Below are positions 1 to 64,000 of a stretch of DNA of 64,000 bases, in pieces. Within the stretch, counting starts at the first letter, position 1; the number at the start of each line of letters is the position of its first letter. The stretch is taken from positions 3,658,001-3,722,000 of the forward strand of contig NW_024468912.1 in the NCBI RefSeq assembly GCF_011745365.1. Reading direction: 5' to 3'. The position numbers and the translations under genes were made by a program. The notes beneath the pieces were generated by a model. It searched no databases, was not told the origin of the DNA, and was given only the letters and a program-made list of their open reading frames with translations. This stretch comes from Cryphonectria parasitica EP155. Taxonomy: Eukaryota; Ascomycota; Sordariomycetes; Diaporthales; Cryphonectriaceae.

Positions 1-1473
1 AATACAAATACACCAGATGTCAAGAGAGAAGATGGAAAGAATAGAAAGAGAAAAAAAAAGGTTACCTAATAGAGGAGGGGGAATTGGCTTTGGATGGAGG
101 TCCGCGTGGTCAGACCTGGGGCTGTACGACCTTACCCCAGATTCAAGAAGGTCATCTGGCCTGAGTCGGCCAGCCTTGGAGGCTGGAGAGACCCCACTAA
201 TAATACATCGATGTTTTATTGTGAATCTTGAATTACTATACATCAATCAGATCGTATGAATCTGACCACGATGCACTTACTGTACAAGTAATGGAGACCA
301 CCAGTGAAACCGGGACAGCCGCCGTCGTCATCGAGCGTTCCCTGATTTGAGAGAGACAAGAGCGGAAAAGAGGAAGAGGATACTGATAAGACATTGTGAA
401 GTTCTGCTGGCTATATCCTTGGCAGGGCAGGAAAGATAGGATAAAAAGAGACCCTCAAGTGGAGACATGACAGCACCGTGCAGGGTCACCGTCCATCCGC
501 TATAGTCTTACGGAACGGCATCACTGGAGACCAGATCCAATTGTTGCCCAAGGAGGGGGGAAGTCAAGATACGCGAAGGTGCAGAGATGAAAAACAAGGG
601 GAAGGGTAAAGGATTGTACGTGCCATGTGCTACAGGAACTTCTCATAATAAACAAACATGAGACCATTCTATCCCAATCTCAGGGTCTCAAGATGCGGAA
701 AAGGGGGTTGCGAATGATGAAGAATGATAGGTCGAACATAGCAGATACGCTAAAGTTTAGGGGTGACACCTGTAACTCCACAGCACATAGGCCTGCACAG
801 GTACCTGGAGCCGTTATCACTCTTCCCCCATCCGCCCCAGTCTCCCAGGATTCCAGGTTAAGTACGTTACAGGGGTCTTGGATTGGGTTGGGGGCCTGGC
901 TCAGCTGCGGCCACCACATGTGCTGAGCGGCAGGCGGCCCCCCAGAGAGGCCATCCAGCCCGACCAGACCCAAGAACTCGACACTTACTCTCACGTAACC
1001 TTGTTCACGACGATTGCTGCAACCTGACCTTAGCAACACACCGCATCCTCCACCTGGCCTGTCACCTACCACCTGCCACCAGCCACCTGCCACCCAAGGA
1101 CCTTGCCAACCCGTTCGATTGCACGAGCACGCTTTATGCATCCATCCTCTCCTCACATGCCCTCCACCCGTCTTGTACTGTGCTTGGATCGTGTAGTCAG
1201 CCAGCTTTGAGTCAACGCAGCCGAACCGACTCCACCAGACCACCCCCAAAAGCTTCTAGTGACCGACTGACTGGAATCGAGACGGCAACCTCACTGCCGT
1301 ACCATTCGCTCGCCTGTCCTTGTTGATCCAGCCCACACACCCTATCGGCTCTACTGGCCTGGTTTTTTTTCTCTCTTTCCTTTCTCGGGCTTTTGACCTG
1401 ACCGACGTTGTCTTTCTGCTCCTTTTCTCTTTTTTTTGCTTTTTGCTTCTACTTGACGAGGATTAGAAGGGTG
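1..1473. other. No gene recognised; upstream region of the sugar transporter
   Basis: The short open frames here overlap on both strands, lack recognisable domains and do not splice into anything convincing. A proline/threonine-rich stretch near 1065-1100 comes from imperfect CCACCTGCCACC-type repeats. The last 130 bases are strongly pyrimidine-rich, as is common just upstream of fungal start codons, so this probably contains the promoter and 5' leader of the transporter. Confidence 0.5.
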
Positions 1474-1524
1474 ATGCCGTATGCCTTTCTCAAGTCCAAA
1501 GAGCAACTCCAGGCTGCCGTCTAA
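1474..1524 (+). promoter_or_regulatory. Short upstream ORF overlapping the transporter start
   Basis: An ATG seven bases before the transporter ATG opens a 16-codon frame in a different phase and stops at TAA 1522-1524, inside the transporter coding region. If the leader includes it, scanning ribosomes would meet this ATG first and initiation at the transporter would depend on leaky scanning. Only the sequence is seen; the regulatory role is inferred. Confidence 0.35.
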
Positions 1525-3996
1525 CATCCCTCTACGAACCCTTCCTGACTCCTCTTCCGGCTCTCGGTTGCACAACTCACACGATACCGAGGAATCGACG
1601 TCATTTCTCCGGGCAGAGCACGGAGCAGGCGCAGGCAGCTCCTCGTTTTCCGGCTACCGCGTCGACAGGCCCGGCTCTGATTCAGAGGACGACACCGATT
1701 CCTGGATCGAGACTGGAGACATTGGCGAGCAGATCGACGTCGAGGATCCGCTACGCGCAAGGCTCAACGACACACTCGACGAGTCTGTCCTCGCTGGCCT
1801 GAAGCCTCGGCATCTCCACGGCAAGCAGGACGGTCCTGGGAGCAAGAAGGAGAAGAAGCGCGTTCGTATTCACGACGACGCCACATACTATAATCAAGAC
1901 GGCTCCCACGGGCACATCGGCGTCGTCAACAAGGAGGCAATTGAGGTCCCAGAGGTGGTCTCTCTCCAGCCGTCCAGAGCGCAACGCTTCGTAACCGCCA
2001 TCATGCCGGGCTCAAGTAAAGGCTTCACGGGGAAGCCCCTCATGTGCGTGTCCATGGCGCCCTGTGTACGTCGTGTCGTGGATACTAACGATATGTGATC
2101 CACCAGTTATTTCACGAGTATATTTGTGTCATTAGGTGTTTTCCTTTTCGGATATGACCAAGGTGTGATGTCGGGCATCATCACGTATGGACCATTCTCA
2201 ATCTCCCCTCCTCTCTCTCTCTTTCTCTCTCTCCTCTGCGCGCCGAGACAACATCGCTGATAAGGATTTCCTCTTATGCAGGGGCCCATTCTTCCGTCAA
2301 TACTTTAACCAGCCCTCGAGGGCCGAGATAGGAACAATGGTCGCCATTCTCGAGATTGGCGCCCTAATATCCTCGCTGCTCGTTGGAAAGATAGGAGATA
2401 TTATCGGTCGGCGGCGGACCATCCTCTACGGGTCCATGATCTTTTTCGTCGGAGGCGCCCTACAGACATTTGCGACGGGCATGCCCATGATGATGCTTGG
2501 CAGAATCATTGCTGGTCTCGGCGTCGGTTCGCTGTCGACCATTGTCCCTGTGTACCAGTCCGAGATCTCGCCGCCCCATAACCGCGGAAAGTTGGCGTGT
2601 ATTGAGTTTTCTGGCAACATCATTGGATATACTACATCCGTCTGGGTAGACTACTTTTGCGGCTTTATACAGAGCGATGCCTCGTGGCGAGTACCACTGT
2701 TCATGCAGTGCATCATGGGCGGCCTGCTTGGCCTTGGAAGCTTGATCATTGTTGAATCTCCAAGGTACGCTTGCTCCAGGAGCCTGCCCGTTCTTCTTGT
2801 GCTGACGGATTTCTTTTAGATGGCTGCTCGACAACGACCACGACGAGGAAGGCATTGTGGTCATTGCTAACTTGTACGGAGGTGGTGATATTCACAATCC
2901 TAAGGCGCGTGATGAATATCGAGAGATCAAGATGAACGTTCTTCTGCAGCGACAGGAGGGGGAGAGAACCTACAGAGACATGTTCCGCCGGTACAAGACG
3001 CGCGTCTTCATTGCCATGTCTGCCCAGGCCCTCGCACAGCTGAACGGCATCAACGTCATTTCCTACTACGCCCCCTATGTCTTCGAGTCTGCGGGATGGA
3101 TTGGCCAACAAGCCGTGCTGATGACTGGCATCAATGGCATCACCTACTTCCTGTCTACCATTCCGCCGTGGTATATTGTCGATACCTGGGGTCGCCGGAT
3201 CATCCTCCTTTCTGGCGCCGTCGCCATGGCGATCTCACTCTCCCTGATCTCGTACTTTATCTACCTCGACATCAGAGCAACGCCTACACTGGTGGTCGTG
3301 TTTGTCATGATCTACAATGCCGCATTCGGATATTCATGGGGTCCTATTCCTTGGCTGTATCCGCCCGAGATTCTCCCGCTCAGCATCCGGTCCAAAGGTG
3401 CTTCGCTGTCGACTGCCACGAATTGGGCTTGCAACTGGCTGGTGGGAGAGATGACGCCCATCTTGCAGGAATGGATCGAGTGGCGTCTTTACCTCGTGCA
3501 TGCTTTCTTCTGCACGGCTAGTTTCGTCATTGGTAGGTTGACCTGCTTTTCTTCGCAAACTGAGACTACGAGGAACATATGTACTGATCAATGCGCAGTC
3601 TACTTCATTTACCCCGAAACAAGCGGTGTCCGACTCGAGGACATGAACTCCATCTTCGGCGATGCGACGACCACAATCGGCACGCCCGCGTCCATGGGTA
3701 CACCTGCACTGGGCCCGCAAGACGATGCTTTCGGACGCGCAGCCTCACCAGTGCCCTCGCTCGATATTCGCGGCCGCTCGCTGCTGGCGCCGCAGAACAA
3801 TTTCCCTGGCCTCGACATCGACCCGCCAAATGTCAACTTTGTTAATGGGCGGCCACAGTACGAGCAAGGCCAGACGGAGGGCGGTGTTGCTGGTTGGATC
3901 TCACGGGTAGTCGGCAGATCACAGTCCCGTGCGCGCTCCGGCAGTGTGTCGAACCGCAACGGCCGCTATGCGCCACTGGATAACGAGGAGGACTGA
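1481..3996 (+). CDS. MFS sugar (monosaccharide-type) transporter
   Basis: Five exons (1481-2043, 2107-2184, 2282-2764, 2820-3532, 3599-3996) give a 744-residue protein. All introns have GT-AG ends and the phases close. After a long hydrophilic, acidic cytosolic N-terminus (about 185 residues) come the sugar-porter signatures: FGYDQGVMSG in the first membrane helix, GRRRT after the second, a VESPRWL motif at the end of the first half, a QLNGINVISYYAP segment in helix 7, and YPETSG after the last helix. These mark the plasma-membrane sugar porter family with 12 helices. The C-terminal tail is long and Ser/Pro-rich. The unusually long N-terminus sets it apart from typical hexose transporters of about 550 residues. 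The substrate cannot be told from sequence. An overlapping upstream ORF may lower its translation. Confidence 0.9.
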
Positions 3997-4511
3997 ATTT
4001 TCCCTCCAAGAAAGGTCATGAAATGCATAAGGTGGTCGTGGAAGGTAGACCGAGCGAGATTTCTCATGAGAGTTGTTATTTTTAAAGGGGGAGCTTGAGG
4101 GGAGCAAGATCAGGTGGTAAGGGGCGGAGACAGGCGCGGTGGTTATCCGGGTATAGACGTTTTGCATATAGAAAGGGGTTTTCAAAGATCAAGGCGCGAC
4201 GAAAAATTTCCTCATTGGCCCCCCCCCCCCCCGGCGGCCGGGACCATATCGGAATTTTTGGACATTTCCTCATTCGGGGTTGAGAACAAAGCGCAATAAC
4301 ATCCTTGGGAAAGCACACGCGTGCGGTTATTTCCTATTATTTCGCTTAGGCATAACGGGTCAGACTGTTGAGGCAATGCTGCGAGGGGAGTTAGTGCGTC
4401 TCTGCTTCGTGGGCTCAGTTCTACAACGGTGCATAGGCAGCCCTGGAGGGCTCTTGTGTCTTTCTTCTTTCCGGACGAGGGTGGTGTGATCTTGGATGGC
4501 TGAAAGAGCGA

Positions 4512-4547
<36 letters not shown>

Positions 4548-4788
4548 GTGAGTGGTAATTTTGCTGCATTGCATTTCTGCATGACGAGATGAAGGATATA
4601 CAGGCGAGATGCAAATACATCGTATTAAATGGATGATGAATGGGTTAATATATCTGTGGGTATTATACGACGGTCCTCCTTTCTTCAGCATACAAAACTT
4701 TTTCCTCATTTGTCATACATGTGCTCATAACAGGCTGTCTCTTCAAGTAGATGAACAATAAGATGCAGAGTGTCCTGGCAATGTAATC
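3997..4788. other. Intergenic, between convergent genes; low complexity
   Basis: No coding signal. It holds a run of 14 C at 4219-4232 and a GT dinucleotide repeat at 4513-4545. The transporter and the next gene both end here, so it should carry two 3' untranslated regions. Confidence 0.6.
4513..4545. repeat. (GT)n microsatellite
   Basis: About 16 uninterrupted TG/GT units in the 3' region between two convergent genes. Likely length-variable. Confidence 0.9.
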
Positions 4789-6960
4789 TCACTGGTCCTC
4801 GGATTTCACGTTACGCTGCTGCAGGTTGCGCTCCTCGCTCTCGTCTTCCTGGTGTCGCCCTGTCACAGCAGCAGTAGTAGCAGCAGTAGCAGCAGCAGTA
4901 GCATCCTCCTCCTCATCATCATCATCGTTAACGTTAGAGTGACCAGGGCCCTCGACCTCAGTGTCATTGCCATCGTGGTCTCGCGCTGGCCTGTTGATGC
5001 CGAGCACATCATCGACTGAGCTATCACTGTCGCTGTCGCTCTCACCACCGTAGGATTCGGCGCCATTGAGCGGGTTTTCGGCGCTGGCACGGGCGCTCCA
5101 CCGTGTAGCTGTCAAGGGCTTGAACATGTTGGCCTGTTGATCCACTGCGTCAGTGACACATACCAGATTCATCTCCAACGGGGGGGCACTCTACGGAACA
5201 CGCACAGCCATTGCTGCTGCAGAAGCCGCGTGGTCCGTACCGCGGCCCTGCGATCCTCCAGAGGATACAGAATTCTCCTGCCCACCACCGGCAGGCTCTG
5301 CTGTGGCGGAGGGACGTGAAACCTCTCTTTTTGTGTACGTCATAAATTCGGCCAGGAACAGTGCCGCAGTGTGCGCCAGCGACTCCAGGGCCTCGACCTT
5401 CCTTCTCCGCAGGGCCTGCCGCTCCAGCTTCTCGAGGTGGTGGTCGCCACCAGCGTCTTCTTGGCGGTGGTGCGGAGGCTGAGCAGAGGACATTGTGGTG
5501 GAAGCTCCCTGCTGCTGGCTCTGAGCCACGTGGGAGCGGTCCGTGGGGCCGGCCGAGGGGAATGAGCGCTTGGTGGTGGTGTCATGGTGAGGAGTATTGA
5601 TATGCGCTGAGGAGCGGGTACTGGTCGGCTTGGATCTGATTGTGCTTGGTTTCTTGCTTGCTGGCTCGCTCTTCTCTACACCACGTGGACCGGGGACGAC
5701 TCCGATGGCTCGTAGGGCGGGACCGGTGGTTGCTTCGTAGGCAGCGAGAAGCGGACCTCTGCGGGCCTGTAAGGGTATATCAGTATGTCGATGTGTCGTT
5801 GTGAGGTTGAACATCTAAAGTGGTGATAATGATAGTGGTAAGGCACATAGGTGTTGTGTGTTTGTGTCTGTACATGTGTGTATGAGAGACGGGTGAGTAT
5901 GGTTGGTTTATCACTCACACCAGGACTGGCTACCAAGTCGGCGGCAGCCTTCAAGAGGGCCTGCACAGGCTTGTCCGCCTGGGGTGGTATCTGAAGGCAT
6001 GTCAGTGTCGATGAGCCAACCAACAGCTCCAGACTGGGGCACCGGGACGCACCAACTGACAAGATACATGTGCCCTGACGCACTCCTGGCATCTGAAAAC
6101 AAAAGGAGGGTGGTACACCAGGGTCAGCTTTATTTTGGCCTTGCCAGCCCAGAGAACGACAGACAAGATGCTGCCAGTTTTCCGATTACCTGTGACCCGT
6201 GTAACTTCCAACACCATTCAAGGCAACTGGAGAGGGACAAAGGTTTGCGTTAGTGTATATAGTCCTTGAGAGTCTAAGTCGTGTGTATCGCTACCGACAA
6301 CAAGGGGATGTAACAGACCTAAAGCATCATGACAAGCCCATGCAGGGTCATTTGTCAGTCGCCTCACACAGTAAGCGCAAGGGATATCTCGTTTTTCGTC
6401 TCTTTTTCTCTTTGCTGGAGGCTGGATATGGGCTCTAGTCAGTGGCAACCTCCTCTGCCCAGGTGGGACCTGGCCAGCCTGGTGTCCAAATCTCCGCATA
6501 CACATACACACACATACGCCTGAGGGCCTGTTGGTGGCTTACCCCATTATTTGATTCAAGAGGTGATGTGGTTCTCTTTGTGCCACGGACTGTATTTACT
6601 TCCTTGCCCTTGTCCATGTGTCGCCTCTCAGATACAGACGTCTTGGACGATGGCAGGGGGGTCCGGGCTGGAGCAACCTTCTTGGTGAGGATGTCACTGA
6701 TCACCAGCACAGGTGCGGAATCCCGCTGCAGTCTCTGGCCAGACTCCGATTTCTGATGAGCATGACGACTATCCCTTGCAACCTCGGGCTGTTTTAAACT
6801 CTTCATGTCGACGGCCTCGTTGTGAGAAGGAGAGGCAGATACGTCATGATAGTTGAGATCCTGACGACATGTGATTAGCCACATTGGTCATCTTGGTGAG
6901 GGGAGGGTACAAATGACAGGGTATAGTAACCTCTTCTTCTTCGCCGATTGGTGGTGGCAT
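4789..6960 (-). CDS. Unrecognised protein with two cysteine clusters and an acidic tail
   Basis: Eight exons on the minus strand (6960-6931, 6860-6543, 6421-6295, 6226-6190, 6092-6053, 5990-5919, 5766-5206, 5133-4789) splice in phase to 509 residues. Two exons are only 37 and 40 nt. Splicing brings together a first cluster, C131-x2-C134-x11-C146, and a second, C172-x2-C175-x6-C182. The first lies in a CAYCVRRLTNDPAWAC context. Paired clusters of this kind occur in many uncharacterised fungal nuclear-type proteins and could bind metal. A Pro/Ser-rich middle part follows, then a basic helix-prone segment (ERQALRRRKVEALESLAH) and a tail rich in Asp, Glu and Ser. Retaining the last intron would stop translation at TAG 5193-5191, giving a form without the acidic tail. 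The first donor (GTTACT) is weak, so the short first exon is the least certain part. Function unknown. Confidence 0.65.
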
Positions 6961-7288
6961 AATAACTGACTATCTTTGGTTCAATAATGCAGAAGTATAA
7001 GTGTCCTGAAGCCATGGATCAGAAATTCAAGAAGCATCCAAAGTATTTTAGTGGTTCAGTGCGAATGTTTGCGTTTGTTTGGTAACCTGGGCTAAGACGA
7101 AGGCCCTTGAACCCTGGCTGGACACTGCATTCTTGCCAAATGTGGCCCGTGCACCAGCCCATTCTGCCGTACTTGCTCTCATCCGTGCTCCTACCTCGAA
7201 TGAAACTTCACCCGTCAGTTCCTCTCAGAATTTTAACTCTCTCGACTCTGGACTGCATCGCCGCAATTGTCCACCACCATCACTCCAA
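6961..7288. promoter_or_regulatory. Divergent intergenic region
   Basis: About 330 bases between the minus-strand cysteine-cluster gene and the plus-strand LYR gene; presumably holds both promoters. The frame of the LYR gene stays open upstream to 7079 but has no obvious family-conserved residues there. No clear TATA element seen. Confidence 0.4.
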
Positions 7289-7776
7289 ATGGCCAATCGG
7301 GATGTCGTACGTGCCTACAGGCATCTCTACCGTTCTGCTCTCAAGGCAGTATGCTATTCCCAGCCCGCCAGCACCGTGGTCCGCGGACAGCTCCGCCAGG
7401 CGTTCCGCGCCCCCGACGCCAAGTTCGATGAGAGAGCCATTCAGCGGACGGTCTGGTTTCTGAAAAACGCTGCTAGGAATAATGGCATAGAGCACAGGAT
7501 TGTCAGGAACATGCTGTTTGTCAAATGGTGGAAGGACTTCGTGGGGAAACAGGAGAAGCCTACGTGGAAGCAGATTGTGGACGACACCGCCAGCAAGAAA
7601 CCGTACGTCGCTCAGATCTTATTTCCAGGGCCGCTCAAGCTTTCTTTACCAAGAAAGTAGATTGGATCGCTGACTTCATGTGTAGGACCCTTATATCGGA
7701 GACAGCCTACGTTCACTACAACAAGACGATTGGAATGCTGAACAAGACGATGGGCATATGTCTCCCTCTACCCTGA
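7289..7776 (+). CDS. LYR-motif mitochondrial protein, DUF1763-like
   Basis: Two exons (7289-7602, 7686-7776) give 134 residues; the GTACGT donor and TAG acceptor close the phase. The start MANRDVVRAYRHLYRSALKA contains an LYR tripeptide in a helix, the hallmark of the complex-1 LYR family of small mitochondrial assembly factors that work with acyl carrier protein and iron-sulfur or respiratory-complex assembly. Length and layout, including a W/K-rich middle (VKWWKDFVGKQEKPTWKQI), fit the fungal DUF1763 group. The frame extends upstream in phase, but the ATG at 7289 directly precedes the family-like N-terminus and was chosen. The precise client complex is unknown. Confidence 0.7.
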
Positions 7777-8333
7777 GATCATGCAACAGTTCGATCATGC
7801 AGCGTGCTACTTTTCGTGTCTCAAGCTTTCTGAGAAGGAAAGCGATGTGATATCGATCTCTACAGGCTTGTTCAGATTTAATCAATGTCCAGCTTCACTG
7901 GGTGCGCCCTAATGTACTGTGCCGTGGGCGGACATGCAATAGCCAATCGCCACACACCGCCACCCTCGCAAGTGGCCGTCTGACCACCTGCCGAGGCAAT
8001 CCTATGGGCACTGCCACTCCTATCTCACCACTACATAGTATACCTTCGTTTCAGAACTCATCACGCCAGCAACCACATCATTATCAGGTTCTCAAACTCA
8101 TCCAACTACCTTTCCTAGATGCTCAGCTGCGACCGCGCTGTCCCGATACCGACACGTCTGGCACAGATGAGCCTGGTATTCTCCTGAAAACTGGCACGAG
8201 TCTGCTCATTACCAAGAATCCACCCACGTTGCGGGCCGTGAGAATACTCTTCTGCACCGGAACGGATTCATCAGTATCGACGACGATCAGCCTCATCCAT
8301 TCTTTCCAAGTCGACGCTTCCAGAACGATTCCA
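7777..8333. other. Leader of the first 23-residue-module gene
   Basis: The reading frame of the next gene is open from 7902, but this stretch shows no conserved residues. In the four related genes the shared module lies 19-30 residues after the start, so the ATG at 8334 is preferred and this region is treated as promoter and 5' leader. Confidence 0.5.
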
Positions 8334-9227
8334 ATGCCGCCGCCCCCACCATCGCGAGCCAAGGCGCTGGCCTTTCTTGATGCGAGAAAGATGAGGAAAG
8401 GTGTGAGATGGACCGTCTCAGAAGATCATACGGATGATCACAAGGTCATCAGAAGGCGACGCTTAGCTCACGAAGGGCTATCCAGCTTTTATAAGAATCG
8501 GACATCGGTCACGGCACCTGCTCAGCAGAATCTCAACAGTGATTCCGGTCAGGGCCACCGTCAACAGCAGTCATCTGCTGGCTCTCTATCGCCTCATCTC
8601 GATGCCAATCCCTCGCTTGGCCGAGAGCGTCAGTCCACAATGCGTCTTGCCGAACCAGAGCTAGGCGCGACCTCAAGACCCAAACTGGTGCAGAAGCACC
8701 CAGCGACATTCCAGTGCAGCCTCTGCTCCAAGCGCTTCACGCGTGCCTACAACCTGCGCTCTCATCTGCGTACGCACACGGACGAGCGGCCTTTTGTGTG
8801 CCCTGTCTGCGGCAAGGCCTTTGCCCTGCAGCACGAACGCGAGCGCCACGAGGGCCTCCACTCGGGCGAGAGGAAGTTTGTGTGCAAGGGCGACCTCAAG
8901 GCTGGGGGCCAGTGGGGCTGCGGCCGGAGATTTGCCCGCGCTGATGTCCTCGGACGGCACTTTAGGTCGGAAGCCGGCAGGTTCTGCATCAAGCCGCTCC
9001 TGGACGAGGAGATGCTGCTGGAGAGACAGCGCCAGTGGGGCGAGCAGCGTGGGGGAAGAACGAAACAACAGCGAGCCGTTGATGGCTTCGGAACGGGACT
9101 AGCTATTAGGAACGGAGGTTTACAGGCTCTTGATGACGATACGCTATCTCGGGCGGTGCTGGCGATGCCTCCATCCCCAGTCTACCTGGAGGCTGACGAA
9201 GCGGATGATGCATATATCGGCCAGTGA
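8334..9227 (+). CDS. Crz1-type C2H2 zinc-finger protein with N-terminal 23-residue module (family member 1)
   Basis: A single exon of 297 residues from the preferred ATG (an in-frame extension to 7902 is possible). Residues 26-48 carry the module shared with four other genes in this window (W26, T27, S29, D31, T33, D35, then R40-R43, L44, A45). Two C2H2 fingers start near residues 126 and 154. A third, atypical finger follows (C-G-D-L-K, then W-G-C-G-R-R-F-A-R-A-D, then R-S-E-A-G-R). This arrangement and the phrase IKPLLDEE directly after it are characteristic of Crz1/CrzA, the calcineurin-responsive transcription factor. It is much shorter than a normal Crz1 (usually over 500 residues) and lacks its long N-terminal regulatory region; I see no PxIxIT-like calcineurin site. 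Probably a nuclear DNA-binding protein. It may recognise Crz1-like targets without calcium control (inference). Confidence 0.75.
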   Translation: MPPPPPSRAKALAFLDARKMRKGVRWTVSEDHTDDHKVIRRRRLAHEGLSSFYKNRTSVTAPAQQNLNSDSGQGHRQQQSSAGSLSPHLDANPSLGRERQSTMRLAEPELGATSRPKLVQKHPATFQCSLCSKRFTRAYNLRSHLRTHTDERPFVCPVCGKAFALQHERERHEGLHSGERKFVCKGDLKAGGQWGCGRRFARADVLGRHFRSEAGRFCIKPLLDEEMLLERQRQWGEQRGGRTKQQRAVDGFGTGLAIRNGGLQALDDDTLSRAVLAMPPSPVYLEADEADDAYIGQ

Positions 9228-9713
9228 ACCCCTTTGGTTTGAAAGCTGCGAAAGATGGACGGGAAGGCATTGTACATCATCTATGGACTTGTTTCGTTTA
9301 CGACAATGGTCTCTGCAATATCGCAATCGTTTTCATTTGTATGGTTTCTTCACTACTATTGTACAGTATATGCCCTAAATGACAGGCCTAGCAACTGCAA
9401 TTGGTCACTTGGACCCTTGCACGCCGAGTAGTCAGTCGTAATGGTAGCAGTGTGTCTTCCTTGGGGCCAGCAATGTTTGAGCTGATAAGGTATCCTCGCG
9501 GGAGGATTTTGTACCCACTGAATCCAGTTATATATAGCCCATTAACATCTTACACCAAGGTATAACTTGGGAGCTGCAACACTGCATTTGCATGTTGGGA
9601 TATTCTTTTGATCTTAGTGCCGCCCCAGCCCTTCCAACGTACTTCTACCCAACTCACACATTTCCTACCCACTCTCCCAGTCATTAAATCACCTCTGCTC
9701 CACAGTCACCATC
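9228..9713. other. Intergenic, P450 promoter region
   Basis: No gene. A GATAAG element lies at 9483-9488 and a TATATATA box at 9529-9536, followed by a pyrimidine-rich leader to the P450 ATG at 9714. Confidence 0.5.
9529..9536 (+). promoter_or_regulatory. TATA box of the P450 gene
   Basis: TATATATA about 180 bases before the P450 start codon, in an otherwise mixed sequence. Position is plausible for a core promoter with a 5' leader of about 150 bases. Confidence 0.45.
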
Positions 9714-11438
9714 ATGCCCTTAACCACTGTTGATACCAATCTCATTCTCCTTTTCTTGGTTGGGATTGGCACCCTTACCTACTTCACTGCTGCCAAAATA
9801 TTCCGTCACGACCCTCGAGCCGCCGCTCGCTCCGCAGTCAATTCCCATTGTTGGCCACGTGGTTGGACTATCGCGCTACAAGTTCAACTACTATGTCAGC
9901 CTCAGGTGCGCTCTCATTCTTTTCATATGTTTCACTGAGCTCCGCTGAACCCCAGACCAGCCAGCAGACGGACTCTCCAATCTTTACCATGCCGCTCCCA
10001 GGACAAAAGATGTATGTGGTGACAAAGCCGGAGCTCATCCAGGTAGCGCAGAAACAACACAAAACCCTCGCGTTTCCGCCAATCGAGGCCAAGTTCGCCT
10101 CTCAGGTCTGTGGCGCCAGTCTTGAGGCCCAGGCTATCCTGAACAAAAATGTTAATGGCGACGAGGATGATCATGGGTTGTCCATGGAGTCATATTCTGC
10201 AATGCGGTCTGCACTCAGGCCTGGCTCACAGCTCGATGATATGAACCGCTGCATGATCCGCGAAATAGGGGAGTTCATTGATGTACTGGAGCCAGCCAAA
10301 GGGCAGACCATGGACATTGGTCTGTACTCCTGGCTGAGGGATGTTATTACATCTGCGACTACAAGGTCCGTCTATGGTCCGATGAACCCGTATGATGACA
10401 AGGCAATCGCCGATGCTTTCTGGTAAGTACAACCTAGGATCAGGAATTGGCTGCTAACCGAGCTTCGTATCTAATTTTATTGTTTTATTTATTTTGCTCA
10501 GGGAATTTGAAGCCGGTCTTATGTCAGTTCTAGTTGGCTTCCTTCCTTCAATCACTGCTAGAAAGCCCATTGCAGCTCGGAACAAGGTTGCTAAAGCATT
10601 CGAAGCATATTACAAGGCCGGAGGAGTGCAAAAAGCATCAGCTCTTGCGCAGAAACGATATCAAGCAGAGATGGACAACAATGTCCCGCTGGAAGATATC
10701 GCACGCTTCGAAGTAGGAGGTTCAATCGCAATCTTGGTGAACACGGCGCCAGCTGCATTCTGGACTCTGTTTCTCATTCACTCTCACCCAGGTCTCCTCA
10801 CGGATGTCCGCAGGGAAGTCGATGCTTGCACCGAGACAACGACCGAGAACGGCGCCATCCTCAAAACCATTGACATAACGACTCTGAAGGGAGCTTGTCC
10901 TCTGTTGCTTTCCTGCTACCAGGAAGTCCTCCGTTATTGCTCCATGGGCACATCTGTGCGCGAGGTCATGGAAGACACATGTCTCGACCGATGGCTGCTG
11001 AAGAAGGGCGCCATGCTGCAGATGCCAAGCCGTGCCGTTCATCAGGATGCCAGCCTCTGGGGCTCCAGCGCCGCTGATTTCAATCACCGCCGCTTCCTGG
11101 CTGAAGAGAAGCAGAAACGTCCGGGCGAGGTGTGCTTCCGCGCGTTCGGCGGCGGCAAGACCCTCTGTCCCGGGCGGCACTTCGCCACCAATGAGATCCT
11201 TGCTGTCGTCGCCGTTTTCATTGCGAGACTGGACATGAAGCCTGTGAAGGGGGGTTGGGAGCTTCCCATTACTGCTAATACAAATGTTGCGGCGGTGGTC
11301 ATGGAGCCGGATCATGACGTTCGGGTTGAGATCAAGACACGAAGCGGCTTCGAGGGTACCAAATGGGCCATCAGACTGGACAAGTCGGAGAAGATATTTG
11401 CTATGGTAATGGAGGATGCTGACGCAACGACCGAGTAG
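9714..11438 (+). CDS. Cytochrome P450 with an apparent N-terminal frameshift
   Basis: The body reads as a membrane P450 of about 530 residues. It has an N-terminal hydrophobic anchor, a proline-rich hinge and SIPIVGHVVG; an ExxR motif (YQEVLRY); a PSRAVHQD segment; and a heme-binding loop FRAFGGGKTLCPGRHFA with the Cys ligand. Exons are 9714-9905, 9961-10422 and 10502-11438; the first acceptor is the second AG (CCAGACCAG), which restores the frame. Within exon 1 the anchor and the hinge are in different frames: around 9815-9822 the sequence behaves as if two bases were lost. The exon total is one base over a multiple of three and becomes exact if two are restored. A 61-nt intron 9759-9819 (GTTGGG...GAG) would also rescue the frame but would remove conserved residues with weak splice sites. 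So this is either a recent pseudogene, an assembly error, or an odd splice form. The substrate is unknown. Confidence 0.75.
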
Positions 11439-12388
11439 TTGGTTCTTGTAGCAGCCACTTCATTCTCCACCTAGGAACGCTGAGGCGTTGAAATGGGCAT
11501 CTTGTGAGGGCTATAGTACCTTAATCTCATGTGGTCGCAAGCACTGTGCCTTTCATAGCCTCAGCCAGCTCAGAGACGGGTTCGCTGGACGCTTTTGCTC
11601 CCGTTTCTGACTTTCGGAGAATATATACCTGATATTGGCCTCATGATCTAACCTTCTCATCCTCTTTGTTCCGGAAGCCTTTGCGTCATGGATGAATCTT
11701 CGGCCCACCAACGTTGTACCTATAAGCCACGGACGCGATCATGATATTCTAGCTCTCCCAGGTGCTTGAGGCTGGATGGCTCGCTAATGCGACTGGCAAA
11801 CTACTCCACATCCGCGTGGTCAAGCTAGTAATCAACGTATCGTCGATGAAGCATTATAACAGAACTCCTGGTCCCTTGTTCTAGAGCACGTCGCGCTGTG
11901 GCTTAGTGCGTCCAATAAGGCTGCAGCACCACCTCATACATAGCTCAAAACCAGCAGAATACCCGAGCCTGTGAAGCGATCGAGCGGTTACTATACTTAA
12001 AATGGGCGGCGGCAAAGGAGCGCACAGCTGACAGCCCCCGCTCCGCCACTCGCAGCGACGCGACAAAACCCTGATCATTGTGAGCTATCCATGACTCTCC
12101 GAGCAATTTTTCCATAACAGCAGCAGCACAACTACTATCATTTTGAAGTGCAGCTAGAGCAGACCCTGTCTCAAAGTGTTGTCGGTACATGGCATGGGAG
12201 CGTATCAGCTCTCCAAGTGTCGATATCTTAGGTCTACAGTAAGTCCACTTGCTGTATTATCATATGGTGAGTCTTAATTACCAATACGTATTGAACCCCA
12301 CCCATGCTAATCGGTACCTATTATTATAGAATTATTCCAAGAATCTTACCTCCCGCATCCTGCTCCCCAGACTCCTCAAGCGTTCTCA
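11439..12388. other. Intergenic, nothing recognised
   Basis: Short opposing open frames only, with no domain and no paired splice sites. Presumably contains the P450 3' region and the promoter of the next module gene. Confidence 0.5.
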
Positions 12389-12937
12389 ATGCCTTCCTTC
12401 TTGCCTCCTCTTTTGCGAGCACGAGCCGACGCTATATGTTCCTTTAATGATGACAGGAGGGGGAAAGGGGTACTATGGACTATCTCAGAGGACCATACCG
12501 ACGATAAGACAGTGCTCAAGAAGCGATGTCTAGCCTACGAAAATTCACAGCTCCAGCAGCCTCAATCTAGCAGAAGGGTAAACGATGACAAACGGCAAGC
12601 GGACATAGAAGCGAAGATCAGAGATGATATGGAGAAGGCGATGAGGAAGCAATTGGAGGCGATGCGGGAGGCGCAAGAGTTCGCCAACGCGGAGCTGACC
12701 AGGGCCGCGCAGGCATATCTTGAAGCAAGGGATCTCTCCTTACCACGATATGGGCCATCACGCACATCCACCAGACAAGCGGCACAGACTGAGAGGCTTG
12801 CTCAACGGAGCACTCAGCAGCCTACTCAACGGTCTTCACGGCGATCGACAAAGAGAACTTTCGGGCGTGTGAACGACGAGCCCCTGCGCAACCGACTCAG
12901 CTGTCACAGTCTGACATCGACCGAGAGAGAGAGTTAG
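12389..12937 (+). CDS. 23-residue-module protein, coiled-coil type (family member 2)
   Basis: Single exon, 182 residues. Residues 30-52 align without gaps to the modules of the other members (W30, T31, S33, D35, T37, D39, K44-R46, L48, A49, E51); the position before the Trp is Leu rather than Arg. Residues about 65-115 form a strongly charged helix (IEAKIRDDMEKAMRKQLEAM and onwards) likely to be a coiled coil. The tail is rich in Arg, Gln, Ser and Thr. No signal peptide or membrane segment. No known function. Confidence 0.6.
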   Translation: MPSFLPPLLRARADAICSFNDDRRGKGVLWTISEDHTDDKTVLKKRCLAYENSQLQQPQSSRRVNDDKRQADIEAKIRDDMEKAMRKQLEAMREAQEFANAELTRAAQAYLEARDLSLPRYGPSRTSTRQAAQTERLAQRSTQQPTQRSSRRSTKRTFGRVNDEPLRNRLSCHSLTSTERES

Positions 12938-14276
12938 TAGTGGCAGCGAAATAGTTGTTTCGAATCAACCCACAGGTTCTGATTCCGATCTCGAGAATCT
13001 TATGGCAACACGCTTGTTCTGTTTTCGAACTGTTCGGTCTGCCGTGAGCCGCGGAGCTATAGCTCCGTCATTCCACTATCCAGATGCATGTCTTGTTCCA
13101 ATGCATCCTATTTGGCGCCTCTCATAAGCTGGTAGCTCATTTGCGAAGAGCACACTTCAATCCTCGCGGGAGTGACGTTGACTAGCTTCCCTTGGCCGTC
13201 CTGAAAGAATGGGGCGGAGGTCGGTACTTGAAGCAATTCAGACCTCGATAATCTGTAGAACAAGTTAGTCCAAATCTGCGGATATTATTATCCATGCCTT
13301 GGTCTATTCAATGCCCAATACAACTGCGCCTCACTAGAAAGAAATAGCTTGTGCGCAGATCGGATATAAAAAAAGACATCAAGATCGTCATCATCGAGGA
13401 AGGAATTGTTAGAGTAATAGGCGTTACAAGCACATACAGTAAGTAACACCAATACCAACTCTCCTGGGCCCTCACCAAGTATTCAGTGAGTCGGTCTGAG
13501 GAATTGATGACGATTTGCTTTTTTTTCTATTTTCCCCTAAATGTATTGAGAAGGCCAGTTCTTTCATTGTTATCAGAGGAAATAACCCGCTCCATCGCGA
13601 TCAGCCCGAATTTTGAGCCAATCAATCACAGCTCTCGACGTGATGAAATTCGTCGAAATGCCGTGTGACTTCAATGACAGGAGAACACCATGAATCAATA
13701 GACTCTGGCCCGTATACGCGCAGTGTACAGGGCCTAGTGGTCTGGGGTGTCAAAGGCGTCTTTTCGGTTGGTACAACAGTACCTGAACATCTGAGAAGCA
13801 GCCTGCATAAGTGCATGTTTTAGCAACAGGCACAGCCTCCAAATCTTTGAGTGGGGCGGAGCGTAGGGCGTGCATTCATATAAGTGCTGACTGCAATTTC
13901 CAGAATGCATGGCTGCCACTCGTTCTTCTATGCTTGGCAACATTTCTGATCCGAACCATCGTCAACCGTGCCAGCTGCGTTGAAACATCTTCGTTGTCGC
14001 ACTCCACGTTGTTGCTACTATTAAAAAAGACACTCTATCAGTTGTTCGTGAACCCGACCTTCTTGGACTCAAGTTTTTTGTCGAGAGAACGGCTCACGAA
14101 AATCGAAGTGCTTTGGGAGAGAATGTCAACTTGTTGCGTAAGTTCCACCTCTATATTACTACCTAATGACAGCTGCGCCTGTCCTTCCGATCACAATCGT
14201 TAACTTGTTCGTGCTGGCAGGTGAATTTTGATCAAGGCTTTATTCAGCTAGACCCTTTGGTCTTGCCACGTTTCGC
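12938..14276. other. Intergenic, no convincing gene
   Basis: An open frame at 13811-14203 has a hydrophobic patch but no family features and unlikely codon use; it was not called. The rest has frequent stops on both strands. Probably promoter and leader of member 3. Confidence 0.45.
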
Positions 14277-15068
14277 ATGGCCCGACGTGTCGAGCCGCGC
14301 CTCAGCACAGGCAGCGAAGTCAAGCGAGTCCGTTGGACTATCTCAGAGGACCAAACAGATGACTGTATGGTCGTGAAGAGGCGCCGTTTAGCGTTCATGA
14401 ACCCTCATGGCAAATCACTATCTCATGTGTCGGCTCGAATATTAGTGCCGAGAGTCATTGCCGAGGCAGCACCGTCCTCTGATGCTGAAGAGGCTGACCT
14501 CATACGAAAACCCTCGCTGAAGCCGAGGCCTACACGACCCCAGATGAACGACCGAGTACCTATGCTACCGCCAGGAAGACTCCCGCCAAGAGCGATTCCC
14601 CATGGCCGATCCCCCTTCGCACCTCCGCCCGTGAACAAGCGGCAGGCTTTCATGCCGCTGCCGAGCATCAATTCCTCACGAGCCAGGAGGAGGCAGGCAG
14701 GTGACAACGGGCGAGGGACCCACGACGAGCTGAAGGATCTGTTGGGCCTTTGGCGCGGCGACAAGATGCAGAAGCGCAAGGAGAAGCAGACGTCGGAACG
14801 CAGACACGAGCCCGCCCGTGCTTACCAATTCGGCCGTACCATCATTATCGAGGACGCGGACGGCGAGGTCATCAAGGAATACGAGCTACCGCTGCAACAG
14901 AAGCCTGAGAACCAACCGAGCCAGCTGAGCCGAGACGAGGGCCTACACTTGAGCGTCGGCGACACACGATCCCCGGAACCATACCTGGATGGCAAGATGC
15001 GGTCCGCACGCAACCCCTTCGAGCAGTCAACCACCGGCAGACTGCGCAAGATCTCCAACTTGCCGTAG
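14277..15068 (+). CDS. 23-residue-module protein, proline/arginine-rich (family member 3)
   Basis: Single exon, 263 residues. The module lies at residues 20-42 (W20, T21, S23, D25, T27, D29, K34-R37, L38, A39). It is followed by a long Pro/Arg-rich, apparently disordered part and one ordered-looking segment near residues 181-202 (AYQFGRTIIIEDADGEVIKE) with a strand-turn-strand pattern. The C-terminus is basic and Ser-rich. No signal peptide or membrane helix. A short helical ORF lies 210 bases downstream; I could not join the two in phase. Function unknown. Confidence 0.65.
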   Translation: MARRVEPRLSTGSEVKRVRWTISEDQTDDCMVVKRRRLAFMNPHGKSLSHVSARILVPRVIAEAAPSSDAEEADLIRKPSLKPRPTRPQMNDRVPMLPPGRLPPRAIPHGRSPFAPPPVNKRQAFMPLPSINSSRARRRQAGDNGRGTHDELKDLLGLWRGDKMQKRKEKQTSERRHEPARAYQFGRTIIIEDADGEVIKEYELPLQQKPENQPSQLSRDEGLHLSVGDTRSPEPYLDGKMRSARNPFEQSTTGRLRKISNLP

Positions 15069-15279
15069 AATTACCAAGAATCAAAGTCAATAGAAGAGCT
15101 AGCAAGTGTTATGCCTGGTTACAGTGCGTGCGCGCCTTGGGTGCTTTTGGAGAACGGGGCGAAAGCTGATATCATTTGCAGATACAAAATACGACAACGA
15201 CCAATCTCTATTGGCAGATAGCACGGAGTCTGATGGCGAAGGGTTTCTGAAGAGATATCCGGTTCTTCATATCCCAATC

Positions 15280-15486
15280 ATGCCACACCTGGCTCAAACC
15301 CCCGTCCTGCTAAACCGCCTGTACAGCGCAGCCACTCAATATCTGCAAAAGATGCGTCAGACACTGGCCAAGTACCCCAACATGGCTCAGAATCAACAGC
15401 TTCTACAGCATTTGCAGCAGCTGAGCGCCGCGCAGCAGACGTGCACCATTTATATGCGCCCCGGTCAGGATGGCGGTGAATCATGA
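15280..15486 (+). CDS. Possible small helical protein or 3' exon
   Basis: A 68-residue frame from an ATG gives an amphipathic, Gln-rich helix (LQKMRQTLAKYPNMAQNQQL and onward). The frame stays open upstream to a TTTGCAG acceptor-like site at 15175-15181, so it could be a downstream exon. The obvious donor at the end of member 3 (GTAGAA overlapping its stop) does not match in phase. No family recognised. The call rests on helical regularity alone. Confidence 0.3.
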   Translation: MPHLAQTPVLLNRLYSAATQYLQKMRQTLAKYPNMAQNQQLLQHLQQLSAAQQTCTIYMRPGQDGGES

Positions 15487-16817
15487 CTGGCATGGTCGCG
15501 TTTTCTTATCAACAGATGCAGCAGCATACCACAAGGAGCGATACATTTTGACCCATTACAAGGGAAATCTAGTCTGTAGCTTTTGCGCAGGCTGCGGCCC
15601 CGCGAGCGAAAATCTTGAAAGGAACAGAGTCTGTCCCTTGTTACACCTATCAGATTATCAGAGATGACGGGAGCAAGATTAAAATGAGCAGCAACAAAAG
15701 TAATAGAGCTTGGTGGCACTCAACCGCGCACCTTGCCTACGATGTAGAGTTGGATTCAGGCAGGAGGAGAATGGAGATGGATGAACAAAGCATAATCTGG
15801 CACTGTTGAAAAAGGTGAGTCACATGGATGTCGGTTCGCTACATATGTATCCTGTGTGATACGTTCGTGAGACAGTTTTGGTCACACAAATGATGGTCTT
15901 TGACGATCAGGATCAGCTCGGCGACCCGGCCTCTTACTCTTGCAACGATAATGTACATTTACCGTGGGCAGCCTCACGAAAGGGACTCAATACGTGGTTG
16001 TAGATCGCCAGCTCAGAGGACTTGTGTCTTGGACCTTCCAAACTATTGCAGACAAGTTCCAGAAGCCTGGACTGTTTAACGTTTTATGTTTGCACGCGTG
16101 ATAACAAATCTGCTTCCCTAGTACAAGTGTGTCAACTAATATCCCCAGGTAATCTTAAATCTATGCGAATATAATCAATGCAGTCGTTTACCCGTAATTA
16201 TATACTGACTCTCCCCAATCGCATGCCCCCAGCCGAGCATATGAAATGGAAAAGCAACTTTGCACATCTCACAGAGGAGGTGGCTATGCAAGATACTAGA
16301 GCCTGCAGCTACCGCACAGCCGCCTTACCTCAAGACCACATCCTGTCCAGCCGCAGCCCGTCAGCACCGTCTGACAATCGCCAAATAAACTTGTTAATTG
16401 CGCCAATTGCTAGTCTCGCTACATTCCGAGGTTCTATCCAGCGGGGCTAGGGCTTAGCTGGAGGAGTTGTACGTATAAAATGAGTCACGGTTCTGGTTGA
16501 TCGAATGAATCCCCTAATACAACAGAGTTTCTCTCAAGTTCTGACAACTTTATCGAATCGAGAACAGGTTCTCTCGCCCGATATGCTCATGAGCTGCATT
16601 TCTCGCTCGTTAATTATGAACTGTTGAGGCAGATTCCTCCAAATTTTGGCCAGACTACCCAGAATCCCGCAAATAGATATTGAACGCCTCCAGAGATTGT
16701 ACACTCACTGACATTCCTCGGTGGTTGCCCTCACGACACCGGATACACTGCCGATTCGTCTCACGCCTATTTACTCGAGCGTTTTCCGCATTTTCACCAG
16801 GAGTCCCTCTCAACACC
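15487..16817. other. Intergenic upstream of member 4
   Basis: No gene supported. A TATAAAA box at 16474-16480 sits about 340 bases before the start of member 4. Confidence 0.45.
16474..16480 (+). promoter_or_regulatory. Candidate TATA box for family member 4
   Basis: TATAAAA followed by TGAGTCA, an AP-1/bZIP-like palindrome (16481-16487). Both elements lie in the expected orientation for the gene starting at 16818; function is inferred. Confidence 0.35.
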
Positions 16818-17297
16818 ATGATTAGTCCCTTCCCAGCCCGGGTGGTGCCTCGCAACCCCCTTAAGCGAGCGAGAAATGATACAGCAGTGCGTTGGACCAT
16901 TTCAGATGATTATACAGAGGACCGAAAGGTATTCAAGAAGCGCCTCCTCGCCTTCGAAGGAAAATCACCCAGCGGACCAACGCCAGGTCCCAAGGTCGCC
17001 CCAGTGCCACTTTCCTCGTCCGAACCGCAGAGCACCGAGTATATTTCACCAGGCTCTGGCAGTGGAGAGACGCAGAAGGATCCGAAGCGGCGAGGGCGAT
17101 TTGTCTGGCTCCCGCCCACACCAGCCTCTATACGCCAAAGATTTAGTCGGCCGGCCCGACAGCAGAAGTCTATCAACACCATTAGCCTTGAGACGCCTAT
17201 ATTCAAGAACTCGTACTTCAATACGGCGCACTATCACAATCCAGACTTTAGCCCAGAGGAGTGGAAACCGGACTTTGGTGACAAAGGAAAGGACTGA
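16818..17297 (+). CDS. 23-residue-module protein (family member 4)
   Basis: Single exon, 159 residues from the ATG at 16818 (in-frame extension to 16680 is possible). The module is at residues 26-48 (W26, T27, S29, D31, T33, D35, K40-R42, L44, A45, E47), with conservative changes E to D at position 4 and D to E at position 8. The rest is Pro/Ser-rich with a basic patch (PKRRGRFVWLPPTPASIRQR) and an aromatic C-terminal part containing Asn/His/Tyr. No signal peptide or known domain. Confidence 0.65.
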   Translation: MISPFPARVVPRNPLKRARNDTAVRWTISDDYTEDRKVFKKRLLAFEGKSPSGPTPGPKVAPVPLSSSEPQSTEYISPGSGSGETQKDPKRRGRFVWLPPTPASIRQRFSRPARQQKSINTISLETPIFKNSYFNTAHYHNPDFSPEEWKPDFGDKGKD

Positions 17298-17779
17298 AGC
17301 TCGTGGAACATTCTCGGATCAACGCATGATAATCTTCCGTATGGGTTTTGGGGTTGAACGAATCACGCCTCAAGGTATCCTATATGTGGCAGGAAGTCAC
17401 CATACTTACCTAGGGGCTTGGTGGGACTCATTTTATTATTTGATCCATCAATGCTGTATCTAGGGATTGAATTTGTTTTGATTATGTAGTATCTAGCTCG
17501 ATTGCTTGAAGAAGCAACAAAAGTAGCCTGCTCAGACTGTTGCACACAGTTTTGAACTAGACAGAAAGGCTAAAACATGTGCCATCAAGCAAGTCAACAA
17601 AGAATGGTTCCCAGCACTGGAGGTCATGTATGTGCTAGGTATTGCAAAATACACGAATGCAGTTGGAAAATCATAGCATTAGATTCGTTTATATGGTATC
17701 AGGAATCAAACAATACTAGAGCCAATCTGAAAACGAGCGAAAGACGAACAGAGAAATTATTTCTTGCAACGCAGATGTA
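17298..17779. other. Intergenic between convergent genes
   Basis: Nothing recognised; holds the 3' regions of family member 4 and of the AAA ATPase. Confidence 0.5.
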
Positions 17780-20458
17780 TCAAGACTCTGGATCCTTTCG
17801 TATGCCAGTCAGCTCTGCCCGCTTCGTGGAAGACTCGCCTTGTGTCTCCTCGACATATCTCTCAAACTCCTTGACAACTTTGATACAATCACGGATATGG
17901 CTCGCTGAGAATGTTTCGTTGTCAAACAAAGCTAGTTGTCTCGCAGTCCGTATGGCGTTTCGAATCTGCCGACCGTTGATCTTGTGCTGGGCGAGGCTCT
18001 GGGTGCTACTCATCAGGCCCTTGACATCAATGTCCAGACCTGGATCCTGGTCCTTCTCGTCTGCGAGTTTCTGGAAGAAGTTCGACCAGATCTCCTCGCG
18101 GTCATCTTGTTCTAGAGTGGGATAGTACATAGCGAGATGCATGCGAGATTTGAAAGCCTCGTCAAAGGTTCCGACTGTGGACAGATCAGTCGCCGAACGC
18201 TTTTTGATCTCTTTTTAATAGTGCTACGACCGTAGCAGCCGTAGCAGAGAACTTACCTCTGTTTGAAGTGAGTATGAGAATTCCATCGTAATACTCCAGC
18301 GCCCTGAGGAAGACTGATACCAGGGCGTTCCGCTTCAAATCAGTCGGAACCCTCTCCTCCATAAAGACCTCGCATTCGTCCAGCAGGACCACTAACCAGA
18401 AGTCAGACTGACAACGAGATACTTAATCGGAACTCTTTCTTTGGGTGACTAACCTGCTTTCCAGATGTTTCCCAGGTAGAAGATGTGCTCCAGGCTCTTC
18501 TCAACAATCTCGGGGTCCGTGCCAATATCCCCTGAGGTCAGGCGATACAAGGGCCGCTTGGAGAACTCCGCCACGCTCTCTGCGGTCAACGTTTTGCCGG
18601 TTCCTGGTGGGCCATGCAAGAGTATGACTGCCGCGTTCATAAATAGTCGTCAGCTTGTTTGCTGTGCATAGAACCTCACGGTCAGGAGGGACGAGGAAGG
18701 GCATTCTTACTGAGGCCATTGCCTTTGCTTTCGATGATGTCAGCTGAAGAGCTGTTCACGACATGATTCATCACCAGTGCTTGTATGAGTTTCTTCTTCT
18801 GCTTGTCAAAAACCAGCTTCTTGAATGCTTCGGTGTCCCAATTGATGTCTTGAAGATGCTCTACAGCCAAAGTTTCTACGTACGATTTCGTTAGCACATG
18901 ATCCAGTTTACTGGAGGGAGCGGCGGGAAGGAGCAGTGCATACTCCACTTCTTGTCATGGAATCTGAACGCTTTGATGGTCGGCGGGAGAAGAAGGGTGA
19001 AATTCCCAGGAGGCGGGCCCTCGCTCTGCATCTCCTCCGGAGTCAAATTGCCTCGCCAAGGAAGGGTATCTGCCTGATTGCGAACTTCATCCTCTTCACC
19101 ATGGAGAGCATTGTATGTTTCCATGTCGATCATATATCGCGGGTTGCTCTAGAACAAGGTCAGCTCAGGGATATTCAATGGAGACTTAAGATAGGCATAT
19201 ATGCTCATCCAACGCTCTTTTCGTGGAAACATACCACTTGAATGTCGAACCCTCTTTTGGGGCCCGTAGAGGTGACCAGCCGTCCGTTCCGGCACTTCCA
19301 GAAGTATTCCCCTCGTTGTTTCAGCTTTTCCTCCAGCCCGGTTCTGTCAAATCGTAGCGGAATAACTGGCAGTGAGGAGATGAGCACCTTCTTGCCCAGC
19401 TCACATTCTGTTGGCAGGTGGACCGTGATACTCTGCGATTTCCGGTGAAAGGCGCCGTCGAAGGTCCAAGTCTCGCAGTCGAGCTTAATCGGCAGCACAT
19501 TTGGTCGTGGACAGTTTTTAATCGCGAGTGCAACCTCATGACCGTTCTGATGGACCGCGACAACATCTCCTGGCGCGAAGAGCTTGTGGAAGTGGGCTTC
19601 TGTGAAATAACCCTGCTGGAAGAGACAATCGGCTTCATCGTATGCACTGCCAAACCCATCCTGCAAGTAGTCGAGTAGAACACCAATTTGTTGCCCGTCC
19701 TTGTGATCGAGTTCCCTCCGACGAGCCTCAAGTAAATTCCGCGCATGGTAGAGCCGCAAGTATGGCGCATTCAGATTGTCTGCATTGTCCCAGTTTGCCA
19801 ACAAGGCAGGCAGCTGCTGTTGCACTCGAGTATGGGACATCTGCCGTGCTGCTTCCATAGCATCAATCAAATCCGAGGATATGAGCGTGATTTGCTCTCG
19901 TGTCGGAACTGCCGCTTGTGTTTCAGAGACGATGACGGAGAGGTATGGCCTGACTAGAGCCGGAATCTTTGCATGAGAAGACCGTGCCACGAGTCTTTCG
20001 AATTGAGACGAGATTTCCAGGTTTTCATGGTACTCCATGCAGTCGTAATATCTCTCCACCACAAAACTGATACTAGGATCGTCTTCTCTGTAAGACTGCA
20101 AATCCTTAATGGGTTTCTTGCCTCGTAGAGGATGGGTCTTGTTGTCTCCGGCGTACAGACGGGGCTCGTCCAAAAAGGATGCCGTGGGTACGTGGTGAGC
20201 ATGTGAGTTGGAATCTCCAGAACAGAGGACTTGATGGACGATGAGGGCCCTGGGTTGGACACTAGGTGCTTGCATAACCTCTTTGGTGTGATGCGACACT
20301 TCTTTCAGCCCATTTGTCTCATGGTGAAGCTTGTCGAGTTCATCTTTGGCCTCTGCCTCAGAATCACTCTCAGTATTCAAGTATGTCTTTCGGCGCTTGC
20401 AATTCAGATGATCGTCCGGTGACGGAGCCCTCCTCGTGGCCATGATGTTTGTCGGCAA
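17780..20458 (-). CDS. Large AAA ATPase of the fungal DUF7025-plus-AAA type
   Basis: Six exons (20458-19235, 19148-18944, 18875-18711, 18627-18454, 18391-18257, 18174-17780) splice in phase to 765 residues; the next in-frame Met is at 20443. A hydrophilic, charged N-terminus precedes a roughly 350-residue mixed region of the kind seen before AAA domains in many fungal proteins (DUF7025-like). The AAA core has Walker A GPPGTGKT at 537-544, Walker B VVLLDECEVF with D594-E595, sensor-1 region LILTSNR and an arginine-finger context FDEAFKSR. Walker B is followed by Cys where many relatives have Ala, but the catalytic acidic pair is intact. Such genes are usually multicopy, variable between strains and of unknown role. 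It neighbours an NLR-like gene divergently, consistent with an accessory region. Confidence 0.8.
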
Positions 20459-21108
20459 ATAATCCTCGCGACAGAAACAGAAGCTTCTCGAGAGTATCGT
20501 GTGTTAGTTTCAAACAAAACCGAATAAGAACGCCTAGCAAAGAATATCAGGGCGAGTTCAGGATGGGAGCTAGTCGTATATTTCTGTCAGCAGCACAGCC
20601 CCTGGCATTGACCTGTAAGGCATCCAAAACATAGACCTCCAGCCGCCAGCATTTCCCTCTGGCGCCTCTGCTTCGTTTATGTGCGGGGCTGCATATGCAA
20701 GTCAGCCGCCACAACCATGAATAGTTGCAGGGGGCCTGTCCTCAGGGGGGTATGAAGTGGAAAATCGTTAGCAGATCACAGGAACTTGGCTGAAGAAGTT
20801 CTAGAACACATGAAAATGCAGGCTGTACCTCTGCTCCGCCTCAGGTTGCGTGTAATCACTCACTCGTTCCCGATGAATTCACTTATTTCATGACCATCCA
20901 GCTTCGTTGTCTCTTAAATATACTACCTCTCAGTCGCTCCCCTGTTCTCAATCCGTCAGTAGTCGCCCCGGCTGGTTCAAGGACGTGACGATCCGCCGCA
21001 GAGAGTGCAGTTGTGAAATAAGGCTGCACAGCCCGTACTAAACTTAGCCTCGACAATCGCCCGAAGCAGCATGATTTGCGGTGTGCAATTCCTTACAGTG
21101 TCTGCATC
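20459..21108. promoter_or_regulatory. Divergent intergenic region
   Basis: About 650 bases between the divergently read AAA ATPase and NLR-like genes; likely shared regulatory region. No clear element was identified. Confidence 0.4.
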
Positions 21109-23021
21109 ATGACTTCCGAAAAATCGAATCAAAGTCAAGAAAACAAGGCAACAGGCAACGTTCTTGCTCAACAATTGCATCCTTTTCTCCCGGCCCCCAG
21201 CAGTGCTGTGCAGAGGTGGACCGGAGAAGCAGCAGGGTATTTCTGAAGGCCTGGTCTCCTGCAGTCAGTCTGTGGCTGACTACTCAGCAGATCTAGAGAC
21301 ATTGTCAAAGAGGCGCACGATGAAGCCATTGCAAACCTCAAAGACAAATTTCGGGGAAAAGACGAGGTTCTCACCTGGCTTGACAAGTCGAACACCATAG
21401 AAGAGGTCCGCGACGAGATCCAACAGCTCGAACAGAAGTACAAGGATGAAGTCAAGTTCGAGAAGGCTAGGAACGGGTTGCGCAAGTTCTCCTCGGTTGT
21501 TCTTCACTACGGGACCGCGCTGGATATGATTACCCAGCAGACACCTCAGTATGTGAGCCTGGTCTGGGGCAGTATCAAATTCTTCCTGACGGTGCGTGTC
21601 AAGGCCGACACCGGTCTCTCCCAATCTTTCTGAGTACCGGAAAGATGCTTCAAACATAGCATGCATTGAGACAAATTGAACTGATCCCAATTGCAGGCTG
21701 TGATGAACCATGCCAAGCACGTGGCTGAATACACCGACGCTCTGGTACACATCGGGAACCTGCTGCCTCGAGCGCAGCTCAACGCGGAGCTGTACCAAAA
21801 CAACTACGTTAAAGAGGCTGTGGCAAGGCTGTATGAGCAGATCCTGGTATTCTTCAGGCCCGCTATCAAGTGGTACTCCTCGTCTCTCCAGCGGGCGATG
21901 ACAGCTATTGTGTCCCCGTTTGAGTCCGGGCTCAAGGATACTGTTGCCAAGATTCAAACCTGCGCCACGATCATGGACGCGGCTGCTCGTTCGTCAATGC
22001 AGATCGAGCTAAGGAAGACTTACGACATCGTCTCCTGCCAGCTTCCGAACCTGCACTCGTGGCAGGGTGATATGTCTGCAGGAGTTTCAGAGATCCGCCA
22101 GGATCAAAAAGGTTCACGTTCCCCCTCCTTTCTTCGCGATACTGGCGCGGTGTGTTAACTAACATTCATGACACAGCAATGCTTGACATTTTGTCCTCAC
22201 TTTGTGACAAGTCTCAGGTCACGGAGCGGCGTGCTGGCGACATCCAAGCTCGCGTGCGCGGGATCGAGTTCAGGACGGAGCTCGAAGCACTCAAGCCTCG
22301 CGTCCTGCCCTCCAAGGCTCTGATAGGGCAGCGGAGCGTCAGCAGAGCGACACGACCATGGACCATGCAAGCCCAAGACATTGTCACTTTGATCAAGAGT
22401 ATTAGCGACTGGATGGAGTCGCCAGACTCAACCCTCTTGGTTGTTGATGCTATGCGAGCCAAGGAGATCGCATCGGAACTGATTGGTGGTGTTCTCCAGC
22501 CCAAAGTTAAATGGATCTGCTGGTATCTCCCCGACAGAGATGAGCCTTTTACCGTAGCAGGTGTGCTGAGCAGTCTAGTATGGCAGCTGTACGAGCTCGA
22601 TCCTGCCAAAGTAGCCGGCTGTCTGAATGGCAACCTCAACCGCACCGATGAGGATCAAATGACGGAGATCCTACGACTGATCCTCGTACAGCTGAGTAGC
22701 TGCTACGTCGTCATTGACGCAGGAGACGCGGGTCAGTCTGTGGACAACACAAGCCAGCTGGAGAGGCTCAACGACAGACTGCAGGATATCATCGACCGCA
22801 CTTCGGTGGAGAACTGCCTTGTTAAGGCACTTCTCTTTGGATCTGGTATCTCATTACAGCCCGCAAAGCCTTCGGTGGCATCGACGAAATCCTCGAGGAA
22901 AATCATCTCGCTTCGGCCTCCGGCTCCCATTCCAGTTTCTCGTCAACGGCCAGGTGCGAGACACTTCTTCCAGGATCCTGGATGGCTTAGCTTGCAGAGA
23001 AGAGTAGCGAAGGAGCCATGA
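21109..23021 (+). CDS. NLR-like protein with DUF7708-type N-terminal domain, no P-loop seen
   Basis: Four exons (21109-21236, 21288-21591, 21697-22111, 22177-23021) give 563 residues. Residues about 100-250 show a helical domain (YGTALDMITQQTPQYVSLVW, KFFLTAVMNH, LPRAQLNAELY, RPAIKWYSSSLQRAM) like the DUF7708 region in front of NACHT domains of fungal NLRs. The following part resembles the later half of a NACHT region (IKWICWYLPDRDEPFTVAGV-like text, SSLVWQLYEL, CYVVIDAGDAG in Walker-B position), but no GxxxxGKS/T P-loop is present, and there are no ankyrin, WD or TPR repeats. The C-terminal 60 residues are low in hydrophobic pattern and may come from a frame change. Likely a truncated or degenerate NLR, or an accessory partner of one. 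Confidence 0.6.
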
Positions 23022-24664
23022 GGAGGCACAAGTGAGAACCGGATCAACGTTTCTCATGTCTTGTTGCGCCTTCACTTCCAAACAAAACATCACATGAGCT
23101 CCGAGATCGTTCAACTGAGAAACCGCCCAAAGTTTACAGAAGTGGTAGAAGATAGGTGACGTGAGTATAAACAGATGAATCTGCAGAGATATGTCGTTCT
23201 CGCTTCCACTCGCAAGTATGGCCTTGTAGCTTGCCACAGCTCGGATTTCAGCCTTGGGCTGGGCGGAAGAAAAGCGAATAGAGAAAGCTGTTGTTGACAT
23301 TTCTGATGATGTTCAGTTTCGTGGCGGGTCATGCTTGCAAACACTCGTCGGCTCGTTTCGAATCACTCTGCACATTAGACCTTCTCAGGAAACAAGACCA
23401 GCCAGAACTCTCATGATGTAGGGACGCAGGGCGGTAGCTATCTTGGTCCGGCGTGCTCTGCGAACTTGAGGGCCCAGTATTAGAGAGTCGAGATCATTTG
23501 ATCGAGCTGCTCGTAGTAGTAGTCAGTCCCTGACAGGCCCGTTGCTCGAATGGTAGATCTGGGGTTTTTGAAGAGTCGGGGTTTGCTGCTCGATGACGTC
23601 TGGCCATCTCGTCCAGTCGGGTTTTGTGCAGTCAGCAGTTGGTGTGCACTGCACAGCCATAGCAGTACAAATCATGATCAATCCTGTACCCGATTCGGCG
23701 AGTTGCATTGTGCTACAGCCTACAAGCTTGGGTCAGTCGAAGCAGATCCCTGATTGCCACGCCGTCTCGGGACGAGTCCTCAACATCAGGAGAGTTGGCA
23801 TGTGACCTGAGCAGATTTCGTCCAACTTATAGAATGTTGTGTTGTTGCACGAGTTTCAATACGAGTCGAGAATGGTGTGGTTTTTTTATTTTTATTTTTT
23901 ATTCGGGGCCTGCGGCAGAATAGCGGTGGATCTTCTGCTCGGTGGATCGCTGGTATGTTTAAGGTTGATGAGGGTCAGTCACTATGGTAGAGAGAGGGGG
24001 GGTGCCCAGGCGTAGTACATAGTACTGTCGTCACTTGTGGGGAGCGGGAGCATAGAGCTACCACAGTACGCTACAGGGTGGCATGGAGAGGGGGAGGGGG
24101 GGGCTTGGCGAATCAGGGCCTCCCGTCTGAGGAGCTTCAGACGTGCTCCACCGGGTGCTGCTCCACTGGCATGACTTCTTTGTGCACGTCCCGTTACTGC
24201 GGGGTCGAAGGGTCTCAACCACGGGAGCAGCAGCGTGCTGCTCTCTGCCATCATCACTTAGCACTAGTCACTACACACACAAGATAGAGTGCCATGGTAC
24301 CAGATGGGCCGTGATAATGATAACGCCCACTAGCAGCATATCGGCCCCCCTTCCTATTTCTGTACCAGCATCTTGAGCTTGAGCCTGGCCTCCTCCTCTA
24401 CTATCCTTCCTCTTCTGAACCTCAACCTGTCCCATCCCACCCCACCACCAATCCTTATCTAGACAACGTCCTGCTCATCGTTGAGATTGAAATCGAGAGC
24501 CGTCCTCGACGACTGACCACAACCTACGCGAAGAGGAGTCCCTTCATGGAACTCCTCCTGCTGGCAATTGGCCGTATCGCGACCGCATCGACGGCTTTGG
24601 TCTCAGTATCTGGGACCATTGTCTAGAGGCGGCTGCATTACAGGGCCTATTACTGCCAGAGAGC
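23022..24664. other. Intergenic, no gene supported
   Basis: About 1.6 kb with short ORFs on both strands, a T-rich tract near 23878-23905 and purine-rich stretches near 24080-24110. No NLR repeat domain continues here in any frame. Includes the promoter of the carrier gene. Confidence 0.5.
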
Positions 24665-26206
24665 ATGCCGGCTGAGCTGATATCCCTCCACCAAGATGGT
24701 ACCAAGCTCCAGCCACCGACCATGCCTTCACAAGGCAGTAGCAGCAGCGGAGGCGGCAGCGGCGGGAACACAGCCAGGAGGGCCGAGAAACAAGCATCAG
24801 TAGCGGATAGCACCACGAGCGCCGAGACAGGGGCGAAGCAGCCCTTCTCCCACGAGCACACGAGGTTCATCAAACGGTACAGGACAGAGGTGGCAGCCAG
24901 TGCCTCCAGTGTCCTGTCCACCCTAGCGACGTTTCCCCTCGACAGCGTCAAGACGCGGATGCAGACCTACAAGTATTCTGGATTTGTGGATTGCGTCCGG
25001 CATACCTACCAGACCGAGAAACTGAGGGGCTTCTTTCGGGGTAAGGCTATAGGCACTTCACATCACTCTGAGACGACTCCTCTTCACTCTGTTGCATAAT
25101 CTCTGTGGCTGCCATCTTCAATGTGCTGACCTCCTCCTCTCTGTGTCTGACTACGTCTTCAGGTGTGACTGCCCCCTTAGCAAGTATCACGCTGGTCCGA
25201 ACCGTCTCATTCTCGATTTACCAACGATCGAAATACGTATACTCGGCTTGGCTGAAGACGAATTTCGACATCGATGTTCTTGGCCATGTCAACAAGAAGG
25301 GGACTTATCCGAACCTGACTTCAGTCGCTTGTTTCGGTGCGGCGGGTGCTACAGCTGGTTCTTGTATTACATTGATCGCATGTAAGTGGCCCTCGGTCTT
25401 ACATGTCGAGCCTATCTCCTCGCTGTCACACTCGGGTCAAGGTACTGATACTTTATAGGTCCGTTTGAGCTCACGAAATTGAGTGCTCAAGTGTCTGTTC
25501 TCCTCGCCGACCGTAAAAACTGCCCCCGTCCCGAGAGTTACAAGATTGCCGCCACATACCAGAACAAGGGAACACTCAAGACGATGGCAAACATCATGCG
25601 GCACCGCGGACCTTTTGGTCTGTACACCGGATTCAATCTACATTTGCGTACGTGGTTGAATTCGGCTGCCCTGCCCTCCTCCCCCCCCTTCTCTTGGGTC
25701 GAGTGAAGCAAACACCGAGGGGAAATGAAAGATGTAACTCTTGAGCCCATGGTTACTTGAACTAACCATAGACGCAGTGAGGGACTCGCTTGGAACCGGC
25801 ATCTACTTCATGACCTACGAGAGCAGCAAGCAGCTCTTGACGACCTTTGGTGGCGACGGCACCCACTCCAACCCTCTGGCGGTCCTCGTAGCAGGTGGCC
25901 TCTGTGGTATCGTGTCCTGGGCAATGATATGTGAGTACAACGGCAGTCTGGTCTCACAAGATGTCAAAACTAACATTTGTTTCTTTAGACCCAATTGACT
26001 CCGCGAAGAGTATCTACCAACGCAATTGTCTGATGTACTCCAGAGGTCAGAAGGTGCCTCCCGTGAAGATCGAGTTTTTTCGGAGACACATGTATCGAGG
26101 ATTGGGCGTGTCGATGGGCCGATCCTGCGCGGTAAATGCCGTATTCTTCTCGTCATTTGAGTTCCTGAAGAAGCGCATCAATGCGCTCAAGGACCACGAG
26201 AAGTGA
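24665..26206 (+). CDS. Mitochondrial carrier family (SLC25) protein
   Basis: Five exons (24665-25040, 25163-25381, 25459-25647, 25772-25930, 25989-26206) give 386 residues; every intron falls in the same phase (phase 1). The three-repeat carrier fold is marked by the Px[DE]xx[KR] signatures PLDSVKTRMQ near residue 91, PFELTKLSAQ and YPIDSAKSIYQ. The protein sits in the mitochondrial inner membrane and exchanges metabolites. A Ser/Gly-rich N-terminal extension of about 70 residues precedes repeat 1. The middle signature has Glu instead of Asp, and the third lacks the usual Arg/Gln ending. The substrate is not evident; resemblance is to fungal carriers of unassigned specificity. Confidence 0.85.
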
Positions 26207-26666
26207 GTGTCTATTCATTGCACATTCGACAAACGTAAAAAAAGTGGACGGAGATCGGAGTTGTACGAGTCTTTTGGTTGGCAGGGCTGTGCGACTGGAA
26301 ACCTGGGCTTGACTTTTCTGTACATGAAACGATGCCGCATCAAGGGGACTAACATGGATTTGGCGTTCGATCTTCGATATGCAAGGCTGCCTAGTTGCCG
26401 GAGGAACGAGACTGCAGGCGGAACTCAGCCAACATCTGGTAAGGAGATGGAATGGCTTCGATTACTTTTTAAGGGCGTCAAACGATGGTCACGATTACGT
26501 TGTAGTCGGGGACTGGGAGAGCTGCGCATTCCTCCCCCAAGAGTTTACGTAGGCAACACGGTAGATGATCGTCGAGGGAAGGTGGTACTACCCAGGCCAA
26601 ATATTTCAAAGGCAACGCTGCCTTTTTCTCTCTTCATATTTACTTATTCAAGAGGACCTTGCGTTC
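26207..26666. other. Short intergenic region between convergent genes
   Basis: The open frame 26207-26683 runs from the end of the carrier without domain features; treated as 3' untranslated sequence. Confidence 0.5.
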
Positions 26667-26813
26667 TTACAGGCCACCTCTGATCTTCTGCCACTGGTTC
26701 ATAAACCCATACCCGCCGAGCGGGCCTCTTGACTCGATCGTTGTCGCGTCCGCCGGAGCGCTTCCCTGCTCTCTCCTTGAGGCAGCTTCATCCTGCTTAC
26801 TTCTTGTCTGCTG

Positions 26814-26844
<31 letters not shown>

Positions 26845-28016
26845 TCCCTCTGGCTCTCCGCTTCCCTCATGAGCTCCCGGTGCCTGTCCTCCACCATCTT
26901 GGAGAGGCTGTCCACAAATCTCTGCCTGCCTTTCTCCTCAGCCGTGCCCTTCCACACTATGCTCAGACTCTTGATCTCCTCCACCCTGCGGGTTGCGTCT
27001 TCGACACCCTTAAGCCTCTCCTGGTAACTACCGCCGGGCCCAGAGCCAGCCTTCAGCAGGGCCGAGACCTCATCCCTGATGCGGCGCAGCACCTGCTGGC
27101 CCCGGTCCTCCATGCTGACCTGCTCCGCGCTGCTCGAGTGCCGGTCTGGGAAGTCGGGCGCTGACACGGACAGGAACCCAGACGAGACGGAGATCTCGCT
27201 CGGCGGGAAGACAAACTCCATCGCCTCGCCAAACGTCTTGATGACCGCGTCGAGCCGGGCGCGCACGAGCGTCAGTGTGCGCAGCTGCGAGATGTAGGGA
27301 GGTTCATCCTCTCCGCCGCCGCCGCCATCCACCGCCCCCGCGATTGCCGCGGCTGCGGGGGTAGGCGGCACAGGGAAGGGATCTGCGTCCGGCGCCGGTG
27401 TGGTGGCCGTCGCCCCTGCGATGCCATTGCTCACGAGAGAGGCTCGCCGCGTGCTCGTCGCCGTGGCACCGCTCACGAGGCCGGCAGGGGCGAATCGCTC
27501 CAGGTCAGCGCGCAGGGGTCCCTCGGCTAGCGTCTCAGACAGGCTGAGGGTCTCGCCGCGCAGCAGCTCGACCTCGTACGCCAGCCGGCTGCCGGAGCGC
27601 AGGATGTCCTCCGTGAGCTGGGTCAGCGTGCCCGTCAGCCTTGTCGTATGGGCATTCAGCTGCGTGATGAGGGTCTGCGCCTCCGTCGACAGGTCGGCCA
27701 AGGGTGCGGGCGCTGCTGTGGTGGCTGTCCGTACAGAGGACGAGGAGAATGATGATGATGATGATGATGATGACCCTTGCAAGGGCGGCAGGGTGGAGTT
27801 GAGGTATTCTGCTGCATCGAAGGCTGGCGACAGGAAGGACTGCAGGAAGGGGTCGGAGGTGTGGGCAGACTTTGGATCGATCTTGACAGGTGGTTGTGGG
27901 GGGTTGGTGACGGATTTGGAGGCGTTGCGCATGTGTATTGAGAGACCTCGTGAGCGAGTCGAGGCGGCGCTGGAGTTTTGCCTGCGCCGTGAGGCGGTCT
28001 TGGAGTCCCAGGACAT
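26667..28016 (-). CDS. Conserved oligomeric Golgi (COG) complex subunit, COG7-like
   Basis: Single exon, 449 residues from the ATG at 28016; the Met at 27932 is an alternative start that gives 421. The N-terminus DPFLQSFLSPAFDAAEYLNS is followed by a helical, heptad-like region (LNAHTTRLTGTLTQLTEDIL, RLAYEVELLRGETLSLSETL), a low-complexity Ala/Thr part, a second helical domain (IKSLSIVWKG, RFVDSLSKMVEDRHRELM) and a polyglutamine run of about 13. This layout fits fungal COG lobe-B subunits, which tether vesicles returning to the Golgi. COG7 is the best match I can name, but COG5 cannot be excluded. It shares a divergent promoter region with DAD3. Confidence 0.55.
26808..26845. repeat. (CTG/CAG)n repeat coding polyglutamine
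   Basis: A trinucleotide run inside the COG-like gene, read on the minus strand as CAG/CAA codons that encode the Gln tract near its C-terminus. In-frame length variation would not disrupt the gene. Confidence 0.85.
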
Positions 28017-28436
28017 CTTCACTAGAATGTACAAGGAAGATCCAGAGCTCAAGTTCGCATGCGTTGCATAAACTAAGTCTATGAGCCTTCAGAATCCTCC
28101 AATGGCTGTGAGATGGCTGTGCCTTGTGAGTGTAGAGAGCAAGTGAGGGAGTGAGATAGATGCCAGGTCAGGAACTTGTCAAATGGCATGTACTTGGAAG
28201 TACTTATCTCTCCACCAGAATTGGGCGGGGGCAAGAGTACCATTTTTCCCGCTTGCGCGTAGAGCCGCAGGTGGAACTTGTGGTTTAGGGTCCCCGCCAA
28301 TTAAGTAGGCCCCACGTCAGACCTGGCTCGCTCTTTCCATGTCTTTGTCTATCTCTTCGCGACGCGTTTCTCACGACCTCCAAATACGCGATCTTTGACC
28401 TCATCATCATCGCAACAGCTGTCAACGCTCAGCAAT
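28017..28436. promoter_or_regulatory. Divergent promoter region, COG-like gene and DAD3
   Basis: 420 bases between two start codons facing away from each other; no gene inside. No clear TATA element. Confidence 0.45.
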
Positions 28437-28823
28437 ATGGACGACCGCGCGCTCCTCTCTCCGGGTGAAGAGCTCTCGCCCACAGAGCAAGAGGTCATAG
28501 ACGAATATGTGCGACTTGCGGATAACATGAAGAAGGTGAACAATGATCCCCCCTTCCCCCGGATCCAAACCCCAACGGGACTCTCTCGCTTGTCGCGATT
28601 GAAATCCAGACACATGTGTTTGCATGTCGCTGACATTGTTCTTTTATGTGTACAGCTGGCCTCTATCCTCGACACCATGGCAGCCCAGCCCACGACCGAG
28701 ATCCTCGACGGCCTGCGCGAACTCGAGCGCAAGACAAGCTTGGTCTTCACGCTTCTCAAGACGAGCGTCTACAGCATTGTGTTGCAGCAAGAGTTGGATT
28801 GGGGCAACCAAGCGCAGCAATGA
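28437..28823 (+). CDS. DAD3: DASH/Dam1 complex subunit DAD3
   Basis: Two exons (28437-28535, 28656-28823) give 88 residues, the usual size for Dad3. The signature is LSPTEQEVIDEYVRLADNM in exon 1 and ILDGLRELERKTSLVFTLLK plus SVYSIVLQQE in exon 2, which is nearly diagnostic. Dad3 belongs to the ring-forming DASH complex that links kinetochores to spindle microtubules in fungi. The 120-nt intron is phase 0 (GTGAAC donor, TACAG acceptor). Its 3' end converges with the mitoribosomal uS5 gene. Confidence 0.93.
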   Translation: MDDRALLSPGEELSPTEQEVIDEYVRLADNMKKVNNDPPFPRIQTPTGLSRLSRLKSRHMCLHVADIVLLCVQLASILDTMAAQPTTEILDGLRELERKTSLVFTLLKTSVYSIVLQQELDWGNQAQQ

Positions 28824-29152
28824 ACAGCACGTGACTAAGAATCATTCAAAACACAAGACATACTTCTTTGGGCCACGGCCACTACTATTACTGTGCTGGG
28901 TCACTACTTGGCGAGCAAACACGCTAAAGAGGAGGCATGACGCCCAGGCAATCTATGAGAGGGTGTACCGTGCACCAGCACGACATACTACAGCCTGGAA
29001 AGGACATATCCTGTAGAGAAGAGTAGTTGGGGTACCAACGACGACGTGAGGCACGGTCACGAGATGAGATCCCGCCTCGAGGAGGGAACTGTGACGGGAT
29101 ACGGATCGGTCAGATGATACAGAATTTTGTACAGATTTTCTGTCTTGTCTAA
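28824..29152. other. Intergenic between convergent genes
   Basis: About 330 bases, no gene; contains the 3' regions of DAD3 and of the uS5m gene. Confidence 0.5.
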
Positions 29153-30833
29153 TTAATGTACGGCACCACCATAGTACACCTTTCTCGCATCGACGAGCTT
29201 TCTGCCTCTGCCGCGGGCAATCTGCTCGGGATCTGGCTGGTTGGTCAGGGCCTGGAAACAGGCCTTGACAGAGTTCATGGGGTTGCGGGACCGGGGCATC
29301 TTTGCTGCCAGATCCGAAATGCCTGCAGCTCGAGCCATTTCGAAGAACCGGTGGGAAACGCGAAGACCGAATCCTGTCACATTGTCAGTATAAACTCTGG
29401 CCCAATGGTCACGAATGAAAAGAAAAAGAAACACGCAGAGAAATCTTGAAGTCAGATGCAAACATACCAGGTGGCCGCGCATAGAGGTTGACAACAGTGG
29501 CACCGACTTTGCCTGCGACATTGCCATAGATGGTCCTGTCCTCATATCTCCGGATAGGCTGCATGTTCCGGATGGCCAGCAACTTGGCCTTTTGCGTCGC
29601 CGTCTCGGTCTCGACCGACTTGGCCTCGCCCATACCCAGCCGGCCGTTCTCGTTGCCCGCGATGGCGAGCACGTAGGAGCTGCGGATCTTGCCCAGACGC
29701 GTCTGGTTGGAGACGTACCGCCGGACGAGGATCTTGCAGTGCCTGTTGAAGATGTTGATGATCTCCTTGGTGCTCATGCCCGTCTGCCTCTTGAGCTCCT
29801 GATACTTGCCCTCAGGGTCAAGCATCGCGTCCGACTCGTCCATCTGCTGTTTGTACAGGCCAGCCACGCCGGGGATCTTCTCGGGCAGCTCAGGCGCGAG
29901 CGCCGTGTCGTTGATGCCGCCGTCGAAACCTGTCATCGAGTTGCGCTCCATCAGGTACTTGTACGTCGTCAGCTCCGTCATGGCGCCCGCCTTGATGTCC
30001 GCCTCGCTGAGCCCTCCGTCCTCAGAAGCCGTCCCCTCCTCTTCAAATTCCACCTGGTCCTTCTCACCCGCATTCCTCCCCTTCACAAGCTCAGCAAGGT
30101 TCGGCATCTCGGGGGCGCCAATGATCCGGTCCATGGACTCGATCAGCTCGCGCTTCGTAGGCGGCTTGCCGTCGCCCTTGCTCAGCATCTTGCTCCGCAT
30201 CTCCTCGTACAGGGACAGCGCCTGCTCCATGTCGATGACGTCCTTGCTCTCGCCGTGCTGCAGGTCGAGCTCGCGCACGAACTCAAGAAAGTCATCCCCA
30301 AACTCGTCCGGCGTCATGAAGCGCGCCGACGTGTCCACGGCTTTGCCGCTCCGCACTCGCTTGTCCACGTGCGGCCGCACCGTCGCGAAGTCGTCGTGGT
30401 ACATCATGCGGTAGGGGTCATTGCGCAGCCGGCCCTGGACCACGAGGTCCTCGGCCGACACAGCATGCTCGCCAATCTGCAGCGCCTCGAGCTGCTCGGG
30501 GGTGTACCGCTTGCGCAGCGCCTCGAGGTCCGCGTCGTCGTAGTCGGCCGAGATGTTGTTCTTGAAGTTCTGCATCACCTCGGGCCGCTCCGGGTCCAGC
30601 AGGCCCATCTTCTCAGCCTTCACATTTCGAAAAGGCGAGCGCTTTCTGCGGCCGGCGAGCGGCGTGGTTGTATGGAGCTGGTGCCGCTGTTGGTGGTGGT
30701 AGTGGCATGGTGAAGGTGACGATGGTGCTGCTGCTGCTCTTGAAGCGGCGAGTGCGCGGCTCGAGGTCTTGGCCGAGTTGGCTGCCAGCGACCTGCAGAG
30801 TAGGCGACTGGCAGCTGGTGTTGCCACACTCAT
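29153..30833 (-). CDS. MRPS5: Mitochondrial small-subunit ribosomal protein uS5m
   Basis: Two exons (30833-29468, 29373-29153) give 528 residues. The N-terminus is rich in Ala, Arg, Ser and His with no acidic residues for 60 positions, as expected of a mitochondrial targeting sequence. The C-terminal third carries the S5 fold: VRRYVSNQTRLGKIRSSYVL, GNENGRLGMGEAKS, then across the intron RPPGFGLRVSHRFFEMARAA and SVKACFQAL. The long central part is typical of fungal mitochondrial S5. The ATG at 30833 was chosen because it begins the targeting sequence; an in-frame extension to 30944 looks like leader. A 432-residue frame on the opposite strand is a shadow of this GC-rich gene. Confidence 0.9.
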
Positions 30834-31814
30834 GACTGCCGACTGTGAGCGCGGGCGTGGGTCGCTTGAAATGGGGCGCGTGAGGAACGTTGTCGTGAGT
30901 TCCACCCAAGCTTTTCCAAGCTCTCGCGATGTTCCAGTGCCCAAATTTTCGACAGGGGTCTCTGTCTAGAGTGGTGACTAAGCTGAGAATGCCAACGGTA
31001 CGTACACAGACCACCACCTAGCCGCCGCCAAGCTCTAACAAGCATAACCCGCTTTCCATAGCCAATAGCTACGGGGGTCCAGAGGGGACACAGGCTTACA
31101 GCAGTACAAGTCGGGGATGACCTAATCCCAGCCCCTGCCCGTGAACCTCACTCGACTCAGGCTCCTTGGATCCTTTTACCTATTCTCAACCAAGAAAACA
31201 CCCAGCGTGCCGCGCAACCGTTACGGAGATAACTTGAGGATCGACTCAAGGGGGGGTGAGAAAGGAACTGGCACATGGCATATTGATTCCACAAAGACGG
31301 GACGGAATGTACACGAGGGTCCAGTAGGCTGGGCGCTTAGCTAATGTGGGATGATTTGAAGTCTGCCGCAATTCTGAAACCGCCGAGTTTCGATCCTCGA
31401 AGGGGTTGCGGCGGCTCTCCTGTTTGGCGAGGGCCCGGCCCCAGCCAAGGAGACCAGGTGGGCGAACTGGGGTTTGTATCATCTTGCTGCTACTTCACGC
31501 ACGACTTTCTCTCTCTTGGACTTTACTTCTCTTCCCCTCCGCTTTCTCTCCTTTTGACCTTTCTTACGCCAAGACCTTCTCCTAATCTACCTCTCGTCGT
31601 TGTTGTCGTTGTCGTCGTCGTCATCATCATCATCATCTTCATCGGCTGGACCAGTGTTCTCTCCTTCTAATATTTTCATCAAATCGTCTTGCGGGCAAGC
31701 GGAATCAAGCCAGTCGCTTCAGCCAACCACCTCTCTATAACAGACAACCACGAGACGCACTTCTTACTTCCCACAAAATCGCCATCTCTAAAGGGATAGC
31801 ATCAATAAGACAAA
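30834..31814. promoter_or_regulatory. Divergent intergenic region
   Basis: Nearly 1 kb between uS5m and a small membrane-protein gene. The last 300 bases are pyrimidine-rich with a GTTGTCGTC/ATCATC repeat near 31598-31640, resembling a long fungal 5' leader. No separate gene seen. Confidence 0.5.
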
Positions 31815-32024
31815 ATGGGCGAATTCGACTGGTTCCTCAAGATCGGCGCGACCCCCCAGGTCGTCGCTGTCCTCAACGATCAGCCCTACATCTTCACCAT
31901 CCTCGTTGTCGTCCTACTCTCCATGATCGCCCAGATCGTCTTCGCCTGGTACATCCACTGGGTCACCATGAAGCCCGAGCAGAAGAAGAAGAAGGGTGAC
32001 AAGAAGGGCGGCGGCAAGAAATAA
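31815..32024 (+). CDS. Small single-pass membrane protein, 69 residues
   Basis: A single exon starting in good context (GACAAAATGG). Residues about 25-51 form one strongly hydrophobic helix (IFTILVVVLLSMIAQIVFAW). The N-terminus is soluble, and the C-terminus is a lysine/glycine tail (KKKKGDKKGGGKK) predicted to stay in the cytosol. Codon use is heavily biased to C-ending codons, typical of a highly expressed fungal gene, and a long leader precedes it. No known family recognised; the Lys-rich tail does not form a standard KKxx ER-retrieval signal because Gly is at -3. Confidence 0.7.
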   Translation: MGEFDWFLKIGATPQVVAVLNDQPYIFTILVVVLLSMIAQIVFAWYIHWVTMKPEQKKKKGDKKGGGKK

Positions 32025-32754
32025 TCTTGCCCTATCATTCCGTCGATCATCCTACCCACGGAGGGTCAGAACACTAGTCCCAGGCAGTGCCCATGGGCAG
32101 CCCTGTCTATGAACAGGTGCATGATGATGGGGTGGTCGAAGCAGGTGTCTTGGGGCCTGATGGATGGACTGGGTACAGGATACTCATTCAAGGAAGAATT
32201 ATTCCTGACTTGGTGTGGAAGGGGTTGCTAAACCATGCAATGGTGGTGACGAGTGCCTGGTTGCATGGATGCTGGAAGGGCACTTGGTCGTGATTGGGGT
32301 TTCCGTTCTCAGAGGTGCCGCAAAGATATAATGCGCGTGTAGATGATAAATTTTGGCGTTAATAGAGAGAGACATGAGCGATGAGATTAATTGGAACCAT
32401 ACCCACTAAACGTGGGTGTTCAATGCCTGAGTCGTCTGTAAGTGTGTATCTTCTACTGTCAATTCCTGACTCAATAGCAGATGCCGCTTCACATGAATCC
32501 GCTCTGGTGCCAGCTCATAACATCGTGGTGCCAGCTTCGAGAGCTCTACAAAGACTTGACCAGCCATCCATTGCCACGGCTCGTGACAGGTTCGTCGGGA
32601 CTAGTGCCTATCATTTCCGCCCTCTCCATCAGTGAACTTGAAAACCCAGATAGCAATTCTATAATGATATGTAAAGAATCTACCTTCATATAGAAATGTG
32701 TGCGTGCCAAGATCCTGCCCACTGTATGTGCCAAACATGTAATCCGGGATACCA
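32025..32754. other. Intergenic between convergent genes
   Basis: About 730 bases, no coding signal that could be supported; opposite-strand frames at 32546-32795 may contain an extra 3' exon of the next gene but lack splice support. Confidence 0.45.
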
Positions 32755-34706
32755 TCACCGCCCATAGGGCTCGTGAGCCACATCGAGTCCATCATTCTGG
32801 AATCGCGCAGATTCTAGATTGGGAAGCAAGGACTCGGACAGAAAAAATTGTGGCGGACATTGTTCGGCTTGCGGGTGGAAAAGGTGGTTGTTACTGTCCC
32901 GAAAATACTCAGATGCGAGCGGATCATGCTCTGAGTGCTCCCAGGCCAGCAAATCTGCCCGTTCCCTCTCAGCTTCGAGATACATCTCATCGTATTGACC
33001 GTAACTTGAGATATCAATATGTTCATCAGCTTGGGTCAAATCTTTATCGTCAAGTTCTTCTGGCGCAAAACAGCCCTGATTAGCTTCCATGAGTTCTCCG
33101 AATGAGTACATGGTTGTGTCATCCACTGGCTCTACGCTCGGGCCAATGAGCTCTTGCGGTTGTCGTCTCGCCCATCCTTGAGAGTGAATGCCCACTCGGG
33201 GCGATCTGCGACCTTCAGCTTGGGCCGTGAGCTTGATATCGGCTTGGACCTGGCTCGAGTGGCGTTTACGCCTCCGTGTGTCTCGACTGCTGAAGTAGGC
33301 TCTGTCCGGAGCAGAATTGAACCTTCGCATGCTTGGCTGTCGAGTCTGTGCAGCACGCAAAGCTTGATGATATGTGGAAGCGTTTTCATATGAGAAGCTT
33401 TGGCTTTGCATAACACTTGACATGAAGACAGCGGCGTCTCTATCAACTTGTGCAGCGGACAGTGTGCTATGGGTTGACGCTGAGTTTTGTGATGAATCAG
33501 CAGAGTCTGGTTCGGGGGATGGACTGGACTCATGAGCTTGCGTATTTAACATTGCCACCTCAAAAGAGCCTCGTGGGAGATCGTTGCTCTGTATGCGCTC
33601 GGGTTGGTGAGTATTGGGGATACGCGCAGGTGTAGACCGCAGAATGAGTAGCAGCGTCTTTTTGCGAAGCTCTGCTATGGGATCAGATGCCAGAGTCTGC
33701 ACTATCTGTCGAAGTCGGGTCGATTTCGAGTTGAGCATATTCCCAAGGGCTGACGAGATCAGAGGTGCCAACTGGACCCGGGCCGCAATTTCCTGCGGTT
33801 TGAATCAGAGTCGTGTGTCAGCGAGGACTACACAATAACATACCTGAAAGTAGTGGGCACTCCAAACAGCTGGAGCGATATCAAGGAGCGTCACGCAATC
33901 CCTTGGCCTTATGCAACGAATACCATCAAATCTTTTCCTGGAGCCGAGCAATAGACTTAACGCTGCGTGCGTCAGAGACCCCAGCTTATCCTTCTGGAGG
34001 TTCGATCCAAGGTCGTATATTGGAATATCTCGCTGGTCTCTGGTGGCTCCTCGAGCTTTCCGTGGAGGATTTCTTCGAAAATCTCGGAATTGTTGGGTAT
34101 GCGGTGGCAGAGTCGTGATCCTCGTCGCTTCGGATCTGGCCATTTCTTCGACCTGGATCTTGTCCTCGACTGCGTTCTTCATACCAAAAAACAAATTGCA
34201 GGATATTATGGAAAGATAGGCACATTTGACATGGCTTGGGCAAACCAAGCCGGAGTTTTGTAGAATGTGATGCACAGAATAAGGATATGACGACTTGGAG
34301 CCTGGCGGTCTGTGGAATCCGTTGTACTCCCGTCGGAGATCCACCCCAAGCACATTCCATGCCTGACTGCATTTAGTATGCGGCCGTTGCTGGGCTCGGC
34401 GTAGAGACTGAAAATGCTCACAGAAAGAGACTCGAGAGCTCGGATGATGACATGTTCCAGATCCTCTTGCAAGCCGCCGTCGAGAGGGCTCGCAAAGCCG
34501 ATACTCAGCTGGAACTCGCAGGGCGCACCTCGAGTGACCCATATGGACCCAGATCTGACTAGATGGCGCAGCTCGGCTGCTGAGATGTCTTCTTGGTCAT
34601 CTGGCAAAGACAGTGATGCCGAAGTCCGGACGGCAAGCATAAACTTCGCGTCTGGATCACTCGAGACCTTGATTGTGCCAAGATCGACGCATGCATCCCA
34701 AGCCAT
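32755..34706 (-). CDS. Unrecognised 613-residue protein
   Basis: Three exons (34706-34422, 34362-33844, 33792-32755) splice in phase 0 throughout (GTGAGC/CAG, GTATGT/CAG). The N-terminal 95 residues look compact and ordered (MAWDACVDLGTIKV start, a strand-rich pattern, DLEHVIIRALESLS). The middle is helical (LTHAALSLLLGSRKRF, VTLLDIAPAVWSAHYFQEIA, LRQIVQTLASDPIAELRKK). The C-terminal 300 residues are Ser/Gln/acid-rich and probably disordered, with a basic patch TRRRKRHSSQ that could be a nuclear signal. No signal peptide or membrane helix. The layout would suit a chromatin or meiosis-type regulator, but no family could be named. Confidence 0.6.
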
Positions 34707-36525
34707 GACTACATGCGTATCTAGATGGTTCAGCGTCCTTTAGAGGTACTTGAACCGACCGCAGCATAGCAGTCCGAGCGTTGTCTTCGCCGGGGGGGTA
34801 TAAAACCACGAGGAAACAGCTCAGGAGAGAGCACAAGATTAGAGAGATGGACCTGGGTGATGTTTTACACGCTGGTTGGAGATCAAAAGGCGACAAACGA
34901 GAGAAGGTTATTTTGAGGACAAATTCGGCATTCGTAGAGAGGGTGCCTGTAGCAAGGGAGATGATGAGGATGTAAAGACAGTCTTGTGACTGGAGAATTG
35001 ACTGCAAGAAGCGAGCGACCTCGAAACTTCTCAAAGTGAAGCCTGAAGGATATGTGGGTGGGGGGGGGGGGGGGGCTTGATGATGTAAAATTGAACCCGA
35101 CCATGGCTCCTGCCTTGTCTTGGTCCCAGGACATGACCTGAGTGAGCATGGGTTGTCCACCTTGGAGGGCAACGGCAAATAAGGAAGGAGTAGTCCAGGA
35201 AACTCCTACACACCAACCAGTGCATCGTCCTTGTCAAGCACTTGCGTTTCAGGGGTCGAACAGCCGGTTTAACTGATCTTGCATAGAGGAAGTTCTCTTC
35301 TTTTAGGACCCGTGAGTCTGCCGAGTGCTTCATCCTCTCACCAACGAGCGTGCAGTTGGCCCCATAGCCACAGCAGCCACGGCCGTCTTCTACCGTACCA
35401 CCTCCCACAGCCCCAGCAGAAATGAACAGGGATCGATGATAGGAATTATTCTCATGATGCAAGAGGATCACAGGGGATCAGCCTGCATCCTGACGGCTGC
35501 TCTGTCGTGCGTGGGCTCTCGTCAAGCAGGAATGAGCAATCGATTGCGACTCGGTGGGAGCTCGTCCCCCGTTCGAGAGCATACAATTACCAAAGGACTT
35601 CCTGACGAATATCAATGCACTCAATACGGCGAGCCGCTCGAAGTGTGTATGTGCCATGTACTAATGAGGCAGAAAAGGCAGCTTCTGAGCAGGAATAGGG
35701 ATCGAGAGAATAAGAGATGAGCTTATCGCGGCCTCACTGGCGATGCGCATTATTGGAATAACCCAGAGTTAGGGTGTTTGCTGACCCGCTTTTCCCACAG
35801 CCAGCAAGATAAAGACTGGCACTATTATATGTTGATCTTTTCAGGTTTGGCAGCTAGAAACAGGCGGGTATTGCGGCAGGGGAGGAAAAAGAAAACCTAG
35901 CGGTGTTTGGAGAGTATAAGAATCCTGTTTTCCTGCCTCGGGGCGCGTTAACGTCAGATGCTCGCTGATTCGGTCTGGAACTCATTGCAGCAACGTCTTG
36001 CTATTTCGGTGCAGTACTGCATATGAATACTGGCTACCTGCTCTGGACAGTCCTCTGGGAACACATCATCGTTTTATCCTCGGCCAAAAGGAAAATGGCC
36101 CTTGATCTCACCAGCGTCGCCTAGGCGGATGTTACCGTGCACCTGCGGCAGTCCGTTTTGCCGCCTCCGCGCCTATCACTCACCGCAAAGACGCGGCAGA
36201 CAACCATCTTGACCACGACAAACGCCCTCGAGCAACCAAGAGCCTTCTGGATATTTCGTCTTTCTCTCGGGGCGGATGTGACAGCTGAGGACTCAGCAGC
36301 ATCACTCAGTCTTACGTACTGGATTAGATCCCAGGGTGGATGCGAGCCAGCTATGACCTTGGCCGATCTTTCTTACGTTGGGATGACTCTAGTTGTTTTC
36401 CTTCATAATCTTTTACATCTGCGCATCTATCTACAATTTGCATATCCAGAGGTCGCTGCTGTCTTTTATATCATTTCGAAGCTTCTTCCTCGCTTTCGTG
36501 AGCTGTCCGACACGGTAGACAAGTT
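34707..36525. other. Long intergenic region, no supported gene
   Basis: 1.8 kb with a run of 16 G at 35060-35075. A 130-codon open frame at 36137-36529 ends in a TGA overlapping the next gene's ATG (ATGA) but has no family features. Probably holds divergent promoters for the genes at 32.8-34.7 kb and 36.5 kb. Confidence 0.45.
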
Positions 36526-38269
36526 ATGACTGCGCCGCCGCACCTCCAGGGGCTCGGGTACGAATCCCCGACCGAGCACACCGTCACGTCTCCAGTGGCT
36601 GCGAATTACTTGATCCGCCGCCTGAACGAGCTGGATCGGATGGACCAGAGGCGACATGATGTCTCGCGACATCCTGTGAGTGTGGACGAGCTAGTCTCTA
36701 GATCCAAGAATCTGGGCGAGACAGGGACCGTCAGCATCAAGGACCGAATAGCATGCTTTCAGTGGACTTGGTTCACGTCGACAATGGCTACAGGAGGGAT
36801 TGCCAATGTCCTTGCGTCAAGTAAGTACCACACCTCGCAAGTTGTGGCCCTTCCTGGAGAGAAGAACTGTCAAGCTTAGTATCGACTTTCTCAGTACCAT
36901 TTCGCGCCCGATGGTTAGACATCATCGGACTCATATTCTTCTTTTTCAACATCTGCATTTTCATCACCAATACGGTCCTGTTGGTGATGCGTTTCCGTCT
37001 ACGGCCCGGGAGTCTGCGAAACTCGTTCACTGATCAGTTCGAGTCGCTTTTCATCCCAGCTAGTGTAAGTCGCCAGCCATCCTTATATATTCTGCAGATG
37101 TGTATTCATTGGACCGGTGACTAAGCGAGTGTGCAGATTGTCTCGTACGTTTCGTCATGGCTGAAATCGGCATAGAGACGTCGCAGCGGCTAACCTGATC
37201 GAAAAGGCTCGGGACCATCTGCATCAATATATGTCAATACGGTGTCCCGAATACGGGCCCCTGGCTACTCCACACAATGGAGGTTCTGTTCTGGATGTGG
37301 ACAGTGCTGGCTGTCTCGGCCAGCAGCACCGTCTACGTGATCCTGTGGTCGACCATGACTTTCCCGATACACACCATGACGCCTGTCTGGGTCTTTCCTG
37401 CGTATCCTCTCCTGATCACGGCCCCTTTCGCTGCCAACCTCATTAACGCGGCCGTAAAGGTAGGTGAGGTCAATCAGATCAACGGCTTGCCCATCACGAT
37501 GGCCGCAGTGGCCGTCCAGGGGATGGGATTTAGTCTCTCCTTCATGGTCCTGGCGGCCTTTATATACAGACTCATGACGCAAAAATTACCACGAGATACA
37601 CAGCGGCCTGGTGTGTTCATCTCGATCGGACCCAGTGGATTTACCACGGCAGGAATCGGTAAGCCTGCCCGTCACCTCAAGATATACCCCGATTTATCAG
37701 GGGGCACTTGCAGGCTGTACTGACAGATGTCCCTATCATCTTTTCTTTCTTCTTTGCCAGTGGAACTCGGCAGTCTGGCAGCTGAAATACTACCTGAGGA
37801 CTTTATGGAGCCAGGTATGACGGAACATGCTGTATTCATCCTGAAATTACTCTCGGCCATGATTGGGCTGTGGCTCTGGGGCCTAGCGGTCTGGTAAGTA
37901 CACGTACTTGGATGATGATGACACCTGAGTCTCACTCAGCCACTGCAAAAGTCTTTGCTTCTTCTCCTTTTTTTCTAAGCCCCGTTTACGAGCAGGTTCT
38001 TCATCGTATCGATCGGGTCATTCTGGAAGTATGCCGAGCCGGACCATAAGACAAAAGTGTCCTTCCAGATGACGTTCTTTTCGTTCGTATTCCCCAATAC
38101 TGCCCTGGTGACTGCCACGTATCAGATCGGAAAGGCGTTCAACTGCAACCCTCTCGAGATTGTGGGATGTGTCATGGCCGGCCTCCTGGTGGTCGTCTGG
38201 GCCGTCGTCTTTACCATGATGCTGCGGAGTATCTGGACGCGACAATTGCTCTGGCCCAAGATGGACTAG
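36526..38269 (+). CDS. TDT-family transporter (malic acid / sulfite type, SLAC1 fold)
   Basis: Six exons (36526-36820, 36895-37064, 37137-37144, 37207-37658, 37761-37893, 37996-38269) give 443 residues. After a soluble N-terminus of about 80 residues come roughly ten membrane helices. Family text includes FQWTWFTSTMATGGIANVLA, the first-helix signature of the tellurite-resistance/dicarboxylate (TDT) family, followed by GVPNTGPWLLHTMEVLFWMW, FPAYPLLITAPFAA and FISIGPSGFTTAGI. Family members export malate or other C4 acids, or sulfite (Ssu1-like); which applies here cannot be settled. Exon 3 is just 8 nt (ATT GTC TC), bracketed by a GTGCAG acceptor and a GTACGT donor; without it the frame breaks. 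Confidence 0.85.
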
Positions 38270-40187
38270 TGGCAAGTCTCGATGTACTGTTTTGCATATA
38301 CTATAGTACAAACAAACAATGAACGGGATTTCTGTGTAAGAATATTAAAATAAAAAAACGAACCCAGGGCGCTCGAATGAGTGGACGACATTGAATGGAT
38401 GATGAGTTGCCGTTGTAGACAGATGTCGCGGTGTGAATGGAGATTCCGAATCCTTGCCGTGCCAGCTGCAGCCCGTGTTGCTTCTCGTCACAGATGAGGC
38501 GCTCTCCTTTGTGGGGGGAGGGAGGGGGTCGATGTTGTATTATAATGGTTGTACATGGCTTTCAGCTGCGAAGAGAGGGGAGATCTTTTGCCTGTTAGTA
38601 CGTACGTACATATGTATGTACAAAATAGTCCGCACTTGCAGCTGCGCCCCCACATCTCAGCATGTATGCGGCCAAGATGCCATGCCAGTAAGTAGGGTTT
38701 CATTCAGTCCCAGTATCCTCTTTGTCTTGCTTTGCCATTGCTTAAAATTGTCCTTTACGGTGATCAGAGTCCGTATCAGACCATGCTCATTCAATCAGTC
38801 AGAGCAGAGAGGGGGAAAGTCTTTTCAAGGTCAAGAACCAAGGGAAACGGTGGTGGTGGTAGTGGTCGTCGTCGTTGTCTCTCCGGTGGTAAAAAAAATG
38901 CCCAGCCGCTGTATGGTACAAAGTACATGTAGACTGGCTGCTGCTTATTTTAGGCGTGTGAGTAGCGATCCTTGTTGCCCCATCGCGCCAAGCAAGGTCT
39001 TTTGAGTTTGTCCCCACTTCCCTTGCTCTGGAGAGAACGAGAACCCTGGATTGATTGAGATCTCATCATCAGCGCGCCAGAGAGGAAGTTGTCTGTCCAT
39101 CCGAAGCTCCAGACCAGACCATGTGGGGGACTGCAGCATGTGGTCTCTCTCTTCTCCTTCTCCTCCTGCCCTTGTTTGACCCCGTTCTTTTTTTCAATAT
39201 TTTTTTTTTTTAATATTTTATTTGCCCCCCCTTCGTTCTTCTCTCACGATCGAATGTTGGTCTGTTACGACTCTAGGGGAAAGTACGGGGCGCAATCCCA
39301 CACTGGGTTTCTCCTTCCTCTCCCTATCTCTGTCTCTCCACATCCACACATACAACATACATCCTTCCCTCCTCGTCCTCGCCCATCAGTCATCCTCACC
39401 TAAGAGAACGACCACCCCCCTGACCCGCATATCCACGTTCCTCACCCTGCATCTTGCGTTTTTCCCGGCCCGCTCTTGGCAACCAATACTCTTTCTTTTC
39501 GCCCTCCAAATCCCAGGACACCACCAATCGAGACGGACACCAGGCCGCGGCTGCAGCTAGCCATTGCGTGCTGCGACGACCTCGATCCCTCCCCGTACGC
39601 ATTCACTCACCACTACCTGGCTGGAGCCGACGATCCATTACGAAGTCTGGGCCGTCAGCTCTCCGGACGATCCATTGCTCAGCTACTACTCTTACTACTA
39701 CTGTACACACACGCTCACACCCACACGCCCGCCTTGCATCCCCCACTGCACGGGTTCCCGACTGCGACTGCGCCTTACGACTACGGGGTAATACTTTTGT
39801 GCGTGTGTGTGCGTGTATGGTCCTGCAAGCAACCTGTAAGCCTTGTTGATCAAGGCCCTTGCCGAATTACCTACTTCATCCCCTACTTGCCTACCTATCG
39901 GCTGCTCGCGTGAGCCGCTGGTGTCCGGTCCTCCATCCTACCGTCGCAGCCGTCCGGGATCAGCTCGTGAGTGTTCTCGCCCCCCCCCCCCTCTCTTCAA
40001 ACTCCTCTCCCTTCCTTCCTCTGTTCGTGCCATGTCACGACCTATAGATGTAAATATATGTATATAAATATATATTTATATCCACCAGCTACGCAACCAC
40101 TGCCACTACTGGTTGCTGCTGTTGCTGGTGCTACGACTGCACCGTCGCATCTGGCAATCATCCACATGTATACAGACAGTACTTGTC
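38270..40187. other. Long intergenic / 5' leader of the RasGEF gene
   Basis: Almost 2 kb, no supported gene. Contains a T-rich tract near 39189-39222, CT-rich leaders from 39300 on, a C run near 39979-39989 and an AT-rich segment near 40048-40080. The long pyrimidine-rich sequence suits a long 5' leader, possibly with a leader intron. Confidence 0.45.
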
Positions 40188-43100
40188 ATGGCATTCTTCA
40201 GAACCCAAACCAAACCCCAATCCAAAGACCAGCATGTTTACGATAACATCTTATCATCAGCCTCCACGTGCGTCAGCCCTGCGGCCAACCGCCGTGCTCC
40301 CCGCCGGAGGGTCCTTGAACCCAATCCTTCCTCATCCTTCGTCACGATACCCGAGGACCCACAAACGACCCTCGCTGCTCCTCCGACGCCTCTGCCGACG
40401 ACGCCGCCGCCTCACGAAGAGGCCGATTCCTCCTCCTCCTCCTCCTCCTCCCTGCGCCCTATCCTGTCCGCTGCCTACGATCCCTTCCTCCACCGACACG
40501 TCGATGCGCGAGGCCTGCCCCGGAGCTTCACCTGCCCTCACCCGATCCCAACGCGCCATGGGACTGCGCTGCAGCCCTGGCCTCCTCGCAGAGACTCGCT
40601 GATGAACGCGACATCAGGGGTACGCTTTTAGCTTTTATACACACACACAGAGACACACACACACACACACAAATTCACCGGTCCAAACAAAAGAGAGCCG
40701 AGCCTGCTACTGCTTTCTTCTCCTTTCCTAAAGTCAGGCAAGGGGAGAGGAGTCGCATATAACAGGTGGTCGGTTGATGGCACACACGCACACACAGATA
40801 CACAGACACACGGGAGAAGAGGCTTAGATTATAGCTGGCTGACCAACCCTGTCGTGACCCTTTTTTTCTATAAAGACGCCGCCGCTGTTTCTGCGCGACA
40901 GCGTGATCAAGTGCAATACCATGGACTCCATCAACATCGCAATCATAGGAGCCAATGGCGTGGGCAAGTCGTCCTTCGTGCAGCGCGCGCTTAAGCTGCC
41001 ACAGCCGCCAACCAGCGCCATCATCACCTTTAACTGGACCGAGGCCGATGGCACCCAACACACGGTCCACACTTTCGAGGTGGACCTGGAGGGTTTCGAC
41101 CTCGAGATGAACGAGCCGATTCGCTGGCCGAGGCAGGCCAATGGCCAGATGACCCCAAGGGTCGACGGCACCATGGTCCTATACGACGTGACGAGCAAAG
41201 AGAGCATCAAGCTGTTACCCAAGACTTTCTGTGGGTCAAGAGCCTCTCGCATTCATTAATCTATATCTTGCGTGTGGTTGCTGATTCTTCTCTGCTTGTT
41301 CTTCTTTCCATTAGCTTCTCTTTCCGTTAGCAACTATACCTCCTTCCTCGTTGCGACCAAGTGCGATGCTCCTGAGGATGTCCGCGAGCTCGACACCGCC
41401 AGCGTCTCCGCCGCCTTCCCCTCCGTGATGGCCAGTTTCTGCACTTCTGCGACCTCGCCGAACAGTCAGAGAGAGTGTCTACAGGCTATGTTACGAACAG
41501 TTGTCGGTAGTCATCGAAAAGGTACACACGTCCCCAGCTGCTCATTCTCCTCGCAAGGCAATATAGGGCGGCGACGACTTTAGGGGATCATGATCTTGAA
41601 GAGACGCAACCAGAACTCGTAGCTAACGCCGTATTTTTGGTGGCCTAGGGGTTGATAGGTCGGACACTGCCAGTCAACGCAGGCGTGCTGCTTCAGCCGC
41701 AAATTTAGAACCTTTACCAGATCCGCTAAACAATGGCCGCCCCGAATCCCAGCACAGCAAGCACAGCAGGGCAAGCTCTGACCTGTCGCTACTAAAGGGA
41801 TTCTCCTCGGGCTCGAATGACAACTATTATAGGACCTCATCCGCACGCCCGCCGCGCGCCTTCTCAGGAGGTAATCTTGGGGATGAGGTCCTGAACCCGC
41901 CGGTGTCGACCCAGCTTCGGCAGTCAGGCGTACGATTAGACATCGGCGACCCTTTTAATGAAATGGACGAATCGGACGTCGACTCCTTCCGCACGTCGAT
42001 GACAGAAGACCTACCGATACTGCAGCGAAGCGATGAGAATTTCATGGAGCGACAGGCCAAGACCATGGGCGTCACGTTTGATGATCTAGTCGACAGACTT
42101 CTCGCGCCGCGGATGACAAGGGCAGACCAAAACTTTGCAGACGTCTTCCTCTGTCTCTATCGTAAATTCGCCAGACCTGGACACCTGTTCTCGGCCATCC
42201 TCGCCAGGCTGGAGCGCGCCAAAGACGACAAGACAGCACACTATCTGATCAAGAAGGGCACGCAGATGCGCATCATCGAGGTCGTAGCCAAATGGGTTTC
42301 ACTCTACCCCGGCGACTTTGCCCGGCCCCAGACGAAGAAGACGCTCGAGCGCTTTATAGCACACCTGGCAACCGAGCCGGCTTTCCTCGCAGCTGCGAGC
42401 ATGATGAGGGCTCAGCTAGAGAATTTCGTGACAGAGGACGACGACACCGGGTGGGCACATGCCGATGACCCACCAGCAGAGGACGAAGGCGCAGAGGCTG
42501 CCGCGGAGTCCAAAGAGCTGGAAGTGAATCTGGGCGGGTCGATGGATTCCCTCAAAATACGGGACCCGGCAGAATCGGCCGAGGTACGTCGGCCGTCAGC
42601 GGTGTCCGAGCTTTCGTCCCACGGGGAACGAGATCTCGGGACGGGTGAAACGAATTACCAGTACTTCACGTACGAGGACTACGAGCGGGAGGCGGCAACA
42701 ATGGTGCCACAGGCCTCCTTGCCGCTCAGCAAGGTGCGGTATCACATTTTTATGGACCTCAGCGCGGATGAGCTCGCCGAGGAGATCACGCGCATCGACT
42801 GGGTCATGTTCAGCAGCGTGCGGATCCGCGATTGGGTGCGGCACGTCAGCTTGTCGTCGGCGGAGAAGGAAAAGTGCCGGTCTCTCAAGAACGCCAACCG
42901 GCTGATCTCGCACTTCAACCACGTGGCCAAGTGGGTGCAGAACATGATCCTGATCCGCGACAAGGCGAAGCACCGGGCGCCATGTCTCGAGAAGTTTATG
43001 ATCATTGCGCACAAGCTGCGGAAGCTGAACAACTACAACGGGCTGGGCGCAATCGTCGCGGGCCTCCAGAATGCCAACATCGCGCGCCTGCGTGCCACGA

Positions 43101-43645
43101 TGGCCGGGGTCCGCCCTGAGGTCTGGAAGCAGTATCAGAGCGCCGAGAAACTCATGCTGCAGGCCAAGTCGTCGTTTGCGTACCGCCTTGCGTGGGAGAA
43201 CAGCCCACTGCCGCGCATACCATACATGGCGCTGCACCGTAAAGACCTGACGGCTGCGGAGGAAGGAAACAAGACGTTCGTGGGGCCGAATGGCGATCGG
43301 ATCAACTGGAAGAAGTTCGAGATCCTAGGCGAGATCTTGCTACCCATCATGAAAAGTCAGGGGGCGCCGTACGTCGAGGTGAGCAGGCAACACCAGGCAT
43401 GTAGGGATCTGGTACTGGATTGTCGGATGGAGCTGGATGAAGATGTAAGTGTGCTCGCTGCTGGGTTTTGCCATCGCGGTTCATTATTACTTTTATGGGG
43501 TGTGAAGTACTTGGTGGGCTGACTATGTTTTCATTCACAGGCACTCTACCAGCGAAGCAAAGCCGTCGAGCCTGGACCGGGGGCCGCGACCAGCAGCACG
43601 TCGGATTTAAAGAAGAAAACGCTGGGTTTCCTGAAGGGCGGCTGA
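40188..43645 (+). CDS. RasGEF protein with an N-terminal Ras-like GTPase domain
   Basis: Five exons (40188-40619, 40876-41230, 41315-41521, 41649-43444, 43541-43645) give 964 residues. Residues 1-150 are Ser/Pro-rich and disordered. From about 160 a Ras-like fold begins (INIAIIGANGVGKSSFVQRA, the G1 P-loop) and later shows a divergent G4 TKCD. A linker follows; a RasGEF-N region lies near residue 470 (VTFDDLVDRLLAPRM, FADVFLCLYRKFARPGHLFS) and a CDC25-type catalytic domain from about 700 (RIDWVMFSSVRIRDWVRH, NANRLISHFNHVAKWV, LRKLNNYNGLGAIVAGLQNA). The enzyme should load GTP onto a Ras-type GTPase in cell-growth or polarity signalling. Having both a GTPase-like and a GEF domain in one chain is known in some filamentous fungi. 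The first intron (256 nt) holds a CA repeat. Confidence 0.85.
40638..40671. repeat. Interrupted (CA)n repeat in an intron
   Basis: ACACAC units broken by an AGAG block, inside the first intron of the RasGEF gene. Confidence 0.8.
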
Positions 43646-44499
43646 ACGGTCATATAAACTGTAAAAAGGTAAAACGAACGACAGAGACAAACAGACAGCA
43701 AGGACTGTCTAACGTATTTGCGGCAGATTAATTACAGAGCGATTTTATTATCATTGGACTGACTTGGGCATGGCACCACGTCAACCCTTTCATTTCTTTC
43801 ATTTTCTTTCTTGTTTTAAACCTTGAATATAGAGATATGAAGGGTTTACCCAAATTACATCGTGGCCTTTGTTTTGCCCTCTCCCAGTCTGACTTTTTCC
43901 AAGGCCGGTTAGCCATGTTGCTAAAACTCTGTCTGGGTCCAGACCAGCTCATTTGTATGCCTAGTCGGCGAATATGTGAAGTAAACACGCTTGGAGGTGC
44001 GTTCTCATTGGATTCTCGCTACCTGCTGCATGGTGACGCAGCGCCTGCGCCCGCCACCCAGCCGTTTTCCCTGTCCGACTGAGAATACACGTGCAAGCTA
44101 CAATACCAGCGCAAGGCGGGGGCCAACTTCCTTACCCCGGTCTACCTCGTTTTCCCTCTGCCTTTTCTCAAAGCACGTCGAGACTTCGTCATGAAAATTG
44201 CCTGCTTCCACCAAACAAACCCCCTGAGCGAGAAGCTTATAGACAGACTGTTACCAACGATTGACACACTGGGAAAAGGCCAGAATCCGGTACTTTTCAG
44301 TTGACTGCACGAACAATTCACCTGTTTGTCTGCAGCCTTGCGCGCAACACCAGCGTGGGAGAGTTGCACACAGACTAACTACAGAACAATAATGGAGGAG
44401 GCACATGGCTCTCAGAGACTGTAAGCACACACCTTCCAAGCCATCATCTCTAAAACGACCTCTCTGCCTAGCAATATATCTTGCGGGCTCGTTACTTGC
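43646..44499. other. Intergenic, no supported gene
   Basis: About 850 bases with short frames only; contains the 3' region of the RasGEF gene and the promoter of family member 5. Confidence 0.5.
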
Positions 44500-45153
44500 A
44501 TGGCGCATCCTGAACCCGCATGCAGGGGTAGCCCACGTCGCGTGCCGAGGGATCCTCGTGGCGCCGTTACCAATATTCGATGCGTGCGGTGGACGGTCTC
44601 TGAGGACCAGACGGACGACCAGGCCGCGCAGAGGAGGCGCTGTGTTGCGGCTGAGGGGGGACTGGCGGTGGTGTCTCGGCGGTCGTCTCGGGCTACCGGG
44701 CGCCTTGATATTCGACAGAAGCAGCGGCAGCAGCAGGAAATAAAGAAAGACAACTTACGGAAGAACTCATTGCCAAATCCAAGAGTCACACCTAATATCA
44801 GGGACAGGATAGATGGCCTGGCGGTAAGCCATCTAGCGGTGGCCCCTCAGCGCTCTGCGCGTACAACGGGGCGGGGACGGAACTGACGAGGCAAATAGGT
44901 ACACCAAAGCGGCGGCTATGACCCCCTGGCCTCGGCGGACCTCATCGACGAACTGGTCCGAGATATGGACGCAGTAGGCCCTATGAAGGAGGGATTATCC
45001 AAGTACTGCCTCAAGTACTCGATGTTGTTGCGGCTCCTCGAGAAAGAGAGGAGGTTGGCGGCCCGCATCCGAAGTGACCAACTCAACCGCCAAGTTGCGA
45101 ATATGATAGACACACTGAGAACCGAGGTCGAGAACCAGAAGTGGCTGGCGTAA
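44500..45153 (+). CDS. 23-residue-module protein, two-exon coiled-coil type (family member 5)
   Basis: Two exons (44500-44823, 44899-45153) join in phase 0 (GTAAGC donor, ACTGAC branch, ATAG acceptor) to 192 residues. The module lies at residues 31-53 (W31, T32, S34, D36, T38, D40, R45-R47, V49, A50, E52) and aligns without gaps to the four copies at 8.3-17.3 kb, some 27 kb away. Residue 12 of the module is Ala rather than Val and residue 18 is Val rather than Leu, so this is the most divergent member. The second exon encodes a long charged helix (YSMLLRLLEKERRLAARI, RQVANMIDTLRTEVENQK) suited to a coiled coil, recalling member 2. No signal peptide. Function unknown. Confidence 0.7.
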
Positions 45154-46277
45154 GGAGGAAAGCTCTGAGGAAAGAAGATGAAGAAGACCGAGAAAAGGGC
45201 CAAGAGCCCAAGCCCATCTGAGGCTATAAACATAGGTGCTACAGGAAGTGGTGGTGGTTGCCCTGCCACGCTCAGTGGCTCAGTAAAGTTACGTCACTAT
45301 GCCCTGGCACATTACGTGGTAATGCCAACAGAAAGGATTATGGGGGAATATGTGAGGATGGTAGCTCGGTGGTCTTTTTTTCTTGGGGGGGGGAGGGGGC
45401 CCGACAAGTTGTGCCGTAGATGCACCACGGGTTCTGGGCCTATGAAAGACGACACCCCATCGATCCATGGCCACGCTACTGTGCCAGATCGATGGATCTG
45501 TGTAAACGCAGTGGCCGCCGCAACCCCCTTGCATGATGGCGGTGCAGTGCGAGTCTTGCTGGGCCAAGTTTGCTGTTGGGAATGCGACGTGCGACGTGAG
45601 GCTGGAGTGGCCGCGCTCGTTATAGTCATCCCATGTTGCAACTGCGGGGTGGACAGAGCGGAGGAAGGGATCCATGTAGAGAAGACAAGATATGGTTGGG
45701 GTCGTGAGTAGGGGCTGAGAGAGCGGAGAGAAGATAGAATCATGAGGGACCCAACCTCGTTGTGAAGCTATTGTTGTTCTTTCGCTTGCGCGGCTTCTCT
45801 GGTGACTTTTGCAGGCTCATTTGATACATAATATTGTTGATATGCCATACCTAAGTACAAATCTTACAACCGCTCTTTCATGTGGATAATTCTCAAGCTC
45901 TCTATCGTCTGGTAGATCCGACCCAATCCATCACCTGCGGCGTAGCAGATTGTTGAGCAAGGAAATGGCACAGTGTCAGGTGTGTCTGAGGCACAAGCCT
46001 TGAGCATTAATTCCATCTTATCTAAGCAAACTGATCTAAGGGGATAGTATCCTTTATGTATAGAGTGCGTGCCAGCGCGGGTCCATTTTCTAGTTAACCG
46101 TTCCGTTTACCAACACAGATAGATCTCGTTTTCCTCTCCTCCCGTCTAAACACGTCGATCCAGCAGCCTGACTGATCCGCAAGCCTCACGCTCCGTTTGA
46201 TAGCAATCATGCTCGCAAGGAAGTGTTATTGAGACAGTTCATCACGACCCACTTTCGCCGTTCTCCTTTGTAACGGC
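45154..46277. other. Intergenic, no supported gene
   Basis: An open frame at 45178-45711 crosses a G-rich run near 45386-45400 and has no ordered or conserved look; not called. The rest is AT-richer with frequent stops. Confidence 0.45.
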
Positions 46278-46447
46278 TCAGTACGGGTACCAGCCCACAT
46301 AGAAAGCAATACCATCATTGCACCGAGGGCTGTTTTCATTATCGATAGTACACCCACCCGTGCAATTAAACAGGACCTCGGTACCATTGGTACAAGTGAA
46401 GTAGTTGGGCTCATGGTCGCAGCCGTTCGTTGGTCCGGCAGTCAACT
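46278..46447 (-). pseudogene. Orphan C-terminal exon of a small cysteine-rich, secreted-type protein
   Basis: After a GTGCAG acceptor the minus strand reads 56 codons to TGA. They have five cysteines spaced C-x8-C-x9-C-x3-C-x10-C, two N-x-T glycosylation-type sites and an aromatic end (AFYVGWYPY). This is the look of the mature part of a small secreted fungal protein. The frame has a stop just before the acceptor, and no exon with a signal peptide could be found in the 700 bases upstream, so it is either a relic or a gene whose first exon I missed. It is not a named family. Confidence 0.35.
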
Positions 46448-47237
46448 CTGCACAACCACGGACCCTTTGCCCACATTAATGAATATGTTGTCTCGAGTAG
46501 TCTAGGCTTGACTTATTTTCAGCACTCCTCTCAGACTTTTTCCTCTGTGAGCGCACTTATGAGTCGTTGTTTGGTGCGGTTGGGAAGGATTTCGTCTGAC
46601 ATGGCACGGGAGGAGGGGAGGTTGGGGGAATTATCGACCAGCCAACTGTGTGAAGGACTTGGCGACATAATGTTGGGTTGCCTTTGTTGGTATGTTCCCA
46701 ATGGAGTTTCGCATTCGCAGCTGCGTCCCAAAGCTCGTCTCCTCGTGGGCGTCAGAAGTGTCCCAAGGCAATAGCAACCCTGGGGACAATGCGCATTACC
46801 GAATTCGATCATGCCGAACTGTGGCGACGGAATCATGTTGCTTCATTCGAACCATTCGTTCGCCTCCCATCCTCGCGCCCAAGGACTGAGTTGGGACGAA
46901 CGGGAGGACACCTGTATGAGAGAAGAGTATAAGACGACGCTGGGCTTTTGTGAGCGAAGGCGTTCAACACGAGGACGCATGTGCCATTTCTGTCTATCTT
47001 TCTCATTTCACCGACCGCCACCTTGGTATATTATGAACGTAGCCCTAGATGTCTTCCGAGGTTGGCTCGACGTATTCCAAATCGGGATTGTATTGTGGTA
47101 TCTCTATGGTTGCAAGTTTCCCCCCAGGCGCCCTCCTCATCTGTTGGGTGACTTTCTTTTTTGAGGCTGACTAGACCCGACATTGGCATCTCTGCGAAGG
47201 ACCTCACGTCAGTTGTTGGCTCGGCGCGTTGGATCGA
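46448..47237. other. Intergenic, nothing firm
   Basis: Minus-strand frames here contain scattered cysteines (near 46750-46830) but no signal peptide or clean splice chain. May include remains of the first part of the cysteine-rich gene. Confidence 0.4.
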
Positions 47238-48279
47238 TTAGCCAGAAACAGTGTCGATGGACCCAGGACCCGGCGAGGTAGGTGGAACGGAGCCCTTCTG
47301 CTGCCTCAGCTTCTCCTCGAATTTGGCAAACTCCCTCGTGGCAATTTCCTCCTCCTCATCCATCACCTGGATGACTCCTTTCACCTCTTCAATCTAAACC
47401 ACACAGAGTCAGCACGGGTTCTCTCACACACACAAGCCTACCTACACTCTGGAAAATAAAGGCAGTAGAACTTACGTAGTGCATCAACATTCCCTCGATA
47501 CCATTCTTTAGTGTGACCGTGCTCGAGTCGCACGTCCGGCACGCACCCCTCAACTTCAACAACACATTTCCATCTTCGAACCCGCGGAATTCAATATCAC
47601 CACCATCCTCCTGGATGGCTGGCCTGATCCTGGTCTCGAGCAGCTCCTTGATCATGCCGACTACCTCGCTGTCGTTCTCATCGTATGCGAGGCTGTCAAC
47701 CTCCTCCGGGGGGCCGCTCGCAGCACCAGCGTTGTCCTTCTTCTCCACGACATTAACAATCTTCTGACCACTCGTGACGGCCTCGGTGATGAGCGAGAAG
47801 ACCTCGGGTCGGATGTGTGCCCAGTTCGCATCCGCGTCCTTTGTGACCGTGATGAAATCCGCGCCGTAGAAGACCGACTTGACCCCGTCGATGTTCATGA
47901 GCTGCGCGGCCAGCGGCGAGGGGTGCGGCGGGGCGATGGTGCTGCGCGGGTTCAGGTACTCGATGAAGGGCGTCGATAGGTTCTCAGGTAGGATTCGATG
48001 GTTTGGTAGGAACTTGAGCGCGTCTGCATTGGGTGTGCCCTCGGTCTGGATGAATATAGTGCGTCGGCCGAGGGTGGCAGGTATGCCCACGGTGAGCGAG
48101 GATCGTTTGAGGGCCAAAGATGGTCGTGATGTGGTCGCAAGGGCGGGGAATGGTGATGACGGGCTGCTGTGGATTTGCCTCCTTGCGAGCGCTGTGAGGT
48201 TTGCACCGAGGCAGGCCCGTGATGCCCGCACCCGGGAGGAGATGCTCTGTGAGGACGTAGAGATTCTTCGTGGAATCAT
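47238..48279 (-). CDS. NFU1: Mitochondrial iron-sulfur cluster scaffold NFU1
   Basis: Two exons (48279-47476, 47393-47238) give 319 residues. An Arg/Ser-rich targeting sequence (about 75 residues) precedes the Nfu N-terminal domain (TIFIQTEGTPNADALKFLPN, GVKSVFYGADFITVTK) and the NifU C-terminal domain (IRPAIQEDGGDIEFRGFEDG, LRGACRTCDSSTVTLKNGI) with the cluster-binding CxxC at C247 and C250. NFU1 delivers 4Fe-4S clusters to lipoate synthase and respiratory enzymes. The in-frame Met at 48291 is a possible alternative start. The last exon adds an acidic then Lys-rich tail. Divergent from the HIT-finger gene. Confidence 0.93.
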
Positions 48280-48685
48280 TGTGACTTGCATTATTAGTTT
48301 GAATCCATAGGAGATGTTGAGAGAGAGAAAGAGGAGAAGAGAAAGGGGCAGAGCCAAAGTGTCGTGTTGCACCTTTTGTGTTGTGGCGATGAGAAAACGG
48401 ACAGCCAAAAGTGTTGTCGCCTTTCGTAGCTTACCTCGCTGACAAAAGCGAAAAGAATTGTTTGCCCGTCAACTTTGCGTCATCCCCCTCAACAGGCTAC
48501 CCCAGATCCCCCACTTCATGGTCCACCCCTGCAGAAACTTTCAAGTCATTCCCTAGCGCAACTCACTTGACTGCTGCAACCCTGCTCAAATCTTCAACAA
48601 CGCCGTGTTTCTCTCGTACAGCTTCTACTATTTGTTTCTTATTCCCTCCTCTCAGCACCCATGGGGCTGACTTCTACTTCAAACC
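48280..48685. promoter_or_regulatory. Divergent promoter region, NFU1 and HIT-finger gene
   Basis: About 400 bases between opposite start codons; no gene within it and no clear TATA element. Confidence 0.45.
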
Positions 48686-49579
48686 ATGTCAACAGGTGTT
48701 GAAGACATGTCAGATGGTTCTGGTGGACCTGCCACTACCACTCCTCCTGCTGTTGTTGCTGTTGCCCAGGATAGCACTAACTCAGCTGAAGATACTGACC
48801 CTGCTGCTGCTGCTGCTGCTATTGCAGGTGACCATGGCGAGGAGGCAATAGCAGAGGAACCACAAGCTGCTGAAAAGCCAAAACCGAGGCTATGTGGAAT
48901 CTGCGAGGAGCAGGAAGGCAAATACAAATGCCCTCGCTGCTCACTACCCTAGTGAGTGATCAATGAAACTGCCAAACATACATACATGCTGGGCCAACAA
49001 CCTGTACTAACAGAACCCAGCTGCTCTGTGGTCTGCTTTCGCTCCCATAAGGAGAACCACCCGCCCGACCCCCCTAAGCCAACCCTACCTCCCAAACCAT
49101 CGACTCTAGGAGCCAACCAAGATGCCTCCTCCAAGACCCGCAAGCGCAACGCGCATCCGTTCAGCGTGCTCGACGACTCGCCCGAGCTGCAGCGGCTCTT
49201 CAGCAAGTACCCACGGCTCCCTTCCAAGCTCGCCAAGATCAACGCCGCCACCCTCCCGCCCAAAGATGAGCAGCAGCAACCCCCTGGCCGTGGAGGTCTG
49301 CCCTGGACGCTGGCCCAGGCGCCAGGGTACCAATCCAAGAAGCCCAAGTGGACACATGACACAGGCCTCAAGCGTGGCAAGGAAGCCCTCCGCAAGGCGC
49401 GCACAGATCCTGGCGAGGATGGCGATGCCGTGCGGGAGTACTGCGATCTGGTGCTGCATCTGCTGGCTAGGGAGGAGGACGTCAAGGTCAACGTCACCGA
49501 CCTGGTGCGGCAACAGGTCACGCAGGAGGATGTCAAGCTCATTGAGGATCTGATGAAGGCGGAAGAGAAATGGGCTTGA
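48686..49579 (+). CDS. HIT-type zinc-finger protein (ZNHIT3/Hit1-like)
   Basis: Two exons (48686-48951, 49021-49579) give 274 residues. An Ala/Glu/Thr-rich N-terminus leads to the zf-HIT motif, whose cysteines and histidines fall at C70, C73, C82, C85, C90, C94, H98 and H102; the intron splits the motif at Tyr89. This finger type coordinates two zinc ions and occurs in proteins that assemble box C/D snoRNPs and chromatin remodellers; the size and C-terminal helical region suggest the Hit1/ZNHIT3 branch. A Lys/Pro-rich middle part probably contains a nuclear signal. Confidence 0.85.
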
Positions 49580-51038
49580 GAGGTATCCATCTACCCGTGA
49601 GCCCATCTGCCAAGTCACGGGCAAGGGACCCACCTACCTGCCTCTACATGACGAAGCAACAACGCGCATGTGGAGAATCTTTTGCGACTGAATATGTGGG
49701 CTCATAAGTATGTCTATCCTTTTCCCTTGAACGACGATTGTGCCATCGTTACGTTCTTTGCAAGGCCCATGTCAGCGCCAACAATCGTTTTCGCTGCTCT
49801 TGAACTGACGCCAACTACGGGTGCCAATCTTCTTTAGCCTCGTCGACCACGCCAAAGCGTGGCTACAAGAGATCGTGACAGCCTGTGCACAGGCTGCGGG
49901 CCCAAGATGGTTGTGTAGGTACGGTAGCTGTTCGAGACTAAGTGTTATCCGAGACACGTGTGCTGTACGTCTGGCCAAGGGGCGCCGGTTGGATGCCGGT
50001 TCCAAGGGCAGTCTGCCCGCTGCCGTTCGGGCAGCGTTCCCGGAGGAGATAAAACACTGATTCTTCGTGCTTGTGGTCAGTCCAAGGGCCGCTTTCCAGT
50101 CCACGAGGTCTCAAGGCGCTTCGAGATATCTTGGGCTCCATAATCAGCCGCTTCTGCGGCTGTTGGCTCGTGTCACTGCTGTCGTCTTCGGTATAGGGAC
50201 TATGCCAAACACGAGAGAGTAGTTGCAGAGCCTCCATCAGCATTTGTACAGAAGTAGGTTTATGCCTAGACGATACCACCATAGTAAATCAAATGGAAGT
50301 CATTACAATTAGCAAAGTCCCTGGTTAGTAACTTGACGGTGTGACAAGCAGTTTGTGTGTTTCCTGACCGAAGCTTCACTCATTGTCTTGCTACCCACTG
50401 CTTGAGAAGAGGTCATCTAAGTTAAAGATGAACTTTTTTCTTCGTACAGATATTGGGTTTCCCATGGGGCCAAGGGTGCTAACCAAGTAATGGCTTGGCT
50501 ACGAATACCTCCAATGCTAGTCTCCTATTTACGCCCCTTTGCCCCCCCCCCCCCAAAAAAAAAAAGTAGTCCATATTATGTAATTGCATTCATCTTCAAA
50601 GCAATGCGGTATAATATCAAAGATTATGATTGCATGGTTGCAAACATTGTGAATTCCGCATAGATCTCTGTCCGTGTTGGTGGGAGCCTTCTTTTTCCCC
50701 CCGGAGGGGCGGAGGGGGTTGCTTATTCAAATTGCTAAGGCCGGCCAACCCCAACCCTATGGATCAAAAATTTCTAGCCTGCGGTCGAATGCTCCGTTTA
50801 CTTTCACCCACGACTGCCGCCTCATGGATTTTCTCATGACCCATGAACATCTTATTTTTAATATATAACTGGAACCTTCATCATGGCATTTATGATACCC
50901 TAGACTGACTAAAAGAGAAAGAGGACTTGGAACACCACTATTTGGTTCACGGTAGACATCCCGTTATGATTGTCATTGGACAAGGCCAGACCGAGACAAT
51001 CCATTCATTCATCCAACAATAGACAACAACAAGACAAA
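49580..51038. other. Intergenic, no supported gene
   Basis: Nearly 1.5 kb. A C13 run directly followed by A11 lies at 50542-50565. Frames on both strands are short and lack motifs. The last 100 bases are the leader of RIX7. Confidence 0.5.
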
Positions 51039-53495
51039 ATGCCCATCAGTCTGCGACAGGGCTTAGACCGGGATGTCTACCAGATCGTGAGAAAGTTCGA
51101 AGACGACTATATCAACGAGACGGGTAGACAACCCCGTGTCACCATCAGCGTTGTCTACGAGTACATTCAGCGATCCAACTCGAGCCTGAAGAGGCAGAAG
51201 AAAAGGCCGCTGGAGGATGCCATAGAGCGAGTACTCGCCGTGCGCAGGGAAGAGGACAAGGAGGATCGGGACTCGGACGAGGAGCTGGAAAAGGAGCTGC
51301 AGACAAAGGCGGCCGGGGCGAAGCGCACAAGGGAGGAGAGAGACGCCTCGCTGCTGAACAAGCAGCTCACAAGGCATTGGAACTTCAAAGCTTCAGGCAG
51401 CGGCAGCGGCACTGGGCCCTCCAGCACAGCAGCACTCAACTCAGCTGCCTCATCCACGGGGACAAAGACGCCGACCGCACCAGACGCCATGGATCTCGAT
51501 GCCGGCTCGGCGCCACCAGTTGACCGCCAGCCCAACGGCGAGGCCAAGCCGAAACGCAGGCGCAAGGACCTGAAGGAGATCGACCGCTCGCCCCCGCAGG
51601 ACATCAGCCTCGCAGACCTTGCCGGCCTAGACAAGGCGCTCGAGCGCCTCCGCAGGTCCGTGTTCATCCCGCTGCGCTGTGCAGAGGTCCTGTCCGAGCT
51701 CGGGTACCAGCCCAACGACGGGGTGCTCCTGCACGGGCCATCGGGGTGCGGCAAGACAGCGCTCGCGCATGCACTGGCTGCAGAGCTGGGCGTGGCGTTC
51801 ATCCCCGTCTCGACGCCGAGCCTGGTGGGCGGGACGAGTGGGGAGAGCGAGAAGAATATTCGCGATATCTTTGACGAGGCCATGAGGCTTGCGCCGTGTT
51901 TGGTGTTTCTCGATGAGCTGGACAGCATCGCGGGAAAAAAGGACAGCGCGCAGAAGGCCATGGAGGGGAGGATCGTCACGGAAATTTGTCATGGCATGGA
52001 CAGGCTCGGGCGGCGGGGTGGCAGTGGCAGTGGAAACAACATTGCGAACGGTGCTGACGAGGGCTCATCTTCCAGAGGAGGTGGCAATGTCGTCGTGCTT
52101 GCGGCCACTAACAGGCCAGACAGCATCGACCCGACCGTCCGCCGGCGGTTCGGCGTCGAGGTCGACATCGGCATGCCCAACGAGGCTGCGCGGGAGAAGA
52201 TCCTCCAGTCCATGACCCGGGATCTTAAGCTCGCCGAGGACGTGGACTTTGCCGCCCTCGCTCGACTCACGCCTGGCTACGTGGGCGCCGACCTCCGGCA
52301 CGTTGTCTCGGCCGCCGTGTTCGACGCCGCGGAGGCGTGCATAGGCCGAGGCGCAGACACCCTCCCGCGAGAGCCTGACCAACCCTCGCAGGAGGCTCTT
52401 CCTGCCGATGACGACCTCACGATGGGCTCCATCACAGAGCCAGACCTGACCTCGGCCCAGCGCCTGTTCCGCTTCACCACAGCCATGACAACTGACATCG
52501 ACATCACCTCTGCTTCCATCACCATGGCCCACCTCACCACCGCCATCAGCGCCGTCCAGCCGGCCGCCAAGCGCGAGGGCTTCAGCGCCATCCCAGACAC
52601 AACCTGGGCCCACGTGGGCGCCCTGGCCGACGTGCGCAAGAAGCTCGAGATGTCCATCATCGGGCCCATCAAATACCCAGAGCGTTTCGCCCGCGTGGGC
52701 ATCAAGTCCGCCGCGGGGATCCTCCTGTGGGGGCCCCCAGGCTGCGGCAAGACCCTCGTCGCCAAGGCGGTGGCCAACGAGTCCAAGGCCAACTTCATCA
52801 GCATCAAGGGGCCCGAGCTGCTCAACAAGTACGTGGGCGAGTCGGAGCGGGCAGTCCGGTCGCTCTTTGCGCGGGCGCGGAGCAGTGCGCCCTGCATCCT
52901 CTTCTTCGACGAGATGGATGCGCTGGTGCCCAAGCGGGACGACTCGCTGTCGGACGCGAGCTCGCGCGTCGTCAACGCCCTGCTGACCGAGATGGACGGC
53001 GTCGAGGACCGCAGCGGCATCTACGTCGTCGGCGCCACCAACAGGCCGGACTGCATCGACCCGGCCATCCGCCGCCCTGGTCGGCTGGGCACCAGCGTGT
53101 TTGTGGGCCTGCCGGCCAGGGAGGAGAGGGTCGATATCCTGCGGGCCATCTACTGGAACACCATCGCCGGCGGCAAGAAGGATGCCGGGGCGGCCGAGGA
53201 GGAGGGTGTGGCCAAGGTCGAGGAGCGGCTCCGGGCCATCGCCCTGGACGGCAGGTGTGAGGGCTTCTCGGGTGCTGATCTGGGCAATCTCATGCAGGCT
53301 GCCGCGCAGGCGAGCCTGGAGAGGACATATTACCACGGCGGCGGGGACATCAGCGTGAACCCTGGCGGCAACGGTGGTAGCGAGGACGAGGACGAGATCA
53401 CTGCCGAGGACTGGGAGAAGGCTCTCAACGAGGTCAAGCCCAGCGTCAAGGACGACGGGAGGTATGACCCGGCACAGTTTGACAAGGTCCTCTGA
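51039..53495 (+). CDS. RIX7: Ribosome-biogenesis AAA ATPase Rix7/NVL
   Basis: Intronless, 818 residues from the ATG at 51039 (context ACAAAATG); an in-frame extension to 50970 is leader. The N-terminal domain (RDVYQIVRKFEDDYINETGR) matches the NVL/Rix7 start; a Lys/Arg-rich linker with KPKRRRKD provides a nuclear signal. Two AAA modules follow: D1 with Walker A GPSGCGKT near residue 233 and Walker B LVFLDELDS; D2 with GPPGCGKT near 565 and ILFFDEMDA, plus NRPD and the GLPAREERVDIL region. Rix7 is a hexameric unfoldase that releases Nsa1 from pre-60S particles in the nucleolus. D1 has Ser in place of Pro in Walker A, a normal feature of some Rix7 proteins. A 423-residue antisense frame is a shadow of GC-rich codons. 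Confidence 0.93.
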   Translation: MPISLRQGLDRDVYQIVRKFEDDYINETGRQPRVTISVVYEYIQRSNSSLKRQKKRPLEDAIERVLAVRREEDKEDRDSDEELEKELQTKAAGAKRTREERDASLLNKQLTRHWNFKASGSGSGTGPSSTAALNSAASSTGTKTPTAPDAMDLDAGSAPPVDRQPNGEAKPKRRRKDLKEIDRSPPQDISLADLAGLDKALERLRRSVFIPLRCAEVLSELGYQPNDGVLLHGPSGCGKTALAHALAAELGVAFIPVSTPSLVGGTSGESEKNIRDIFDEAMRLAPCLVFLDELDSIAGKKDSAQKAMEGRIVTEICHGMDRLGRRGGSGSGNNIANGADEGSSSRGGGNVVVLAATNRPDSIDPTVRRRFGVEVDIGMPNEAAREKILQSMTRDLKLAEDVDFAALARLTPGYVGADLRHVVSAAVFDAAEACIGRGADTLPREPDQPSQEALPADDDLTMGSITEPDLTSAQRLFRFTTAMTTDIDITSASITMAHLTTAISAVQPAAKREGFSAIPDTTWAHVGALADVRKKLEMSIIGPIKYPERFARVGIKSAAGILLWGPPGCGKTLVAKAVANESKANFISIKGPELLNKYVGESERAVRSLFARARSSAPCILFFDEMDALVPKRDDSLSDASSRVVNALLTEMDGVEDRSGIYVVGATNRPDCIDPAIRRPGRLGTSVFVGLPAREERVDILRAIYWNTIAGGKKDAGAAEEEGVAKVEERLRAIALDGRCEGFSGADLGNLMQAAAQASLERTYYHGGGDISVNPGGNGGSEDEDEITAEDWEKALNEVKPSVKDDGRYDPAQFDKVL

Positions 53496-54398
53496 GGTCT
53501 GTCTACCTAAGCACGCTTGCCGTAGTCGTATCCTATTCTTTCAGCAGCAAAAGGAATTACTGACTACTATCCCAATACTTCATGTCGTAGAACGTGCTCA
53601 GAACAATCTAACTCGCTTAGTAAACCATTCCACAAAAGAGGTGATGAATTTACTAAATCACTTTGACATGTCTACGTTGATGCAGCATTCTGGTTTGACT
53701 TAAAAGAATACCCAGTATGCATTAATTTTGATTGAGGCGAGACCCCTGTTACTGTAGACCTACCATGATATACCACCCCCCCCCCCCAGAAAATATGCAT
53801 ATTTCAAATTCGAGGTTTTGCCCAGCATGTACTTGAGATGATCGGCATGAATTATGCATCCACTTTGTATACTGTGTTTTAGCTGATGCAACTCGGAGAA
53901 GGTTGGCTGTCGCTCGGTTGATTAACGAATCCTTGCCGCAACCTGCAGGATGCAAGACACAAAGAAACGTGATGGGCGCCCACTGCAGCTCGGTACTATA
54001 GCGGATCCATCCATCCGCTCCCCCCCGTTCAACCCAATTCCGTTCCCTCGGGCCGGCATCTGCGCGCGCGTGTGCATTTGTGTAACTGTGACATCACTAA
54101 ATTTTTGAGACCAAAAGATTTTGTGGTTGGGACGAACATCTCTTAGGGAATTTTGGGTGGTTGAAAGATTGTAATAAATCGAAGAGGAGAGTCATTATAA
54201 AAATTTTGGTGGTTTCCTAGAAAGACGACGCAAGACACGCCACGCCGGAGGAAAAGAGCAGCTCTATGTCTATAGTACAGAGGCGATGACTGATCACCCC
54301 GTCCGTCTTTTCCGTCTCTCTGTCTAACGTGATGTAGTAATGTAAATCGCGTCCCGTTATATCGTTACATCCAAACTCCGTTGACCAAGCATGTTTGT
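53496..54398. other. Intergenic between convergent genes
   Basis: About 900 bases; a C12 run at 53776-53787, no gene supported. Confidence 0.5.
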
Positions 54399-55384
<986 letters not shown>

Positions 55385-56096
55385 CTTGTCGGTGTTGAGA
55401 TATTAGAGGATGTGATAGATTGAGAGATATTAGTGTGAGGAGACAGACTGCTGCTCGAAAGGTTCGACAGTCAGGAGATTTATGTGAGGTGTAGTAGTGG
55501 TGACGGAGGAATGGAAGAGGAAGGGGGAAGAAGAAGAAAAAAAAATTGCTGAGTTGCCAACACTGCGCGAAAAGCAAGGCCCCGGGCCAGGAAAAGCGTC
55601 TATGAGCTCAGCATTCTCCGGGGGAAAAGCAGGCTAGCAAGGAGCCACGCTGTGGCGCAAGCGGACCCAATTGCTGATAAAAATGGGACTGGCAGGGGCA
55701 GGCAGGGGAATTCCAGCCAGTGAGAGTCGCAGTGATGGTCAGTGAGTCCAGGGACTGCAAAATAGAACGAAAAGCAGCCGGAAGGGAAAAAGTCGGGCTT
55801 TGCATGACACATAGAAATATTTCTGCAGGCCCCCCTGCAGTCCTAACCCCCTGCCCGCCCTATGGGGCGCTACCGAGCCTGCCTGCCCGAAGCTGCTAAC
55901 CGCTCAGAAGCTATGAGGAGCTCCTTTTGGTACCCCTACAATAGCTAACCGTAACAGCTGACAGACGAAAAAAAATCCCCCCTCCCAATAATCCTGGACT
56001 GAATCTTCTGGAGCCATTCAAGCGACCTCAAAGGGGTGCAGTGGTCCGAATACGGATTACTCTGCGAATAGGATCGAGTTCTCTCACACCAAGACT

Positions 56097-56133
<37 letters not shown>

Positions 56134-56164
56134 CTTTCGAGGCAGGATAGTTTCCATTGCTAAT
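55385..56164. promoter_or_regulatory. Divergent promoter region, CYC1 and a mitochondrial membrane protein
   Basis: 780 bases between divergent start codons of two mitochondrial genes; no gene inside. A GA repeat sits at 56101-56129, directly in front of the plus-strand gene. Confidence 0.45.
56101..56129. repeat. (AG)n microsatellite in a 5' leader
   Basis: About 14 AG units ending 35 bases before the start codon of the downstream gene; GAGA tracts often lie in fungal promoters and leaders. Confidence 0.9.
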
Positions 56165-57020
56165 ATGGCGTCCACCTTCTCGATCCCCCGTTTCCTCCTC
56201 CCGAGGTCCGGCCTCCTCTGGCGGGGGGCAAACCTCGGAAGCCCCCGGGCAGCCCGGACTAGCATCACCACCAGCACCGAGACTTTTGCCGTCCGGTACG
56301 CGTCGTCGTCCTCGTCAAACATCGCCAAGGATGCCAAGGGCAAGCCCATCGTGCTGGAGAAGCCAGCGAGGTTCAACCCGCCCTCGCACGGCGCCCGGCT
56401 GCCCAGCAAGAAGAGCCGCCCGCAGCAGCACTACGGCGGCGACCTGTCCGCCGACGATGCTGCTGCCCAGAGGAGGAGGGATTACCCAGGGATGATGGCC
56501 CCGCAGGGCACCTGGGCGCACTGGTTCTGGGGTAGCAGGTGGCTGCACCTCTGCATCACGACGGTCAGTGGTTTTGTGTGTGTGTGTGTTTGGTGTGCTG
56601 GGGACAGAGGAAAGGGGGTTGACGAGCTGATTGGCTTGGTTTGACTGGCTTAGTGGACTGACATTTCAATTTGTATAGGGCACCCTTTTCAGCCTGGCTG
56701 TGTATACCTACTCCGAGAATTTCAAGGCCACCTCTCCCTTTGCCGAAATGCTCCCCTCCGGCGCCGACTTCTGGCAGCACCCCATCATCTCGCTTCGCAC
56801 TGCGCACGAGGTCTGGAAGCTCACGACCCTGCACAACTCAGCCGTCGTTGCGGACAAGCGCAAGAAGAAGGTTGACGACGTGGCTAAGCGCTCCGAGTAT
56901 CGCAAGGCTCATGGGCTTGAGCAGAAGGGTGGCTTTGGAAACTGGACCGCAAGGGAGGATGATCCGGAGAAGTTGCAAGCACCGCCGGGAAAGAGAGAGA
57001 AGTGGCTGGGGATCTTTTGA
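56165..57020 (+). CDS. Fungal mitochondrial membrane protein, unnamed family
   Basis: Two exons (56165-56563, 56679-57020) give 246 residues. An Arg/Ser/Thr-rich, acid-poor N-terminus suggests import into mitochondria. The sequence APQGTWAHWFWGSRWLHLCI leads into a hydrophobic segment interrupted by the intron (TLFSLAVYTYSENF), likely one membrane helix, followed by a charged C-terminal domain (SLRTAHEVWKLTTLHNSAVV, KRKKKVDDVAKRSEYRKAHG). I recognise this as a protein type conserved in filamentous fungi but cannot assign a function. It shares its promoter region with cytochrome c, which fits a mitochondrial role. Confidence 0.75.
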
Positions 57021-57285
57021 AAACCGGTGAACTTGTGGATTGGTGGGTATTCCATTGATTTGCGGCCAAGCAGGGCCGCAGATGCTGCTACAAGCATCGC
57101 CCAAAGAGCACCGACCCTCTATCGGCCTTGTGCGAGTCCTTGAGCCGTATGTAGCATCTGCAAGTCAACTCCTCTTCTTCTCAAAGAGTGAAGAAGACTT
57201 CATGTCACGTCGCAAGCCTGTCGAGACTCGCGACTTGACTTAGACTAGGTGAAATATCTGGTCTCTGCCCCTGACCGGGCATACC

Positions 57286-58511
57286 TCATCCCAGCTCTAC
57301 AGCTTTCAATCCATCCAAAACCTCGTCCGCAACTCCGTCCTTCTCCAATGCCTTTGCAATTATGGCGCCTATAATGGCAACCTTGGCTCCGCCCCTGGGC
57401 GCCTTCCACACTCCCTCCATGGGCTCCGCCTCCGCGGTCCGCACGTCGGTCTGCTGCTTTGTCTGGCCAGTCGTACCTGTATTCGTAACGTCAGTGGCCC
57501 GTGGGACACCTGGTGGTGTCAGTCGTGACGGGGGATCGATCGTCCGTATCGACAGTAGCCTTAGATTCCGCTTTGCGGCAGAACCGTCGACATCCATTGC
57601 GCCGTCATCGCCACCACTCGATGAGGCAGCTGTATCTGCCACGGAGATCGCCAGCGCGACGTCTGCAACCGCCAGCTCCTCCTTGGCCGGATCGAATATG
57701 ATGTTGTCGCCTACCGCCATGACAAGTAGCGTAACAGGAGGTCTCGACAGCGACACGCCGCCCGTCTGCGGGTAGAGATATATCGACGAGTCCCAGTCGT
57801 CGTCAAACAGAGGGTCCTCGTCACCTTCGGACTTCAGTCGTGGCAGCCGCGTTGCGAGCAGTGCGAGGTGTGTCGTGAGTGAGAGGAGGGGTAGCGGGTA
57901 TGAGAGGGGTGGCGAGATGAGGAGGATCTGTGGGGTTTTGTGTTACAATTGTCAGTATAGACCATGCCCACGGCGATCCTCAAAGCATCCAGAGGGTGCG
58001 AACACAGAAAACATACATCAAGGTACAGCTTCCAGTGGAACCGCCTGTTGATCCATAATCTCTTCACAAACTCCCCATCCGCCAGCAGCGCCTCGGCGAG
58101 CATCTCTGCCAGGTAGATGGTATTCGCATCGTCATCCCTCGTCCCTGGTATCTCGACTGCGATCTCGACCCAGCCGGCCTCGCCCTCCCGCTTCTCGTCT
58201 GCCCCATTCTCATCGTCATCATCGTCCCCGCCAGCCTCGATCAGCTCCGTCTCGCGCAGCGTGTTCCCCGCCCCATACCTAGCGCGCGTCCTCTCCACCT
58301 CCGCCTTGACGCCCACGATGGCCTCCGTCCCGTCCGCGAAGCATATGCGCGCGCTGCCGTTCGTTCCTGGCAGGATATCAGTCTCGGCACTGAGGGGACG
58401 GAATTGCGACGCTGAGCGACCGTCTGGGCGGAGGGGCGGGCTGAGGGAGAGGGAGGCGTGGAGGTAGGCGAGCTCGGCGGGGGAGAGGAGCATATGTTGT
58501 GTCGAGGCCAT
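57286..58511 (-). CDS. RRP42: Exosome ring subunit Rrp42 (RNase PH-like)
   Basis: Two exons (58511-58017, 57927-57286) give 378 residues. The N-terminus LSPAELAYLHASLSL, RPDGRS and QFRPLSAETDILPGTNGSAR match Rrp42, with an RNase PH-like core including LYLDV and a later VTLLVMAVGDNIIFDPAKEE segment. It is one of six RNase PH-like proteins in the inactive ring of the nuclear/cytoplasmic RNA exosome, which threads RNA to Rrp44 or Rrp6. A fungal acidic insertion (DDDDDENG) and a Thr/Pro-rich insertion lengthen it beyond the yeast 265 residues. The in-frame extension to 58583 was not used because RNase PH homology starts after Met 58511. Confidence 0.85.
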
Positions 58512-58910
58512 GGCGATAAAAAGGAAAGCCCTGAGGGCGAAAAATTCAAGGAGGACTTGTGTGTCAGGGCTTGATAGACACAATTATTTGCCTGGCGCAG
58601 CTTTCAGAAGGAGTTCAATGGTTATTGTGCTTCTTGGTGAGGTTGAGCTTGCGGACTGGTTTAAAAAAAAAATTGAGGCGGCAGGCAAAATGAAAGCTCT
58701 ATTGCCGGCCGGGCACGGTCCAGTTTGAGTGTTCCACTCATACAGTTAATGTAGTGAATATACCTTCACTACTTATCGATAAGCTGCATTCGTCAAAAAG
58801 TTCCTATTGCTCAGACGAAAAACAACAAGCCGGCGCACAATTGTGTGGCGTTCTCCTCCGTTTCCTATCTCTTCACCTCACTCTCTTCAGAAACACTCTG
58901 CGCCTACATC
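58512..58910. promoter_or_regulatory. Divergent promoter region
   Basis: 400 bases between RRP42 and the repeat-rich gene; A-rich run near 58663-58672, no gene. Confidence 0.45.
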
Positions 58911-59930
58911 ATGCTTTCCCGGTACTCAACGAGGCTGCTCGGGCAGCGCGCCTGGGCACTCCCAGGTCCAATCATCGCAGCCTCGACGTCGCGCCTGCTC
59001 GCCGCCCATGGAGGCTTCACACTCACAACAGCAAAAACACAAAGGCGATCTTCGTCCTCAGAGCCGCCCTCTTCCTCTATCTCCTCCTCTAAGGCCTCTC
59101 CCTCTAAGGCCTCTCCCTCTAAGGCATCTCCCTCCAAGGCCTCTTCCTCCAAGGCCTCTTCCTCCAAGGCCTCTCCCTCCAAGGCCTCTCCCTCCAAGGC
59201 CTCCTCCTCTGAGCCCTCCCCCTCTGAGCCTTCCCCCTCTGAGCCCTCCCACTCTGAGCCCTCCCCACCTGAGCCCTCCCCTCCTGAGCCTTCCCCCTCT
59301 GAGCTTTCCCCCTCTGAGCCCTCCCTCTCTGGGCCCTCTGCCTCTGAGTCCTTCCCCTCTGAGGCCTCCTCGTCTAAGGTCTTTTCCTCCCCTCCCTACC
59401 CTTCCATTTATGAAAACCCTCACCTCTCCCCACCCTGGACTTTCGAGAGCCTCTCCAGGCGCGAGCGGGATGCCTACATCAAGCACGGCCCCAACTTCCT
59501 TGAGAAATTGGGCAAGAAAGCCCGCAAAATGGCAATCGAGGCATCCCAGGCTCGTGACCGCCTCGCCCGCGAACTTGAGGAAGAGCTCGGCCCGGACTGG
59601 TACGACATCCACCTCGAGGCGACCCGCATAGTGACTGAGCGCGAGCCCATATGGAAGAAGCTTTGGCCGCTCAACAATATCTGGCGGGAGAACACCAAGA
59701 TCATGAACGGGGTGTTCGAGGACGAGACGCTGACCAAGGAGGAGCAGCAGGAGCGCTATAATGCCGCCTCGGAGAAGCGGCAGGCAGCGAGGTTAGAGCG
59801 GAAGGCAGTCAAAGAAAGGATCAGGGAGTTGAGAAGGCAAGTTAGCAAGGAACTCAAGGCGGCTCGCGAGGCGCAGGCAAAGAGTGAGGTTGCTACGGAC
59901 GATGGGGATGCTGCGCCTAAGGCAACGTGA
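58911..59930 (+). CDS. Repeat-rich, probably mitochondrial protein
   Basis: Single exon, 339 residues from the ATG at 58911 (in-frame extension to 58845 possible). The first 45 residues are Arg/Leu/Ala-rich without acids, a typical mitochondrial targeting sequence. Residues about 58-160 are a Ser/Pro tandem repeat, first SKASP-like units and then SEPSP-like units. The C-terminal 175 residues look folded and helical (REREDAYIKHG-like start RRERDAYIKHGPNFLEKLGK, DWYDIHLEATRIVTEREPIW, then a long Arg/Glu/Lys helix to the end). Family not recognised. Confidence 0.7.
   Translation: MLSRYSTRLLGQRAWALPGPIIAASTSRLLAAHGGFTLTTAKTQRRSSSSEPPSSSISSSKASPSKASPSKASPSKASSSKASSSKASPSKASPSKASSSEPSPSEPSPSEPSHSEPSPPEPSPPEPSPSELSPSEPSLSGPSASESFPSEASSSKVFSSPPYPSIYENPHLSPPWTFESLSRRERDAYIKHGPNFLEKLGKKARKMAIEASQARDRLARELEEELGPDWYDIHLEATRIVTEREPIWKKLWPLNNIWRENTKIMNGVFEDETLTKEEQQERYNAASEKRQAARLERKAVKERIRELRRQVSKELKAAREAQAKSEVATDDGDAAPKAT
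59086..59375 (+). repeat. 15-bp coding minisatellite (SKASP/SEPSP)
   Basis: About twenty tandem units of 15 bases inside the repeat-rich gene. The first half reads Ser-Lys-Ala-Ser-Pro/Ser, and the second half has changed AAG-GCC to GAG-CCC, giving Ser-Glu-Pro-Ser-Pro. Unit length is a multiple of three, so copy-number changes keep the frame. The switch turns a basic block into an acidic one. Confidence 0.85.
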
Positions 59931-61169
59931 TCCCCTCCCCCCGCCCCCCCCCCCAAAAAAAAAAGAAACAAACAACTATTTCTGGGTCGAGGCCCATGGT
60001 GATGGGAGGGAGAAATCCTCCTCAAATCCGACTCGCGGGCCCATGCAACCGCCTGAGCAAGCAACTGTTGGAGCAGCGTGGCCTAAAAGATCTCCAACAC
60101 CTCCTGCATACAGATGGGCAACAAGCATCATGCGTGTTCTTGTTTGGACCTGGTGCTTTTTGCGCTACCATACGAAACGCAGCGTGCCCTGCAAGCTGTT
60201 CCTCTCACTAGCCAGCACCAAGGACCCTTTCCACTGGTCTCAGAGGCTCAGTGCGTGGCACTATAGAGTGTCAGGAGGGTGACAAAGACTTTTGTACGAC
60301 GCAATCGAAACTGATCAGCTATGTGCGAGATGCTACCAGGCCAATCACTTGTTCTTACAATACGGGGAAAAGTGTTTTGTCCGGTCACCTGCTTGGATAG
60401 GGAAATGTGGTGGATGTACACAATCTAGGGCGTATATTGGAGAGAGAGTGAAGATTCTACGGCTGTGTGTGTATATAAACATGCCCGTTCCAACGTCAAC
60501 TTGGCATGGAGCTTGACGACCATGCTCCGGCACACACAGCCCATTAAAAATACTCGTGCCTAAAGGTTCGACGTTGTCATTCGACGACGGATGATGGTCA
60601 CTACAAAATGGGGTTTTCAGGTCGACGGATACTCATACCGTGTCGAGGTCTGGGCTAGGTACTAGACGGCATCACGACATACAAGTTTGACGGTCCTTGT
60701 TAAGCTTTCTATGCAAATTTCGTCTGCTACCCACGCAAACATACCCAGGCCCTACTCCTCGTCCATTGTGATTTGCACCCATTGCGAGGGGCACGTATGT
60801 ATAGAAATTCCCAGCCTATTTTCCAAACCCAGAACAATGCTCCTCTTACATTCCGGACCATGGCGTGTACCAACTCACACTCAAGACCCGGAGCGCGTGT
60901 CTCGTATGCGATTAACACCTAATGATTCCATGAAAAGGATCCCATTTTTTTTCTTTTCTTATCAAGTGCTTGTCTTCCATGACCAGCTACACCTCTCGTC
61001 GTGCGACCTCCACCAAGTGAAACATGTCGCGTGATTTCCTACCTGATCCGGTACCGGGACGTAGTGACGGGTAGATCACCCGGCCCGAAGCGAGGATAGC
61101 ACACGAGAATAGGCCATAAAAAGCTCTCATATGAGATCATCATAAATCACTAGACCAAATCCTGCTCTC
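59931..61169. other. Intergenic between convergent genes
   Basis: 1.2 kb; C11 followed by A10 at 59944-59964 just after the repeat-rich gene. No coding signal supported. Confidence 0.5.
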
Positions 61170-63492
61170 TCAGCCCCTCTGCCTGCCGATCCTTCGAAAG
61201 TCAAGCACTATCTCGCCCAGCAGATCCGTCCCCACTGTGGCGGCCAGCTCCGCAATCTTGGACTTGAGCGAGCCTAGGTCGTAGATAGTGTCACTGGTCC
61301 ATATGACAGTCTCGCCTGTGGTGAAGAAGCCGTCGGACTGATCCGACAGCACGCGGATGTGATCGAGATCGGTTCTTTCGAGCTCGGCGAGAGTGGGAAT
61401 GCCAGGCATGCTGCTGGTGAAGAGCGAGATGCCGTCGCTGTTGTCCTCGCTGTCTTCGTCCGTCTCTGGAGGAGTGTGTCGGTCATCGGCCGTGGCAACT
61501 GTACCCGCACCCTCCGAACCCTGTCGCTGCGCTCGCTCCTTTGACAGGCTGACATAAGGCTTGTCGTCAAAAATAACAAGTGCCTCCTTGTCCAAAAGGT
61601 CCCAGCCCAGGGTCTCTGGGTCCAGAACGTACTGCGGGCTGTAGTCGATCTTGTAGCGCATCTTTGGGCACGAGTGGATATAATATCCCGGGTACCAGTA
61701 GCGGTACCCTCCCTCCATAGCCAGCGCGATCTCCCTCAGGGCCCCGAGCTTTCCCGGCTGGTACTTATGTATTGACTCGTGATACATAAAGTAGACCGCG
61801 CTGACGGCATGGGGGAGCAGGTCCAGTACGCCGACCGCTACCAGCTTGCCATCGAGGCGGTAGCACTGGTGGAAAGAACCGACCTTGATCTCCCGTCCGT
61901 CCGGGTTTGTGTACGTCCCTGGTCTGACGGGCGAGGCGCAGAGAAACCGTTTGAAGCCCGATCTTTGAATGCTGGACGGGTCCTCGCCGTGGACCACACG
62001 CTGGTAGTTCTCAAAGACGTCGAACTTCTCTTCCGTGAAGTCATCGGGCTCTAGGGTCACCTGGAGCTTATGCGCCGGCTGCAGAGGGGTCCTGAGAGCG
62101 TCGGCCTCGGCTTCATGGACTCTCTCGATTAGGTCGAAGGTCGTAGCGCGCTTTCGCGCCTGCTCCCGTGTGAGGGGATACCGACGCGCTGCCTCCTTCA
62201 CATAGTCATCTCCAAGAACAGAGCTGTTGAACCGGTTCACGGCTTGTCGCTGGTCCCTGGATGGTTTGAACTCGGCCGAGTCGAGACGGAGGGTGTAATG
62301 TGGACAGCATGCTCTCTTCTGATTAGGCCGATATAGCAGTGTCCCTGAACGCCTCCAGCATCGGTCTATGAGCTGTTGATAGAACTGAGGGCTGAGGGAG
62401 GAACCAGAAGCATAGTATGAGTAGCCTGACCAGTGCAAAATGTCAGACAAAAGAGGCTCTAGACAATATACAAAGTCGCTGAGCTATGATGAATAGGGGA
62501 TGCTCCTGTGGAGTACTGCACTTTGCGAGTATGGAAATCAAGGAGGCCCAGGGGGGATCTGTGACATGTTGCCAGTTGCTGGTGGTGATCATGGAATCTG
62601 AGCCTGGGGATGGAAGGAGAGGACGTGTGTTGGGAGGCGTGGGGGGACGGTCAAGGGTCGCTCTGCGACGAGAGAGATTCACGTTTACTAGACTGACCAC
62701 TGCGACTCTTCCGGCAGTAACCACAGTCAGACGAGTTGCTGTAACCTGGATTCAAAGATATCGTTAGTTTGGCTCGGTAAAAACAAGAAAATGAAGATAT
62801 TGAAAAACGCAAGTGTTCTAGCCAGATTGGCATCGCAGGGACGTGCTGATGAGGTGTGGGATGACAAGATTGACTTTGAAAATCATATGCAATACATAGA
62901 TACAAGGCTGGGCAGGCAGTAGTAGTACATGGTGGCAGCATCTTTCATGAGGACAGTGATGATCTCAGGTCTCGAGACGAGAACCCCCCCCGCCCCCGAG
63001 AAAAAAAGAGAGGGAAAGACGAATGGTACGAGATCCCTTGCGCGCCACCAGGATGGCCTGATGATGACGATGATCTCATGATCTGCAGCTTGCAGCTCGG
63101 AGACGCCATCGTCGTCGTCGAGCCAGGCAAAGCCAAGGCAGAAAAGGATAGGCCGGCTGATGTTGGGTGGGGTGGGTTTGGGGGGGGGGGGGGTGGGTTG
63201 ATGCATAGCGACTGGTGAGAGGTAACCTGAGATGGGGGAATGCCGTTACAGCAGCGACACAAGTGAAGGGCAGGGCAAGAAATCCTGTCGGGCTACTATG
63301 CACCTTGATAAGACGAGAGGACGAAGAGGTGAAGAAGGAAGAGACCAACAGCATCGCAGAAATTTGACACGAGTGCAGATGGTTGGCTGAGATGCAGTGG
63401 TGCGCCCTCGTTTATTCAGGGTACGAAGACTTACCTATTGGGGCGATGTAGGATAAAGTATCGTCAGGGATCTGGACTTTGGAGCTAGCCAT
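61170..63492 (-). CDS. ATE1: Arginyl-tRNA-protein transferase ATE1
   Basis: Three exons (63492-63435, 62745-62689, 62425-61170) give 456 residues; all junctions are phase 1. Exon 2, only 57 nt, carries the N-terminal CGYC pair (C27, C30), and exon 3 begins with the family text SYSYYASGSS. CCPHYTLRL at 78-86 completes the four-cysteine cluster that binds an iron-sulfur cluster in yeast Ate1. Further motifs: FKPSRDQRQAVNRFN, SFHQCYRLDGKLVAVGVLDL, SVYFMYHE-like AVYFMYHESI, and YWYPGYYIHSCPKMRYK. ATE1 adds Arg to N-terminal Asp, Glu or oxidised Cys, feeding proteins to the N-degron pathway. The first intron is 689 nt, several times the local norm, and holds low-complexity G and A runs. Confidence 0.92.
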
Positions 63493-64000
63493 GGCTGCCC
63501 TCCTCAGCCTGACAGCGTATGTGCTGTACCGGTGTAGCAGCACCAGGTCTGCAGCAATGCAACGGCCAGCCTCAACTCTCACACCTTTGGCTCTTTTTCC
63601 TGACCTCCCTTTTCTCTGCTGGGTGGAATGGTAGACGATGCGGTGCGGAACGGGACCGCTGGTGACAGGTGGGCCGGACAAAAGTAGCGTTTCCCTCACT
63701 TGTCAGATTGGGGAAATCATGGGGGAGAGTGGGGGAAGGGGCAATTGAAGCAAAGACAGGATGAGGTTGGCTCTTTGTGTGTGTGTGTGTGTGTGTGTCT
63801 CCCCCCTCTCTTAGATGGGTAAAGGTTATGTGAGAGGAAGACGCGACAATGAAAAGACGGACGAGGTCGCAGGAAGGACTGAGGACAGGTCGAAGCGGGG
63901 GCTAGGTCGGGTTGCGGGATGAGATGGTTCCTGATTCGCTGCGAGGTCTCGAACCACGCTCCACACGTTGGCTGCATACTCCTCCAAGTCCTGAACGCTG
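63493..64000. other. Window end; possible 3' part of a minus-strand gene
   Basis: A frame open from the window edge (63999) to TAA 63828-63826 reads QDLEEYAANVWSVVRDLA, which looks coding, then turns Ser/Pro/Arg-rich. It could be the last exon of a gene starting beyond the window, or ATE1 upstream sequence. A GT microsatellite lies at 63776-63798. Confidence 0.25.
63776..63798. repeat. (GT)n microsatellite
   Basis: About 11 TG/GT units upstream of ATE1. Confidence 0.85.

What the first reader, a model, noticed from the sequence alone, without database searches (positions are those of the whole stretch)
8334..45153. Five genes share an ungapped 23-residue N-terminal module that I cannot assign to any known domain
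Proteins starting at 8334, 12389, 14277, 16818 and 44500 each carry, 19-30 residues after the start, a 23-residue block that aligns without gaps. Counting the Trp as position 0, W0, T1, S3, D5, T7, D9, R16 and A19 are invariant in all five. Position 2 is Ile/Val, 4 is Glu/Asp, 8 is Asp/Glu, 14-16 are basic or Gln-flanked, and 18 is Leu/Val. Outside the block the proteins are unrelated: zinc fingers in one, coiled coils in two, Pro/Arg-rich sequence in two. Five independent copies in 64 kb, all on the plus strand, mean that the module is under protein-level selection and has been shuffled or kept while the rest diverged.
Basis: seen in the sequence. Interest (0 to 1): 0.88.

Follow-up and report, generated by a model that had tools for sequence, protein, structure and literature searches.

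The report
Fungal tag fused to captured gene-pieces
In the chestnut blight fungus, nine genes begin with the same short, strongly conserved protein tag, and most of them end in different pieces that look copied from other genes of the same fungus, a home-made family of fusion genes whose function is not yet known.

Summary
The five blocks have the listed invariant residues and score 69-80 against each other; the next-best peptide in the window scores 22.5. The window is from Cryphonectria parasitica, whose genome search shows nine copies. The module is conserved as protein (mean pS 0.73, pN 0.24), and DNA identity falls to background outside it. Pfam and PDB give no match for it.

The new finding is the tails. 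In 7 of 9 genes the tail matches a piece of a distant gene (E 4e-84 to 4e-4): a CRZ1-like zinc-finger factor, NHA1 (set inside a piece of gene X), a MED15-like gene, an otubain tail, a coiled coil and two Cys-containing pieces. Two sister genes share front and module but not tails. The MED15-like piece apparently kept an intron, so copying was probably DNA-based. Frames are open, but tail substitutions fit neutral drift.

Best reading: a conserved N-terminal tag on repeatedly captured tails, perhaps partial mimics of the donors. The family is well supported; the function is inferred.

The parts
8334..9227 (+). chimeric gene g8334: module plus CRZ1-like zinc-finger tail (297 aa)
   Evidence: ORF; hit to C3:2134246-2135034 at E 3.8e-84; C2H2 Pfam hits
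8403..8471 (+). module copy 1 (VRWTVSEDHTDDHKVIRRRRLAH)
8565..8616 (+). first stretch matching the CRZ1-like gene
   Evidence: 84.6% over 52 bp to L042
8641..9049 (+). second stretch matching the CRZ1-like gene, zinc fingers included
   Evidence: 93.4% over 409 bp to L042; dS 0.13, dN 0.048
12389..12937 (+). chimeric gene g12389: module plus coiled-coil tail (182 aa)
   Evidence: ORF; residues 53-107 hit C1:6077729-6077896 at E 3.5e-4
12470..12538 (+). module copy 2 (VLWTISEDHTDDKTVLKKRCLAY)
12545..12709 (+). coiled-coil piece resembling an ORF with a sub-threshold ubiquitin-like (ULD_2) match; least certain window capture
   Evidence: 34 bp at 88% DNA; ULD_2 23.9 bits, cutoff 24.5
14277..15068 (+). 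chimeric gene g14277: module, piece of gene X, piece of NHA1, further piece of gene X (263 aa)
14328..14396 (+). module copy 3 (VRWTISEDQTDDCMVVKRRRLAF)
14487..14618 (+). piece of unnamed gene X (C1:4614866)
   Evidence: E 1.9e-8; 73% over 135 bp; dS 0.58, dN 0.33
14716..14928 (+). piece of the cytoplasmic tail of the NHA1 antiporter gene
   Evidence: 83% over 213 bp to L043; Nha1_C E 3.9e-22; dS 0.35, dN 0.14
14982..15056 (+). gene X appears to resume after the NHA1 piece (25 codons compared)
   Evidence: tblastn alignment to L012 runs on past the NHA1 piece; dS 0.18, dN 0.30
16818..17297 (+). chimeric gene g16818: module plus piece of an otubain tail (159 aa)
   Evidence: hit to C2:2185658-2185963 at E 3.5e-5; that ORF carries Peptidase_C65, E 6.9e-42
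16887..16955 (+). module copy 4 (VRWTISDDYTEDRKVFKKRLLAF)
17202..17262 (+). stretch matching the C-terminal tail of the otubain ORF
   Evidence: 75% over 61 bp; 25 codons compared, pS 0.96, pN 0.23
44500..44823 (+). g44500 exon with module (EP155 model M406DRAFT_322279 starts at 44392 and splices past this ATG)
44584..44652 (+). module copy 5 (VRWTVSEDQTDDQAAQRRRCVAA)
44899..45153 (+). g44500 second exon; no source found elsewhere in the genome
   Evidence: splice in frame, same residues in P0001; genome search gives itself only; DUF5340 match below cutoff, 19.6 of 27 bits

Best explanation
A family of nine chimeric genes in Cryphonectria parasitica. Each starts with a conserved 23-residue N-terminal module: a short acidic Ser/Thr-rich stretch followed by a short basic helix (helix from a low-confidence model). 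Tails downstream of the module were acquired by copying coding stretches of distant genes, in frame, several times and at different ages. SHOWN: the module and its protein-level conservation; copy-to-source matches for 7 of 9 genes, three of the eight matched pieces short and less certain; one piece lying inside another; two sister genes with one front and different tails. SUPPORTED: copying at DNA level, because the MED15-like piece appears to keep an intron. INFERRED: the module acts as an address or docking tag (acidic, CK2-like sites beside a basic cluster would suit a regulated nuclear signal), and the tails act as partial mimics that compete with the donor proteins for partners or sites. 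My odds: captured-tail family 0.9; DNA-level copying 0.75; mimic or competitor function 0.3.
For: Nine copies and no tenth in any list (counts are lower bounds). Module pS 0.73 vs pN 0.24; DNA identity drops outside it. Sources: CRZ1-like E 3.8e-84, 409 bp at 93%; NHA1 E 4.8e-28, 213 bp at 83%; gene X E 1.9e-8, on both sides of NHA1; a Cys-rich ORF on C6 E 2.9e-17; MED15-like E 1.8e-14; 88-aa ORF on C2 E 4.4e-6; otubain tail E 3.5e-5; coil E 3.5e-4. Seven of these eight sources lie on another contig than the copy; the C6 one is 1.24 Mb away on the same contig. Copy-source dS ranges from 0.13 to 1.16. g12389 and L038 share 5' DNA, module and linker (69% over 276 bp), then differ. The MED15-like piece matches in two blocks of 162 and 293 bp; the DNA between reads as an intron in the source. 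No stop in five pieces, 445 codons, against 0 of 2000 neutral simulations free of stops. GTAAGY sites at -79 to -150 in 5 of 9 genes. One member is an annotated EP155 gene.
Against: Amino-acid changes in the tails are what a neutral copy would show: combined dN/dS 0.396 against a simulated 0.426, 39% of simulations at or below the observed value. Tail function is therefore not shown. The open-frame result is biased, because pieces were taken from open ORFs, and alone it is weak for CRZ1-like, NHA1 and X (no stop in 41%, 29% and 33% of simulations); only the C6 (7%) and MED15-like (3%) pieces lean. Only one of nine genes was found in the protein database, and expression of the others was not seen. 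The coil, otubain and C2 matches are short. Two of nine genes lack a significant source; for these only the second exon was searched (L039 has a weak match, E 0.019). The second X piece has dS 0.18 against 0.58 for the first, which does not sit well with one capture. The MED15-like source needs a frame change or further intron between the second and third compared segments that I could not explain, and the copy has no KIX_2 hit. AlphaFold finds no fold (mean pLDDT 54.8). 4 of 9 genes lack an upstream donor-like site. No base rate for genes without the module was measured.
Confidence: 0.55

Rival explanations
1. The module and the linker after it do the work and the tails are passengers: captured DNA is tolerated as long as it leaves the frame open, and drifts.
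For: Module strongly constrained while tail dN/dS fits a neutral copy; tails share no common property that I could see; the model is disordered outside one helix.
Against: No stop over 445 codons of five pieces, 0 of 2000 neutral simulations (with ascertainment bias); the MED15-like piece stays open on both sides of its presumed intron; the zinc ligands of the CRZ1-like piece are kept (comparison).
Confidence: 0.3
2. A non-autonomous transposon (Helitron- or Pack-MULE-like) carries the module ORF and picks up gene fragments as such elements do.
For: Gene-fragment capture is a known habit of these elements (abstract starts in the listing); copies lie on four contigs.
Against: No shared DNA among the nine upstream (600 bp) or downstream (800 bp) flanks except the g12389/L038 pair and one 20-bp match; conservation is confined to the module frame; five copies lie in one 36-kb stretch, all on one strand. 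Element ends were not scanned for.
Confidence: 0.08
3. The proteins are sensors in the way of plant NLR integrated decoys or fungal allorecognition genes: the tails are bait pieces of regulators that a mycovirus or non-self product would attack.
For: Donor list leans to regulators (CRZ1-like, MED15-like, otubain, NHA1 tail); the species has well-studied vegetative incompatibility (passages of PMC7849911).
Against: No HET, NACHT or NLR domain in the 8 of 9 members scanned; no link to a vic locus was found or tested.
Confidence: 0.07
4. Coincidence or a DNA-level repeat: short look-alike blocks without common origin or without coding role.
For: The block is only 23 residues and the rest differs.
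Against: Leave-one-out scores 69-80 vs 31.8 in the best of 50 shuffles; pN far below pS; one member annotated as a gene.
Confidence: 0.02

Closest known systems
Pack-MULE and Helitron gene-fragment capture (plants, animals, some fungi)
   Same: Pieces of host genes from elsewhere, introns included, are joined into new chimeric open frames.
   Different: Here the constant part is a short protein module under purifying selection; no common flanks were found. [quoted passage not shown]
Chimeric (retro)genes such as Drosophila jingwei (recalled)
   Same: New gene from parts of old ones with an open frame.
   Different: A family of nine with one constant N-terminus and changing tails; the one informative piece appears to retain an intron, so is probably not mRNA-derived.
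Plant NLR integrated decoys (recalled)
   Same: Constant framework fused to varied pieces of host regulatory proteins.
   Different: No NLR parts in the members scanned; the constant part is a 23-residue module; no sensing role shown.
CK2-site plus nuclear-localisation-signal (CcN) motif (recalled)
   Same: Acidic Ser/Thr stretch some ten residues before a basic cluster.
   Different: The invariant T, S, D, A positions and the W/Y reach beyond a simple localisation signal; localisation untested.

Membership tests
Any described protein domain (Pfam) | Module scores above a family's curated cutoff | tested here: not met
   No match reaching cutoff on the module in 8 of 9 members: five window proteins at E<=1 (25 of 26 families listed for g8334), L040, L041, P0001 and spliced L038 at E<=0.1. 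Best overlapping: DUF5879, 12.4 bits, cutoff 27. L039 not scanned
Any solved structure (PDB) | Sequence match of the nine-member profile | tested here: not met
   0 of 177635 distinct sequences at E<=1
Helitron / Pack-MULE type element | Copies share DNA ends or flanks around the captured pieces | tested here: not met
   No shared flank DNA at E<=0.05 among 9 loci except the sister pair g12389/L038 and a 20-bp match L041/g44500
Helitron / Pack-MULE type element | Target-site duplications, terminal hairpin or inverted repeats | not tested
   No scan for element ends was made
Retrocopy (mRNA-derived) chimera | Captured piece lacks the introns of its source | tested here: inconclusive
   Only the MED15-like piece is informative: copy and source match in two blocks separated by 189 and 298 nt, with donor-like sequence at the same place, which speaks against a retrocopy; splice sites are inferred. 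The CRZ1-like and NHA1 pieces lie in uninterrupted source frames and cannot tell
CRZ1-type transcription factor (g8334) | The zinc-finger block with all ligands | tested here: met
   84 of 92 residues identical to the source, ligands kept on inspection; C2H2 Pfam hits. The name CRZ1 is recalled, not given by a call
CRZ1-type transcription factor (g8334) | N-terminal regulatory region of the source gene | tested here: not met
   The DNA match starts at residue 78 of the copy; most of the N-terminal part of the 783-aa source frame is absent
NHA1 antiporter (g14277) | Transmembrane exchanger domain | tested here: not met
   Only Nha1_C 196-274 of 464 matched, no Na_H_Exchanger hit; the source ORF has both
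Fungal NLR / HET allorecognition protein | HET, NACHT or NB-ARC domain | tested here: not met
   None in the 8 of 9 members scanned by Pfam

The most novel reading that the evidence does not exclude
A fungal gene-building system in which a short conserved N-terminal tag keeps acquiring pieces of the cell's own regulatory genes, yielding a set of tagged partial mimics (DNA-binding fingers without the source's N-terminal region, a mediator-like piece, an antiporter tail, a deubiquitinase tail) that tune or guard the donor pathways.
Probability: 0.22. Interest if true: 0.88.

Novelty: new variant of a known kind. Interest (0 to 1): 0.7.

Why it matters
New genes made from pieces of old ones are known, but usually as single cases or as cargo of transposons. 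Here one short protein module has been kept by selection while its tails took up pieces matching eight other genes, five of them with strong matches, at visibly different divergences, and one tail holds a second piece inside the first. That gives a series of gene fusions of different age in one experimentally tractable fungus. It makes two open questions testable: how captured fragments become proteins, and whether partial copies of regulators act as their competitors.

Tried and rejected
Known-domain match: Pfam and PDB gave nothing for the module. A Myb/SANT reading (W-T..E-D) came from memory and has no Pfam support. DNA repeat: speak against it. Transposon carrier: no common flanks; element ends were not scanned for. 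Prokaryotic or viral origin: 18 pattern matches in viral contigs and 15 in genome contigs, none confirmed. Rfam found nothing in the window at gathering scores. Relatives in other fungi: three protein searches gave one protein, this fungus's own copy of g44500 (two searches gave none). Since the other members of this very genome were not found under those queries either, absence elsewhere says little. Selection on tails: the dN/dS simulation did not separate them from neutral copies. The MED15-like source matches KIX_2 below cutoff (E 0.0021, 18.4 of 25.6 bits), its Q-rich ORF has no Pfam hit, and the copy has no KIX_2 hit, so the name is tentative. A PDB look at that exon gave only weak matches, E 0.087 and above. 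The AlphaFold model is of low confidence and was not used for a fold search. The 88-aa ORF matching L040's tail may belong to a small zinc-binding family, so that capture is among the least certain, together with the coil.

Literature: none of the listings of ten searches showed a description of this family, for the gene name and two motif strings, returned no paper. Seen: passages of PMC7849911 and PMC7565894, abstract and section list of PMC4289320, listings for the rest.
Full report
What was checked. The five ORFs and their 23-residue blocks are real and align without gaps. Scored against the other four by BLOSUM62 they reach 69.0-79.5; the best non-member peptide of the window scores 22.5, the reversed window 26.2 and the best of 50 3-mer shuffles 31.8. 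A degenerate DNA pattern for the core hits five places in the 43.8-Mb genome, all of them these, with no hit for its backwards control.

Where it comes from. The window is G000:C4:3658001-3722000. A profile of the nine proteins found one protein at E<=1 among 7310 candidates: M406DRAFT_322279 of Cryphonectria parasitica EP155, on a contig of 5,118,729 bases, where our C4 has 5,117,500. It is g44500, spliced as I inferred (intron 44824-44898) apart from its first ten residues, which come from an upstream start. So the genome is C. parasitica, EP155 or a strain close to it.

The family has nine members. Protein queries found four more modules: C4:4124769 (L038), C5:4312400 (L039, about 25 kb from the contig end), C1:358534 (L040) and C6:2484731 (L041). 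Searches list all nine, eight, seven, and none a tenth; the tool calls such counts lower bounds. Over nine, T1, S3, D5, T7, R16 and A19 are invariant, and position 0 is Trp (7) or Tyr (2).

The module is held as protein. Over 36 pairs and 23 codons mean pS is 0.73, near saturation, and mean pN 0.24. DNA identity in register, leaving out the sister pair g12389/L038, is 0.76 and 0.74 in the first two 15-nt steps from the Trp, 0.53 and 0.65 in the next two, 0.36 at +60 and 0.26 at +75; upstream it is 0.47 at -15, 0.32 at -30 and 0.28 at -45. AlphaFold on six sequences gives mean pLDDT 54.8, with one helix at residues 35-47 of g16818, the basic half of the module. As far as this shows it is a short linear module, not a folded domain.

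The tails match pieces of other genes. For seven members the whole protein was searched in the genome, for L039 and g44500 only the second exon. g8334 residues 2-263 hit C3:2134246-2135034 at E 3.8e-84; the DNA matches over 52 bp (85%) and 409 bp (93%). The source frame of 783 aa is a CRZ1-like factor (name recalled), and the copy lacks most of its N-terminal part. g14277 carries a piece of an NHA1 tail (E 4.8e-28; 213 bp at 83%) and a piece of an unnamed 658-aa frame, gene X (E 1.9e-8; 135 bp at 73%). The X alignment resumes after the NHA1 piece, so NHA1 appears to sit inside X; the second X piece is only 25 codons. g16818 ends in a piece like the C-terminal tail of an otubain-type Peptidase_C65 ORF (E 3.5e-5). 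g12389 holds a coil like that of an ORF with a sub-threshold ubiquitin-like match (E 3.5e-4). L041 ends in a piece of a Cys-rich 502-aa frame (E 2.9e-17). L038 ends in a piece of a Q-rich, MED15-like gene (E 1.8e-14). L040 ends in a short piece like an 88-aa frame on C2 (E 4.4e-6). That is 7 of 9 genes and eight sources, seven on another contig than the copy and one 1.24 Mb away on the same contig. L039 exon 2 has only a weak match (E 0.019) and g44500 exon 2 none. E-values are for one genome.

How the captures were made. In L038 the copy and source match in two blocks (162 and 293 bp) with 189 and 298 nt of unaligned DNA between them. The source exon ends at ..AAT|GTGAGT and the copy at ..CAT|GTAAAT, and both are open and homologous again in the next block. 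This is what copying of genomic DNA with an intron would leave; the splice sites are inferred from sequence. Between the second and third compared segments the source frame does not run on without a further intron or a frame change, while the copy reads through; I could not settle that. g12389 and L038 share 5' DNA, module and linker at 69% over 276 bp, then have different tails. The coil match of g12389 begins in this linker, so the order of events there is open. Synonymous divergence from the source differs by piece: 0.13 (CRZ1-like), 0.35 (NHA1), 0.58 (first X piece and MED15-like), 0.95 (coil), 1.16 (C6), saturated for the otubain piece. In g14277 the first X piece is older than NHA1 by this measure, but the second X piece has dS 0.18 on 25 codons, so the order rests on the nested position and not on dS.

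Are the tails selected? Against my reading: with half of dS placed on a neutral copy and a source at omega 0.1, five pieces (445 codons) give a combined dN/dS of 0.396 against a simulated median of 0.426, with 39% of 2000 simulations at or below the observed value. Amino-acid changes alone thus do not show constraint. For my reading: no stop occurs in any of the five, while 0 of 2000 simulations were free of stops in all five; piece by piece the share without a stop is 41% (CRZ1-like), 29% (NHA1), 33% (X), 7% (C6) and 3% (MED15-like). These pieces were picked from open frames, which favours that outcome. The coil, otubain, L040 and second-X pieces were left out of this simulation. In the CRZ1-like copy 8 of 92 residues of the finger block differ, ligands kept on inspection. 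By recalled finger numbering three of the eight fall at positions -1 and 3 of finger 2 and 3 of finger 3, so binding may have changed.

Gene structure. GTAAGY sites lie at -79 to -150 from the ATG in 5 of 9 members; the other four have no GTRAGY site within 350 nt, and such sites average 0.25 per 350 nt in the window. Upstream and downstream flanks share no DNA at E<=0.05 apart from the sister pair and one 20-bp match. This leans towards ordinary genes, some with a 5' intron, and against a mobile element with common ends.

Interpretation. The best account is a chimeric gene family with a constant tag and acquired tails. What the proteins do is inference. The donors include a stress transcription factor, a mediator-like subunit, an antiporter tail and a deubiquitinase tail, and these copies hold candidate interaction parts without the source's membrane, protease or N-terminal parts. 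I therefore favour partial mimics that compete with the donors, at about 0.3, with passengers behind a functional module as an equal rival.

Limits. No other Cryphonectria genome could be searched, expression could not be seen, and no base rate of such captures in genes without the module was measured. The literature searches cover open-licence PMC papers only.

Noticed in passing
window 9714-11438 (+): Cytochrome P450 gene (PF00067) whose N-terminal reading seems to pass from one frame to another near 9820, so the frame is interrupted there or the sequence has an error (the likeness of the N-terminus to P450s is recalled).
   Followed up: partly
window 17780-20458 (-): Fungal AAA ATPase gene parts (AAA_lid_13 and DUF7025) directly downstream of g16818.
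   Followed up: no
window 22152-23018 (+): NPHP3_N match below cutoff (20.8 of 24.8 bits), suggesting a NACHT-like fragment.
   Followed up: no
window 44392-44526: EP155 gene model M406DRAFT_322279 starts at an upstream ATG and splices past the ATG at 44500; which start is used is open.
   Followed up: partly
window 8641-9049: Finger-2 and finger-3 residues of the CRZ1-like copy at or near DNA-contact positions (recalled numbering) differ from the source (R>L, D>E, K>E, A>V) while the zinc ligands are kept.
   Followed up: partly
L040 4205-4642 (-) and L076: Small W-Y-C-Y-Y-C-x-x-G-P-M...C-x2-C zinc-ribbon-like motif shared by the L040 tail and an 88-aa frame on C2; may be a small family of its own.
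   Followed up: no
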